A stretch of 64,000 nucleotides of DNA. It comes from Tieghemostelium lacteum (lineage: Eukaryota; Evosea; Eumycetozoa; Dictyosteliales; Raperosteliaceae). Position 1 is the stretch's first letter, and each line of letters starts with the position of its first letter. Below, piece after piece: positions 1 through 64,000 of this stretch. Below the pieces are notes generated by a model, which saw nothing but the letters and a program-made list of their open reading frames with translations, was not told the origin of the DNA and ran no database searches. A program made the position numbers and the translations under genes. The DNA is taken from positions 62,001 to 126,000 of the forward strand of contig LODT01000004.1 of assembly GCA_001606155.1 (NCBI GenBank). Direction: 5' to 3'.

Positions 1-2320
1 TGCAATTAAATTATATGCATTATGGTAATTACCTTTTCTCAACTCCACGTAGATCTTTATCATATTGAATTTATGAGTAATGTTAATGTTTAAATTGGTC
101 AAATTATTAATAAACTGAATGGTTTTATCTGCATTTTCAAAATCATTCTTTAATAGATAGGCTATTGCTAAATTTATATAAAATACTCTATTGAATCAAG
201 TTAGTGTTGTAAAAAACTATAATGTTTATACAAAGTACTTACTCTTTAAAATCATTTTGTACAATATTGTTATTTTGTTGAATAGAGTCAATAAAAGTAG
301 GAGAAAGGAAATCTATTGCTTGAGTTGGTAGATTTAACATTATACAAGCTTCAGCAGCATACATGTGAGCATAATATTTAAATTTGGCAAAGTCAATTGG
401 TTGTGTTTTTGAAGTTGTTTTACAATCATTCAATTCCAAATCCTCTTTTTCCAATGTGGAACATAATGCCAGAAGTTGTCTAGTAACTGTAATAGTAATA
501 ACAGGATTCCATGTACACAATGATATATAAGCTTGTGATACCAATATTGAAAACATAAGTTCATTTGGATTATTTTGATACAAGTCGGTTGGTGTACCAT
601 TACTACTACTATTATTTGTATTCATATTATTGTTTGTAGAGGTGGTACTGTTAATAGTATTATTAATATCATTATTTAATTGTTGTAATTGATTTTGTTG
701 ATCTTTAGATTTCTTTAGAGAATGTAAAACTTTAGATTGAAGATAATTTGCATTTCTAAGACATTTGGCTGCAAATTCTAGAGATAGAGTACCAAGTTTA
801 GATAAATCATCAGTTTCATCTAAACCAGAGTCCTCCATTAACTGTAAACCTTGATGTTTTGAAGAAGTCGTTGGTAGGATAAATCTAGCAGTACCTGTAG
901 TTGGGTCACTTATATACTTAATTTGTTGATCAGATTGTGTATCTTGTTCTGATTTTAGTTTTGACAAATGGGTCAGTATGCAACATTCAGCCAGCCTCAA
1001 CCATATCAATGGTGATGAATACCAATGTAAACATGATTCCTGTAGACATGAAAATGCCAAATCTGGTTTACCAACTACCATTAATACCATTGCAATATTA
1101 TAAAATAGCTCTGTCTTTTTATCAACATTTTTAAATTGCTGCTGCGATTGCTGTTGTTGCTGGTTTTGATTTTCACAATCAAATGCCTTTGAAAAGTAGA
1201 ATAGTGAAGATGAAAATTTATCTAGATTGAAATGTAGTGATCCAAGGTTATTGTAATAGAATTGTGGTGTTATTTCTTCAAAATGTAAATCTATACCAAA
1301 TGATAAAGGTTTGGTTGTACTATTATTATTATTTTCATTATTATTATTGATAAGAGTTGATTTATTAAGATATTCGATAGTTTTATGATATTTAGTTGAT
1401 GAATAGTGGTTGTAATAGTTTGATTTTAATAGATAACAAGAGGGTAAAAGTGAGTGATTTATAGTGAGAGCTGTATCTATAGCATTTTTAATTTCGAACT
1501 TTGCTAGATGATAACTGTTTTCTGACAATAGATATAATTTTGATTTATAGAAATGAATCATAAATCTAAATTCTAATGGTGTCATTAATGTGTTGTTATT
1601 GTTGTTATTATTATTGCTGGTTTCATTATTAGTGTTACTATTTGACTCTTTTATATAGTATAAATGGGGAAATGTTTTCTCTAGATAGAAAAGAACACTA
1701 GTTGCTTTATCATAATATTGACTTGTCAAACAGACATTAATCAATAGAAAACATATTCTAATGGCTAAATAGTCATCTAGGAATAGTAGATTTTGATATA
1801 GTATATCTAAATTTGCATAACATGTCCCATATTGTTTAATTAAATACAATACAACAGACTGATTATACAGTATCAATGCTTGATCATTATCAATCTCTAC
1901 TATTGTTGTGTTTAATGGTAATAATGAATCAGATTGAATATTAGGTCCAATTGTTGAATTTGTTGATGGTGATAAAGGTGTATCTACCTTTTGGTTGGGT
2001 GTTTGTGTTGTTGTTGTACTATTAGATGTTGGTGATGATGTACTTGAACTTTCTTTTTCTTTTACACTATTACTACTATTGTTACTATCTACAGATGTAA
2101 CAGATTTATAGATTGTAGATAGATCATCTAGTAATTTGGAAGGATTACTACGATTGTTTTTGTAGAATTCAGATATTGAAAGATTCATTAATACCTCATA
2201 ATTGGTAGAATTGGTTTTTGTTTTTAAATCTTGAAATAACTCTGTTGATTTTTCGTATTCTTTCTTTTGAAAGTGATTTATAGCTGTATTGGCGATACTT
2301 TGTAACTCTTCATTATTCAT
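1..2320 (-). CDS. cnot10: CCR4-NOT complex subunit 10 (CNOT10), 3' end outside window
   Basis: TPR-repeat subunit of the CCR4-NOT mRNA deadenylation complex. The long exon (2320 down to 243) encodes helical TPR-like stretches broken by Asn/Gln/Ser/Thr tracts; the segment around NNLGSLHFNLDKFSSSLFYF and the following block on a cysteine-rich helix (CLQESCLHW) fit the CNOT10 core. A GTAAGT donor follows 243 and an AG acceptor lies at 189-188. Exon 2 (187 to 1) continues in frame with FYINLAIAYLLKNDFENA, matching the family's C-terminal TPR. The gene runs off the left edge. I chose the ATG at 2320 (MNNEEL) because A-rich sequence precedes it; an in-frame extension to 2407 is hydrophobic and unlike the family. 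Family assignment is firm; the start is likely. Confidence 0.85.
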
Positions 2321-2827
2321 TTTTACAAATAGTTTGAAAAAAAAATATGGGGTAAAAATTAAAAAATTTTGATTCAATACACTATCTATCGAATTCAACA
2401 ACCCCACCCACCATTAACATTGTGATAAACTTTAATTTTGTATATTATCTAGATAAAAATATTTATTGTTATAAAGTACATTGTTTAAATAGATTTACCA
2501 CATTAAACTTGTTCTAATACAGCAGTATATAAGAAGAATGGGGGAGTGTAGGCAGGTGTTTTTGTACAAGTAAACTAATGATATCACACAAAGCAAATAA
2601 ACCAATAATTACTGTTGTTGGTATGAATTCACCTGATTTAAAGTGGATTTAGTGGGAGATAATTTTTTAAATTGTTGAATTTACTATCATGTGAAAGTAT
2701 TTTACATGAATATTGTTTAGAGGTGAAAGTAGAACGAATGATATAATAAAATATCCCACTAACTACTACCACCACTAATTTAAATAGAAACTCTGAATTG
2801 TTGTAAGAAATTTAAATTTCAAAAACC
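2321..2827. other. Intergenic region, divergent promoters
   Basis: About 500 bases between the start of CNOT10 and the promoter of the HssA/B-like gene. It is A+T-rich with some C/G-bearing patches around 2535-2570 and 2755-2775. I see no ORF, tRNA or repeat. It probably carries the promoters of both flanking, divergently transcribed genes. Confidence 0.5.
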
Positions 2828-2858
2828 TATAAAAGGATAATGATTTTAATTTTTTTAG
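2828..2858 (+). promoter_or_regulatory. Putative core promoter of the HssA/B-like gene
   Basis: A TATAAAAG box at 2828-2835 is followed about 20 bases later by an oligo-T run near 2850-2857. TATA box plus T-run initiator is the usual dictyostelid core-promoter arrangement. The start codon follows at 2904. Confidence 0.4.
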
Positions 2859-2903
2859 ATATCAAATCAATTAACTTTAATTTAATAAATAACAAATCTA
2901 AAA

Positions 2904-3133
2904 ATGTCAATCCTTGGTAATTATTAGATTCTTTATTTATAATATTTTCCTAAATTCTAATTAAATATTTTAATATAGCTGCCTTATCATCAATTAAAAT
3001 CTCAACCTCTTCATTTTCAAAACAACAAACTCAAAATATTACTCCAAATACCACTCAATTACAAGGTATGAATCAAAATGCTCTATTGTGCTTAACAACT
3101 CGTGGTCTCTTAAACCTAGATCTAAATCTCTAA
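2904..3133 (+). CDS. HssA/B-like small protein, 55 aa
   Basis: Exon 1 is only 13 nt (2904-2916), followed by a 62-nt intron (2917-2978, GTAATT...TATAG) and exon 2 at 2979-3133. The spliced product starts MSILAALSSIKISTSSFSKQ, is rich in Ser/Thr/Gln, and ends in a hydrophobic Leu/Asn tail (GLLNLDLNL). A tiny protein with an N-terminal M-(T/S)-(I/L)-hydrophobic-Ser block and an intron just after the start codon is typical of the hssA/B (2C/7E) prespore/prestalk-linked micro-gene families of Dictyostelium. It lacks the Gly/Cys-rich centre of classical HssA, so it may belong to a related small family. Function is unknown. Single-exon gene finders will miss it. Confidence 0.55.
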
Positions 3134-3490
3134 ACAAACAAAAAGTACTAAAAAAACAACTACAATTCAATTCTACAAAATAAAATGAATTTAATCTATT
3201 TATTTTAAAATTTCAAAAAAATATCACACTGCCTAATGTTTATTTGAAAATTATCTTCATATGTATGAAATTGAAATTTCAAATTTAAATATTTATATGT
3301 ATATAAAGTAATTTTTTAAAAATTTGATTTACTTATAAAAATTTGGATATTTCAGATTAAATTTTAATTTTTCTTTTTCCACCTATGATTTCTTTTTAAC
3401 ATCTTAATAAAACGAAGATTTTCTTTTATAAAATTGAACAGTTTTTTTATAACCCCTTTTTTTTTTTAAAATTGACGTGTATCAATAACA
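3134..3490. other. A+T-rich intergenic region
   Basis: About 360 bases of very A+T-rich sequence downstream of the micro-gene and upstream of the FAD oxidoreductase. A T-run at about 3461-3468 sits just before the ATG at 3491 and may mark its transcription start. Nothing else seen. Confidence 0.5.
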
Positions 3491-4660
3491 ATGCTAAGTT
3501 ACTGGGAAACACAATCACTGTTAAATTACGATTATATTATCATTGGTAGTGGTATAGTTGGATTATCTACTGCTATATCATTAAAAGAAGAAAATGACAA
3601 ACATAGAGTTGTAGTGATGGAGAGAGACATCTTACCAACTGGTGCTAGTACAAAGAATGCTGGTTTTGCATGTATTGGATCACTAACTGAGATACTAGAT
3701 GACATTAAGACAATGGGAAAAGAGACTTCAGTTGAATTGGTAAAGACTAGATTACAGGGGCTAAAGTTACTTCGTGAGAGACTTGGTGATGCTAATATAG
3801 GCTATAAAGAGAATGGTAGTTATGAAGTGATATCAGATAGAGAAATACATGCTCTTGATCATTTGAAAGAGGTTAATGATCTTCTTAGACCTATTTTCAA
3901 TGGAAAAGATGCATTTACACTGTGTCCACATGAACTACTGAACCAAACAGGATTCAATGAAAACTATGTTCGACATCTCATTCAAAATAATTTTGAAGGT
4001 GAAATTAACACTGGAAAGATGATGTCAAGTCTTATATCGCATGCTAATAGAATGGGTGTTGAGATTCTCTCCAATTGCAAGGTTGAGAAATTTGAGGATT
4101 TAGGTGGAGAAAAAGGTGCACAGGTATCGGTATTCAATCAGACTCTTGGACATGATGTAACATTTCGTTGTAAGAAGTTGGCAATTTGTACCAACGCATT
4201 CACAGGTTCACTTATACCCAATATCGATGTGATACCAGGACGTGGACAAGTTGTGGTAACTGAACCCATCCCAAATCTAAAATTCAAAGGAATCTATCAT
4301 TTTGATGAGGGATACTACTATTTCCGTGTCATTGACGATCGTATTCTTTTTGGTGGTGGTAGAAACCTGGATTTTGAAAAAGAAAAAACCTCACAATTTC
4401 AATTCAATCAAAAGATTCAAGATAAGTTACTCTATTATCTCAGTAACTTGATTTTGGGTGTCAAACAAGAAGATATTAAAATTGCTCAAAGATGGGTAGG
4501 TATAATGGCATTTGGTAAAGACAAGAAACCAATCATTGAATACCATTCCCCTAATATCGTATTAGGTGTCAGAATGGGTGGTATGGGTGTTGCTATAGGT
4601 TCGCTAGTAGGTCAAAAAGTAGCTTCATTATGTTTAATAAATAATCGTCCTTCTCTATAG
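3491..4660 (+). CDS. FAD-dependent oxidoreductase (DAO family), bacterial type
   Basis: A 389-aa single-exon flavoenzyme. The N-terminal Rossmann motif GSGIVG (residues 19-24) binds the ADP part of FAD. The block TGASTKNAGFACIGS (about 50-64) is a second flavin-contact segment, and the C-terminal GVRMGGMGVAIGS closes the FAD site, as in the D-amino-acid-oxidase / L-2-hydroxyglutarate dehydrogenase clan. Substrate cannot be read from the sequence. The start MLSYWE and the NAGFAC.GS segment resemble, from memory, a family common in Bacteroidetes rather than eukaryotic L2HGDH. There is no intron, although most neighbours have them, and no obvious mitochondrial presequence. I infer possible horizontal acquisition from bacteria. 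Oxidoreductase is certain; the exact role is not. Confidence 0.8.
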   Translation: MLSYWETQSLLNYDYIIIGSGIVGLSTAISLKEENDKHRVVVMERDILPTGASTKNAGFACIGSLTEILDDIKTMGKETSVELVKTRLQGLKLLRERLGDANIGYKENGSYEVISDREIHALDHLKEVNDLLRPIFNGKDAFTLCPHELLNQTGFNENYVRHLIQNNFEGEINTGKMMSSLISHANRMGVEILSNCKVEKFEDLGGEKGAQVSVFNQTLGHDVTFRCKKLAICTNAFTGSLIPNIDVIPGRGQVVVTEPIPNLKFKGIYHFDEGYYYFRVIDDRILFGGGRNLDFEKEKTSQFQFNQKIQDKLLYYLSNLILGVKQEDIKIAQRWVGIMAFGKDKKPIIEYHSPNIVLGVRMGGMGVAIGSLVGQKVASLCLINNRPSL

Positions 4661-4822
4661 AAGATCAAGAGGATTATCTATTCTGTATATATTTATATTT
4701 AAAATAATTCCATCCTTTTCTTTGAATTTTTTTTTTTTAATTATTAATTAACTATCCTGTATAAATTATAATGGTATCACTGGTTTATTATTAATAGAGG
4801 GGTGTATTATATATATATATTT

Positions 4823-5480
4823 TTAATGTTTAGCAACACCTTCAAATGCTTTGATGATTGGTAATTCTTCAAAGTTATGTTCTGGGACTGGTAAATTGAT
4901 TAAAAATTCCAATGACTCTTCACCTGCAGAGATTTCATATTTATCCAAAACTTCGTTTTCTTGTTCTGGAGTTAAGTTATATCTGTTATATTAGTGGTGG
5001 TAATTGTGATCATGTTAGTCTTACAAATAGAATAGAGAAGGAAGGGGGAAGTATGATGATACTTACTTCTCAATGACATTTTTGTTATATTTGATAACAG
5101 AAACGTGTAAAAGTGGGTCATCGAGGAGAGCATCACTTAAACCAGTTTCTTTGGATAATTGTGTTGGTGGGAGTTCAGAATAGAATTTATCAAATTCTGG
5201 TGAACCAACTAAAATGTTATTTGATCTCAAGTATTCAACTCTTTGTTGTCTGTCAGTTGGGAATAAAAACTTTTGGAAAAATCCTCTTCTACAATATTGA
5301 ATAATGATCATTATATATTAATTTCTGTTATTATTCCTTTTTTTCATCTATGCCATTCAAATATTCCAAAATCTAAAATTTTGAATGTATAGATCCTATT
5401 CCACAAATTTCTTACCTGGTATAGTTGAGGGATTGGCTTGAGGCTACCAATTTAGTTAATGATTGTAATCCTTTGAACAT
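4823..5480 (-). CDS. Small protein with mitochondrial-type N-terminus, 148 aa, unrecognised
   Basis: Three exons: 5480-5416, 5288-5067 and 4982-4823, with GTAAG donors and AG acceptors that keep frame at each junction. The N-terminus MFKGLQSLTKLVASSQSLNY has Lys residues spaced among hydrophobic and hydroxyl residues and no acidic residue for about 40 positions, typical of a mitochondrial presequence. The rest is soluble and acidic toward the end (YNLTPEQENEVLDKYEI...). No transmembrane segment and no family I recognise. It could be an accessory subunit of a respiratory or mitoribosomal complex, but that is inference from the presequence only. Confidence in the gene model is good because all splices are in phase. 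Confidence 0.65.
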
Positions 5481-5870
5481 TTTAATTTATCTGATTATCT
5501 CTGTCTCTATGAAAAAAAAATCAAAAAAAAAAAAAAATTTTCCACACCACTAATCTCGTACTTCTGTGTAATTTATTTAAAACATTTCAGTGTTTTATCT
5601 CAACATCTTAAAGTAAACCCTATCTGTTTTAAAAATAAGTTAACATTCATAATCTAGATTTCAATTAATATTTTACAAAAATATGTTACATATGGTTTAT
5701 AAACTTTATAATAAAAATAAAAGTTTTTACCATTAAAAAGGGATTGTTATAAAAAGAGATTAAAATAAAGAAAAGCAGATATTAATGATTTTTGTTTTAT
5801 ATATATAAAGTTTATTGATCACAATGTTTCCAAAATTTTATTTTCAAAACTAGATTATTTAAGACCCATT
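5481..5870. other. Intergenic region between the 148-aa gene start and rpl7 end
   Basis: About 390 bases, A+T-rich, with A-runs near 5511-5536 that would be T-runs in the promoter of the minus-strand gene at 4823-5480, and the rpl7 3' flank at the right. No ORF or RNA gene seen. Confidence 0.5.
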
Positions 5871-6944
5871 CTAGTTCATTTTTCTGACTAAGGCATTGAT
5901 CAAATGTTCACGGTTACCACAGTCACCACCTTGGATAAAGTGAGTTTTCTTTTGGGTGAAACCTCCACGTGGACAAGAGAGTTTAAATGGCCAGAGAGCA
6001 TTGTTTACCTTTTGGAAGTGTGTACCACAGGTAAAGATTTCGTGGATAATATCTTCAACACAGATAATGTTGTATTTACCGAGTCTTTGTTCGATCATTT
6101 GGTTAGAGGTAATTGGGACTCTTTGACCATTGATTTTGAGGTTACCTCTTTTGTAAATGAGTTCTTTAATGGTTTTGAGATTTGGGAAACCATAGGCTAC
6201 GTATGGTTCGACCAATTTCAACATGTTGATGGTAGCTTTGTTTAATTTAACAAAAACACCATTGTTGAGTTGTAAGAGTCTTAACAATTGCATGACTTTT
6301 CTTGGTTTTGGTGAGACACCGTTGATACCTCTGATACGGATAACAAAGGCAACTTTAGCTTCAGGTGGAACGTAAAAAGTACCAGTGTTTTTGGCAATTC
6401 TATTTAAACGGATGGATTCACGTTCTCTTTGACGGTATTCAGCAACATATTTCTCAGCACGTTTGAAGTAGATTGACTTTAATCTGGAGTTTTTCTAATA
6501 TCCAAACATATTTATTATTAGAATTATTCTTCTTACTCATTTCCTATATTCCCCTCTAACTATACCTACGAGTTGTTGGGCTCTACCAAATTTAGCAGCA
6601 TCTACAGCCTTCTTTTGGGTGGTGGCTCTCTTTTTGAGGACTGATTCTGGGACTGGAGTGGTCTTAGCGGCACTATATATGTAAGTAAGTGTGATTTCTC
6701 TATCTATTTTCAGTCATCTCCAATTAAGACTTGGTTTTGACAGATAGTTGTCACCATTCAAATCGAAGCTATTCCCTAAATCCAAACAATAGTCAAAGAC
6801 GACTAGTTAAGAAGTGTAAAGGTATAATCTAATTCTTTTCGAAAGGATTGCTAATCTTCTTGAATTGTCCTCATCTATAAATGTGAATAATATATTACCT
6901 AATCTCTGTTATAAAGGACGATAATTCTACGCTTTAGTTGACAT
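5871..6944 (-). CDS. rpl7: 60S ribosomal protein L7 (uL30)
   Basis: Component of the large cytosolic ribosomal subunit. Model: exon 1 of only 14 nt (6944-6931, MSTKA), intron 1 6930-6673, exon 2 6672-6570, intron 2 6569-6495, exon 3 6494-5871. The product is 246 aa, the usual L7 length. The basic N-terminal extension ([15 protein letters not shown]) is followed by the uL30 core ([37 protein letters not shown]) and a conserved tail with [20 protein letters not shown]. Codon use is biased toward C-ending preferred codons, as expected for a highly expressed gene. Intron 1 is unusually long (258 nt) and less A+T-rich than other introns here. The exon 2 donor is placed at CTC|GTAGGT because it alone keeps frame. 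Confidence 0.93.
6673..6930 (-). ncRNA. Candidate intron-hosted small RNA in rpl7 intron 1
   Basis: This 258-nt intron is several times longer than most introns in the window and has richer base composition. On the minus strand it contains a strong hairpin (TAGTC / GACTA with a six-base loop), a preceding AATTC/GAATT stem followed by AGATTA (fits the H-box ANANNA), and downstream ACA and GATGA/CTGA triplets. Ribosomal-protein introns often host snoRNAs in other eukaryotes. I could not fit all boxes of either class convincingly, so this remains a candidate. Confidence 0.22.
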
Positions 6945-7379
6945 TGTGTGTGAATAATCTCGTAATCAAAAAACTGAAAAAGCCTCTCGACGAAAATATT
7001 TAGTCTCCTGCAAAAAAAAAATTTTGATTTTTTTGATTTAAATTTGATTTTTAACGTTTGATAATATCGATTTATATGATTGCCAAAACTTATAATATTA
7101 TTTAAATTATATTATTCAAACAATCTTTTATTTTATATAATATATTATTAATTCATATAATATTATAATTTTACTGCCAATTATGATTTATTTAAACCAT
7201 CGTTGTTATTATATATAAATACTAATTTAATTATATAATGTAATACTTATTCTTTGAATATTCACTAAATATTTTTTTTTTATTTAAAAATTTCATTTTG
7301 AGTTGTGATAACAAAAATTCATTAGTAATTACATTGTATTTCCGAAATAATTATTGATATATTTGTGAATTGAAAAAAA
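6945..7379. other. Divergent promoter region of rpl7 and elp5
   Basis: 435 bases between two head-to-head starts. It is very A+T-rich, with repeated TATAATATTA-like words (about 7090-7160 and 7196-7240) and T- or A-runs near each gene start. It is presumed to carry both promoters; no coding signal. Confidence 0.5.
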
Positions 7380-8675
7380 ATGTCAGCAGTAACATCTACA
7401 ACATCATTTACCAAAGTTTTTAGTAATAGTGAGAATAATGAAGGATTGATATTATTAGAGGATAGTTTAGAGTCACCAAGTAATAATCTATTGGGACATT
7501 TATATTCACAATGGTTACCCAGTAACAGTAAGCATCAAAAGAATATTTGGTTTCTAAATTTTAGTAATAACACTCAAAAGTACAAGAATCTATCAAAGAA
7601 ATATAATAATGCAAATTTTATAGTTATTGATTACTATTCTGATACATTTGGTTGGAATAGTAATAGATCTACAACAACTTCATTAGATGTTGTACCTTTG
7701 ATATTTAAAAGTGAGAGTATATCTACAAGTTCAAATTCAATTATACAAATGATTGAAAAAGTTTATAATACAGTGTCACCTAAACTAAAAGAGAAACCTA
7801 TACTTTTGATTGACAGTTTATCAACATTGGTATTAAAGAATGGCTTATCTGATACATGTAATCTCATTAGAACTTTGATTAATGTAAATTTTCAAAAACC
7901 AAAGCCAACAGAAAATGTAGATAACCAACAACAAACAGGTAAACAACATAGTTTGGGAGTAGAAAAGAATAGAGTAAAAACAGGTATTCAAGGTAGTTTA
8001 AGTACTACTAGTGGTAGAGGTAGTGGAAGATCATCATCATCATCAACAGGAAGCAATTCAAGAACATTTAATAATATATTTACAATTCTTCATAGTGATT
8101 TACATGAACAAGAACCAACTGTACAAAAACAATTACAATACATTTCATCAGTTTCCATTCAAGTTCAACCATTACCTCCAAAGTTAAAATATTCAGAGAC
8201 TCTACCACACCCTTACGAATCCTCTATAACATTGATTACCAAAAAGAAATCTGGTCGTGTTATTAGAACTGTAGAATACTATTACATTAATAGTCAAACT
8301 AAAACTGTACACTTTGATTCATCAGAATCACTACAAGAAAAACAACAAGAATCCACACCAGATCCAACTGCCGATCTATCTTTTAATCTTAAACTAACAA
8401 TGGAGGAAAAACAAGCCAAAGACTCTGTTATTCTACCTTATAAACATCAAGGTTTAGATCAACAAATCCTTACTAATAATGGTATGTTTAAAATCAATAT
8501 ATTCTTTACACAAATTCTAATTTTTATTGTCTTTATTTAATATACATTACAAAACAAAAAAACAAAAAAATTGTTATTTGGTGCACCACTTGTGTTATAT
8601 CTAGATTTAATAATTGAGGATCCAGATGAAGAGGACTATGATGACGAGGATCCAGACGAGGATTTAGATATCTAA
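7380..8675 (+). CDS. elp5: Elongator complex protein 5 (ELP5)
   Basis: Subunit of the Elp4-Elp5-Elp6 RecA-like ring of Elongator, needed for wobble-uridine modification of tRNA. Exon 1 is 7380-8481; the intron (8482-8604, GTATGT...CTAG) is followed by exon 2 at 8605-8675, giving 390 aa. The beta-strand KPILLIDSLSTLVLKNG fits the RecA-fold Walker-B-like strand of Elp5. The segment LSFNLKLTMEEKQAKDSVILPY is the family's conserved C-terminal stretch, and the last exon supplies the expected acidic tail (EDPDEEDYDDEDPDEDLDI). A Gly/Ser-rich insertion lies at about residues 205-225. Without the splice the protein would end in a false hydrophobic tail from intron translation. The neighbour USP7 converges on it with 84 bases between stops. 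Confidence 0.85.
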
Positions 8676-8759
8676 AAATAAAAAAATCCTTTAATATAAT
8701 AATATATTATTTTTTAATTATATTCTATTTTGTGTTGTTTTGGAAAAGTGAGAGGAGGG

Positions 8760-11700
8760 TTAACCTAAAATCTTAATTGCTCTTTGTTGAACACTCTTTG
8801 AGGTATTTGGATGATCTAGACCTATAAATGTATAACTTAAACTCCAATCAATATTTGGCATTTCAGAGTCCTCTTGTAGATAATCAATTTTATCACCCTT
8901 GATGATTGCCAATTTCCATCTAGAGAAATCCTTTTGGGAGATCATTGGTAGCTTTTGTTGTATTCTCTGACGGAACAAACTAACCTTTTCATGAGGTTTA
9001 AATATAATTACAAATGGTATACCATGATAATGATTAATGTTATGGTCTCTATTGAAATGTACAATCTGAATGAGTCTATCTGGACCAGATGTTGGTAGAC
9101 TAGCTTCCTCATCTGAGATGACTTCAGCTCTCAGTGATGAGTGTTCATAGATACTCAAAACTTGGTCATCCATTTTAAGTGCTTTTTCAATTCTATGATT
9201 TTTAATTTCCAATAATCTAATTTTCTTCATCAGTTGTGTGTTATCAGGTTGTGTAGTGGTAGTGTCATTTGAAACCATAGATTTACTATTAAAAATATCA
9301 GATGTTGTAATAAATTCTTGAATTATTTCTTTAACTTGACCAGACTTATTCACCCAAATGGATGAAAGTTGATTTTCACCGACCACAGGTCTGGTAAAGG
9401 AAATTTTGAAATTCTTTTTAAATTCACATTCCTTAACAGGAATATTCAAAATTTCAAAATACAATTGATCCGTTACCTTATTATTGGCAATCAACATGTC
9501 ATACAATGGTATATTGTCATTTGGTTTAATGGGTGTTATTGGAGTACTATCAAATCTGCTGTTGGAGTTGGACATTAATCTTATATATTCGGCATTGGCA
9601 GTAATGTGTTGTGCAATCTTGTTAGTAATCTCAGAGTACTTCATCAACTTGGACAATTGTAATTTAAATGGAGTGTGAATCTTTTGGTTTTCGTGATCCA
9701 CTTGTTTCAAAGTAACAATTATAGTATTGATGATATTGTGATAGTACTCCAGGAGGGTAGGTAAAGAATTTATAGGTTTTTTTAACAGTGGTACTTGTCT
9801 TTGGAAGACAATAATATCACCATTACCAATCTTAAAATGTGCAAATGTCTCATTCAGACGAATGGGATCAACTTTCATATGCACATGGGTAACCTCTTCA
9901 AATAGTAACAAGCTGCTATTCAAAGGTAAACCAGTCAACTGATTCAAAAATGGTACAATCGAACTGATTTTACTATTTACATCAATAACTCTACTACCAA
10001 CAAAACTCAATAGATTATTCTGAGCATCAAAATACTTGAAAAACAACACTGCATGATTCTCCTTTTCCTTTGTAATAGGAATAAACAATGCATTGTTATC
10101 CAATCCATTAGCATTACCACCCAATCCCCCACCACTCTGATTACTATTACCATTATTACTATTATTATTATTATTATTACCACTATTAAAAGGATTATTT
10201 GTTAAATTTGTTAACAAACCATTACTAGTCTGTTGCTGTTGAGATGTTAATCTAGGTAGATATGAAATCTCCAAATGAAATTTCCATTCACCTAATCTCT
10301 CTTTGATAAATTGTAGATTGGTATCATCAGATTCAGGGAAGATGTCAATACGAATAGTGTTATTTCTTCTCTTTGTCCAATTCCAGAGTCTCTGTCTTTC
10401 TTGTGGTATACCATAGATTGCTGTAATTTGTTTCTTTAGATGTCCTATAGTCATCGGATCAGCAGTCTTCTTTATCCACTTTATTGGGAACTTTTCAAAA
10501 TCCACCAAGTCAAAAGAATGGTGATTAAAAAAGTCTTCATCTCTGGTGATCTTTATAGGTATCAATTGTTCATTTTCTCTAATATCATCCTTATCAATCT
10601 TTTGTTTCAAATGTTCACTAATTTCCTCCGATTCAATAGGTTTGAGTAAATCACTGTACTCTTCAGATCTAAAATAGACTAACATGTAAGCATTGTTACT
10701 CTGTCTGGCACCACTAAGATCATTACCAAATGAACTGTCACTGACCACATCAAAATTTGATTTTGTAACTTCATCATCATCAAATTTCAACCATTCACCA
10801 TCTTTATTCTTTAGAAATACATAATAGTGACCATTGTGTAAGTCACCTGAATGCACTAGTACACCTTGTAGATTATAGGTATTATCAATCTCCTTATCTG
10901 CATCATCATCCAGGAACGGATTCAAATCCAGTACTTCAGGAAATGTGAATTTATCATTAATCTTTACATTTTCATCCTTATCATAATCATATTCAAATCT
11001 CTTTAGATGTAAATGTAGTACTGGTGGAAATGATAGAAACTTTACACCCTTATTTGCATTCTGTAATCCAAATCCTTCTGCAAAATATTGATTATTACCA
11101 TCAAGTCTCTCTACTTCTGTATATTTATCAAATGATTTTACTAAATCTTTACATCCTTTTACATTTAATGATAGATCTAGATTCCAAATAATCATCATTA
11201 ATATGAATTTATTTTAAACTAAACTATATTATATACATACCATAAAAGAATTCATCAGATTTTGATTCATAATCTACATTTTCACATTTTATAAAATTTT
11301 TGATTTTACCCCTAAATAGGTTATCTATAGTTCCTTCTGAAGAGGTACCTTTCATTTTATCATTAATCTTATCACATAGAACCCTATTTAATTCTTGAAC
11401 ATCATGTTGTATAAATATATCCATAGTATTCCAACCAAAACTAGTTGTAAGATCTTTTGTTGCAACAGCCTTATCTCCAAACTGTAATTTATAGAATATC
11501 TTTTGTAATGCCAATGATATACTTTTAGTTGACTCATCAGTTTGTGTTGGAATCTCATATACAGCCTATATATACAATAATTACCAAAAATATTAGAATT
11601 GATATATAAAAATGTAATTTAGGGTTTACATAAACTTACTTTTCTAAATGGTGAAATTAAATAGAGTGATTGTAATAGACTGTTCATGTAACATGTTGCA

Positions 11701-12436
11701 CCTTGATTTTGTAAACCTACATAACCAGTATACTTTTTAGAGTCATACATTTGATTTGAGATTATATTTGCTTGTATAACCTCAACATTGATAAGTAGAG
11801 TATCATCTTTAATAAAACCACTCTCTGGATTATTCAATTGTGATAGTGCTATAAATGAATTGAAACCCCAATCACAATTTCTCTGATTCAATACTCTATC
11901 TGATGGTTTTCTAATATTGCAATCTGGTTTCTTTTGATTTACAACCTCTAGTGTAAAACTAACTCTAACACCTGGAAATGTAGGTTGTCTAGCCTCCGCA
12001 ACATCTAAAAATAGTGATAATTGATCTGGTACATTTCCTTTTGGAAAAATGTAAAGTTTCCTGTGTAACATAGAATTAATATAAAATTGCAAAACACAGT
12101 GCCAATGCTGATGTAGTAGACATACCATGTCAAATCCCACAATGTATGAGCCTCTGAATAAAATGGTGAATCTTTTTTTGACCAATCTTTAACTTCTATT
12201 GTGAATTTGGTTTGAGGTTTAGGAGCATTTGTAGTAACTACTACTGGTGTATTAGTGTTGGTAGTTGTAGATTCATTATTATTTGCAGTACCATTTACAT
12301 CATTGGTTTGTTGGTTTGGTTGTGTGGTATTTGGTTTATTTGTTTGTATAGGTGTATTTATTTCAGATTTTACAATTGGTTTATTAGTTTCTATAGGTAT
12401 ATTATCTGATTGAATAGTTGTAGCATTTTGAGTCAT
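8760..12436 (-). CDS. usp7: Ubiquitin carboxyl-terminal hydrolase 7 (USP7/HAUSP)
   Basis: A deubiquitinase of 1157 aa. Four exons: 12436-12126, 12060-11640, 11565-11241, 11176-8760; all junctions are in phase. After a Thr/Asn-rich leader comes a MATH/TRAF domain (FTIEVKDWSKKDSPFYS to about residue 205). The USP catalytic core has the Cys box NQGATCYMNSLLQSL (Cys about 227) and the His box HNGHYYVFL followed by DGEWLKFDDDEVTKS. C-terminal ubiquitin-like (HUBL) domains follow, interrupted by an Asn/Gly-rich insertion. MATH-USP-HUBL order is diagnostic of USP7. The family acts in nucleus and cytosol on many substrates; nothing here shows which. Internal methionines in two exons could mislead a gene caller into splitting the gene. 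Confidence 0.93.
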
Positions 12437-12472
12437 TTTTAATTAATCACCCAAAGTACAAAATTAAATTAA

Positions 12473-12504
<32 letters not shown>

Positions 12505-12727
12505 AATTTTTACTATTTTACTTAAATTTCACAAGTCAGCACACTATTTGCAGTAGTATCTCCATTTACAAATACCATCTACTACTAATAACTATTGAAA
12601 AAATTTTAATACCCAAAATATTATTTTGATTTTTAAAAAATTTTTTTAAATTAATTTTTTTGACGAACGAAACTTAATTTTTGTCATTGAAATCGATTTT
12701 TCTGCGACATTTGTAAATAGATATAAG

Positions 12728-14153
12728 ATGGATATTGATAAAACCATTGACAAACAAACCAGGAGTGAATCTAAAGTAAAAGTTAAATTTGTTACCAATG
12801 ATGCAAAAATTAGAGTTACAGATAAAGAACTTGCCGTACCATTAAGACTTGGTCGTTTAGGTCTTTCCGAAGCCATAAACCTCTTATTACAAGAGGAATC
12901 AGATAAAGAAATTACACCAAAACCATTTGACTTTTTAATTAATGGAAAATTTATAAGAACTACTTTAGATAAACATATAAAGAATTTACAATTAACTGAG
13001 GTAAGTTTGGATTATAATGAATATGTATTTTTATAATCAAAAGGGGTATTAATTTTGTTTTTGATTTTAGGAAACTGTAATTACAATTGAATATTTAGAA
13101 GCTATAACAGAACCAAAAAAGGAAAAAGAGTGTCAACATGATGATTGGATATCGTGTAGTGATGGAAGTAGTTTTGGATTGATTTGCAGTGGAAGTTATG
13201 ATTTGGGTGTTAGGGTTTGGAAGATGGATGGACAGTTGATGGCAACTGGTACTGGACATTTGGCAGGTGTAAAGAGTGTCAAATGGTTGAATGCAATGAA
13301 TAGTGATAGACAGGGATATTTAGTGAGTTCTGGGTTGGATAAGAGTATAAGATTATGGGAATTGAATAAAGAGGGTGGTAGTTTGAGAGAGTTGGCAACA
13401 TTGAAAGAACATAGTGGCACTGTGGAATCCATTTCAGTGAGTCCAGATTCAGAGAGACTGATATCAGCAGGTATGGATAATAAATTGAAAATGTGGAATA
13501 TAAATGAAATTAGAGAACAGTGTACATCTGGAAATGGGAGTGCTGAGGTTAAGAAGAAGAGAAAGACCGCTAGTAGCACTGTTGGAGTTTCTAGTGAGGT
13601 TAAAGAAGTCACCCAATCACTTGCTAGTATGGATGCACACAATCAGGGTATTACAGTTGTAGATTGGTCAACCCAATTTCAGATATTTTCAGGATCTATG
13701 GATCACCATTTGTTCTTGTGGGATTTGACTACAATGTCTAAAACTTTGTCAATTAACACACCAAATCCTTTACATGATATATCCTATTCCACAGAATCAG
13801 GTTTAGTCGCTACCGCACACACTGATAAGACTATTCGTGTTTATGATCCCAGAGTAGACGACAGCTCAAAATATCAAATACAATCATTAATTTCACATAG
13901 TTCATGGGTTACAAGTGTCAATTGGCAACCCAATTCACAATATAATCTATGTTCTGCCTCTCATGATGGTACTGTTAAATACTGGGATATTCGTACTAAA
14001 ATACCTTTATACACAATTGACAATCTCAAATCTGGTGAGAAACTTTTAACTTCATGTTGGGTATCTTCTTCCAAAACCAATACACCTCTTATCGCATCTG
14101 GTGGTACTGATTCAAAATTAAGAATCCATTTTGATGAAAAACAACAAGAATGA
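12728..14153 (+). CDS. wdr12: Ribosome biogenesis protein WDR12/YTM1
   Basis: Member of the PeBoW (Pescadillo-BOP1-WDR12) complex needed for 27S pre-rRNA processing and 60S assembly in the nucleolus. Exon 1 (12728-13000) encodes the N-terminal ubiquitin-like NLE domain (KVKVKFVTNDAKIRV...); the intron 13001-13070 (GTAAGT...TTTAG) is followed by exon 2 (13071-14153), giving 451 aa. Exon 2 holds the seven-bladed WD40 propeller: repeats are visible at SGLDKSIRLWEL, SAGMDNKLKMWNI, SGSMDHHLFLWDL, ATAHTDKTIRVYD, SASHDGTVKYWDI and SGGTDSKLRIHF. A Lys/Arg insertion (KKKRKTAS) between blades may serve as a nuclear signal. NLE plus WD40 with this arrangement separates WDR12 from NLE1 by the linker TEETVITIEYLEA. 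Confidence 0.9.
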
Positions 14154-14362
14154 ATAAAATATTGATAACATACCCACCAAATTATATTCATTATTTAAAT
14201 TTTGATATCTGTTCAGTGTTGTCACTGTGGGAATGAATTCTTTATTTTGGTTTCATAATTTATTAAATTAATCTAAATCAAAGATTTAACTAATAAAAAT
14301 TGGAAATATTATTATTAATGTTATATTTAATAAAGATAATGAAAGAGAAGAATTCAAGTTGA

Positions 14363-17300
14363 TCACATTTGTTTAATGTGTGAGATTTTTTGAATTACAA
14401 AGTTGGTTGTACTATTGACTAGTTGGTGGTGTGAAAATAAATATTTAGATTCAGGGTAGGCTTCAGTTAGTTCAGAGAGATATTGAGATGTTGAGAGTGA
14501 GTCAATACCATATTCTTTCAATTTTAATTCGGTATTGAATATTTCTGGTTCAATTGAAAGAATGTTTGATATAATAGATACTATACTATTATATATACTT
14601 TGAGATGAACTTTGAATTTTGATAGTTTCACCACCAATGAATGCTGATACTATATCATGTTTATCAATAAAATGTTCAATTTTGGGACGATTTGGTTTTT
14701 CTGTACAATATAGTTTTACATGATCTATATCTACTATTAGGAAATTACTTAAAGACTGGTTACTCAAGGATAAATCAAAACCACCAAATAGTTTTGGAAC
14801 TGAAAGTGCATTCAAACCTTCTGATTTTAGTTGTTTTGCAACTGATTCTCTTCTGGCTACAACTCCACCTCCACTTAATGGTCCAAAATTGATGCTGGTA
14901 CAAGAAAGACCATGTGAAGTTCTGTATTTAGCCAAACTGTCTAAAACCCAATTGGCACTTGTGTATGGACAATCTTTAGTTTGACCAAAATGTGAGGCAA
15001 TTGATGAGAATAGAATGAAATTATCTAAAGACCATTTAAGTTCTAATGAGAGTTCATGAAGATTTATGGCTCCATATGCTTTGGGTTTGTGAGTGTATTG
15101 GAGTGCATCTATTTTTATATCTTCAAATTCAGTGTGAGCATAGATTGTAGCAGCATGGAATACTGATTTGATTTTGAGTTGTTGTCCAATTTCAAATTGA
15201 ATTTTATCAAGAGATGATTTGATTTCATCTTTTGATGAAACATCACATTGTTGGAAATGGATTCTGAGGTGAGTTGTTGATGTTTTACAGTAGTTAATCA
15301 ACCATTCTAATTCCCATTTCAATGGTGAAATTGAAAGAACAACAATGTTTCTAAGTTCTGGTGAACATCTTTGAAGAATCCATTTAATGATTGGAATGGT
15401 GATACCAGTTTGACCAGTTATCAACAATGTTTCTTTGAGATTTGTCAATTGATATTCATCTTTTGGAATGTGTTGATGTTCATCATTCATTTGTTGAATC
15501 ATTGGATTGAATACCAATTCATTCAAATTCTCCATATTGACAACAAGTTTACCAATGTGTTTACTTTTACCAATTTCTTCAATTGCTTCTTTTGCTTGAT
15601 TGCATTGAAATTCTCTGATTGGAATTAAATCTATTTCATTTCTTTCAATTGCTAGTGCTATCTCTGGTAGTAGATATAAAACTATATCAAAGCCATATTT
15701 ATCAATAATATTAATATCTAAAGTTTGATAGCCTTTAGAAAATTGGAATTGACCAAGATCAAGAGTTTCATTTTCAATCAAATGAGTGACTGAAAGATCA
15801 AATATTCTTCCAATTTCAGTGAGACAATTGAAATTCGAACTCAAGAAATCACCAGAAAGAGTATTGATAATGAAATCAACACCTCCATATTGTTCTTTGA
15901 TTTTGGTTGAGAATGAATGATTTCTTGAATTGAAATAATCAGTAATAATATCTCCATAGTGGTTACGAAGGTATTCTTCTTTTTCTGGTGATCCACAACT
16001 TACAAATACTTTTCCTTTGAATTGTTTCCATTTCAAAATATTTAAAGCTGATAACCCAACACCTTCACTTGCGGAATGAATGAGAACTGATCTGGCCATA
16101 TTCAATTGAGATAAACAGTAATTGGATGTTATATAAACCAATGGAATTGATGCAGCTTGTGTCCAATTGATATTATCAGGTTTTAAAATAAATCCACCTT
16201 CTTTTTCTATAACATGTGAAACCAGTGTATTTTGGGACAATCCAAATACTTTATCACCAATTTTCAATCTCTTGCAATCAGATCCAATTCTTGTGACAAT
16301 ACCCGCGCATTCCAATCCAAATGGTGGGTTGTAAAGATCATGTCCCTCAGGATACATTCCTTGAGGAATAAGAGCTTTGAAATACATGAGATCTTTGAAA
16401 TTGATTCCAACTGCCATCACTTGAACTTCGATTTCATTTGGTTTCAATGATTTCTTTGGTTGAAGTTGATAATTCAATTTTGGATCACATTTAATACACA
16501 ATTTAGTTGGATCAGTTTCATAGGATAGAGTAGTGGTGGATTGATATTCTCTGAATAATCTCTGAACTTGAACTATTCCATTTCTGATGATGAAATCTTT
16601 GTCATGAAAATCATTATCAAATAGAATTCTGGTGAGTTGTGAATATTCAAATGATTTGATTGATTCCTCATCAAAATCAAATGAATATGGGTCACCTTTA
16701 AGTTCATTGATCAAGTATTTATATGATCCAATCAAAGATCCATTGAGATAGTTCTTCACAGATTCACCTTGTGAATTTATTGTCAAAAGAATGTATTTTC
16801 CTTTGAACCCAATCTTGTGAAGGTTTTGGTAAACCTTTAGATAGTCAACAGTTACATTGAGATAATTATCTTTAGTGAGATGTTGATCGCATCCATAAAA
16901 GAAAATCAAATCATTATCATTCAATTGTTGAGTATTCAACTTGAATTGTTCAAATTCAACTTGATTATTACAATCAATAATAATTTTGTTTTGATTTCTG
17001 AAGATAGATTCGAGATTTGATTCCATATCTTCAATTTTTGGTGATTGACTAATGAATATATAATTCATTGTTGATTGTTGGGGTTTAATATTACTATTAG
17101 TATTATTGTTGTTGATGAATAGTGGTTCATTTTGAAAAATGGAAATCAATGGATTGCATTGAAATCCTTTCAAATTAGAAATCCATTTATCATCAGATAC
17201 TGTATTACTGGTTGAATATCTTATATTATCTTCAGTTGAGGTTTTCATATTGTTGTTGAAAGTTGTTGAACCAATGATGATCAACCAACCAGATGGTAAA

Positions 17301-20300
17301 AGTAACCTTTTGATTTGATGAATGGTTGAATTGGTGATTGAAAGATTAACCAATGGAAGAACAATCAAATCATAATTTGATGTTGTGAAGAATTCTTTAT
17401 CAATATCAAATTGATCAATTTCACTTCTCATTGAACGTGTTTTGATTGAAATTTTGGAATATTTAGATTGGTTAGGAACTGGCTGGACAATTGATTTTTC
17501 AATTTCAAAACAAGTGAATTCAATTTCGACATTATCATTCATTCTTGATTCAGTTGCTGATAGTATTTGCTGAATGAATGGTTGTTCTTGCTGTTTATTG
17601 TCAAAATAGAGAATTTTAATGAGATGTTTGGATGTCTTTGGAATATTTAGGTTATTGAGAAGTTGATTTATAATTGAATGAATATTTATTTCATCAATAA
17701 TATTATCATTATTTTGGTTTTCATTATTATTGTGTACTATTTTGTCAATTTTGGGAGGTAAATTAGTTGGTGGTGAAGAAAGGACTGATTCTTTGGGTTG
17801 CCAATACAATTTATATAAATTTTTGGTTGGATATTTAATTCTATATGTTTTTTCACTTTTTTTCTCTCTTGTTAGTGATGTGACTTTGGGATACAATTTA
17901 ATGATTGCTTTACCATTTGTTGGGTTGATTATATAAACTGGACTATTGACTAAATCGACAATATGGTTAATTGCTTTAGTGTAACTATATAGGATTGATG
18001 GTTGGTCAGATGTCATGTTAGATGGAAAGTATTGAAGATTCTTAACACTTTCAAATACAATTTCTTGTGGTGGTTCGAGTAAAGTAATTCCTCCATGACT
18101 TGTGGAATCAAGTGTGGAAGCATTGAAATAATACTCGTCAAAAGTGTTTGTGGCATCGATCACTGAAAGTAGTGAACTTTTTCCTATTGATAATGATTGA
18201 ATCTTTTGGAATGATGGACCATAAGGTAATCCTAAAAGTGAAAGTCTTTCATAAACATCTTTCTTATTGATAGTTGTGAATGAGCATTCTTGTTGAATTT
18301 TAGAGATATCAAATTGAGTTGAACTGTAGTCTAATAAATGTAATCCAAATCTACCATGACATGAGGGAGTCCATGTTTCACTGTTCGAATATCGATAATA
18401 GAAATCAATTCTGAATTCATTCTTTGTCATTGTTGATTGAATTGATGTTTGAAGAATAACTGGAATATCTTCTGAAATCTTGATTGGTTTATCAAATGAG
18501 AGATTATAGATTGTCAAATCTTGTTTTGGATATTGTTTCAAAATGATATCAATGTATCCACATCCTGGGAATAGATATTGACCTCTTGAAATATGACCTT
18601 TCAAGAATTGGAATGTTGGTTTTTTCAAATCAATTACAACTTCTAATACTAGATTTCCGTTTGATTTATGTTGTCCAAGAAGATTAGTTGGTGGAATTAA
18701 ATGTTTCTTGACAATTTTTGGTGCATTCCAATATTCTTTTGAATCCCATTGATATTTGGGAATCCAATTAACTCTATCTTTATAATCATTGTTTATATTA
18801 TTGAATGTATCAGCACCATCAAGATATCCACTAAATAAAGAGTGAATCTGACCAGAATTGAAATTCAATTGAATTCCATTGCAATACAATTGTGAGAGTG
18901 TTGATTGAATGTTATCAATATCATGTACCTTTTTACTGAGTGTTGGTAAACAAATAAATTTAGATTTGTTGTTGTTGTTGGGTTGTATTGATTTTGGAAT
19001 GTAAAATGAAAGAGTTGGATGTGGTGATATTTCAATGAAAATTGTTGATTTGGTGCTTTTTTGGAAAAATTTTGAGATATTGAGAATTGATTCATTGAAT
19101 TTGACAGGTTGTCTCAGATTTTGAAAGATAAATTCTGAATTGAAGAATGATTCTCCTTTCAATTGATCTCCTGTGACTGTTGAAAAGAATGGAATATCAG
19201 GGTTCATTGATGGAGGGAGATCTGAAAGAATTGATATCATTTCATCTCTAATGATATCTTGTTTGGATGAATGGAATGAACATGGTGTTCCTAACATTGT
19301 GGCGAATATTCCATCTTCTTGAAGTTGATCTTGAATAATTCTCAATGATTTTTCAGATCCTGTAACAACAATTGAATCTGGTGAATTGAAACATGCAATT
19401 TCAATATCATCATTCAATTCATCATTGTCATGATTTTTATGTTGTTGTTTGAATTCATTGTATTTTTCAATTCCAATTCCAATTGAAAGCATTCTTCCAC
19501 TTCCAATTGTTTTCTGTTGACATCTTGATCTGTGATAAACAATCTTAACTGCACTTGAGAGTGAAATGATATTCGAACAAAGTGCTGATGTTAATTCTCC
19601 GAAACTGTAATTTGAGTAAAATGAATATTAGAATTATAAAGATAATGAAAATAAAAGTAAATATTAAACATACCTGTGACCAACAACAGCATCAGGTTGA
19701 ATTCCCCAACTTTTGAGAAATTCAATCAATGCATATTGAATCAAGAATAAACTTGGTTGTGCGAGAATTGGTTGATGAATCAATTGATCTTTATCTTGAT
19801 CAGAAAGTGATCTCAATTGTTGAAGAATTGAATATCCAAAGTATTCTTGAAGCATTGAATCACATTTATCAATTGATTCTTTGAATACAGTGTTGTTGTT
19901 GTAAAGTTGTTCACCCATTCCTTTCCATTGTGGTCCTTGTCCACAGAATACAAATACAATTGATGGTCTGATTCCATCAAATGATGTTGATGAGTTGGAA
20001 GTGAGATTTACTTTTGTTTTTGAAATCATTCCAATCTTTACAAGTCATCATCATTCTGTGTTTGAGTTGATCATCTTTTGATTGGCATTGATATTGAACA
20101 AAATCAATGAATCTTTGTTGTTTCATTTCATCAGAATCATTTTGATTTTCAATAATATCAACAATTGATTGATGATATTTATCAAATGAAACTTGTGAAT
20201 TTACTGAAAATGGAATCAAATACTCTTTTGACTGAGAAGATGATGCGTTTTCAATAGTAAGTGGAGTGTTTCTATTTTGTTTATTCTGATCAATGAATTC

Positions 20301-21581
20301 TTGAAAAATCATACAACAATTTGATCCTTTCAATCCAAAACTATTGATTCCCATGATAATTCCTTTATCATTATGATAAGGTGTGATATCCATTGATTGA
20401 GTTACAACATTGATATTCCATCCATCAAAATCAATTTTAGGATTGGGTGTGTGAAAATTGGTGTTTGGAGCTAATTTTCTATGTTTTAACATCATTGCAA
20501 CTTTAATTACAGATGCAACTCCTGCGGTTGATTCAGTGTGTCCAATGTTAGATTTAAGACTTCCGATATATAATGGTTTATCTTTAGAATGATTATCTTT
20601 GAAAACCATTGAAAGTGCTTTAACTTCAATTGGATCACCAACTGGAGTACTGGTTCCATGTGCTTCAAAGAATTGAATATCACCAGCTGAAACACCGCTT
20701 AACTTGATAGTTTGTGAAATATTCTCAAATTGAGATATTTTGGATGGTTGATTGGCGAAATTTTTGTGATTTTGACCATCAGAATTCGATCTTGATCCTT
20801 TAATGACACAATAGATTCTATCTTGATCTTCAATTGCTTGAGATAGTTTCTTTAGAATGACTAATCCAGCACCTTCACCACGAACATATCCATCTGCATC
20901 AGCATCAAATGTTCTTGAAATTCCTGATTTACTCAACAAACCAAGTTTAGAGAATGCTATAGAAACAGCAGGATCTAAAAGTGCATTAACACCTCCACAA
21001 ACTGAAATTTGAGATTGTCCAGTGATAATTGATTGACAACCGAGATGAATTGCATTCAATGATGATGAGCATGCGGTATCTAATGAAATTGAAGGACCTC
21101 TGAAATCATAATGAAATGATAAAGAATTTGATAGAGAAAAAACACTGGACAACTTTCCATTGTAATTCATTGAATTATCATCATTGAGTCCAACATAATC
21201 TTGATTCATAGCACCAATGAATACAGAAGTATCAGAACCTTTCAATTCAGATGCTTTGATATGAGCATCTTCTAATGCTTCCCAAAGTACCATCAAAAGA
21301 AGTCTTTCTTGTGGATCTTTAAACAACGATTCCTTTGAAGAAACACCAAAAAACATTGAATCAAAGTTCTTCCAATGGCTCATATCAATCAAACCAGCTC
21401 TTGGACCATTTATAACACCTTGTTCATTGAATGATTTTGACCATCTTTCATTTGGAATCTCAACAATTCCATCAAATGGTTTTTGTTGATTTTGAAGATT
21501 TTTCCAAAATTCTAAAGGTGTATTTGAGTTTCCAGGTAATCTACAACCAATACCTATTATTGCTATTTCGTTAATATCCAT
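14363..21581 (-). CDS. Type I reducing polyketide synthase, copy 1 (one-base frameshift)
   Basis: Iterative HR-PKS, about 2382 aa if the frame is read through. Exon 1 is 21581-19674, the intron 19673-19605, exon 2 19604-14363. Order: KS (Cys about 171 in DTACSSS; EAHGTST and NIGHTES histidines), AT (GHSFGE, Ser about 636), DH (GHISRGQYLFPG, His about 975), a methyltransferase-like stretch without a SAM glycine motif (about 1270-1400), ER (HSASEGVG, with Glu for the usual first Gly; about 1680-1985), KR (TGQTG, later CPYTSAN) and ACP (YGIDSL, Ser about 2336). No thioesterase or fused type III domain. Compared with copy 2, one extra base at 20010 shifts frame between KS and AT; exon lengths sum to one base over a multiple of three. 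Either a recent pseudogene or an assembly error. Head-to-head with type III PKS A. Confidence 0.85.
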
Positions 21582-21910
21582 CAATAACTCTAAATAAAGA
21601 TAAAATATCAAATTTATCAATTTATAATAAACATTTTAAACAATTTTTCTATTTTTAGATTGTTATTAATAACATTGTATTTTATTAAAATACTAAATAG
21701 GTCATTGCTATTATTGCTAAAATGTTATCATGACATTGCATAAAAAATACAAAAAAACAATTTGTGTTTTTTTTACAAATTTAGTGTTAACAGTTTTAAA
21801 AAGTAAAAAGTTTATTATCAACCCCTATGTTGTATTATAGATATAATTAATATTTTAAAATCATGTTCATCACGTAAAAATAAATAATTATTTATTAAGA
21901 AGTGATTAAA
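21582..21910. promoter_or_regulatory. Shared divergent promoter, type I PKS 1 / type III PKS A
   Basis: 329 bases separate the two opposed start codons. The interval is A+T-rich, with several A/T-runs (21748-21765, 21771-21777) and no ORF. The arrangement suggests common regulation of a type I and a type III polyketide synthase. Confidence 0.45.
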
Positions 21911-23038
21911 ATGATTTCCAATATAAACCCAAAAATTTTTAGTATAGGAACATCCAATCCTAAATTTAAGATTAATGTAGATAATTTCTTAAGTGAAAAG
22001 GAAATTAAAGAAAAGGTAAATCAACTTTTACCAAAAGTAGCATTTAGACCTTACTTTTTAACTAAAAGGCTTTTTAAAAAGTTTTTGGGTGTTGATAGCC
22101 TATACTTGCATTTTGATTTGTTAGAAAAAATTAGAGCATCATCCAAGCAACAAATTCATTTTTTTGAAAATGTTGGTAATGCTGCTTTAGAAATTTCTTA
22201 TTCATCAGCTCAGATAGCTATAAATAATTGGGGTGGTAATCCAAAGAATTTGACACATTTCATTTATATTAGTTCAAGTGATATGGAGGATTTTTCAATT
22301 GATCTCATACCAATGTTGGGGTTAAGAGATGATATTGAAAGATTTCCAATATTTTATCAAACTTGTCACTCTGGATTGTCAGGTCTTAGATTGGCAGATA
22401 AATTGGCAAGGATAAATCCAAAGAATAGGGTACTGTTGGTATCAACTGATATGCCAAACAAGAATTTTAATAATTTTAGTACTATTACTTCGTTTGGTAT
22501 GACATTAGCTTTTGGTGATGGTTCTGCATCTTTAGTGATTGGAATGAGGGAGTCAGATATAGAATGTAAACCCCTATTTGAAGTTCTTTCAGTCTCAACT
22601 AAAATAGTCCCAGACACCTATAAGGATTTAGAAATGACCTACACTGATAACAATATAAATATTGTTCATACTAGAAATTTACCCATTCACCTGTCATCCA
22701 ATGTCCCAGGATTTGGAAGACAGATTATTGAAAATTCCAATTTAGCATCTCTTGATCTCTCATTATCCAACTATCAATTGATTTTTCATTCTGGTAAGAA
22801 ATCAATTATACAAGCTAACGCAAAAGCCACTAACTCCAAACTAGAAGCCACCAAAAGGGTTTTCAAGAAATATGGAAATATGACCGGACCAACTGTATAT
22901 TTTGTATTAAATGAATCTAGAAACTTAAAATGGAAGAGTGAATATGGAATCATGAATTCTTTTGGTTTTGGGTTAGTTCTTGAAGGTGCTTTAATTAAAA
23001 ATCTAAATATTAAAACTGACAAAGTGATGAAAAAATGA
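21911..23038 (+). CDS. Free-standing type III polyketide synthase A (intact triad)
   Basis: Chalcone-synthase-fold enzyme of 375 aa, no intron. It starts MISNINPKIFSIGTSNPKF; the codon three triplets upstream is GTG, so 21911 is the first ATG. The thiolase-fold catalytic triad is present: Cys152 in FYQTCHSGLSG, His293 in FHSGKKS (family usually HPG) and Asn323 in GNMTGPT. The C-terminal loop (MNSFGFGLVLEGAL) stands where plant enzymes have the conserved GFGPG. Such enzymes condense malonyl-CoA units onto an acyl starter and cyclise the product; in D. discoideum the known type III enzymes are C-terminal domains of Steely PKSs, whereas this one is a separate gene. A plausible role is accepting the acyl chain from a neighbouring type I PKS ACP. 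Confidence 0.88.
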   Translation: MISNINPKIFSIGTSNPKFKINVDNFLSEKEIKEKVNQLLPKVAFRPYFLTKRLFKKFLGVDSLYLHFDLLEKIRASSKQQIHFFENVGNAALEISYSSAQIAINNWGGNPKNLTHFIYISSSDMEDFSIDLIPMLGLRDDIERFPIFYQTCHSGLSGLRLADKLARINPKNRVLLVSTDMPNKNFNNFSTITSFGMTLAFGDGSASLVIGMRESDIECKPLFEVLSVSTKIVPDTYKDLEMTYTDNNINIVHTRNLPIHLSSNVPGFGRQIIENSNLASLDLSLSNYQLIFHSGKKSIIQANAKATNSKLEATKRVFKKYGNMTGPTVYFVLNESRNLKWKSEYGIMNSFGFGLVLEGALIKNLNIKTDKVMKK

Positions 23039-23300
23039 AAAATTGTGTATATCATAAAAAATAAATGTGTTTTGAATTAGATTCTAATATTAGAAAAGGA
23101 AATTAGAAGGGTGAATTTAGTTCTAAACTCAGCAAATTTTAACTCTTTTATATTGGTTCTGTTATATACTAAAAAAGAATTGATTATGCCAGAAGATAAA
23201 TAAATGCTATTTTTTGGACACATGATAAAATGAAGCCTTTTTTAATCTTTATCTAAAAGAATATGCTTTCACCGTTAATTTTAAAATTATATTTTATTGT

Positions 23301-23442
23301 AAGTGGGGAACATCCAATCCTAAATTAAGTATAAATATCGTTTTAACAACCTTTTTAGTTAAAAAGTAAGTGACGTCATTTGATTTTGGGTTATATCTTG
23401 TAGGTGTTTTAAATTAAAAATCTACATATTAAAAATAAAATG
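23301..23442 (+). pseudogene. Relic of a third type III PKS gene
   Basis: Two short blocks match the ends of the type III PKS A gene in the same order and orientation. Bases about 23304-23335 (ggaacatccaatcctaaat...) match the 5' coding end near 21945-21975, and about 23380-23440 (gattttgggtta...aggtg...ttaaaaatcta...) match the 3' coding end near 22965-23020. The roughly 1-kb interior is missing. There is no open frame. This is the remnant of a tandem duplicate that lost its middle. Confidence 0.65.
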
Positions 23443-23488
23443 GATTAAAGAACTTAAAAATCCATTCAATAATCTTGAGATTGATGTT

Positions 23489-24592
23489 TTATTTAAATTG
23501 TAAATTTCTTAAGAGAGTTCCTTCAAGTGAGATACCAACCCCATAGGAGATAACAAATGAAAATTCAGATTTGAAAATAGATTGTCTTGCCAAATCCATG
23601 ATAAAGAAAACAGTTGGAGCACATAAATTACCAATTGTTTTTTGAATTTCCAAAGTGTGTCTACAATGGTCTGGTTTCAATGAAAGTGATTTCATATTCT
23701 CTTCAAGGACTCCATTGGATCCTGGGTGGAGGAGGTATTCATATTGCCAAAGATCATCTGGTAATTGAATTAAACCCTCATAGTTCTTTAAAATGGTTCT
23801 ACAGAAGTTCACTATATTTGAACTTACACTTGTTTTAAATGGTTCTGATTTTTGTAGATACTGAAAACCGTATTTAGATGTATACATTGTCATCAGTTCC
23901 TTGGTACTAGGGATAACGTAGTTACCATAAGATAGCAACTCATAAATTCCACCAGGACCTTGTCCAACAACCATAGCAGCACTTCCATCTGAACATCCTA
24001 AGAAACTTTGAATTTTCTCTTGATCTGATGCTTGTGGACTAAAAGTTACATTTAAACTTGGTAAATCAGTAATGACAACTAGAATCATATTTTTACTATC
24101 TAGTCTTGACAATTGAGCAGCTGTTCTCAAACATGATAATGCACCATGTTCAGATTGATAATTAATTGAAAATCTCTCAATATCTTCATTTAGACCTAAC
24201 AACCCAATTAAATCAAAAGAGGAATCAGGTACTTTTAATCCACTGCATGATGAGAATAGTACATGGGTAAGGTCTTTTACATTTCCACCCCACTCTTTTA
24301 AAGCAACTTTACAAGCTTCATGAGAGAGTTTTGATACATTATCCAAGTAAATATAGTTTTTTTCTTCTGTATTTTTAGCAGTTCCCATATAATCTTTAGA
24401 TGACTCAACACTGTAATCCAATACTGTATATCTAGTCTCCACTGGTAATTTATCAGCATATTCTCTGACATATTGAATTTGATCATTTGATAATTCTGGG
24501 TGTGCTGATAGAAACACATTCACATTATCCACTGTATTACTTTTAAATTCTGCCAATTTGGTACCAATAGAAAATATTTTAGGATTCTCCAT
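23489..24592 (-). CDS. Free-standing type III polyketide synthase B, Cys replaced by Glu
   Basis: A 367-aa intronless chalcone-synthase-fold protein starting MENPKIFSIGTKLAEFK, clearly a paralog of type III PKS A. His289 (LLHPGS) and Asn322 (IGNLCAPT) of the triad are kept, but the nucleophile position, aligned through YQ(S/T)-x-H in both proteins, is Glu148 (NYQSEHGALS; codon GAA at 24151-24149). A Cys six residues later (Cys154) is on the following helix and is not the equivalent residue. The fold is otherwise complete and the frame is open, so this is not simple decay. It may be a malonyl decarboxylase, a non-covalent condensing enzyme or a partner for A. In known KSQ domains and CHS Cys-to-Gln variants, loss of Cys leaves decarboxylation. 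Confidence 0.88.
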   Translation of the reverse strand: MENPKIFSIGTKLAEFKSNTVDNVNVFLSAHPELSNDQIQYVREYADKLPVETRYTVLDYSVESSKDYMGTAKNTEEKNYIYLDNVSKLSHEACKVALKEWGGNVKDLTHVLFSSCSGLKVPDSSFDLIGLLGLNEDIERFSINYQSEHGALSCLRTAAQLSRLDSKNMILVVITDLPSLNVTFSPQASDQEKIQSFLGCSDGSAAMVVGQGPGGIYELLSYGNYVIPSTKELMTMYTSKYGFQYLQKSEPFKTSVSSNIVNFCRTILKNYEGLIQLPDDLWQYEYLLHPGSNGVLEENMKSLSLKPDHCRHTLEIQKTIGNLCAPTVFFIMDLARQSIFKSEFSFVISYGVGISLEGTLLRNLQFK

Positions 24593-24901
24593 TTCAACTG
24601 TTATACTTTACTTAATTTATTACTTTAACAAATAATAAATTGAATGAAACAGTTTTGTCAAATGTTTTATAGTGTGTGTTGTAAAAACGGATACATACTA
24701 ATTACCCCCACACTGTGTCTTTGAGATTTAAAAATAAAAAAAGGTTTAAAACTAAAAGATTAAGAATAATTAGTATTTAAAATTTCAACACTCGGATACA
24801 TGAAGTTTTATAAGTAAAATGATTCATGAAATATCTGGGTGTATGTTGAATGTTTGCGGAAATTAAAATGAATAGTAAAATTTTTTTTAATTTTTATTTA
24901 T
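24593..24901. other. Divergent intergenic region, type III PKS B / ParB-like gene
   Basis: 309 A+T-rich bases between opposed starts, with a long T-run (24882-24889) just before the ParB-like ATG. No ORF, RNA or repeat recognised. Confidence 0.45.
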
Positions 24902-25615
24902 ATGATACAGATAAAGAGAAATATCCAATTACTAATGAGTAAATTAAGAAATAGTAATATCTATGTTGAAATTGATAAATTAAAACCAACACAATGCGCA
25001 GTTGGTATGGACCATGTCAATAGAAAAGTTTCAGAATTACAAACACTAAAGAAAGAGAACGATGGTCAACAAAAAGTTTCAACATTTCTAAAGACCCATG
25101 CAGCACCTGTAGTTTTAAAAGGAGATGATATCTATTTAATTGATAATCACCATCTATGTAGAGCACTACATGAACTAGGTGACGATTTCTTTAAAGATGT
25201 TCCATTGGAAAATGGTATAACATCGAATAAACCAATCATCTATATAAAGATTGTCTCTGATCTCTCAGCACTAGAAAAACAAAATCAATTCTGGGAGAAA
25301 ATGAGTGAGGAGAAGTGGGTACATCCCTACGATAAATATGGTAAAGGTCCAGTACCATTTGATAATATTCCCACTAAAGTAAAGGAATTAGATGACGATA
25401 TCTTTAGATCTGTTGCAGCAGTTGTAAAGATTCAAGGTGGTTTCAAAAAGACATTTATACCCTATGCTGAATTTCAATGGGCAAATTATTTTAGATCATG
25501 TTGGCCTGAGGACACTAACACCCACACTCACTCTTTTGATCACATTGTAGAGAAATCAATGGAACATGCTGTACATTCAAAAGCAAAAGATTTACCAGGT
25601 TATGTAGGTAAATAA
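24902..25615 (+). CDS. ParB-like (ParBc_2 type) protein, bacterial kind
   Basis: A single-exon protein of 237 aa (226 aa if the second ATG at 24935, MSKLRNSN, is used). The core runs from KLKPTQCAVGMDHVNRK through PVVLKGDDIYLIDNHHLCRAL, FWEKMSEEKWVHPYD, VKELDDDIFRSVAAVV and FAEFQW-like AEFQWANYFRS. The D-N-H-H box and the WVHPYD / LDDD-(I/P)-(F/Y)RS blocks are those of the ParB-like nuclease-like proteins of bacteria (Pfam ParBc_2). Molecular function is unproven even in bacteria. I know of no general eukaryotic role, and the gene is intronless, so bacterial origin is likely. It is convergent with HMCES, with only 16 bases between stop codons. Confidence 0.75.
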   Translation: MIQIKRNIQLLMSKLRNSNIYVEIDKLKPTQCAVGMDHVNRKVSELQTLKKENDGQQKVSTFLKTHAAPVVLKGDDIYLIDNHHLCRALHELGDDFFKDVPLENGITSNKPIIYIKIVSDLSALEKQNQFWEKMSEEKWVHPYDKYGKGPVPFDNIPTKVKELDDDIFRSVAAVVKIQGGFKKTFIPYAEFQWANYFRSCWPEDTNTHTHSFDHIVEKSMEHAVHSKAKDLPGYVGK

Positions 25616-25631
25616 ATTAACATTATTTATT

Positions 25632-27332
25632 TTAATATATAGCATATTTTAGTGTATTTTCAAATTCTTCTTCTTCTTCCTCTTCATCTTCAATCTCTTG
25701 ACTATAGTTCCTAAATTTGGTATTGGTTGGTTGTTGATATACATTTTCATCATCATTCTCATCAAATTGCAAACTATCAGGAATCTCTATAAATTCGCTG
25801 TTTTCAGTAGTATTATTACTTTTTAGAAGTTTAGTTGGGGATGTTTGTGAAGGTATTTCAGATGGATATTTAGAGATTGGGGATATTGCACTTGATTCTA
25901 GTGTTGATGTTTGATGATTAGGTTGTGCTGATACTGATGTTGTTCTAGATGGGGTTATTGAACTACTTTTAATTATTGTAGATTTAAATTGAAATTCTAG
26001 ATTATTGTTAGTGTTTTCAAAAGAGTCTTCAAAATCTACATCAGTTAAATCTACAGAATTCTCACATGGTATAGTAAGAGATTCCGTTTCATCATTATCA
26101 ACTGAGATGTCATTTGTTAAAACTATTATTCTACCCTTATTTGAATTACTACTCTGAATATCCACTTGATCAAATTTTCTTTTGTTTGGTGATGTTGGTG
26201 GCTGTAAAACTACTGGTGTGGTAGTTCTAATATTACTATTATTATTATTAGTGTGGTTGTTGTTGTTATTGGGAGTTGGTAGAACTGGTGACAATAATGT
26301 AAGATCAATATCAGATGGTTGCTTAGATACAGGTTGAAAGTAATTTGATATCGGGTTATTACTGGTCTTAGTTGTTGTGGTGGTGGTTGTGGTTGCTGAT
26401 TTCTTTTTACTTATTTTTAGAGATTGTAGTGGTAATTTAGATGGTGATTGAGGGGCTTCTGTGAAACTTTTAGGAATAATTCTATTTACATTGGAGGTAT
26501 CTGTTGTAGTTGAAGTTTGACTATTTGATGTTGAATTTGTTGATGTGCTATTGGATTGTGTTGCAGGTTGAAAGAATCTATCTATACCATTAGTCGAGTA
26601 ATACTCTTTCATTGGTTTAATTAGATCTTCTGAATTATTTTTAATATTATTTACAAGGGTGGCAACACGATGAAAAGATAAATTCTTTGTGTAACCTTTT
26701 AATAGCATTGAATAGACTTCTTCAAAATTCTCATTCTTATCCAGATATTTATCAATAACTGTTTTATCGGTGAGAATTAGTGGCATTCTATCGTGTACAT
26801 GACCAATATCCTTATAAGCATCAGTTGTAATAATTGAATATCTATATTCATCCTGACCTGTAAATTTACTCTTTTTAATCTCATATATAGCTGCCATAAG
26901 AATCATTGATTTTTGTTTAGTGGTTGTATCTGGTGTTGTAGATGAATTACTGAAATTATAGGTATCAGCTGGCATATAAAAGAAATAAGGTAAAGGTGTA
27001 GTAGAAGGGTTCTTTAAATCTCGATGCCATTCATAGTAACCTTCGGCAGTTACTAAACATCTATTCTTTCTAAACAAGTTCTTGTAATACCCATTCTTTA
27101 CCAATGTATCACAACGAATGTTTATAAGATCATAATTAGGGTCAGGACCAATACCACCCCATCTCATTGTATATATAACTCTAGAATGATTTATAGTTAC
27201 TATAGTTGGTTGTTGACAATGTACTGTTACATTATAACTTGGTCTATATCCTTGATTATCATTAATTTGTTGAACATTTACTCTTGCACCTATATCTTCA
27301 GGTCTAAGTGTCTGTGCTGCTCTTCCACACAT
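25632..27332 (-). CDS. hmces: HMCES / SRAP-domain abasic-site protein with long tail
   Basis: A 566-aa intronless protein. Met-Cys-Gly at the N-terminus exposes catalytic Cys2 after Met removal; it forms a thiazolidine crosslink with abasic sites in single-stranded DNA. The SRAP domain (residues 1 to about 250) has PSYNVTVH, RWGGIGP, the Glu motif AEGYYEW and the His motif HDRMPLIL. The tail (250-566) is low-complexity Thr/Ser/Asn/Pro with two PIP-box-like aromatic clusters (IDRFFQP about 252-258, SNYFQP about 331) and SUMO-interaction-like strings (IIVLT, VDLT). Human HMCES also has a C-terminal PCNA-binding box; the tail here is much longer than usual. It ends in an acidic stretch of Glu. 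Function by family: shielding abasic sites at replication forks. Confidence 0.9.
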   Translation of the reverse strand: MCGRAAQTLRPEDIGARVNVQQINDNQGYRPSYNVTVHCQQPTIVTINHSRVIYTMRWGGIGPDPNYDLINIRCDTLVKNGYYKNLFRKNRCLVTAEGYYEWHRDLKNPSTTPLPYFFYMPADTYNFSNSSTTPDTTTKQKSMILMAAIYEIKKSKFTGQDEYRYSIITTDAYKDIGHVHDRMPLILTDKTVIDKYLDKNENFEEVYSMLLKGYTKNLSFHRVATLVNNIKNNSEDLIKPMKEYYSTNGIDRFFQPATQSNSTSTNSTSNSQTSTTTDTSNVNRIIPKSFTEAPQSPSKLPLQSLKISKKKSATTTTTTTTKTSNNPISNYFQPVSKQPSDIDLTLLSPVLPTPNNNNNHTNNNNSNIRTTTPVVLQPPTSPNKRKFDQVDIQSSNSNKGRIIVLTNDISVDNDETESLTIPCENSVDLTDVDFEDSFENTNNNLEFQFKSTIIKSSSITPSRTTSVSAQPNHQTSTLESSAISPISKYPSEIPSQTSPTKLLKSNNTTENSEFIEIPDSLQFDENDDENVYQQPTNTKFRNYSQEIEDEEEEEEEFENTLKYAIY

Positions 27333-27632
27333 CTTATTACTTTAAATTACTTGATTAATTATTATTATTATTATATATTTCAGTACTTTTATATACCTAA
27401 AATAAAATTTAAAAAAAAAGCGCGGTTCCAAAATTTCCAAGAAGAAATTTTTTAGTTAATAATTATTATTAGGTGAAGTCGGATTTACAGTTGTAACTAA
27501 ATTATGGTTTTTATTATTGACAATGAATAAGAGTGTTGATGATGATTTACAGTTGTAACTAAATTATTGATTTTGTTTTTCTATTTTACTTTATGACACG
27601 TGAAATAAAAGGTGTATAGAAATGATAAACCT
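27333..27632. other. Intergenic region with a 24-nt direct repeat
   Basis: About 300 bases between the HMCES start and the CSN7 stop. A 24-base perfect direct repeat (gatttacagttgtaactaaa...) lies at 27482-27505 and 27544-27567, 38 bases apart. No ORF. Confidence 0.5.
27482..27567. repeat. 24-nt direct repeat pair
   Basis: Two identical copies of a 24-base sequence beginning gatttacagttgtaacta at 27482 and 27544. The spacer (38 bases) has no obvious structure. It may be a regulatory element pair upstream of HMCES or a replication-slippage duplication. Confidence 0.7.
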
Positions 27633-28744
27633 TTATGGTCTCTTGAACATATCTTTACCTTTACCTTTAGTTTTTCTGTTTCTGTGATCTTCAGTAGCAT
27701 ATTCCATAGAATCGAAACCACCAATACCCATACCAAGGAAATTACCCATTTCTTGGTCAGGTTTAACATGTTGTTTGGCATTTTCAACTCTTTTATCAAA
27801 TTCCTCTTTTGATTTACGATTTTGATCGTGAACCTTGTCAGTGTATCCAATGAGATGGTGAACTTCTTTTAATAATTTATCTGATGTCTGTAACCAACCT
27901 TCCAATGTTGCAAGCATACCATCTAAACTCTCAACTGGAACATCTCTTCCAATTGCAAAATGAATTTCTAAGTGTTTATTCTTTTGATCTAATTTACCTT
28001 TTATAATATTCTACAATAATATTGTTATGTTATCATCACAAGTTTGTTAGTTGGTATTATTCACTATTCAAATTTAGACTAAAAATAAATACCTGATATA
28101 TAGAATCAATAATTAAATCTTCTAATTCTCTAACATTTTGAATCTCTAATTGTTCAAGTAATAAAGAGTATGGAATGACCTAATATCATAAACACAATAT
28201 AAATTAGTATTCTAATGTGGCCTATTTTAATATTTCAAAATTGAAACTATACTTTTAATGTTGAAGATAATTGCACAATTGTTAACTGTCTGAGTTTAGT
28301 AATCATAAGTGGTGACAATGATGGTAAATTATCTTTGTTACCTAGAATTAATGGTGTGATGGTTAGAAATGTGTCTTTCAAGTAAATGAGATCTAGGAGT
28401 AATAGGATGATTAAATATACTTTTATAATTTTGGTAAGATCCATAAGTGAAAATTTGGAGTAAATCATAATAGGATTTAAATTCAGATTGTTGTAACTAG
28501 TTATAGAATTAGAGTGTAAGTGACATATGATACTTGTGGTTATTTAGTTGTCTTCTAATGAATAATAATGAATATTTACTTGTTGAACATTTGGCATATC
28601 TAATAATTCACTAAATACATATACTGTAGGATGTGCTAATGCTTTTTCGATAACAGCAACACATGCCTTACCTTTAGAACTCTTGGCTAATACTATAAAC
28701 TGTTTTAAATCTGTACCCTCTGTTAAATTATCAGTTTGTGCCAT
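27633..28744 (-). CDS. csn7: COP9 signalosome subunit 7 (CSN7)
   Basis: PCI-domain subunit of the COP9 signalosome, which removes Nedd8 from cullin-RING ligases. Five exons: 28744-28580, 28496-28421, 28341-28253, 28179-28093 and 28010-27633; all junctions are in frame, giving 264 aa, the usual length. Visible family blocks are LKQFIVLAKSSKGKACVAVI, YYDLLQIFTYGSYQNY, ITKLRQLTIVQLSST, IPYSLLLEQLEIQNVRELED and the PCI winged-helix segment IIKGKLDQ...IGRDV. The C-terminal helix and basic tail (HRNRKTKGKGK) follow. It is dense with introns, unlike the polyketide genes around it, which argues that it is an old resident gene within the cluster. Transcribed toward HMCES. Confidence 0.9.
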
Positions 28745-29086
28745 CTCTCAATGCTGTTCAATAAAATCAATCAAAAAAAAAATAAATTAAATTTTGATAA
28801 AAAAAAAAAAGAAAAAAATATGAAAAATATCTTAAAAGATTTATATTTGAATAATGGTGTTTGTGGAGTTGACAACTAATATATGGTATAGATTCATAAT
28901 TTCGGAGCCTGGGTTGATTCAATTAATCAATTCCATATTCTCTCAATTTGATCTGTTAGATATCAGAAAGATTAATTGATTAAAAGAAATTTATCGACAT
29001 TAAATATATTGTTTTCGGTATATTAATTATTCCTAGATAATTTCATTTTATTTAAAAATACAGATGAAGGGTTTGTGTAACATACT
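28745..29086. other. Intergenic region with a PKS ACP-like scrap
   Basis: 342 bases between the CSN7 start and the PKS 2 stop, with A-runs at 28770 and 28799-28816. Bases 28928-28956 resemble, on the minus strand, the ACP-coding segment of both PKS genes (LREYGID, aligned with LKEYGID / LKDYGID), suggesting a degenerated 3' PKS fragment. Confidence 0.35.
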
Positions 29087-32000
29087 CTATAGTTTTTGAG
29101 AAAGTTTTTGAATGATAAAGTTTGTTGAATTGGCAATTAGTTGGTGATGTGAGAATAAATTGGATGCTTCAGGGAAATGTTGAATGAGTTTGATTTGATA
29201 TTGAGATGTTAGAATGGAATCAATACCATAATCTTTCAATTTGAGATCTGTGTTGAAAGACGAGGTTTCAATTGAAAGAATTTCAGTGATAATAGATACT
29301 ACTGTATTGTATATATTTTGATTGGAGTTCTGGTTACTATTACTGTTTATAAATTGTTGGTTACCCATTTTTTGTAGTAGTAAATCTGGTTTTTCAATGA
29401 GATGTTCTATTCTGGTTCTTGCAGGTTTTTCTACAGAATATAGCTGATACAGGTCTGCGTCACCCAAAAAGAAATTAGTTATTGACTTTTGGTTATTGAA
29501 ACAAAAGTCAAGGGCACCAAATGTATTGGGAAGTGAAAGTACATTTAAACCTTCAGATGCGAGTCTTCTTGCTATAATATCTCTTCTAGCTACAATTCCA
29601 CCGCCTCCCAATGGTCCAAAGTTGATACTGGTTCCTGATAATCCAAGTGATTTTCTGTATTTAACTATATTGTCTAATATCCAGTTGGAAGAGGTATATG
29701 GACAATCTTTTTGTTCACCAAATTGAACTGAAAATGTAGAGAACATAAAGAAATTGTCTAATGACCATTCAAGTTCTAGTGAAAGTTCATGAAGATTTAT
29801 GGCTCCATGTGCTTTGGGTTTGTGAGCATTTAAAAGTTCATTCAAGCTTAGATCTTCAAATTCAGTGTATCCATAATAGGTAGCAGCATGGAATACTGAT
29901 TTGACATTGAGATGTTGTCCAGTTTGAGTTTCAATTCTATCAAGAGATGATTTGATTTCATCTTTTGATGAAACATCACATTGTTGGAAATGGATTCTGA
30001 GGTGAGTTGTTGATGTTTTACAGTAGTTAATCAACCATTCTAATTCCCATTTCAATGGTGAAATTGAAAGAACAACAATGTTTGTGAGATTTGGTGATCT
30101 TTTCTGAAGAATCCATTTAATGATTGGAATGGTGATACCAGATTGACCAGTAATAAGAATGGTTTCTCGTAGATAAGTCAATTGATATTCATCTTTTGGA
30201 ATGTGCTGATGCTCATCATTCATTTGTTGAATCATTGGATTGAATACCAATTCATTAAATTGTTCCATATTGACAACAAGTTTACCAATGTGTTTACTTT
30301 TACCAATTTCTTCAATTGCTTCTTTTGCTTGATTGCATTGAAATTCTCTGATTGGAATCATTTCTAATTCCCCTTTACTAATTGCTTCTGTCATTTCATC
30401 AAAAAGAAGTTTATAGTAATCTTCTTCATCCATTAAAGTGTAGGTGAGTTCTACAGCTTGATAACCTTTAGCATATTGGAATTGACCAAGATCAAGAGTT
30501 TCATTATCAATTAGATGGTTAACTGAAAGATCAAATATTCTTCCAACACTTGTTAGACAATTGAAATTTGAACTTACATAATCACCAGAAAGAGTATTGA
30601 TAATGAAATCAACACCTCCATATTGTTGTTTGATTTTGGTTGAGAATGAATGATTTCTTGAATTGAAATAATCAGTAATAATATCTCCATAGTTGTTACG
30701 AAGGTATTCTTCTTTTTCTGGTGATCCACAACTTACAAATATTTTTCCTTTGAATTGTTTCCATTTCAAAACATTCAAAACTGCAAGTCCAACACCTCCA
30801 CTTGCGGAATGAATGAGAACTGATCTGGCCATATTCAATTGAGATAAACAGTAATTGGATGTTATATAAACTAATGGAATTGATGCAGCTTGACTCCAAC
30901 TTATATTGTCAGGTTTTAAATTGAAACTACCTTCTTTTCCAATAACATGAGAACCTAAGGTATTTGGAGTCACTCCAAATACTTTATCACCAATTTTCAA
31001 TCTCTTACAATCAGATCCGATTCTTGTGACAATTCCTGAACACTCCAATCCAATAGGTGGGTTATATACATTATAACCATCAGGATACATTCCTTGAGGA
31101 AGTAGTGCTCTGAAATACATGAGATCTTTGAAATTGATTCCAACTGCCATCACTTGCACCTCAATTTCATTTGCCTTCAAAGATTTCTTTGATTGAAGTT
31201 GATAGTTCAATTTTGGATCACATTTAATGCATAATTTAGTTGGATCGGTTTCATATGATCCTTTGCTTTCATTGCTTTGATATTCTCTGAATAATCTCTG
31301 AATTTGAACAATTCCATTTCTGATGATGAAATCTTTGTCATGAATATCATTATCAAATAGAATTCTGGTGAGTTGTGAATATTCAAATGATTTGATTGAT
31401 TCTTCATCAAAATCAAATGCATATGGGTCACCAATGTGTTCACTGACTAAATACTTAAAAGTTCCAATCAAAGATCCATTGAGATAGTTCTTCACAGATT
31501 CACCTTGTGAATTCATTGTCAAAAGTATGTATTTTCCTTTGAATCCATTCTTGTGAAGATATTGGTCAACTTTTAGATAACTCTCTACTGCATAGATATA
31601 ATTATCTTTAGTAAGATGTTTATCACACCCATAAAAGAAAATCAAATCATTTTCATTCAATTGTTGAACCTTCATCTTGAATTGTTCATATTCAACTTCA
31701 TTATTAAAGTCAATAACAATTTTGTTTTGATTTCTGAAGATGGATTCGAGATTTGATTCCATTTCTTCAATATTTGGTGATTGACTTGTGATTATATAAT
31801 TCATTCGATCTTGAGATTTAGTATAGTTTTTGTTGAATAGAGATCCATTCTGACAGATGGTTATTGATTTATTAAAATCAATTTGTTGGAATCCGATTTC
31901 ATTTAGATAAGATGTCAATGGGTTCTTGGAGTTTACGGTGTTTGGACCATTTTCATCATTAATGAGCATTAACCACCCAGAAGGCAAAAGAAGTCTCTTT

Positions 32001-35000
32001 ACTTCTAGAATATAATTGTGCTGGTGTTCTTCCATTGGTAGAATAATTAAATCATAGTTTACAGGATTAAGATGTTCTTTTTCAATATCAAATTGATCAA
32101 TGCCCGAGGATAACATTGTTCTTGTTTTGATTGTAATGTTGGGTAATTGAGGTTTATATTGGAGATCTTTGTTGTGAATAGGAGGTATCAAACTAGTGAA
32201 TTCAATCTCTATATTATTATGATTTGGGTGAGTTCTAATTGTTGATTCAATTGTTGAGACTATCTGTTGAATAGATGATGGATGTTGGTTGTTGTTATTA
32301 AAATAGAGAATTTTAATAACATGTTTAGATATTGATGTGATAGGGAGATTGTTGAATAATTGATTTACGCTAGATTGGATTATTGAACTATTGTGGTTTA
32401 TATGGTGTGTTGGTGAAGAAAGAATTGATTCTTTAGGTTGCCAATAGGCTTTGAATAGTTTGTTGGTTGGATATTTAATTTTGAAATTATTGAAATTACT
32501 GATTTTAACTCGGATTAGGGATGCTACTTGTACTTGCATCTTTATGAGTATTTTACCATTGGCTGGGTTGATTACATACACTGAACTATTGGTTTTATCA
32601 GCAACTTGATCATGTGATTTACCATGTGTATAGAGGGTAGTTGGATGATCAGATGTAATGTTTGATGGAAAGTATTGAAGATTCTTAACACTTTCAAATA
32701 CAATATCTTGTGGTGGTTCGAGTAGAGATAATCCACCGTGGATTGAAGAGTCTAGAGTTGCAGCATTGAAATAGTAATCGTCATGAGTATTAGTTGCACT
32801 TACTGTTGCAAAATAAGAATCTTTACTTAATGAAATTGATTGAACTTTTTGGAATGATGGTCCATAAGGTAACCCAATCTGCGCAAGTCTTTCATAAACG
32901 TCCTTCTTTTTGATAGTTGTGAATGAGCATTCTTGTTGAATTTTAGAGATATCAAATTGGGTTGGAGTGTAATCTTGTGGACGCAATCCAAATCTACCAT
33001 GACTTGAACGAATCCAGGTTTCACTGTTAGAATATCTATAATAGAAATCAATTCTGAATTCATTCTTTGTCATTGTTGATTGAATTGATGTTTGAAGAAT
33101 AACTGGAATATCTTCGGAGATTTTGATTGGTTTTTCAAATGAGAGATTATAGATTATCAAATCTTGTCTTGGATATTGTTTCAGAATAATATCAATGTAT
33201 CCACATCCTGGGAATAGATATTGACCTCTTGAAACATGACCTTTTAAAAAATGAAATGTTGGTTTTTTCAAATCAATTACAACTTCAAATATTAGATTTC
33301 CTGTTGATCTCTGCTGTCCCATTAGACTTCTAGGTGGAATCAAGTGTTTCTTTACAACTGCTGGTGCATGCCAAAATTCTTTTGAATCCCATTGATATTT
33401 GGGAATCCAATCAACTCTATCTTTATATTCATTTGATTGATGTTGACCAAATAGAGCAGAATTGAATTCCAATTGAATTCCATTACAATACAATTGTGAG
33501 AGTGTTGATTGAATGTTATCAATATCATGTACCTTTTTACTGAGTGTTGGTAAACAAATAACTTTAGAGTTGCTGTTGTTGTTGGATTGTATTGATTTTG
33601 GAATATAAAATGAAAGAGTTGGATGTGGTGATATTTCAATGAAAATTGTTGATTTTTCAATATTATTTTCATTGTTGTTGTTTTGTTGTTGAAGGAATTT
33701 TGAGATATTAAGAATTGATTCATTGAATTTGACAGGTTCTCTCAGATTTTGAAAGATAAATTCTGAATTATAGAATGATTCACCACAAACTTGATCTCCT
33801 GTGACTGTTGAAAAGAATGGAATCACTGGATTTTGTGATGAAGGAAGATCTGAAAGAATTGATATCATTTCATCTCGAATAGACTCTTGTTTAGATGAAT
33901 GGAATGAACATGGTGTTCCTAACATTGTGGCGAATATTCCATCTTCTTGAAGTTGATCTTGAATAATTCTCAATGATTTTTCAGATCCTGTAACAACAAT
34001 TGAATCTGGTGAATTGAAACATGCAATTTCAATATCATCATTCAATTCATCATTGTCATGATTTTTATGTTGTTGTTTGAATTCATTGTATTTTTCAATT
34101 CCAATTCCAATTGAAAGCATTCTTCCACTTCCAATTGTTTTCTGTTGACATCTTGATCTGTGATAAACAATCTTAACTGCACTTGAGAGTGAAATGATAT
34201 TCGAACAAAGTGCTGATGTTAATTCTCCGAAACTGTAATTTGAGTAAAATGAATATTAGAATTATAAAGATAATGAAAATAAAAGTAAATATTAAACATA
34301 CCTGTGACCAACAACAGCATCAGGTTGAATTCCCCAACTTTTGAGGTATTCAATCAATGCATATTGAATCAAGAATAAACTTGGTTGTGCGAGAATTGGT
34401 TGATGAATTAATTGATCTTTATCTTGATCGGAAAGTGATCTCAATTGTTGAAGAATTGAATATCCAAAGTATTCTTGAAGCATTGAATCACATTTATCAA
34501 TTGATTCTTTGAATACAGTGTTGTTGTTGTAAAGTTGTTCACCCATTCCTTTCCATTGTGGTCCTTGTCCACAGAATACAAATACAATTGATGGTCTGAT
34601 TCCATCAAATGATGTTGATTGGTTGGAAGTGAGATTTCTTTTGTTTTTGAAATCATTCCAATCTTTACAAGTCATCATCATTCTGTGTTTGAGTTGATCA
34701 TCTTTTGATTGGCATTGATATTGAACAAAATCAATGAATCTTTGTTGTTTCATTTCATCAGAATCATTTTGATTTTCAATGATATCAACAATTGATTGAT
34801 GATATTTATCAAATGAAACTTGTGAATTTACTGAAAATGGAATCAAATACTCTTTTGACTGAGAAGGTGATGCGTTGTCAATAGTAAGTGGAGTGTTTCT
34901 ATTTTGTTTATTCTGATCAATGAATTCTTGAAAAATCATACAACAATTTGATCCTTTCAATCCAAAACTATTGATTCCCATGATAATTCCTTTATCATTG

Positions 35001-36226
35001 TGATAAGGTGTGATATCCATTGATTGAGTTACAACATTGATATTCCATCCTTCAAAATCAATTTTAGGATTAGGTGTGTGAAAATTGGTGTTTGGAGCTA
35101 ATTTTCTATGTTTTAACATCATTGCAACTTTAATGAGTGATGCAACTCCTGCAGTTGATTCAGTGTGTCCAATGTTAGATTTGAGACTTCCAATGTATAA
35201 TGGTTTATCTTTAGAGTGATTATCTTTGAAAACCATTGAAAGTGCTTCAACTTCAATTGGATCACCAACTGGAGTACTGGTTCCATGTGCTTCAAAGAAT
35301 TGAATATCACCAGCTGAAACACCACTTAATTTGATGGTTTGTGAAATATTCTCAAATTGAGATATTTTTGATGGTTGATTGGCGAAATTTTTGTGATTTT
35401 GACCATCAGAATTCGATCTTGATCCTTTAATGATACAATAGATTCTATCTTGATCTTCAATTGCTTGAGATAGTTTCTTTAGAATGACTAATCCAGCACC
35501 TTCACCACGAACATATCCATCTGCATCAGCATCAAATGTTCTTGAAATTCCTGATTTTCCAAGTAATCCAAGTTTTGTAAAACCAATTGAAACAGCAGGA
35601 TCTAAAATTGCATTAACACCTCCACAAACTGAAATTTGAGATTGTCCAGTGATAATTGATTGACAACCGAGATGAATTGCATTCAATGATGATGAGCATG
35701 CGGTATCTAATGAAATTGAAGGACCTCTGAAATCATATTGAAACGATAAAGAGTTAGATAGAGATGAGAGACTAGCTATCTTTCCACTATAGTTTGTTAA
35801 AGTATCATCATCAAGTCCAACATAATCTTGATTCATTGAACCGATGAATACAGAAGTATCAGAACCTTTCAATTCAGATGCTTTGATATGAGCATCTTCT
35901 AATGCTTCCCAAAGTACCATCAAAAGAAGTCTTTCTTGTGGATCCTTCATCAACGAATCCTTTGAAGAAACACCAAAAAACATTGAATCAAAGTTCTTCC
36001 AATGGCTCATATCAATCAAACCAGCTCTTGGACCATTTATAACACCTTGTTCATTGAATGATTTTGACCATCTTTCATTTGGAATCTCAACAATTCCATC
36101 ATATGGTTTTTGTTGATTTTGAAGATTATTCCAAAATTCTAAAGGTGAATTTGAGTTTCCAGGTAATCTACAACCAATACCTATAATAGCAATATCATTA
36201 TTATTATTATCTTTATTTTCTACCAT
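29087..36226 (-). CDS. Type I reducing polyketide synthase, copy 2
   Basis: Intact iterative HR-PKS of 2356 aa. Exon 1 is 36226-34302, the intron 34301-34233 (69 nt), exon 2 34232-29087. Start MVENKDNNNND at 36226 is preceded by AAAAA. Order: KS (DTACSSS, EAHGTST, NIGHTES), AT (GHS Ser642, whose codon AG|T is split by the intron), DH (GHVSRGQYLFPG, His about 974; LDSSIHG), a methyltransferase-like region lacking a SAM glycine loop (about 1275-1400), ER (about 1650-1955; HSASGGVG intact), KR (about 2000-2185; TGQSG, CPYTSSN) and ACP (YGIDS, Ser about 2315). No release domain. The product should be a reduced acyl chain left on the ACP unless released in trans. It is a close paralog of copy 1, with near-identical stretches in KS, AT and KR. 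Confidence 0.95.
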
Positions 36227-36676
36227 TTTTATTTTTAATGCATAATAAATGTGAAAATGACAAGAGTATTTATACACTTTCCAAAATCTAATTCTAACTA
36301 TTTATTTTGTTGTTGTTATTCTAGATTATCAAAATATAAAATAAAAATACTCATATGATTTATAGATAGAATTACATCATCTGTATAAAAATCTACTTAA
36401 ATCTAAAAAACAAAAAAATTTATTCGTACACTTTTTTGAAGTTTAAAGACGAATGAATATTAAGAATATCTAAATATTTATATCGTATATTTATAGATTT
36501 AAAAATTGAAATAAAATATGAAAGTAAAAAAATGTAAATAGATTCTTTCAGAATTTAAATTCAATGGATAATTTTAAAAGAGATATTTCAAATTTTATGT
36601 AATATATAATAATTATTAATATTTTTTTTAATTTTATATATTTTAAATTTATATATATGTATTTTTAAAATATACA
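36227..36676. promoter_or_regulatory. Shared divergent promoter, type I PKS 2 / SDR
   Basis: 450 bases between opposed starts, very A+T-rich, with a T-run at 36620-36629 before the SDR start. No ORF seen. The arrangement parallels the PKS 1 / type III A pair and suggests coordinated control. Confidence 0.4.
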
Positions 36677-37537
36677 ATGTCAAACAGAGTAGCATTAATT
36701 ACAGGATGTTCAAGTGGTATAGGTCGTGATATAGCCAGAGCATTGTTTAACTATAAATATGAAAACATTGTAGTTTATGCATCTGCTAGAAATCTAAATA
36801 GTATTGAGTTCCTGAAAGCTGAAGGAATGAATATAGTCCAACTGGATGTAACTGACCTACAATCTATAAAAGATGCCATAAAGACTATTGTTGACAAGGA
36901 AGGAAAGCTAGATATTCTAGTTAACAATGCAGGCATGACTTACTTCAGTCCAGCTATTGAACTTAAACATGAGGAAACTAAAAAGATTATGGACACCAAT
37001 TTCATAGGTCTTGTAGATACCACTATTGAAGCATGTAAATACATGATACCTAGAAAAACCGGTCTAATTATAAACATTGGTAGTGTTTTAGGTCTAATCA
37101 GCACACCTTACACTGGTGCCTATTGTGCTAGTAAAGCTGCTATTCGTGCATGGTCTGATAGTTTGAGAATGGAATTGGACCCTTTTAACATTAAAGTGTC
37201 TATAGTAATGCCAGGGGCTATAAAATCAGAGATTGCCAATAATGCACAAGACACACTTCAAAAAACTCTGGCACAGACTCTCTATGAACCTATTAAAAAT
37301 TTTATTATAATGCGTTCTGAGGAATCTCAAAAAAATGGTTTACCAAGTGAGGCATTTGCAGACTATGTTGTAAAGAAATGTCTGTCTTCTAGGCCCCCAA
37401 AAAAACTATTATATGGTCCATTGTCGTCCCTCTTTGGACTTGTTCAATTCCTTCCAACTATACTCATTGATTTTGTTCTCAAAAAGAAATTTGGTCTTTT
37501 ATATTTTAGAAATTATCTGAATAGTAATTCAAATTAA
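36677..37537 (+). CDS. Short-chain dehydrogenase/reductase (classical SDR)
   Basis: A 286-aa intronless SDR. The N-terminal Rossmann motif TGCSSGIG (about 9-16), the Asp of QLDVTD, NNAG (about 84-87), the catalytic Ser in IGSVLG and YCASK (Tyr/Lys of the active site) are all present, so the enzyme looks active. Lack of an acidic residue at the end of the second strand (SARN) suggests NADPH. The C-terminus has a hydrophobic segment (LFGLVQFLPTILIDFVL) that may attach it to membrane, as in the acyl-dihydroxyacetone-phosphate reductase / Ayr1-like and retinol-dehydrogenase-like groups. Substrate is unknown. Its head-to-head position with PKS 2 makes a polyketide-tailoring ketoreductase role plausible, but a lipid role is equally possible. 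Confidence 0.85.
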   Translation: MSNRVALITGCSSGIGRDIARALFNYKYENIVVYASARNLNSIEFLKAEGMNIVQLDVTDLQSIKDAIKTIVDKEGKLDILVNNAGMTYFSPAIELKHEETKKIMDTNFIGLVDTTIEACKYMIPRKTGLIINIGSVLGLISTPYTGAYCASKAAIRAWSDSLRMELDPFNIKVSIVMPGAIKSEIANNAQDTLQKTLAQTLYEPIKNFIIMRSEESQKNGLPSEAFADYVVKKCLSSRPPKKLLYGPLSSLFGLVQFLPTILIDFVLKKKFGLLYFRNYLNSNSN

Positions 37538-37660
37538 ATATTAACTATTTTTTTGACTCAAAAGTCAATTAAAAAAATGACTGTTAAAATTAAATTGGTG
37601 AATTATTATTATTATTATTATGTACATTTTATTATAATATTATGAAGTGTGTTATTCGTG

Positions 37661-38749
37661 TTAGGTTGGTGGATTTACAAATTGTTTTAATTTTAAATTC
37701 AAACTTAGGGTCTTTAGTTTAGAGTTACTATTAGAATTATTACTAGCATTGGTGTTAGTTGGTGAAGTTGTTGGACTAGTATTATTACTATTACTAGGAG
37801 GTGGAGGTGTATATGGACTATATCTAACATTGGAACTACTGCTATTACTACCTGGTGACTTTGAAGGTGAAATTCTAACTGGTACTAACCCTGTATTTTG
37901 ATGAGTATCCGGAGGAGATGGGGTATTCGGTGTATTCTGGAAATCTTGTGTGTCCACAAATACCTGTTGATCAATTACTATATCATTAGAAACTATATTT
38001 ACATTAACTTGCTGTTGAAGTGGTTGAGGTTGATTTGGAATATTAGGAAGAGGATGAAGAGGGATAGGAGGTGGCATGATAGCCTTCTGTTGCTGTTTAG
38101 TCAGTTTTTTAATACCGTCGCTGTAGGTATCCGATTGATATGAAGATGAACTTAAACCTGATCCCAAAGCATACCCAAACATTGATAATGTACGCTTCAG
38201 ACAATCAATGATTGCAGATTTCTTGGCATTGCCATGTATATGTAATCTATCGTGCAATGCTGTTTTGCCACCACCGTGATTAAACACACCTGCCCCAACA
38301 TTCTCTTTGTAGGTGCCATCTTGCAGTGTGACTCTACCTGTTGCTGTATAACTGACTTTTAATGCTCCGTAATTGTCACTGTCGTTAATGTCTAATGTCA
38401 GTTTAAGTATTTGAAATGACCATCCACCAACACCAAATATATTATTTGCTAAAGTTACATATTCTTCACCTTTTAGGTATCCAACAATATCTAAATTTGC
38501 ATATTTTCATAGAATGTGTGTTAATATTTTGTTTTTATTGAAATTAATGGTGTTTATAGTAATTGTATTATTTAAATACTAACCATTTCCTGCAACTACT
38601 CTCGATTGTAATTTATTTTCTTGAATTGGCTGTTTTAAAAGTTGTTGAATTCTATCAACCTCGTTTGGAGTAAATGACCTATTTCCAAATCCAATTAATT
38701 TGACATTTCTATTATGTGAATAAACAATTTCCTCTTTATATTCTTCCAT
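37661..38749 (-). CDS. rad52: DNA repair protein RAD52
   Basis: Single-strand annealing and recombination mediator, 331 aa. Exon 1 is 38749-38584, the intron 38583-38491 (GTTAGT...TTTAG), exon 2 38490-37661. The Rad52/22 DNA-binding core is clear: FGNRSFTPNEVDRIQQLLKQ, YLKGEEYVTLANNIFGVGGW, RVTLQDGTYKENVGAGV and AKKSAIIDCLKRTLSMFGYALGSGL. The segment FNHGGGKTALHDRLHIHGN replaces the family's shorter SEGLKSKALSLEKARKE stretch. The C-terminal third is Pro/Gln/Asn/Ser low complexity and should hold any Rad51/RPA contact, which I cannot identify. The first true ATG is at 38749; the in-frame codon upstream at 38776 is TTG. Confidence 0.92.
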
Positions 38750-39166
38750 ATTTAAATTTGAAACTTTTGATATCAATCTTCATAATAAATAGCTATGCAA
38801 AAATAACAAAATAAAAAAATTAAAAAATTTTATTTCTTAGAATTAAAATTGATATTAAAAGTTTTTACATTGAATTGGGAAATCATATATTTTTGCATAT
38901 ATATAAAAGATAAAAATCTTTATTTCATTACATCATATTCTCAAATATCAAAGATATATATCAAATTATTAATATTTTTATAAAAATTTAATTTTTTTTA
39001 TTTTTTTTTTTCAACCTAAACATTGGAGTTTATATCATATATACAACAATATATCTCAAAGTGTACTCAAGTATACACAAACATAGACTAATTGGATAAG
39101 TTACAAAAAATTAATAGTACCTTAGTTTTGTGGATCTTAAGTCTACTGAATATATTTTGGAATAGA
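38750..39166. other. Divergent intergenic region, rad52 / vps20
   Basis: 417 bases between opposed starts, A+T-rich with T/A-runs (38991-39012). A higher-complexity 80-base stretch before the VPS20 ATG (about 39080-39166) is open in frame with it but has no ATG, so it is taken as 5' UTR. Confidence 0.45.
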
Positions 39167-39929
39167 ATGGGTATATTGTATTCATGTGCAGGCGGTGGAA
39201 GAAAGGATAACTCCTCAAAGATCAATGCTAGGGATAAAGCCGTACTAGATCTAAAGACACAGAGAGATAAACTAAAACAGATGCAAACTCAGATCAATAA
39301 GGTAATTGAAAGAGAGATTGCAATTGCGAAGGAGTGTTCAAGAGCTGGAAAGAAGAAACAAGCAATACTGGCACTAAAGAAAAAGAAGTATCAAGAGAAA
39401 CTTTTGGATGACTCTTTTAAGAATCTTTCGAATATTGAAGAGTTGATTACAAATATTGAGGAAGCTGAGGTACAAGTTAAGATTTTAGAGTGTCTAAAGA
39501 ATGGAAATTCAGCATTAAAAGAGATTCAAAAGGAGATGACTTTGGAGAAAGTAGAGGATATAATGGCAGAGACTCAAGAAGCTATTCAGTATCAACAAGA
39601 TATACAAGATGCACTCAATGGTAAATTCACTGCCGAGGAGGAAGATGACCTTCTTGCTGAATTGGATGAGATGGAAAAGGAAATTCTTGAAAAAGATTTC
39701 CCAAAGGTTCCTGATAATCAATTGAAAATCAATGTACCTATTGATCATATACTAGAATCAGAAGGTAAATTAAGTACGCGCCTATTTTATTATTTGATTG
39801 GATACTTTTTTTTTTGTTAAATAATTGAAAAAACTAATCAATATCTTTTATTATTATAAATATATAGCTGAAAAATTAAAAGAAAAACGACCTGAAAAAG
39901 AAGAACCACAAGCAGAATTGGCAATTTAA
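39167..39929 (+). CDS. vps20: ESCRT-III subunit VPS20/CHMP6
   Basis: A 219-aa Snf7-family protein. Exon 1 is 39167-39764, the intron 39765-39867 (GTAAAT...TATAG), exon 2 39868-39929. Start MGILYSC gives an N-terminal Gly for myristoylation and a Cys for possible palmitoylation, as in VPS20. The block DKAVLDLKTQRDKLKQMQTQINKVIERE is the diagnostic basic helix 1 of VPS20/CHMP6 (compare DKAILQLKQQRDKLRQYQKR in animals). Long coiled-coil helices follow, then an acidic tail (EEEDDLLAELDEMEKEI) typical of MIM-bearing ESCRT-III proteins. Role: bridging ESCRT-II to SNF7 on endosomes. Upstream in-frame codons lack an ATG. Confidence 0.9.
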
Positions 39930-40368
39930 ATATTTATCATCTTTTACCAAAATATAACTGGTGTGAATTATTATATTTCACATAATATAATTCAAATTTT
40001 TTTATATAGATTTTAAAGGTATTTTACACCATTATTTGTTATATATGTGAATATAAATATTGACAATAAGAGAAAAAAATAAAAATCTATATTGTACAAT
40101 TAAAATATAAATGAAAATGAATTATATATCTTCTGAATTCTAATAAAAATCAAACTTTCCCTCTTTTTAAGAAAAAAAATATAAGAAAAAAAGTTTAGTT
40201 TTTTTTAATTTATTTTTTTTTTTACAATAATAGCTGACCAAAACTGCATTTAGTGCACACAATTTCTCAAGCTTATTTTTAAAATAGCCTTTAATTTTGG
40301 TTTTTCGATTTGATTTTACCCCTGTATTAGTAAATTACTTTCTATAGCTTAATCAGTAGAAGAAGATC
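39930..40368. other. A+T-rich intergenic region
   Basis: 439 bases between VPS20 and the CUE-repeat gene, with poly-A/T runs (40170-40220) marking a 3' flank and the next promoter. No ORF or RNA gene seen. Confidence 0.5.
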
Positions 40369-42159
40369 ATGATAAATCCAAATGAAATGGAACAACAAGA
40401 AGAACAACAGCAACAACAACAGTCAACTACAACAGAAGATAAGAAAGATAATGATATGAGTGATAGTGTAGTGAATTCAAGTAGTGGTAATGCCGATAGT
40501 GGTTTGACATTTCCAACATTACCATCTGGCGGAGGTGCACCATTTAAGATGGCAATGAGTGGTATATCATTTCCATCTATACCTACTAAACCAGGGTCTA
40601 CTGCATCTACTTCACCTACTAGTAATACGGTATTTACTAGTGGAAATGGTACTGCTCCTACCCGTTTTAATCCATATGTTGGCGCAAATAATACCACACA
40701 TTTATCATTCAAGGAGAGATTTGATATCGTAGAGGTTGTAGTCAGTATGTTCCCTCTGCTGAAGGATGATTCTATGGTGTATACTCTGTTGAACAAGAGT
40801 AATTGGGTAGTGGAACAGTGTATAAATGATTTACAAAAGAGACATGATATGCTGGAGAGAAAACAAAAGAACAAGGATGAAATGATAAAGAATCTACTTC
40901 CGTCATCAATGAAAGATGATGATAGTGGTGATAAAGACTATGAATTTGAAGATGAAGAAGACCTCATTGAAGAACTGAATGAAGACATTGAAGACGAAGT
41001 AGATGAAGATGAACTTTTGGATAGTTCAATAGAGGATAACCCTAAACTCACAATGAAACCTTCAACTCTAAATACAAGCGAAGATTCCTCAATGATGACT
41101 GATATCAGCAGTCATCCTACTCAACCCACTACCAAACCTATAAAAATGGGCTTTGGTAGTGTAGATATGACCCTGTCACCAGGTCAGGGGGGTAACAGTG
41201 CGTTATCATTCTCTAGGTATCCAAAATTGAAGGAAGATATTCAGACACTACGTGATATCTTTGGAACCACTTACCACGATTTCGAATTAAAATCATTTTA
41301 TATAGCTTGTGGAGGTAATCTAGAGGTTGTCATTGACCAATTGGTTAATGATCAAATTAGAAATTCTGCAAATATCAAAGGTGTTGCTAATAATGGTGCT
41401 GGTTTGGTTTCAAATGTTAATGGAAACACTGTTACCGAGCAGCCTGTCAGTGAGCCTAGAAAACCAATTACTGAGAGACTGTCAGAGGAGGAGAAACGAA
41501 CTATACAACTTCAACTCATTGAGGAACAAGAGAAATTGGAAAAGAAGTTCTCAGACAAGAAGAAGAATGACACTAAAAACCATCCAACAAAGAAGACGTT
41601 TACCCAACCAGAGATTGTTAAGGAACTTAAAGATCTCTTTGGGTCCACTGTAGACGAAGGTGTCATTGAATGGGTAGCCTATAGATGTGATTATGATTTG
41701 GGTAGTTCAGTAACACAACTTGTCGATCTGAAACACAATAGTCTATTGAAAAAGGGTAGTTTGGAACCACCAAAAGTTGATCAAGCCACTCAAATGAATA
41801 TTCAAAAGAACCTTGATGTGCTGGGTAAACAAAACCTTGCTAGTGTAGGTATTAATATTGATAATTTTGCAGAGGAAATGAGTAAGAAACTTCAAGCCAA
41901 CGATAGTACAGATTCACTTAAACCTATCCCAACCAATAATAATAATAATTTATTTTTTAACAATCCAAATAACAATACAACCACAACAACTACAACTACA
42001 ACTTCAACTTTAACCAATTTCAATATGAATCCACTATCACCACTGCAATCACCTACTAATTTACCCTCAAACACTGTAAAAAATACATCTTCACCTCCAA
42101 CCATTTCATTTCCATCCTCTTTTTCATATAGCAGTAATAGCACTGATAAACCTAAATAA
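40369..42159 (+). CDS. Protein with three CUE/UBA-like repeats
   Basis: A 596-aa intronless protein I cannot name. Three separate about 40-residue helical segments share a CUE-like pattern: VVSMFPLLKDDSMVYTLL with WVVEQCINDL (about 120-155), LRDIFGTTYHDFELKSFY with NLEVVIDQLV (about 290-325) and LKDLFGSTVDEGVIEWVA with DLGSSVTQLV (about 425-460). CUE domains bind ubiquitin through a conserved MFP and a late LL; the first repeat has MFP and the others have IFG or LFG. Between them lie acidic (EDEEDLIEELNEDIEDEVDE) and Asn/Thr/Ser-rich linkers. A coiled coil (EEEKRTIQLQLIEEQEKLEK) precedes repeat 3. It is likely a multivalent ubiquitin-binding adaptor, an inference from these repeats only. Confidence 0.65.
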   Translation: MINPNEMEQQEEQQQQQQSTTTEDKKDNDMSDSVVNSSSGNADSGLTFPTLPSGGGAPFKMAMSGISFPSIPTKPGSTASTSPTSNTVFTSGNGTAPTRFNPYVGANNTTHLSFKERFDIVEVVVSMFPLLKDDSMVYTLLNKSNWVVEQCINDLQKRHDMLERKQKNKDEMIKNLLPSSMKDDDSGDKDYEFEDEEDLIEELNEDIEDEVDEDELLDSSIEDNPKLTMKPSTLNTSEDSSMMTDISSHPTQPTTKPIKMGFGSVDMTLSPGQGGNSALSFSRYPKLKEDIQTLRDIFGTTYHDFELKSFYIACGGNLEVVIDQLVNDQIRNSANIKGVANNGAGLVSNVNGNTVTEQPVSEPRKPITERLSEEEKRTIQLQLIEEQEKLEKKFSDKKKNDTKNHPTKKTFTQPEIVKELKDLFGSTVDEGVIEWVAYRCDYDLGSSVTQLVDLKHNSLLKKGSLEPPKVDQATQMNIQKNLDVLGKQNLASVGINIDNFAEEMSKKLQANDSTDSLKPIPTNNNNNLFFNNPNNNTTTTTTTTTSTLTNFNMNPLSPLQSPTNLPSNTVKNTSSPPTISFPSSFSYSSNSTDKPK

Positions 42160-42590
42160 TAGAAACTATAATAATAACTACAATATACACACAGAATTTA
42201 AATAATAATATTTGAATGGATAAAAAAAAAAAAAAAATAGTTTATTAATAAATGGAAACATAAAAGAGAAAGAGTAGAATCTCTCTATTTCAATTCCCAT
42301 TATCAACTCATTCACCTAAAATACAATCACATCCCAACCCTCTAAACCCAGATTATAATAAATGAACAAATCACTTTAAATTTACAAAAGGAAATAATAT
42401 TTCAAAAATATACTTATAAATATATACACAAAAAAAAACAAAGACTTTTAATATTCTTATAATTTAATAGTAGGGGTTTTTAAATTGTTTTTTCTATTTA
42501 CAAATTTAATTATATATTATATTTTAATTTTTAGATTTAAAATTAGGTATTAAATCTAATTTATTGCATATTTGTAGATGCATCTACTGA
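42160..42590. other. Convergent 3' flanks
   Basis: 431 bases between two converging stop codons; A- and T-runs and ATAAA-type words fit two polyadenylation regions. A C-rich patch (42295-42350) has no recognised function. Confidence 0.5.
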
Positions 42591-43505
42591 TTAAAAGCAA
42601 TAAGCAATAACCAATAATAAGAGCATAGATAAAGAGTATGATAATTTAGAAGATGATGATTCGAATTCTTCTTCTTCTTCGATTTCTTCAATTAAATCTT
42701 TAGCAACTGTTTCATCTTGAGCTTTGGCAACAACTTCTTTTGGTTTTTGTTCTTCAACGGTTTCTTTCTTTGCAGCAGCATCACCAGTTGACCATCCACC
42801 TGAGGTGTTAGATCCAGTACCAGCTGAGGCTGAACCACTCCATGATCCTGTAGTGTTACCACTGTTTGAACCAGTCCAGTTACCACTACCAGACCATGAT
42901 CCACCACTTGTCCAGTTACCACTGTTAGAACCAGTCCAGTTTCCACTGTTTGATCCAGTCCAGTTTCCACTGTTTGAACCAGTCCATGAGCTACCACCAC
43001 TAGTCCAGTTACCACTGTTAGAACCAGTCCAGTTTCCACTGTTTGATCCAGTCCAGTTACCACTGTTGGAACCAGTCCATGAGCTACCACCACTAGTCCA
43101 GTTACCACTGTTAGAACCAGTCCAGTTTCCACTGTTTGATCCAGTCCAGTTTCCACTGTTTGATCCAGTCCAGTTTCCACTGTTGGAACCAGTCCATGAG
43201 CTACCACCACTAGTCCAAGTTCCACTGTTGGAACCAGTCCAGTTTCCACTATTTCCACTCCAAGATCCAGTACCAGCTGATGTGTTACCTGAGGCACCTG
43301 TTGATTGTGATCCAGTCCAGTTTCCACTGTTTGAACCAGTCCAGTTACCACTGCTGTTTCCACTCCATGATCCAGTAGAGTTACTAGATGTAGTAGTATT
43401 CCATGGACGATTTACATCCTTTTCTTGTTGTTGTGGTGCAACAGCTGAAAAACAATTTAATAATGCAATAGATACAAAAATTACAACAAGTATTTTAGCA
43501 TTCAT
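42591..43505 (-). CDS. GPI-anchored Trp/Asn/Ser/Gly repeat surface protein
   Basis: A 304-aa intronless secreted protein. The N-terminal signal peptide (MNAKILVVIFVSIALLNCFSA) and C-terminal hydrophobic tail after Ser-rich residues (SSSSKLSYSLSMLLLLVIAYCF) fit a GPI-anchored protein. The centre (about 40-225) is a tandem array of an 8-residue unit GNWTGSNS, with a longer period created by GGSSWTGSNS units. Nearly every unit carries N-W-T, a perfect N-glycosylation sequon, and many Ser/Thr for O-GlcNAc. Before the anchor is a charged Lys/Glu segment (KKETVEEQKPKEVVAKAQ). I do not recognise the family. It should form a heavily glycosylated spacer on the cell surface or in a coat. The repeat leaves other frames open over the same DNA; these are shadows. 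Confidence 0.85.
   Translation of the reverse strand: MNAKILVVIFVSIALLNCFSAVAPQQQEKDVNRPWNTTTSSNSTGSWSGNSSGNWTGSNSGNWTGSQSTGASGNTSAGTGSWSGNSGNWTGSNSGTWTSGGSSWTGSNSGNWTGSNSGNWTGSNSGNWTGSNSGNWTSGGSSWTGSNSGNWTGSNSGNWTGSNSGNWTSGGSSWTGSNSGNWTGSNSGNWTGSNSGNWTSGGSWSGSGNWTGSNSGNTTGSWSGSASAGTGSNTSGGWSTGDAAAKKETVEEQKPKEVVAKAQDETVAKDLIEEIEEEEEFESSSSKLSYSLSMLLLLVIAYCF
42860..43350 (-). repeat. 24-nt coding minisatellite (8-aa unit)
   Basis: Tandem array of a 24-base unit (plus strand ccagtccagtttccactg...) coding GNWTGSNS. Units differ mainly at silent third positions (gttaccactg / gtttccactg; tttgaa / tttgat), showing both recent unit amplification and selection on the peptide. A higher-order block ending in the GGSSW unit recurs several times. 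Confidence 0.8.
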
Positions 43506-43850
43506 TTTCGAATTTTATATTTTATAAAAGTGTATATATATGTCTTTTAAAATGATCAATGAAAAAAAAAAAAAATCTATTTGATTCAATTATTCCAATG
43601 AATGACGTTACGAGGTAGGTAACCACGTGGGTTTACCCCAACTTTGAAATTTCTTTACTGTTGATTTTACACCAAAGGTGAGTAGAAAACTCTGAAGAAA
43701 AGTTTTTCTTAATCGTTTTTATTTTGAATTTTAAAATATCGATGAATCGGAGTAATTTTTCTGCAATAGGAGGCAATTTTTGAAATGAAGGAGGGAAATT
43801 TCGTAATTCATTCTTAATTTGCAAGGTGTTTGGCGAGGTAAAAAGATTTC
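43506..43850. other. Intergenic region
   Basis: 345 bases between the repeat-protein start and the ZNF830 stop. An open stretch of 63 codons on the minus strand (43633-43824) has no family resemblance. A CACGTG palindrome lies at 43624-43629. Otherwise nothing recognised. Confidence 0.45.
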
Positions 43851-44681
43851 CTACTTTTTATTCATATAAAAAACAAAATCCAGTGAACTGTCATCATCTT
43901 CAATGTCATCTAGAGTTTCATCAACAAACTGAGAATTACTACTATTATTACTATTACTTTTAGATTTTTGGGAAAGAAGTTGGTCAAAATGGGATTTTGT
44001 TTTGAATCTTATACTTTCTAATAGTTCAATTTTTGAATTTAAACTTCTTTGTTCTTGGTCATCTATTTGATCAATTAATTCATTACTATCAATTAAATCA
44101 CCTTGTTCACTTTCTTTACTATTTTTATTATTATTCTTTTCTAATGATTCTTGTTGTATTTGCCTTTTAATTCTTTTTTGAATTTCAACTTCTAATTCCT
44201 TATCTATATTATTAATTTCATTATTAAACATTTCCATTTCCTGATCAAAATTCATTTCAACTTCATTTTTAGTTTGTACAGTTTCTGTTGTTGTAGGTAT
44301 TGTTGTTGTTTTATTTTGTGGAGGTGTAGTTGTCTCTAATTTTAACTTTTTATTTAGTTTTTCTTCATTTTCATTGTTATTATTGTTCCTCAGTGTTTGG
44401 TTATTAGAAGGTAATGAAGGTGGTTTCATTAATTCAGAATCTAATTTTCTTTTAGTGTGTTGTTGTTTCTGTTGATGTTCAGATAATATGTCTTTATGTT
44501 TCTTTGAGTTGCAATGCATATTCCACATTGATTCATTTGTAACTTTCATATTACATAGTGAACATTCTAGTTGCTGCTGTTGATTATATCTAGCATAAGG
44601 TGAGTTAATTTGAGTAGCCACTGAGGATTTCTCCAATTTGGCTTTTTTCATTAATTCTTTTAATTCATTTTTATTGGACAT
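43851..44681 (-). CDS. znf830: Zinc finger protein 830 (ZNF830/CCDC16-like)
   Basis: A 276-aa intronless protein. The N-terminus MSNKNELKELMKKAKLEK plus the single C2H2 finger LECSLCNMKVTNESMWNMHCNSKKHK (Cys-x2-Cys, His-x5-His) is the arrangement of ZNF830, a spliceosome-associated protein. A Gln/Asn/Thr linker is followed by the conserved acidic-coiled C-terminal half (MNFDQEMEMFNNEINNIDKE ... SLNSKIELLESIRFK) ending in an acidic stretch (ETLDDIEDDDSSLDF). The family acts in pre-mRNA splicing and early development. Its start codon is only 72 bases from the divergent NBS1 start. Confidence 0.82.
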   Translation of the reverse strand: MSNKNELKELMKKAKLEKSSVATQINSPYARYNQQQQLECSLCNMKVTNESMWNMHCNSKKHKDILSEHQQKQQHTKRKLDSELMKPPSLPSNNQTLRNNNNNENEEKLNKKLKLETTTPPQNKTTTIPTTTETVQTKNEVEMNFDQEMEMFNNEINNIDKELEVEIQKRIKRQIQQESLEKNNNKNSKESEQGDLIDSNELIDQIDDQEQRSLNSKIELLESIRFKTKSHFDQLLSQKSKSNSNNSSNSQFVDETLDDIEDDDSSLDFVFYMNKK

Positions 44682-44753
44682 GGAAACAAACTAAAGTGAA
44701 TGCAAATTGAAATTTTTTAATTTTTAGTGTTTGGTTCATGAAGATCAAAATAA
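44682..44753. promoter_or_regulatory. 72-bp bidirectional promoter, znf830 / nbs1
   Basis: Only 72 bases separate the two opposed ATG codons. The interval is A+T-rich with a T-run (44715-44725) and must hold both 5' UTRs and promoters unless NBS1 starts further on. Confidence 0.5.
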
Positions 44754-46342
44754 ATGATTATTTTATATGATATCAAAAAGAGTAGGGTTTTAGTTAGTGT
44801 CTTAGTAGTTTGATAAATACTAATAGGATTTATATACAGATTTAAATTATTACTTGATACCTTCAAACAAAGATAACTATACGAATCAATATGTAATTGG
44901 TAGAAAAAATTCTAATATACTCATTGATAATGATAAATCTGTGTCTAGACATCATTGTACATTGAGATTATATTACAAGGATGATATTCTAAAAGTAACT
45001 CTACAAGACCACTCAAAGATTGGTACTAAACTGAACGAAAGTATCATTAAACAGGAGATTGAGTTGAGCCATGACTGTGTGATTTCTGTAGGTGTACAAA
45101 ACTATAAGTTCAAATTGGTGATGGTGGAATGGTCTATATCGACTATAGGGTTCTCTGAGAATAGAAGAGTGCAAATTCAAGAGACTTTAAAGTCACTAGG
45201 TATAAATTACAGTGATGTGGTAACACCTCAACAAACTCATATACTATGCAGAGAAATTAGACCAACTGCTAAAATTCTAAAAGTCATGTTACTTTCCATA
45301 CCACTTCTATCTATACAATATCTAGATGACATCAGTCAACTACTTTCAAAAACTGGGGATAATGTAGTACCTTATTCATCTACCTGTCAGACTATATTCG
45401 AATGTGACTTTGCAACAGATCAAAAGTATCTTTCACCAATTACCAATGATGATTTGGTAAAAATGAAAGATAAAGATCAACATCTATTCAACATTAATCC
45501 CACCAGAATATCAGTTTTCAAAAATTTAACATTTATCTTCCTCAATAGTAATGAAAATGTAGGTTTACAACTATAAAACATCAAGTAATTAGCTTATAAA
45601 TATATATATATAATAACTTATTCTCTATTCACTTTAGTTATTTAATAATTTTAATGAATTAATTGAAATGGCCGGCGGAACAGGTTATCTATTTGATTTA
45701 TCAAAATTTAAAGAAACAAGGAATAGCAGTGATTCTAAAGAAAAAGAATTTGTAAATTATTATCTAATTGTAAATAATGTAAAAGAATTGGACAATATGG
45801 ATTTGGAATATTTTAAAAGTATAAATATACCTCTATTGACACAAGATGTAATTGTAGAGTCAATAATTTATTCAAAATTTATTTTTAAACCTCCATCACC
45901 AAGTACATCAACACCAATACCCAACTCCACCACAATCTCTCCAAAAAATGAAAATTCAAATGACGTTGATAAAGATAAATCATTATCACCCAAACAACAA
46001 CATTTAATCAAAAATGATATCACACCAACAAAAGTAGATACAACTTCTCAAAAAATCAAAAATGATATCACACCAACAACAACAACAACTTCACCACCAC
46101 CACTACAAAGTTCACCACAACCACAATTTACTGATCTTTTTTCAAATAATTACAATAATAACAATAGTGGTAATGGGGGTGGTACTAAAATAAAAAGTAT
46201 TGATCAAACAACAGAAGGAGGTAATTTTAAGAGATTTAAAAAGAACCATACTCCTGAAAAAAAGGTAATCATTACTGTTAGTCATGATATTAAAAGTACA
46301 ACATCTAGTTCACAATTGACCAATCAGGATAAAATTAAATAA
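44754..46342 (+). CDS. nbn: Nibrin/NBS1 (MRN complex subunit)
   Basis: Three exons: 44754-44781 (28 nt), 44840-45558 and 45638-46342, joined in phase to give 483 aa. The start MIILYDIKKNLNYYLIPSN leads into the FHA domain (VIGRKNSNILIDNDKSVSRHH), followed by a tandem-BRCT-like region (MVEWSISTIGFSENRRVQIQ ... ALLSI-like; VFKNLTFIFLN). The start at FHA and the order FHA-BRCT are those of NBS1. The C-terminal half is Thr/Pro/Asn low complexity with the block NFKRFKKNH, which resembles the conserved NFKxFxK Mre11-binding motif. I see no acidic-aromatic ATM-binding motif at the C-terminus. Role: recruiting MRE11-RAD50 to DNA double-strand breaks. Without the splices the gene looks like two separate ORFs. 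Confidence 0.85.
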
Positions 46343-46443
46343 AGCTCTATAGATATTAATTTTATAATAATAATGAAAGGGTGTGTGGATTATGGGGAGA
46401 TTTGTGTGTTGATTTATATTAAATTTAAATTTAGTAATTTAAT

Positions 46444-47958
46444 CTAACCTTTTATTACAGCTATTGGTCTAAGTTTAAATGATTTTTTTGAAATATTTGC
46501 AGTGTGACATGTTTCAATGACTTGAACTACATCTTTATAGGATTCAGGTGCCTCTTCCATTACTAATTTAGGAGAAGCAATACGAATACTAATACCCTTT
46601 TGTTTGAGACTATCTAGTACATCGGTATAGGATAGATTGTTTCTTGATTTGTTACGTGAAATGGAACGACCTGCACCATGACATGTCGATCCAAAGGTCT
46701 CCGACATTCCAGTGTCTGTACCTGTTAGAACATAACTGCAAGTACCCATAGTACCACCAATGAGCACTGGTTGACCTGTAAACTGATAGTCTACAGGTAT
46801 TAAAGGGTGATGAGGAGGGAGAGCCCTAGTTGCACCCTTTCTGTGTACTAAAAGTTTCTTTGGTCTTCCATTGACCATATGTTCCTCAAATTTTGCTATA
46901 TTATGTGAGACATCATAGATTACATGCATATCTAGATCATCAGGGGTGGAATTGAATGCCTTTGCAAAAGCCTGTCTGGTGAGGAAGGTCATACTCTGTC
47001 TATTCACCCATGCAAAGTTGGCAGCTGCTGCCATACCTGCTAGATAGTCTTGACCTTCTTCTGAATTAATTCTAGAACATGCTAGTTGTTTGTCATTAAT
47101 GTGAATGTGGTCTCTTGCCATGGCCTTCTCCATGAGGGTCAAGGCATCGGTAGCCACCTGATGTCCGAGGCCTCTGGACCCTGAGTGAATCATTATACAA
47201 ATCTGTCCAACTTCATCTACACCCATCTTTGAGGCTGCAGTTTTATCAAAAATCTCATCTACTACCTGTACCTCTAAATAATGGTTACCAGCACCTAAGG
47301 TACCCAACTGAGGCAAACCCCTCTTTTTAGCCCTATCTGTGACCTTGGTAGGATCGGCATTTAACATTCTTCCGTATTCCTCACAATGCTCTTTATCTTC
47401 CACCCATGCATAACCCTCTCTTAGTGACCAATCTATACCCAGTTCCAAAGCGCTATCCAAAGTCTTTAAGTTCATTGGAATCACACCTTTAGAACCTACT
47501 CCAACTGGAATATGGTCAAACAGAGATTGACAAAGTGACTCTTTTATAGGTTCTATATCCTTCTCAAACAGATTTGTTCTGAGTAATCTTACACCACAGT
47601 TAATATCGAAACCTACACCTCCAGGTGACACTATACTCTCTGGATTCTCACAATCGAATGCTGCGACATTTCCTATACTAAAACCATATCCACTGTGAAT
47701 ATCTGGCATTCCTAATGAGTGTCCTACAATTCCAGGTAGAGATGCTACATTTGCAATCTGTTTTACAGCTGGTAGAAAACCACCTGTACCACCTTTGGTA
47801 GAGTATTGTTCGAGTTCTTCAAAAACCAAACTCTTTATATGATCATTTACATAGATCATACCATCCACTTTCATGTTTGGTACAAATCCTTTTTTTATTC
47901 TGTATCTGACACTGTCAATTTTCTCTATAAATTTTAACTCTTCTTTAAAATCTGACAT
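46444..47958 (-). CDS. rtcB: RNA ligase RtcB (tRNA-splicing ligase, HSPC117)
   Basis: A 504-aa intronless RtcB. It joins 2',3'-cyclic phosphate and 5'-OH RNA ends in tRNA splicing, using GTP and Mn2+. Metal and GMP-binding residues are visible: DINCGVR (Cys121, Asp118), [29 protein letters not shown] and the guanylated-His motif CHGAGR. Length and every motif fit the eukaryotic form. The sequence has fewer low-complexity insertions than its neighbours, in line with strong conservation. It converges on NBS1 with 101 bases between stops. Confidence 0.96.
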
Positions 47959-49310
47959 GATTGTATGTATATATTCAATTGTGAAAGTGTGTAAATAACT
48001 TCAAAAAAAATTTTTGAAAAAAGTAATGTCTTCAAATAAATAAAGAAAATTAAAAGAAATAAAATCGATTTGTGATAAACATTGGAATGTTAATTTTAAT
48101 AGTAAAAGGTTTTTATACACATTGTTTATAGCAAATTATAATACCAAAATGAATGAAAATTAAAAGATATTTAAGTTAACTTGTTGTGAATGAAAATTAA
48201 AATCAAGATTTAACTTATTTATTTTTAAAATGATGTTTAATCATAAAAAAAAAATAGAGTAGATATTTTCCTAAAATAGATTTCACACAGATAAAAATGA
48301 TGAGTTTTCATCACCCCCCTTTATGATAAAATTAATAAATTTATACCCACTTTTAGACTAATATTAATTAGGCTATATATATAATATATCATATCTCCCA
48401 CAGTCAACACTTTTGCAATTCATAAATCAACACACAATGTTAACAATAAAGAGAGAGAGAGTGGAGTGAAAGTAGAAAAAAAAAAAAAACAAAGAAGTAA
48501 GTACTTACTTTATTTTATTTTTTTTATTTTTATTTATTTATATTTATATTTATCAAATTAAATTTAAATTATGATTGTTTGAACCTAAAAACAAACACCT
48601 AAAAAGAATCTTTAAATCTCAAAGGTAAGCTTGAAATCAACTCAGCAATAAAATTTAAAGATCTCCAATGTGTGTGGGGTTGTGTTGTTTCATTTATTAT
48701 CCAATTGTCCCCTCCTGATCAAGGCAGGGTCTATTTGAGTCAAATTTGTTAAAAAAAAAAAAAAAATTAATTTTAAAAAACTTGTTATTTTACAAATTTC
48801 AACCAATCAATTATAGATCAAAAAACTACAAGAGGATATTTTCTTTAAATGATTTTCAAACATCCCTCAAAATAGTTTCAATTTATTTAAAATTTTTTTC
48901 CTCCATCACATTGTTATTACTATTTGTGTGACATTTAATCATTATATATATACACCTATATATTCTCATTTATAAATGATAAAATAGAGGGGGTTCAAAA
49001 CACAATAATAAACAGTCTAAACCAATAATCTATAGATAAAAATTTACAATTACCTAATAACCCTAGATTTATTTAAATATTCTACAGAATCTTAAATTAC
49101 CCATCATAAACACACAATTACCACCACAAGTTTGAAAAAAAAAAATAATTAATAATAATAGATCTAAGAACATAGTAATAGTAAAGGAGAAGCTTAGTTA
49201 GATTTAGCTTATAATTTAATAATTTAAACAAATTCAAATATATACAATATAATAACACAAACCCAAAACACACTCACAAAAACTGACAGGTAAATTAAAA
49301 GAAAAAAGGG
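47959..49310. other. Long upstream region of the histidine kinase gene
   Basis: 1352 bases, the longest gene-free stretch here. It contains a perfect 14-base palindrome agtaagtacttact (48496-48509), a GAGAGAGAGA run near 48450-48465, CA-rich patches, a C/G-bearing patch around 48660-48740 and A-runs. GTAAGT (48497) and GGTAAGC (48624) are good donor-like words and CTGACAG (49283-49289) is an acceptor-like word, so a 5'-UTR intron is possible. No ORF of note and no tRNA seen. Confidence 0.5.
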
Positions 49311-52031
49311 ATGTTTGGCAGTAACGGACATGGACAATATAAATCAGCATATTCACAAACTATGCCATCTATTCACTCATTGTTACCACCTAAACCACCA
49401 TCGATAATGTCATTATTTTCCAATAGCAGTTCAATGGAGAGCTATTACGGTGTTGGGGGTAACAATAGTGCAATTGCAAGTTCAAATAGTACCAATAGTA
49501 GTAATACTACAAGTACAAGTAATAACATAGGTGCTACAACTTGTAATAATAATGCTTCTTCAATTTCATCAACCCTCAGTAGAGACTATAATATAATTAC
49601 AAACAAATTATTCTCAACCATTCTACCAAACTATAATAAATCATATAACAATAACAGTAGCCAACACCACCATATAAATAATATTATTCAAAATGATGAA
49701 ATTCAATACGATTCTGATCATTTATATAATGTTGATCCTTCACAACATCAACAAATACAACAAGAACAAGAACAAGAACAACAACAACAACAACAATTAC
49801 AACAACAACAATTACAACAACAACAAAACCGAATACAACAACAACAACAATTACAACAATCACAACAAATTATAAAAAATCCTCAATATACAGATGAAGC
49901 TGAACTAAATAGTCGGTTTAACCAACAACAACAGAATCAAATTAATAATGAAACATTTAATCTAAAGAATAGAGCAGCCAAAACACCAACTTCTTGTTTT
50001 GTATCACCAAAAATCACCACCACTACAATATCAGATGATTTCTTGGACAGTGATGAATTCTCTTCTAATGGAAGTCAAATAGAAGAGGATAACATGAACC
50101 AGAATGCTCTATTCAATCTCTTTAATTATATATGTACATTAGTCTTATTCAACAGTAATATTAAATCATCTGACAAATACAAGGCCAAACTTTGTATTGG
50201 CTTTTGTTTTACAATTTTTAGTTTTATACCATCATGGATAATATTTTTTTGGTTGTCTGGTAAGTAGTTTTGACATATTTCTAAACCTCTTTTACCTTAT
50301 TAATAACATGGTTTTTTTTTATTTTTTTAAAATACATATTTAAAATTTTTAGGGTTAAATAAACCAGCAATTATGGCAATTATAGCATTACCAATGTCAT
50401 TTTCATCATTATTTATTTTAAAGAAAACTGGATCAACACATTTTCCTGGACATATACTGTGTTTTACATTGTGCTTTGCATTGACGATCAATGCATACTA
50501 TACGGGTGGTCATCAGAGTACGATAAGATTGCTTATGAGTATAGTCCCAATTATCAGTGCACTGGTGATTGGTAGAAAGGCATCAGTGCAATGGTCACTT
50601 ATAGTCCTCAGTATATTCTTATTTTTCTTTTTGGCTAACCTCTCTGGATGCGAATATATTGAAGGTATACCAACAATAACCATTCGAAGTCACATGAACT
50701 TTATCATTGATGTAACTATAGTTTTAATCACTATGGCATTTACTTTATGTTACCAGTACTTTATCGATGAAGCACATAAGGAAACAAAGATAAAGAATGC
50801 TCAGCTCACCATTGCTAAAGATGCCGCTATTGAGGCATACCAAGCCAGACAAGAGTTTTTGGCAATGATGAGTCACGAAATTAGAACTCCACTTAATGGT
50901 CTCATTGGTATGGCAACCCTTCTATGTGACTCCTATCAATTACCCCAGGAAGAGCGACAAATGGCTAAAGCTGTAAAATCATGCGGTGACATTTTACTCC
51001 GACTTGTTAACGATATTCTCGATCTTTCAAAACTGGAAGCCAATCAAATGGGTCTTGAAAATATTCCATTTCGTATTCGTGATTTAACTCAACAGATTAT
51101 TCAGGTTCTTTCAGGTCAGGCACAAGAAAGAGGACTTAAGCTATTCTTTGAGCTCTCTAATAAGATACCTTCAGTACTCACCGGAGACTCTGGAAGAATC
51201 CTTCAGGTACTTATGAATCTCACTGGAAATGCTTTGAAATTCACTCAAAGCGGATTTGTTAAAATTATGATTGACCTTATTGAAGACGAAGCTGGAAAAG
51301 TCTCACAGAAGCCAGGTGTCTATAATATATGTTTTATGGTCAAAGACTCGGGAATTGGTGTACCTCCAAGTAGCTATCAAAAGATTTTTGAGGCTTTTGT
51401 ACAAGCTGACCCATCGGATTCCAGAAGATATGGTGGATCAGGTTTGGGATTGTACCTTTGTGCAAAGTTAGTAAAATTGATGAATGGTGAGATTGGAGTC
51501 TATAACAATCAAGATTCAGCAGGTTCGACATTTTGGTTTATACTTCCTCTGGAAGTCGGAGATGAGTCTACTGTCAATTCCATCAGTCGTGGTGTTGATG
51601 TTAAATATGCACCTGATCGTGTGAAGGTCTTGATAGCTGAAGACAACATTGTCAATCAAAAAGTAGCAGTCAAGTTTCTGGAGAAGATTGGAATTCGTGC
51701 TGATGTTGCTACCAATGGTAACCAAGTTTTGGATATCTTGGAGAAACAACATTATGATTTGATTTTTATGGATTTCCAAATGCCAGGTCTTGACGGTCTA
51801 CGTTGTTCAAAAGCCATTAGACAACTGGAAAACGAAGGAAAATGGAACCATTTCTCATCCATTTACATTTGTGGTCTCACTGCTAATACCATGTCAACAG
51901 ACAAAAAGAGATGTTTTGATCATGGTATGAACCACTTTATCTCCAAACCCTTCCAATTGGAGCAACTAAAGAATGCTATCGATTTGGCAATTGAATATAA
52001 AGAAAGATATCATTACCCCTATCGTTATTAA
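49311..52031 (+). CDS. Membrane hybrid histidine kinase (Dhk family)
   Basis: Exon 1 is 49311-50259, the intron 50260-50352 (GTAAGT...TTTAG), exon 2 50353-52031; 875 aa. Residues 1 to about 260 are Asn/Gln/Ser low complexity with a CAA-repeat polyGln (about 49740-49870). About six transmembrane helices follow (from YICTLVLF through IIDVTIVLITMAFTLCYQYF). Then come the HisKA H-box MMSHEIRTPLNG (phospho-His about 491), HATPase N-box NLTGNALKFT, G-boxes KDSGIGV and GGSGLGL, and a receiver domain (IAEDN, phospho-Asp about 790 in FMDFQMPGLDG, Lys in SKPF). All catalytic residues are present. It should autophosphorylate and pass phosphate through an HPt protein such as RdeA to RegA; the signal sensed is unknown. 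Which Dhk it corresponds to I cannot say. Confidence 0.92.
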
Positions 52032-52127
52032 TTGACCAATAAAATATAATATTCTGTAATCAATCATGGGGCTGTAAATATTTTACATCTCTTTATTGTA
52101 AAACCTCCTCAACAATAATATATAGAC

Positions 52128-53558
52128 TTATTTATTTTGAAGATCTTTTAATTTTAATTGCGCTATTATATCTATAATTCTAAGTGAATTGATTAGAGTT
52201 TTTATAAAATCGTTAATGTTTTGGTCTTTTTGTTTTTTGATATCTTTATATACAATAGAGAGGTAGAGCTGTGGTTCAATTTTTGTGATGAAATAAGAGA
52301 AATGGTCTTCTTGGAATGTGGTTGTACCATTCGATGCCTTTTGTGGTATTTTACGTACATCCAAGAAATAGAATTGGTCTAATGGTTTTTCTAGAGGGTT
52401 TTGTAGTATTAATCCAACGATATTCGGTAGAAATTGTGTTGGTGATTTATCAAGTGGATAATAGTACAGTAGAGGATAGGATCCTAGTCCAGTTGGTATT
52501 TCAGTGTCTATAAAACTGTAACCTATTCTAGAGTATGGTCGGTCTTTGCACTCAAAGATGATGGAGAAAAAGAGTACATTGGATTTCTGACAAAAGGTTT
52601 CAATGTAGCTTATGTAGTCTGGTGAGTTTCTGTTGGTTATCTCTTTGAATGACATGGAGTTACCTCCAATTTCTTCTTCGACGTTTAGTAATGGAAAGTG
52701 GAAATAGAGGGTGGATTTAGATAGTAGACTATTGTGATAGTTACACATCCACTGGTATATGGTATTCAGTGTCCATTTACCGCCACTAGAAGACTCCATG
52801 GTTTTAAGCGACCCTTGCTGAGACATGGAACTTGATGAATGTTTCTGATCTAGATCTTTCCATTGATCCAACTCAATTTTAGATTGGTATAGTAGAAGAA
52901 TGCAATCTTTAAACACATGTTTAGATAGTAATACTGAGACTTTTAAGAGATTTCTTAAAATTGAAATTTCAAAATTTGTATTAGATTTCATGTGTAGTAG
53001 AAGAGGATGTGTAATCTTGTCTCTATAGATATTAGGTACCTCTTCAAGACCATTTACAACTTGTTCAAAACTTAAATCTGGGTTTTGAATAGAGGATAAT
53101 AAGGTAGTGTATATATTAATCAACAGTGCTCTGACATGTAACAATATAGATGTCTGTTGAACTAGTGTATTTATAAATGAATGTTCAGAGTTATCATCAC
53201 CACTTGACTTGTTTATAGTTGTATTTGTATTACCTGTTGTTGTTGATGTTGTGCTATTACTACTACCACTTCCACTATTAGGACTAGTCTGTACACCAGT
53301 TCCTTTATAAATACTTTTTAAATCATTTGCAACCTGTTGATAGGCTTCATATAGATTATTTGTCTTTGCAGACAGATAGGTAAATTTATAATAAGACAAT
53401 TCACAGTTTGATATACTAATCAGTGACTGTAGAAACTTATTATAATTCTGATCATTCTGACTGTTTAATTTGCTCTTTATTAGTTTTGGTAAAATTGAAA
53501 ATTGTAATAAACCTAAATAATTATAGATTGTCGATAGAAATTCTTTATCTTTGTTCAT
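52128..53558 (-). CDS. kics2: KICSTOR complex subunit KICS2 (C12orf66 homologue)
   Basis: A 476-aa intronless protein. Conserved blocks are TLVQQTSILLHVRALLINIY, FEISILRNLLKVSVLLS, KSTLYFHFPLL, a block YPLLYYYPLDKSPTQFLPNIV matching the animal [20 protein letters not shown], and SYFITKIEPQLYLSIVYKD matching TYFLTRPEPHFTIVVIFE. These align in order with human KICS2. KICSTOR tethers GATOR1 to lysosomes and restrains TORC1 when nutrients are low. A Ser/Thr/Asn/Gly insertion lies at about residues 90-125. The assignment rests on remembered family sequence, but several blocks agree. Confidence 0.8.
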   Translation of the reverse strand: MNKDKEFLSTIYNYLGLLQFSILPKLIKSKLNSQNDQNYNKFLQSLISISNCELSYYKFTYLSAKTNNLYEAYQQVANDLKSIYKGTGVQTSPNSGSGSSNSTTSTTTGNTNTTINKSSGDDNSEHSFINTLVQQTSILLHVRALLINIYTTLLSSIQNPDLSFEQVVNGLEEVPNIYRDKITHPLLLHMKSNTNFEISILRNLLKVSVLLSKHVFKDCILLLYQSKIELDQWKDLDQKHSSSSMSQQGSLKTMESSSGGKWTLNTIYQWMCNYHNSLLSKSTLYFHFPLLNVEEEIGGNSMSFKEITNRNSPDYISYIETFCQKSNVLFFSIIFECKDRPYSRIGYSFIDTEIPTGLGSYPLLYYYPLDKSPTQFLPNIVGLILQNPLEKPLDQFYFLDVRKIPQKASNGTTTFQEDHFSYFITKIEPQLYLSIVYKDIKKQKDQNINDFIKTLINSLRIIDIIAQLKLKDLQNK

Positions 53559-53765
53559 ATGAATAAGTTTAATAAAAACTAAAAATTCAAAAAAAATCTA
53601 TGGAATTGAAACAATTTTAACTTATCAACTCTAATTCAGAATAGCTTGACAATTCTCTGAGCTATTAAATTTATTCTATGATCATCAATTAGTTACCAAC
53701 TCCACAAAAAATATAAAAATTTAAATAAACAATGAAAGTTATAAATTTATATTTAAATCCATTTA

Positions 53766-55484
53766 CTAATATTTATTGGCTCTAGGTGTGTTGTCTATTA
53801 AACATTGAGCTAGAATCTTACTTAATTCATTACATGTTGAGTAGATATGAAGATGATTTATGAATTGATAGTTTCTTTTGATACAATTTCTAAAGAGGTC
53901 AATAGAAGTTGGAGGAATGATATCATAGGGTGGTAGATAGAATCTAAGATAGTTTAATTCGTGGTTATGGTCTATAAGATCACAGAGTCTCTCAAAGAAT
54001 GTAGTAATAGACTCTCTAGGTTTTAGACTGTTTTGTATAGTAATATCTCTTAGATTTCTATTTGATTCTAAAGCATCAAAAACAGTATCAATATCCCAAA
54101 ATAATATATTATATAGGAATAACTTTGTAAGTGTTGGGTGACATATTGATAGTATATCCACTACAATACTATTATCAACGGGACATGAAATAGTAAGAGA
54201 TACTAAATTATAATTTCTTTCCAAGCTTTTAGATATTGGTGATTGTAAGATATAACTACCACCACTAAGTATAATAGTTTTAAGTGATGGCATATCACTT
54301 TCCAAAATTTTACAAAGTTCATTTAAATGTACATTTTCTACATCTAGTACTTCACATTTTGTATGAAATTGTGGTAGATATTTAGAAGCCTCTGTAGCTA
54401 CAGCATAAATTTCCTTTAGAGATGATTGAACAGACCAATGAGAATAGAAATCAGCAGAACCATTAATATATATACTCTCCAATGACTTGTTGGTAATAGG
54501 TATAGGTTTGAATTCACGATCATCTCGAAAACTAATTTGCGTCAATTTTAAAAGTTTTAGAGTGCTAGTGAGATTTAAACTTTTATAGATGTTTTCAAGT
54601 TTAGCTAAACCATTGTTCAGTGTTAATGAAGTTAAACTATTGGATAGATGTAATCCATTCAACAATATATCAAAATCTTCACTATCGTTTAAACTTATAT
54701 AATCTAATACTTGTAATTGATTACAATGTTCTAATACATTTGCAAGAATGAATGTCTTTATATAAGAGTCTCTTATAAAAAGTTTTCTTAAATTTCTTAT
54801 TTTACTAAAATAGTGGTGACTTTTAATAATTTCTTCTTCACCTAAAAATACCTCTAAGGAATATAAATTAACTAGTCCTTCTAAAGATGGTATCTTGAAG
54901 TCACCATAATTATATTCATCACCACCCTCTTCATCTTCATCACTCGAATAATGGTAATAATACATTTCAGATGTATAACCATGTTTACTTTCACAAAACA
55001 ACTTAAGTTTCTCTAGATTCTTCAGATTCCCGCTGAATTTTTGAAAGAAATTTAACATTAGTTGAGTATTACCTTTAACTATTGTTAAATAAAATTGTAA
55101 TGATTTTATGTTATCTAGTGGTCTTGATTCTAATGATTGAAGATATCTCTGATTATTAACTTTAATTTTAACAAAATCAGAATAATCTCTCTTATAGATT
55201 GTTTCTAATTTATTATTGAACATAGACAATTTTGCTAAAAAGTTATTGTATACATATTTTTCTTTTAACTTTTTAAAATTCATATAGTCTTCTACAGTAG
55301 TTATTTCAAATTGTTTACTAATTGGTAGTTTATAGACTATATCTCTAAACTCTTTATTTAAACTTGCTAACCTATTCAAATATCTCCATAACTTCTGTGA
55401 AATGCTTATATTACTCTCTAGATTAATTTGATGTATATTGTAAAGTATAATCTTTGTTATTACAATATGTGGAAATATAAGCAT
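53766..55484 (-). CDS. F-box-like / leucine-rich-repeat protein (dictyostelid family)
   Basis: A 572-aa protein without introns. The first ATG is at 55484 (MLIFPHIVITKIILY); the codon at 55496 is TTG. The N-terminal FPHIVITKIILY...WRYLNRLASLNKEFRDIV follows the pattern of the F-box-like N-termini (LPxxIxxxI...LxLVSKxF) of large dictyostelid families. The remainder is an irregular leucine-rich repeat solenoid (LEKLKLFCESK, LYSLEVFLGE, LRKLFIRDS, LTSLTLNNGL, LKTIILSGGS, LVSLTISCP, LRDITIQNS). An acidic loop (SSDEDEEGGDEY) interrupts it near residue 180. It may be a substrate receptor for an SCF ubiquitin ligase, but the F-box match is loose and the family is largely uncharacterised. Confidence 0.6.
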   Translation of the reverse strand: MLIFPHIVITKIILYNIHQINLESNISISQKLWRYLNRLASLNKEFRDIVYKLPISKQFEITTVEDYMNFKKLKEKYVYNNFLAKLSMFNNKLETIYKRDYSDFVKIKVNNQRYLQSLESRPLDNIKSLQFYLTIVKGNTQLMLNFFQKFSGNLKNLEKLKLFCESKHGYTSEMYYYHYSSDEDEEGGDEYNYGDFKIPSLEGLVNLYSLEVFLGEEEIIKSHHYFSKIRNLRKLFIRDSYIKTFILANVLEHCNQLQVLDYISLNDSEDFDILLNGLHLSNSLTSLTLNNGLAKLENIYKSLNLTSTLKLLKLTQISFRDDREFKPIPITNKSLESIYINGSADFYSHWSVQSSLKEIYAVATEASKYLPQFHTKCEVLDVENVHLNELCKILESDMPSLKTIILSGGSYILQSPISKSLERNYNLVSLTISCPVDNSIVVDILSICHPTLTKLFLYNILFWDIDTVFDALESNRNLRDITIQNSLKPRESITTFFERLCDLIDHNHELNYLRFYLPPYDIIPPTSIDLFRNCIKRNYQFINHLHIYSTCNELSKILAQCLIDNTPRANKY

Positions 55485-55496
55485 TTTATTTATCAA

Positions 55497-56107
55497 TGTA
55501 AATAAAATTTATTATGCAAACTCAAATTTTTTTTTCACCTGAGGTATTTTGCCTTTATTTATTTTGATTTTCAAGTTTGTTGTAACAATACACTCTGTAC
55601 AATCTATAACGAACGTATATCTAGAGTATTTTTCATTTGCCTCTAATAGTCTATCATCAAAAGAGATCTGAAACAACTGTTATTAGTGCTAATCCTTCTT
55701 AAGAAATTATTAAAATTGTGTACACAAACCTCAAGACATTGATAATATTCTATAGATTTTATTAAAAATAGGGTACGCCGACAAATTCAATACTTAAAAG
55801 ATATTTCATTAGATCCTAATTGGTGAATAATGTGGCTAATCAAATTTGAAGTCTATATAACGGATTGATATCTTTAATAAATGGATCTATTGTAAATACA
55901 TTTTACCCTATTATTGTGTTTCTATAATTAGTACAACAGTAGTGTAGTAGAACTGAAGTAGAAATACAACTATATTTGTACATTAGTTGTTGTATATTCA
56001 AAGTATAAAGTATATTGAAGAAAAAAAAAAAAGTTATGTGCACTTTAATAATGTGCGTGGAGGGAGGTATATAACAGGTTGAGTAAGAGTGGTGATGAGT
56101 TGAGTTT
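55497..56107. other. Intergenic region, no gene seen
   Basis: About 610 bases upstream of the LRR gene. It is of higher complexity than most intergenic DNA here (for example 55740-55800, with gtacgccgac), yet I see no open frame, tRNA or repeat. It may be a decayed gene or a regulatory region. Confidence 0.4.
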
Positions 56108-56341
56108 TTAATAACTAAATATATTATTAATTGACAATATCAATTGTGTTGGTACTTTGTTGCCCACAAATAAAATTAATATTTGTAGGATTGTTATTAT
56201 TATTGATACTAATAGTATTCTTATTATATCACTAGTATTTAAACTTGATATAGAATTATTTTTTTGTGTGGATTTAAAATAAGATTGAGGAGCTAATTCT
56301 TTATCATTATCTTCAAGACCTATTTGATATTTTAACACCAC
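56108..56341 (-). CDS. Possible small single-pass membrane protein (start unresolved)
   Basis: An open frame of 77 codons: a hydrophilic N-terminal part (QIGLEDNDKELAPQSYFKS) and one strong transmembrane helix (IIRILLVSIIITILQILILFVG). It has no ATG of its own; the frame opens with GTG. The nearest ATG (56353-56351), behind an A/T-run typical of dictyostelid starts, is in frame but separated by a TGA at 56344-56342. Either the true first exon is elsewhere, the base sequence is wrong, or the gene is dead. No family recognised. Confidence 0.28.
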   Translation of the reverse strand: MVLKYQIGLEDNDKELAPQSYFKSTQKNNSISSLNTSDIIRILLVSIIITILQILILFVGNKVPTQLILSINNIFSY

Positions 56342-56426
56342 TCAAATCTTCATATTTTTTAACAAAAAAAAAAAACGAACGATTATTTATTTAAATCAAA
56401 GATTAATTAATTAAAAGAATAGAAAA

Positions 56427-57936
<1,510 letters not shown>

Positions 57937-58102
57937 ATAAATTAATATCAATCATCCCTTTTTTTCATATTTAGATCTGGTATCTCTTTTCTTTTCTATA
58001 ATTCAATGTATGTTTGCTATTATATTTTCTCTTAAAAAAAATCATTTCTTTAATGGATTTACTAAATTATATTTATTTACTACATCTAAAATCTAAATCT
58101 GT

Positions 58103-58469
58103 TTAAACTCTCTTGTCGTGCATGAGTTGATAGATTGGATCAGAATTTTGTGCTTGATGTTGTTTAAGAGTAGCATTTTTCCATTCAACTGATTTGGTTG
58201 GGTATTCACCTGTAATAATCATTTATGAATATTCATTCTAATACTATAACTATAGCTATATTTTTAATGTAAAACTAAAGAGAACACTTACGTTTGTTGG
58301 CTTGACCGTATGAGAAATATAAAGTGGTAGCTAAGAAAACTGCACCAACACCCAAAAGAGTAATATAACCTTTTGGTTGACCATAACCTTCAGATTTGAT
58401 CATGTGGAATGGGTATCCTTTGAATCCTTTTGGATATCTAAGATTGTAATCAGCGTTACCAGTTGACAT
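58103..58469 (-). CDS. Small single-pass membrane protein, probably mitochondrial, 94 aa
   Basis: Exon 1 is 58469-58292, the intron 58291-58210 (GTAAGT...TACAG), exon 2 58209-58103; the junction codon C|GT gives Arg. The N-terminal part is soluble (YNLRYPKGFKGYPFHMIKSE), a single transmembrane helix follows (YITLLGVGAVFLATTLYFSYG), and the C-terminal tail is polar (YPTKSVEWKNATLKQHQAQ). Size and layout resemble accessory subunits of respiratory complexes I or IV. I do not recognise the family. The divergent neighbour, 127 bases away, is the mitochondrial gene PET127, which fits a mitochondrial role but does not prove it. Confidence 0.7.
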
Positions 58470-58596
58470 TATATATGATAAGTAGTGAGTTCTGTAAAAA
58501 AATTGATGAAAAAAAAAAAATTAAAAAAAAAAAAAAAAAAGAATAAGACAGATTCGTTTCATTTGTATTTGTGTGAATGAATAAGTACTTTTGAAA
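58470..58596. promoter_or_regulatory. 127-bp bidirectional promoter, small membrane protein / pet127
   Basis: Short A/T-run-rich interval between opposed ATG codons at 58469 and 58597, with a long A-run at about 58509-58540. Both transcripts must start within it. Confidence 0.45.
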
Positions 58597-60726
58597 ATGT
58601 TGAGAATCCAAAAATGCAACCGAATATTTAATGGTTATTTTAGATTATATACAACAAAATCATCAAGTCCAACAACAAGTTCTGATTCTATAGATATAAA
58701 ACAAAGTTCCAAATCAACCACAGAGAAAAGTAAATTAGAAAAGAAGGATTTTGAAAAGGTTTTATTAAATGTATTGGATAAGAACGATTATAATCAATCA
58801 AAGGATAATGTAGATTCAAATCAACAAAAACCTAAAAAATCATCAACAAAAACTACTAGTTTTACAAAAGAAGCGATAAAGAGTTCTTATATAAAAGTTA
58901 AAAATGGAAAGAATAGTAATAGAGACCCAATGAATATATTTACACCTAAAGATAAATCTAAAGGAAATAGTTTAAAATCATTTTTATTAAGTACCAATAC
59001 CATCAAAACACCAAAAGAACCTGAAAAAACAGAAACCACAGAAAACAAAGAAACAAATAGTAATAATGTACATTCATTTATAAATATATTGGAAAAAAGT
59101 ATTCAACCAACTACATCAATGACTATAACACCACATTTAAAAGACAAATATAGTTCACTTTTTGAGGATTTTGAAAAGGAGATTAGTAAACCCTCTTCCA
59201 AAGCTCCAAAAGAGAAGGATGTAACTAGTGGATATATGACTAGATATTTCCTAGATTCAGAGATATTTCCTATTTATGTATCACTCAATGATCCACCTGT
59301 ACAAAATGACCCATCACTTCAATTGTTGGACTATGAAGATAAAAGTCTAACGAATGTAGATGCACTGAATTATGAACAAATCCCAACACTTGCCCATGGA
59401 TTGGAAAAGACAATTATAAGTAAAGGTGTCTATCCAGTCAATGATTTTGATGGTCGACCTATTTTCAGTAACTTTTTATCAAAAATTCATGATTTTGATC
59501 AATTGGTACTACCTAATACTTTTATGAAACCTTCATCTGATCCTAATCTTTTGAGAATTGCCAGTACGAATGGAATGAGATATATAAGTTCGACAAGTTC
59601 CATTACATCGGTATTGACACAACTCTATTTGCTACTGACTAGAAACAAGCCTGTGAATCTAAGTTGTTTCTCTCTGGATCTTCAGAAGGAGGGTAAACAT
59701 AACTTGACTTCCAGTACCATTAAACCATGTTCAGTGTTTATTAAACCTGTAAATAATGGTAAACAATGGTCTATTGATGCAGACTCTGGTAACACTCCTG
59801 TAGGACACAAGATTCTAATGGACCTTGGTCACTCGCTTGAGAAGATGCTGACCCTGGAAGAACACGAATTCAATGAAAAGTTACTTAAATCCAAGAACCC
59901 TGATGGTCCCCAACAGTTTCCCGACTGCTACATGTACAGTAACTTTGGAAGAATCCTCTATCGTTCACAAATTGATTGTAAATCAAGTAATCTCCCTGGA
60001 TCTAGAAACACCTTTGATCTCAAAACCAGAGCAACTACTGCAATTAGAATGAATTCATCAGACCATGAGTCCTTCCTTGGATACCATTTAACTAAAATCT
60101 CAGGAGTCACTTCTTCCTATGAAAAAGAATTTTTAGATATTATAAAATCTGGGGGTATAAAATACGCTTTTCAAGCACGTATAGGTATGATGGCTGGTAT
60201 CTTCATTTGCTATCACAACACCAAGAGAATCTTTGGATCTGAGTTTGTGCATTTAGAAGAACTTGACAGGGCTATATTCTGGGGTAAAGACATGGCAGAT
60301 CGTTCATTCTCCATCATCAACACTCTCTTGGAAAACCTTTTGGATACCATTACAAAGTCATTTAACCCCAGATACCAATATAGGGTGGTTATGGGCGGTA
60401 TCAAATCTCACACTGCCATGAGAATCTTTGTCGAAGAAATACAAAACGGTACTGAATTTGAGTCTTCTACATTTACATACAAAAACGCAAAAGAAAGATC
60501 AGCACAAGAAGCCAAACAAATTGTGAACCCCGTTCAAATGTATGAATTGAAACTAGAGATTTTACTCAATGGCTACAAGGTTATCAGACACTTACATTTC
60601 ACTCCACAGGATAAAGTCGATGTCTACTATAGTTTATCTCAATCTAAAGAACCACAATCTACAATTCTATCCTGCTATGCTTCTGCTCTAAGAGATACAA
60701 AATTGTATAAAGAATTTTTAGGATAA
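58597..60726 (+). CDS. pet127: Mitochondrial PET127-like protein
   Basis: A 709-aa intronless protein; the first ATG is 58597 (the codon at 58591 is TTG). N-terminus MLRIQKCNRIFNGYFRLYTT is a classic mitochondrial presequence. A Lys/Ser/Thr/Asn-rich linker (residues 20-205) is followed by the PET127 domain: LAHGLEKTIISKGVYPVNDFDGRP (pattern LxHGLxxxLxxxGVY), SSTSSITSVLTQLYLLLTRN, FDLKTRATTAIR and YAFQARIGMMAGIF. The conserved Asp in TFDLKTR and the basic residue after it suit the PD-(D/E)xK nuclease fold proposed for the family. In yeast, Pet127 is a membrane-associated mitochondrial factor in RNA 5' processing and turnover. Confidence 0.88.
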   Translation: MLRIQKCNRIFNGYFRLYTTKSSSPTTSSDSIDIKQSSKSTTEKSKLEKKDFEKVLLNVLDKNDYNQSKDNVDSNQQKPKKSSTKTTSFTKEAIKSSYIKVKNGKNSNRDPMNIFTPKDKSKGNSLKSFLLSTNTIKTPKEPEKTETTENKETNSNNVHSFINILEKSIQPTTSMTITPHLKDKYSSLFEDFEKEISKPSSKAPKEKDVTSGYMTRYFLDSEIFPIYVSLNDPPVQNDPSLQLLDYEDKSLTNVDALNYEQIPTLAHGLEKTIISKGVYPVNDFDGRPIFSNFLSKIHDFDQLVLPNTFMKPSSDPNLLRIASTNGMRYISSTSSITSVLTQLYLLLTRNKPVNLSCFSLDLQKEGKHNLTSSTIKPCSVFIKPVNNGKQWSIDADSGNTPVGHKILMDLGHSLEKMLTLEEHEFNEKLLKSKNPDGPQQFPDCYMYSNFGRILYRSQIDCKSSNLPGSRNTFDLKTRATTAIRMNSSDHESFLGYHLTKISGVTSSYEKEFLDIIKSGGIKYAFQARIGMMAGIFICYHNTKRIFGSEFVHLEELDRAIFWGKDMADRSFSIINTLLENLLDTITKSFNPRYQYRVVMGGIKSHTAMRIFVEEIQNGTEFESSTFTYKNAKERSAQEAKQIVNPVQMYELKLEILLNGYKVIRHLHFTPQDKVDVYYSLSQSKEPQSTILSCYASALRDTKLYKEFLG

Positions 60727-61008
60727 AATCCAATTATAGTAATATAATTTAAATTTATTTATTATAATTCTAAGATGAGGAAGGGTTGGCGTGATTTTTG
60801 TTTTTTTCATTACATTCCGAAGAGATATTTAATTATTTTAAATTTCTGATTTTTGATGTGTATAGCGACACGGACATTTTTGTGTTTTTGTTTAACAATT
60901 GAAGAGGTTTTTTCAAATAAAATTTTGCCAACATCTTTAAATAATTTCACAATTTTATAAATTATCATTTTTATATTTTACATTTAGGAGACCAACACAC
61001 ATTTTACA

Positions 61009-62268
61009 ATGATTAAACAAATTATTTGTATCATTTTACTGAGCATTTGTTTTGCAAATGCCGCCAATGAAGTTGCAATTTGCTCTTTTGCAGGTTCAAC
61101 ATTCAGTGGAAATTTATACATAGGATATAATGACAATTCTAGATTAGAATTATTCTGGAATGGATCAACTGCTGCTACTTTCGTAGCTCATAATACTGGT
61201 GATTTGAATGCTGCCTTATCTGCCTCTACCATCTTGGGAAGCTCTGCTACATTGACATGCGATGATACTAGAGGTTTCTTAGCTCACGTTAGTGCCACTT
61301 CCTCAGCTGTTTCTTCCAACTCTAATGTTACTGCTCAAACCATTACCGGTGCCAACTCTTTAATTGGTTACGTTATTGCTGCCTATGCTAATGCACCATC
61401 TGATTGTGATGCTGTAACCTATGCTGGTTTAGGTAATTTACTTGGTAAATGTGTACTCGGTGTTGCCGATTTGAATTCCAACGAAGTTGGTACTCTCCCA
61501 GCTGGATTCACTTCTGTAGTAACAGTAGACCAACTAGTTTCCAATCAGGCCCAATCCTTCTATGACAACACTCTAAACATTGTTAACCTTTTCTGTCAAT
61601 TTGCTCAAACCCAGAAATTCAACTACACTGGTACTTTCAGTGGATCCGCTTTGTTATCTTTCAACAAGACCTCAGGTGACACTACTATCACTGCTAAATT
61701 TGGTGGTTTAGATTCCTTGTCCACTCACGGTTTACATATTCACACTTTTGGTGATCTTTCAGTTAACACTGGTGCAAGTGTAGGTCCACACTGGAACACT
61801 TCTTCTACACAAACCCACAACTTACCACCAGCCAATACCAGACACACTGGTGATCTCGGTAACGTTTGTACCTATCTCGACGGAGTTGCTTACTACAAAT
61901 TCACCACCAACTACATTACCTGGGATGTAAATGGTTTGAATCCAATTGGTAGAGGTATGGCTCTCCACAGAAACAGAGATGACGGTACTACAACATCATT
62001 TGGTGACAGAATTGCTACTTGTGTTTTGGGTAACCTTAAAAGCTCTGCTCCAGCTGCTCCAATCAACATCCCAGCCACTCTTGACTTCTCTTCCAACAGT
62101 GATGCTGTTTGCACCCAAGCTTCAACCACTGCTTCCACAACTACCACCACCTCTTCAACCACCTCTTCTTCAACAACCACCACTGGTGACTCTGGTAACT
62201 CATCTGCTTTGGTTCAAGTAACTTACTTATTCACCATTGCATGTGTCCTCTTATCTCTCTTATTTTAA
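61009..62268 (+). CDS. SodC-type GPI-anchored Cu/Zn superoxide dismutase, copy 1
   Basis: A 419-aa intronless secreted protein. Signal peptide MIKQIICIILLSICFANA, a degenerate first SOD-like domain (about 20-160) without metal ligands, and a second domain (about 205-345) with all seven: His243 and His245 (GLHIHTFGD), His261 (GPHWN), bridging His270, His279 and Asp282 (RHTGDLGN) and His320 (GRGMALH). The Arg of GDRIATC guides substrate. A Thr/Ser-rich stalk (STTASTTTTT...) and hydrophobic tail fit GPI attachment. In D. discoideum SodC is an extracellular GPI-anchored SOD affecting Ras signalling. Codon use is strongly biased to preferred C-ending codons, implying high expression, unlike copy 2 just downstream. 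The upstream TTTAG suggests a possible 5'-UTR intron. Confidence 0.9.
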   Translation: MIKQIICIILLSICFANAANEVAICSFAGSTFSGNLYIGYNDNSRLELFWNGSTAATFVAHNTGDLNAALSASTILGSSATLTCDDTRGFLAHVSATSSAVSSNSNVTAQTITGANSLIGYVIAAYANAPSDCDAVTYAGLGNLLGKCVLGVADLNSNEVGTLPAGFTSVVTVDQLVSNQAQSFYDNTLNIVNLFCQFAQTQKFNYTGTFSGSALLSFNKTSGDTTITAKFGGLDSLSTHGLHIHTFGDLSVNTGASVGPHWNTSSTQTHNLPPANTRHTGDLGNVCTYLDGVAYYKFTTNYITWDVNGLNPIGRGMALHRNRDDGTTTSFGDRIATCVLGNLKSSAPAAPINIPATLDFSSNSDAVCTQASTTASTTTTTSSTTSSSTTTTGDSGNSSALVQVTYLFTIACVLLSLLF

Positions 62269-62626
62269 AAAAATAAATTTTTTGTAATTGTAATAAAACA
62301 CATTAATTTATAAATATCTTTTCACCATTCCCATTTTTCCCTCTATAGAAGATCCCAATACATTCTTTGCCTGCTTATTTTAGATATGATAGATATCATG
62401 TCAATTCATGTACTAAATTCACACCTATAGGGTGATTGTTGTTCTCTTTGGTCATCTTCAGGACAACAACATCAATTACCACCAGATTGCAATATTACTT
62501 GTTTGTATGAATAATATTAATATCTCTGATTCTATAAAAATAAATAGGGTTTTTATTTGAAAATTGAAAAAGGGTCTTAAAATAAAAAATTTTTCTTCAT
62601 TTAAAATTATTAACACCTTTATACAA
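62269..62626. other. Intergenic region between the two sodC copies
   Basis: 358 bases: AATAAA-rich 3' flank of copy 1, then promoter of copy 2. TATAAAAA at 62533-62540 and a T-run at about 62551-62555 form a typical core promoter. No gene. Confidence 0.5.
62533..62556 (+). promoter_or_regulatory. Putative core promoter of sodC copy 2
   Basis: TATA box TATAAAAA followed by an oligo-T run, about 70 bases before the ATG at 62627. Confidence 0.35.
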
Positions 62627-63883
62627 ATGATTAAACAGATAATTTGTTTGATTTTATTAAGCATTTGTTTGGTTAATGCTGCAAATGAAATTGCATTATG
62701 TTCATTTAAAAGTGTAAATTTGACAGGTACATTATATATGGGATATAATGCAGCCAGTAAATTGTCACTCTATTTCACAGGTTCTCAGAAACTAACATTT
62801 ATTGTACACAATACCGGTGATTTAAATGCACCATTATCATCATCTACTGTAATGGGTAGTTCACCACTAACTTGTGGTGGAACTAGCGGTTACTTGGGCA
62901 ACTTTGCAGGTAGTACATTGACATTGTCAGCCAATACTGATGTCAATGCACAAGTTATAGCAGGTCAGAAGTCAATTGTTGGATATGTAGTAGCTGCATA
63001 TCCAAATGCACCTTCAGAATGTGCTACTATCAGTTATGCTTCACTTGGTGATGTTATAGCTACTTGTGTAGTTGGTATTTCTGATTTGTCACCTACTGAA
63101 ACTTCAATTCCACAAGATTTTATAAATGGAGTTGAAATAGATGTCAGTCTACCCAATGGTGCTCAACCATATATTGATACCACTCAATCTGGACAAAATG
63201 CCTATTGTCAGTTTTTTGAAACTCAGAAATACACTGATAATCAAAATTTCAGTGGATCTGCATTCTTTAGTTATAATAGTGCATATGGTACTACTACTAT
63301 TACTGCAACATTTAGAGGTATTGATAGACTGTCTTCACACGGTCTACACATTCACACTTATGGTGATTTGACTAATGTAAATGGTTTAAGTGTAGGAGGT
63401 CACTGGTCTGTAAGTGGAAATGTGCATGCACTTCCATCAACTGCCAATAGACATCTCGGTGATATTGGTAATGTTTGTACTTATCTAGATCTTGATGCTT
63501 ATTATAAATTTACAACTTCTTATTTTACCTTTGGTGAAAATGGATTGAATCCAATTGGTAGGGGTATGGCACTCCACAGAAGTAGAGATGATGGTACTAC
63601 AACTTCGTTTGGCGATAGAATTGCTACTTGTGTTATTGGTATTGTTCCAAATCAAGGTACACCTGCATATCCAGTTACTATACCATCTCGTTTAACTTTT
63701 GATCCTAATGCTATTTGTGTCAAATCTTCTACAACTGAATCTTCAACTACTACCACACCTACCACTTCATCAGCTTCCTCATCTACAACTGGTACTTATG
63801 AACCTGTAAGCCCTGCATCCTTGGTCCAACTCTCTATATTTTTCTACACCATCATCGTCATTGTACTAATAGTTTTAGTTTAA
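62627..63883 (+). CDS. SodC-type GPI-anchored Cu/Zn superoxide dismutase, copy 2
   Basis: A 418-aa tandem paralog of the preceding gene, intronless; first ATG at 62627 (signal peptide MIKQIICLILLSICLVNA), since the codon opening the frame at 62564 is TTG. The same two-domain layout: a first domain lacking metal ligands and a second with GLHIHTYGD, GGHWS, VHALP, RHLGDIGN and GRGMALH, so all Cu/Zn ligands are present, plus GDRIATC. A Ser/Thr stalk (STTESSTTTTPTTSSAS) and a hydrophobic C-tail (LSIFFYTIIVIVLIVLV) fit a GPI signal or membrane anchor. Codons are A/T-ending rather than the C-ending set used in copy 1, suggesting lower expression. Confidence 0.9.
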   Translation: MIKQIICLILLSICLVNAANEIALCSFKSVNLTGTLYMGYNAASKLSLYFTGSQKLTFIVHNTGDLNAPLSSSTVMGSSPLTCGGTSGYLGNFAGSTLTLSANTDVNAQVIAGQKSIVGYVVAAYPNAPSECATISYASLGDVIATCVVGISDLSPTETSIPQDFINGVEIDVSLPNGAQPYIDTTQSGQNAYCQFFETQKYTDNQNFSGSAFFSYNSAYGTTTITATFRGIDRLSSHGLHIHTYGDLTNVNGLSVGGHWSVSGNVHALPSTANRHLGDIGNVCTYLDLDAYYKFTTSYFTFGENGLNPIGRGMALHRSRDDGTTTSFGDRIATCVIGIVPNQGTPAYPVTIPSRLTFDPNAICVKSSTTESSTTTTPTTSSASSSTTGTYEPVSPASLVQLSIFFYTIIVIVLIVLV

Positions 63884-64000
63884 TCATCAAAAATTAATAT
63901 CAATACAACCATTTATTTATTTATATTTTACATGTTTAGAGTTGGAAATACATATCTATCAGGTTTTATAGATTTTACAAAATATTTTTCCAATAGAGGG
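63884..64000. other. 3' flank of sodC copy 2 to window end
   Basis: 117 A+T-rich bases; no feature seen before the right edge. Confidence 0.4.

Follow-up and report, generated by a model that had tools for sequence, protein, structure and literature searches.

Two free-standing type III polyketide synthase genes, one of Steely type and without the catalytic cysteine, near reducing type I genes in Tieghemostelium lacteum

The Steely enzymes of Dictyostelium, Steely1 (StlA) and Steely2 (StlB), are hybrids of a type I polyketide synthase (PKS) fused to a type III PKS, and such hybrids make MPBD, THPH or similar compounds by hand-over from the ACP. Elsewhere among condensing enzymes, members without an active-site Cys are known, CLF and PqsB being two of them.

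In the available part of one account, Steely enzymes are described as fusions across the dictyostelids and not elsewhere (PMC12767764). StlB is reported to be well conserved in this group, domain architecture included (PMC7259674; for Acytostelium, PMC4058090), and fused Steely genes are thus probably present elsewhere in the genome considered here. Can the type III part work by itself? In stalk cells of D. discoideum, StlB gives rise to a released chalcone synthase domain (PMC9489281; also PMC12767764), and in stlB null cells the isolated domain is said to suffice for CDF-1 (PMC9489281). A report on CylI describes in-trans transfer and terms type I/III hybrids rare (PMC8086630). In PqsBC, the active-site Cys that is used is that of PqsC (PMC6204780).

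The locus described here, from the dictyostelid Tieghemostelium lacteum, carries type III genes that stand apart from the type I genes near them. Its sharpest fact is a type III paralogue, III-B, in which Glu has replaced the catalytic Cys; hand-over of the split-Steely kind is hypothetical. Free-standing type III genes of dictyostelids were found nowhere in the accessible portions of the open-licence literature. Does hand-over need fusion? Free-standing Steely kin next to a type I PKS of the reducing kind open a test of this; at this locus one can also ask whether the type III part evolves independently as well, and if a type III PKS is able to function with a dead partner. It represents a candidate natural-product locus.

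Gene order and the type I genes

The window, i.e. the whole stretch of 64,000 nucleotides that was analysed, has a GC content of 25-36% in 2-kb steps, and eukaryotic genes are found on both flanks of the locus. The order of genes between 14363 and 37537 is PKS1 (minus strand), III-A (plus), a relic (plus), III-B (minus), a ParB-like gene (plus), an SRAP gene (minus), an open reading frame at 27633-28010 (minus), PKS2 (minus) and an SDR gene (plus). The coordinates proposed in a first-pass annotation hold, its SDR gene is borne out by Pfam, and the SDR-family oxidoreductase (36677-37537, divergent from PKS2; Pfam, NCBIfam and PDB matches) may by its position be a candidate member of the pathway. 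The ParB-like nuclease gene (about 24905-25612) and the SRAP gene (about 25635-27338), both assigned by Pfam with approximate limits, lie between the PKS genes and are thought not to be part of it; the frame at 27633-28010 matches no family above its cut-off. III-A is transcribed away from PKS1, and the same-strand gene next behind either ACP is neither III-A nor III-B. About 6 kb, in which other genes lie, separate the 3' end of PKS2 from that of III-A. A search for a common upstream motif found no 7-mer with at least three G/C that was present in all three upstream regions.

Both type I genes are of the reducing kind, with Pfam matches to KS, AT, DH, ER, KR and ACP. PKS2 (29087-36226, minus strand) is intact: removal of its 69-nt intron (34301-34233) leaves an open frame of 2356 amino acids. 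PKS1 (14363-21581, minus strand) consists of exon 1 (21581-19674), an intron (19673-19605) identical in sequence to that of PKS2, and exon 2 (19604-14363), whose open reading frame runs for 1754 codons free of stops. The KS match of PKS1 falls on a separate translated protein. Relative to PKS2 there is an extra base near 20011 (20010-20012 in the nucleotide alignment), in the KS-AT linker, and a stop follows at 19979 after 534 codons. PKS1 is therefore broken as assembled, and both a draft error and a true loss are possible; of the two complete type I PKSs that had been read in the locus, only PKS2 stands. The insertion creates a GT, and rescue of the frame by splicing at this GT was considered and rejected: the shortest in-frame option listed would take out 76 nt and cut into FVFCGQG, which lies at the start of the AT domain, and PKS2 has no intron at that site.

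The KS motifs DTACSS, EAHGTSTP and NIGHTE are present, as read from the PKS1-PKS2 alignment, and the DH HxxxGxxxxP, KR Tyr and ACP Ser motifs were found in the type I genes. The DH of PKS1 scores below the Pfam curated cut-offs (22.9 versus 27 and 19.7 versus 23.7), its HxxxGxxxxP motif being nonetheless present; one of the two Pfam matches to the DH of PKS2 reaches the curated score (33.8 versus 23.7). The DH-ER stretch of PKS2 has no match to a methyltransferase. Both proteins stop 42-44 residues past the YGIDS motif, and Pfam finds neither a TE nor a type III domain behind the ACP of PKS1 or PKS2, which agrees with the earlier view that the type I genes have no thioesterase and no fused type III part.

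Identity between the two type I genes, taken inside them in steps of 150 columns, ranges from 64% to 100%. It is 100% across the intron and where exon 2 starts, and the exon-2 open reading frames have a dS of zero in their first 120 codons. From this mosaic and the zero-dS start, PKS1 and PKS2 are read as a gene-converted pair between which sequence appears to have been exchanged. Over the whole exon-2 frames, which include 23 intron bases in this computation, dN is 0.165 and dS 0.420, a ratio of about 0.39 that fits constraint on both copies.

The type III genes and the lost cysteine

Two separate genes with a chalcone synthase fold had been noted, and each indeed carries both chalcone synthase domains (Pfam Chal_sti_synt N and C). 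III-A (P1; 21911-23035, plus strand) is an intronless frame of 375 codons, and III-B (P2; 23492-24592, minus strand) an intronless frame of 367 codons. Both frames are open, and their codon composition resembles that of neighbouring genes. III-A retains the complete Cys-His-Asn triad, with Cys152 (codon TGT), and the gatekeeper Phe, which we take to be the Phe of the FGDG motif. In III-B the His and Asn are kept, but the triad is incomplete: Glu148 (codon GAA) occupies the site of the catalytic Cys, and a Cys that of the gatekeeper Phe.

How unusual are these residues? The proteins were compared with four plant enzymes, Steely1 and the best 80 of at least 515 confirmed bacterial loci. The latter came from at least 591 matched stretches. 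They were retrieved for their resemblance to Steely1 and the plant enzymes rather than to the proteins of the window, by means of two patterns, the first covering the Asn motif and the second an EWG motif; neither pattern includes the Cys or the Phe site. The catalytic Cys is present in all 84 plant and bacterial rows, in Steely1 and in III-A, and III-B alone has Glu. The gatekeeper Phe is likewise found in 84 of 84 rows, in Steely1 and in III-A, with III-B alone having Cys. His and Asn are present in all 87 rows, III-B included, a count that for Asn is biased because the loci were fetched with a pattern at that motif. The Pro of the loop that we call GFGPG is found in 83 of the 84 rows (the remaining one has a gap) and in Steely1; it is replaced by Phe in III-A and by Val in III-B.

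Single-chain AlphaFold2 models, built with 42 of the 80 bacterial proteins, and fold matches in the PDB give both proteins a thiolase fold. The III-B model has a mean pLDDT of 92.2 and places Glu148 at the start of a helix (147-164). The III-A model, with a mean pLDDT of 84.6, places Cys152 at the start of a corresponding helix (151-168), while residues 41-55, 67-76 and 372-375 fall under 50. The Cys of the LSCLR motif in III-B was considered as a substitute nucleophile and rejected: when the motifs are aligned without gaps, it is Glu that occupies the site, and this Cys falls six residues further along, within the modelled helix.

What could III-B still do? In chalcone synthase, C164A, C164S and C164D gave no naringenin, and malonyl-CoA decarboxylation was only modestly affected by C164A and C164S (PMC6274091). 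F215S, F215W and F215Y severely impaired decarboxylation, and the listed mutants of F215, H303 and N336 as a group had it abolished or severely impaired, H303Q excepted (PMC6274091). By analogy with these mutants, III-B, having neither the nucleophilic Cys nor the gatekeeper Phe, should not be primed normally or hold an acyl chain on Cys, and it is unlikely to be a good decarboxylase. All three bases of the codon differ between TGT in III-A and GAA in III-B; together with the open frame and the coding composition, this suggests that III-B was retained after the Cys was lost. It is most likely a retained pseudoenzyme, plausibly the dimer partner of III-A.

III-A, for its part, would most likely act as a stand-alone type III PKS. 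It may itself be failing, however, given a score against Steely1 lower than that of III-B, the low-confidence segments at 41-55 and 67-76, a two-residue gap in the loop preceding the active-site motif, and the Phe in the GFGPG loop.

A third type III sequence, the relic proposed by the first-pass annotation, is real yet tiny. It lies at 23307-23434 on the plus strand and is III-A-like: 59 nt (23376-23434) match the 3' end of III-A with 86% identity and 68 bits, where 200 shuffles reached at most 36.5, a rough control in which two-base blocks were moved. Further small pieces are a 20-nt stretch (23307-23326) identical to the 5' part of III-A and an inverted piece of 30 nt (23341-23370).

Kinship to Steely1

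Searched against all PDB sequences, both proteins find the type III domain of Steely1 (2h84) first, III-A with 129.6 bits (next match 107.8) and III-B with 154.3 bits (next 99.6). A profile made from the two together gives 202.4 bits to 2h84 and 138.3 to the next. 2h84 is also first by E-value in both fold searches. For III-B it has a TM score of 0.92 and an rmsd of 1.8, with the other 49 among the matches listed at TM 0.87-0.91. For III-A the values are 0.79 and 4.1, and among the matches listed several plant enzymes superpose better on the model (TM 0.81-0.83, rmsd 3.0-3.5), so Steely1 does not stand out in the fold of III-A. The fold search also listed two viral proteins that bear the name type III PKS.

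III-A and III-B share only 34% identity, or 31.6% in the comparison that gave the values below. The next nearest to III-B is Steely1 (30.7%), and III-A is followed after III-B by CUS (30.0%), EnPKS1 (27.3%) and Steely1 (27.1%). Among the best 80 of at least 515 confirmed bacterial loci, the top identity is 25.5% to III-A and likewise 25.5% to III-B. A recent bacterial or viral source of the type III genes was considered and is unsupported, given these bacterial values and the viral contigs, where three narrow scans yielded pattern matches (2, 55 and 18) of which none was confirmed.

A tree of 87 rows (the 80 bacterial loci, the four plant enzymes, Steely1, III-A and III-B) pairs III-A with III-B (100/97) and has Steely1 as the next row by path, with warnings for long branches and for odd composition of Steely1, III-A and III-B. 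The smallest starred set in it that holds these three also contains four plant and two bacterial rows. Trees of 32 rows were then made, each with one named row left out. Here the long-branch bacterial loci L078, L060 and L009 were removed as well, and of the bacterial loci only L001, L049, L064 and those whose number is a multiple of three were kept. With Steely1 left out, III-A and III-B still pair (support 96). Do the type III genes fall within or outside the Steely clade, as the first-pass annotation proposed to ask? The answer is divided, with Steely1 as the sole dictyostelid sequence compared: III-B joins Steely1 with a support of 91 when III-A is left out, but III-A, when III-B is left out, is closest by path to the plant enzymes CUS, EnPKS1 and 2PS. 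The Steely kinship first put forward is upheld insofar as no solved relative matches either protein better in sequence than Steely1, which is also the first-ranked fold. The link is firm for III-B, which is Steely-type; III-A, for which the trees and the fold figures are equivocal, is probably so.

Readings of the locus and the described systems

We tentatively favour, with a probability of roughly 0.4, a stand-alone type III PKS, III-A, accompanied by a retained pseudoenzyme, III-B, in a dictyostelid polyketide neighbourhood where Steely-type III kin are encoded as separate genes. The odds attached to this reading and to its rivals overlap and are not meant to sum to one. The Cys of III-A would accept a medium-chain acyl group from an acyl-CoA, or possibly from the ACP of PKS2; III-A would then add malonyl units and would release a small alkyl-aromatic or a pyrone. 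III-B would not be primed normally and plausibly dimerises with III-A. An active III-A with III-B as its partner would be the most economical way to account for a sound scaffold without Cys beside a copy that bears the Cys but is weak in its N-terminal part. Against this reading count the signs that III-A may be failing, its position nearest to plant enzymes in the tree without III-B, its higher identity to CUS and EnPKS1 than to Steely1, the better superposition of several plant folds on its model, the low identity between III-A and III-B, and the negative 7-mer test of the upstream regions.

Might the two type III genes merely be chance neighbours of PKS1 and PKS2 that use acyl-CoA independently of them, dictyostelids being rich in PKS genes? 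This is possible, if somewhat doubtful. In D. purpureum 50 PKS genes are predicted, the majority lacking obvious D. discoideum orthologues (PMC3188802), and a table row of PKS counts reads 41, 6, 21 and 25 across four genomes (PMC4334915). The unrelated ParB-like and SRAP genes within the stretch point the same way, as does the free chalcone synthase domain that is active by itself (PMC9489281); against this, the pair of free-standing type III genes and the relic form a tight cluster with the two type I genes around them. That StlB domain also makes hand-over unnecessary for explaining a free-standing enzyme, which bears on an unfused Steely arrangement, in which PKS2 would make a reduced acyl chain and its ACP would pass this in trans to III-A for completion and cyclization. 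PKS2 is intact, has the full set of reducing domains, and, ending in an ACP without a match to TE, needs some release partner. Bacterial precedents can be cited, from the ACP of ArsA to ArsB and ArsC (PMC6274091) and from CylD/CylH to CylI (PMC8086630), and to this extent the hand-over in trans suggested by the first-pass annotation gains from the comparison; it is weakened by the missing Cys of III-B, the broken PKS1 and the lack of a common upstream motif in the 7-mer test. The arrangement further relies on proximity, and the PKS2 and III-A ends are well separated, with other genes between. Dictyostelid PKSs usually end in an ACP without a TE, so the ending of PKS2 is not specific. Altogether we regard this arrangement as unlikely. 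The same annotation had offered a breakdown product of Steely. Since the type III genes do not lie directly behind an ACP, simple fission of a Steely gene is not what the map shows, and on map and strands, with III-A facing away from PKS1, it was rejected.

Decay of the locus, with III-A, III-B, the relic and PKS1 as stages of loss that make little or nothing, is improbable too. The relic, the PKS1 frameshift, the lost Cys of III-B and the weak N-terminal part of III-A all speak for it, but III-A, III-B and PKS2 have open frames, the two type III genes keep a coding composition like that of their neighbours, and the dN/dS of the exon-2 frames argues against it as well. New chemistry in III-B, whereby Glu with the retained His and Asn would act as a decarboxylase, a hydrolase or a binding protein, appears very unlikely. 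The modest effect of C164A and C164S on decarboxylation in chalcone synthase leaves room for it, yet the gatekeeper is a Cys in III-B, and replacement of this Phe by Ser, Trp or Tyr was severely damaging there (PMC6274091). A long shot is a III-A/III-B heterodimer in which the subunit with Cys would be catalytic and the partner with Glu instead of Cys would set chain length or dock a carrier, the pair being supplied in trans with an acyl chain from the ACP of the neighbouring type I PKS. If true, this split Steely would divide its labour in a way otherwise seen in type II systems. In the accessible open-licence literature no heterodimer of type III PKSs and no pairing with a member lacking the catalytic Cys was found, the nearest report being concerned with type II pairs (PMC6638757).

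How does the favoured reading, a stand-alone III-A with a retained III-B, compare with systems already described? Pairs of adjacent condensing enzymes of the same family are known in KS-CLF of type II PKSs (PMC6638757) and in PqsBC (PMC6204780), and they form heterodimers. These belong to other families, but the residue pattern of III-A and III-B, as judged from the genes alone, fits such a pair of a Cys-bearing and a Cys-less member. Closer in genetic layout are the Azotobacter ArsA-ArsB/ArsC system (PMC6274091) and the cyanobacterial CylD/H-CylI system (PMC8086630), where type I synthases with an ACP and free-standing type III genes share one locus. ACP-bearing type I PKS and free-standing type III genes are co-located in Tieghemostelium also. 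The bacterial systems differ in that transfer is reported for them; here there are genes, on opposite strands and with others between.

Steely1 and Steely2 share with this locus the kinship of the type III sequences to Steely1 and a reducing type I PKS nearby. A type III domain fused behind the ACP, as in Steely, was not found: III-A and III-B are separate open frames, not directly behind an ACP, III-B has no catalytic Cys and PKS1 is broken. The released StlB domain (PMC9489281) is alike in being a Steely-family type III unit that acts independently of the type I portion. In Dictyostelium the unit is cleaved out of a fusion protein, whereas here such units are encoded by separate genes. By analogy with that domain, a gene for a free type III unit would make sense without any hand-over.

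The type I polyketide synthase pair

Comparison of the two type I reducing polyketide synthase (PKS) genes, PKS1 (14363-21581, minus strand) and PKS2 (29087-36226, minus strand), reveals a gene-conversion-like mosaic. In the sequence alignment both genes carry the same 69-nt intron, and an AT stretch is also identical between them.

Other genes within and beyond the PKS locus

The interior of the locus holds one ParB-like nuclease gene and one SRAP gene (24872-27341). Elsewhere in the window, a hybrid histidine kinase with a response regulator domain is found at 50331-52031, and two adjacent open reading frames of 426 and 440 codons lie at 60988-63883, each carrying a Cu/Zn superoxide dismutase domain within its second half.

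The type III enzymes and their relatives

Residues 41-55 and 67-76 of III-A, the product of a free-standing type III gene (21911-23035, plus strand), are modelled poorly in the predicted structure, and the loop ahead of its active-site motif shows a gap of 2 residues in the alignment. For III-B, the second free-standing type III gene (23492-24592, minus strand), the top two fold matches among the viral models searched are proteins of Yasminevirus and Streptomyces phage ZL12, both named type III polyketide synthase. Type III PKS genes are also present in Legionellaceae genomes (L021, L033 and L063, among the 80 best bacterial loci taken from at least 515 confirmed sequence matches); these share one 35-row branch with Bacteroidota type III PKSs in the 87-row tree, which carries a long-branch warning.
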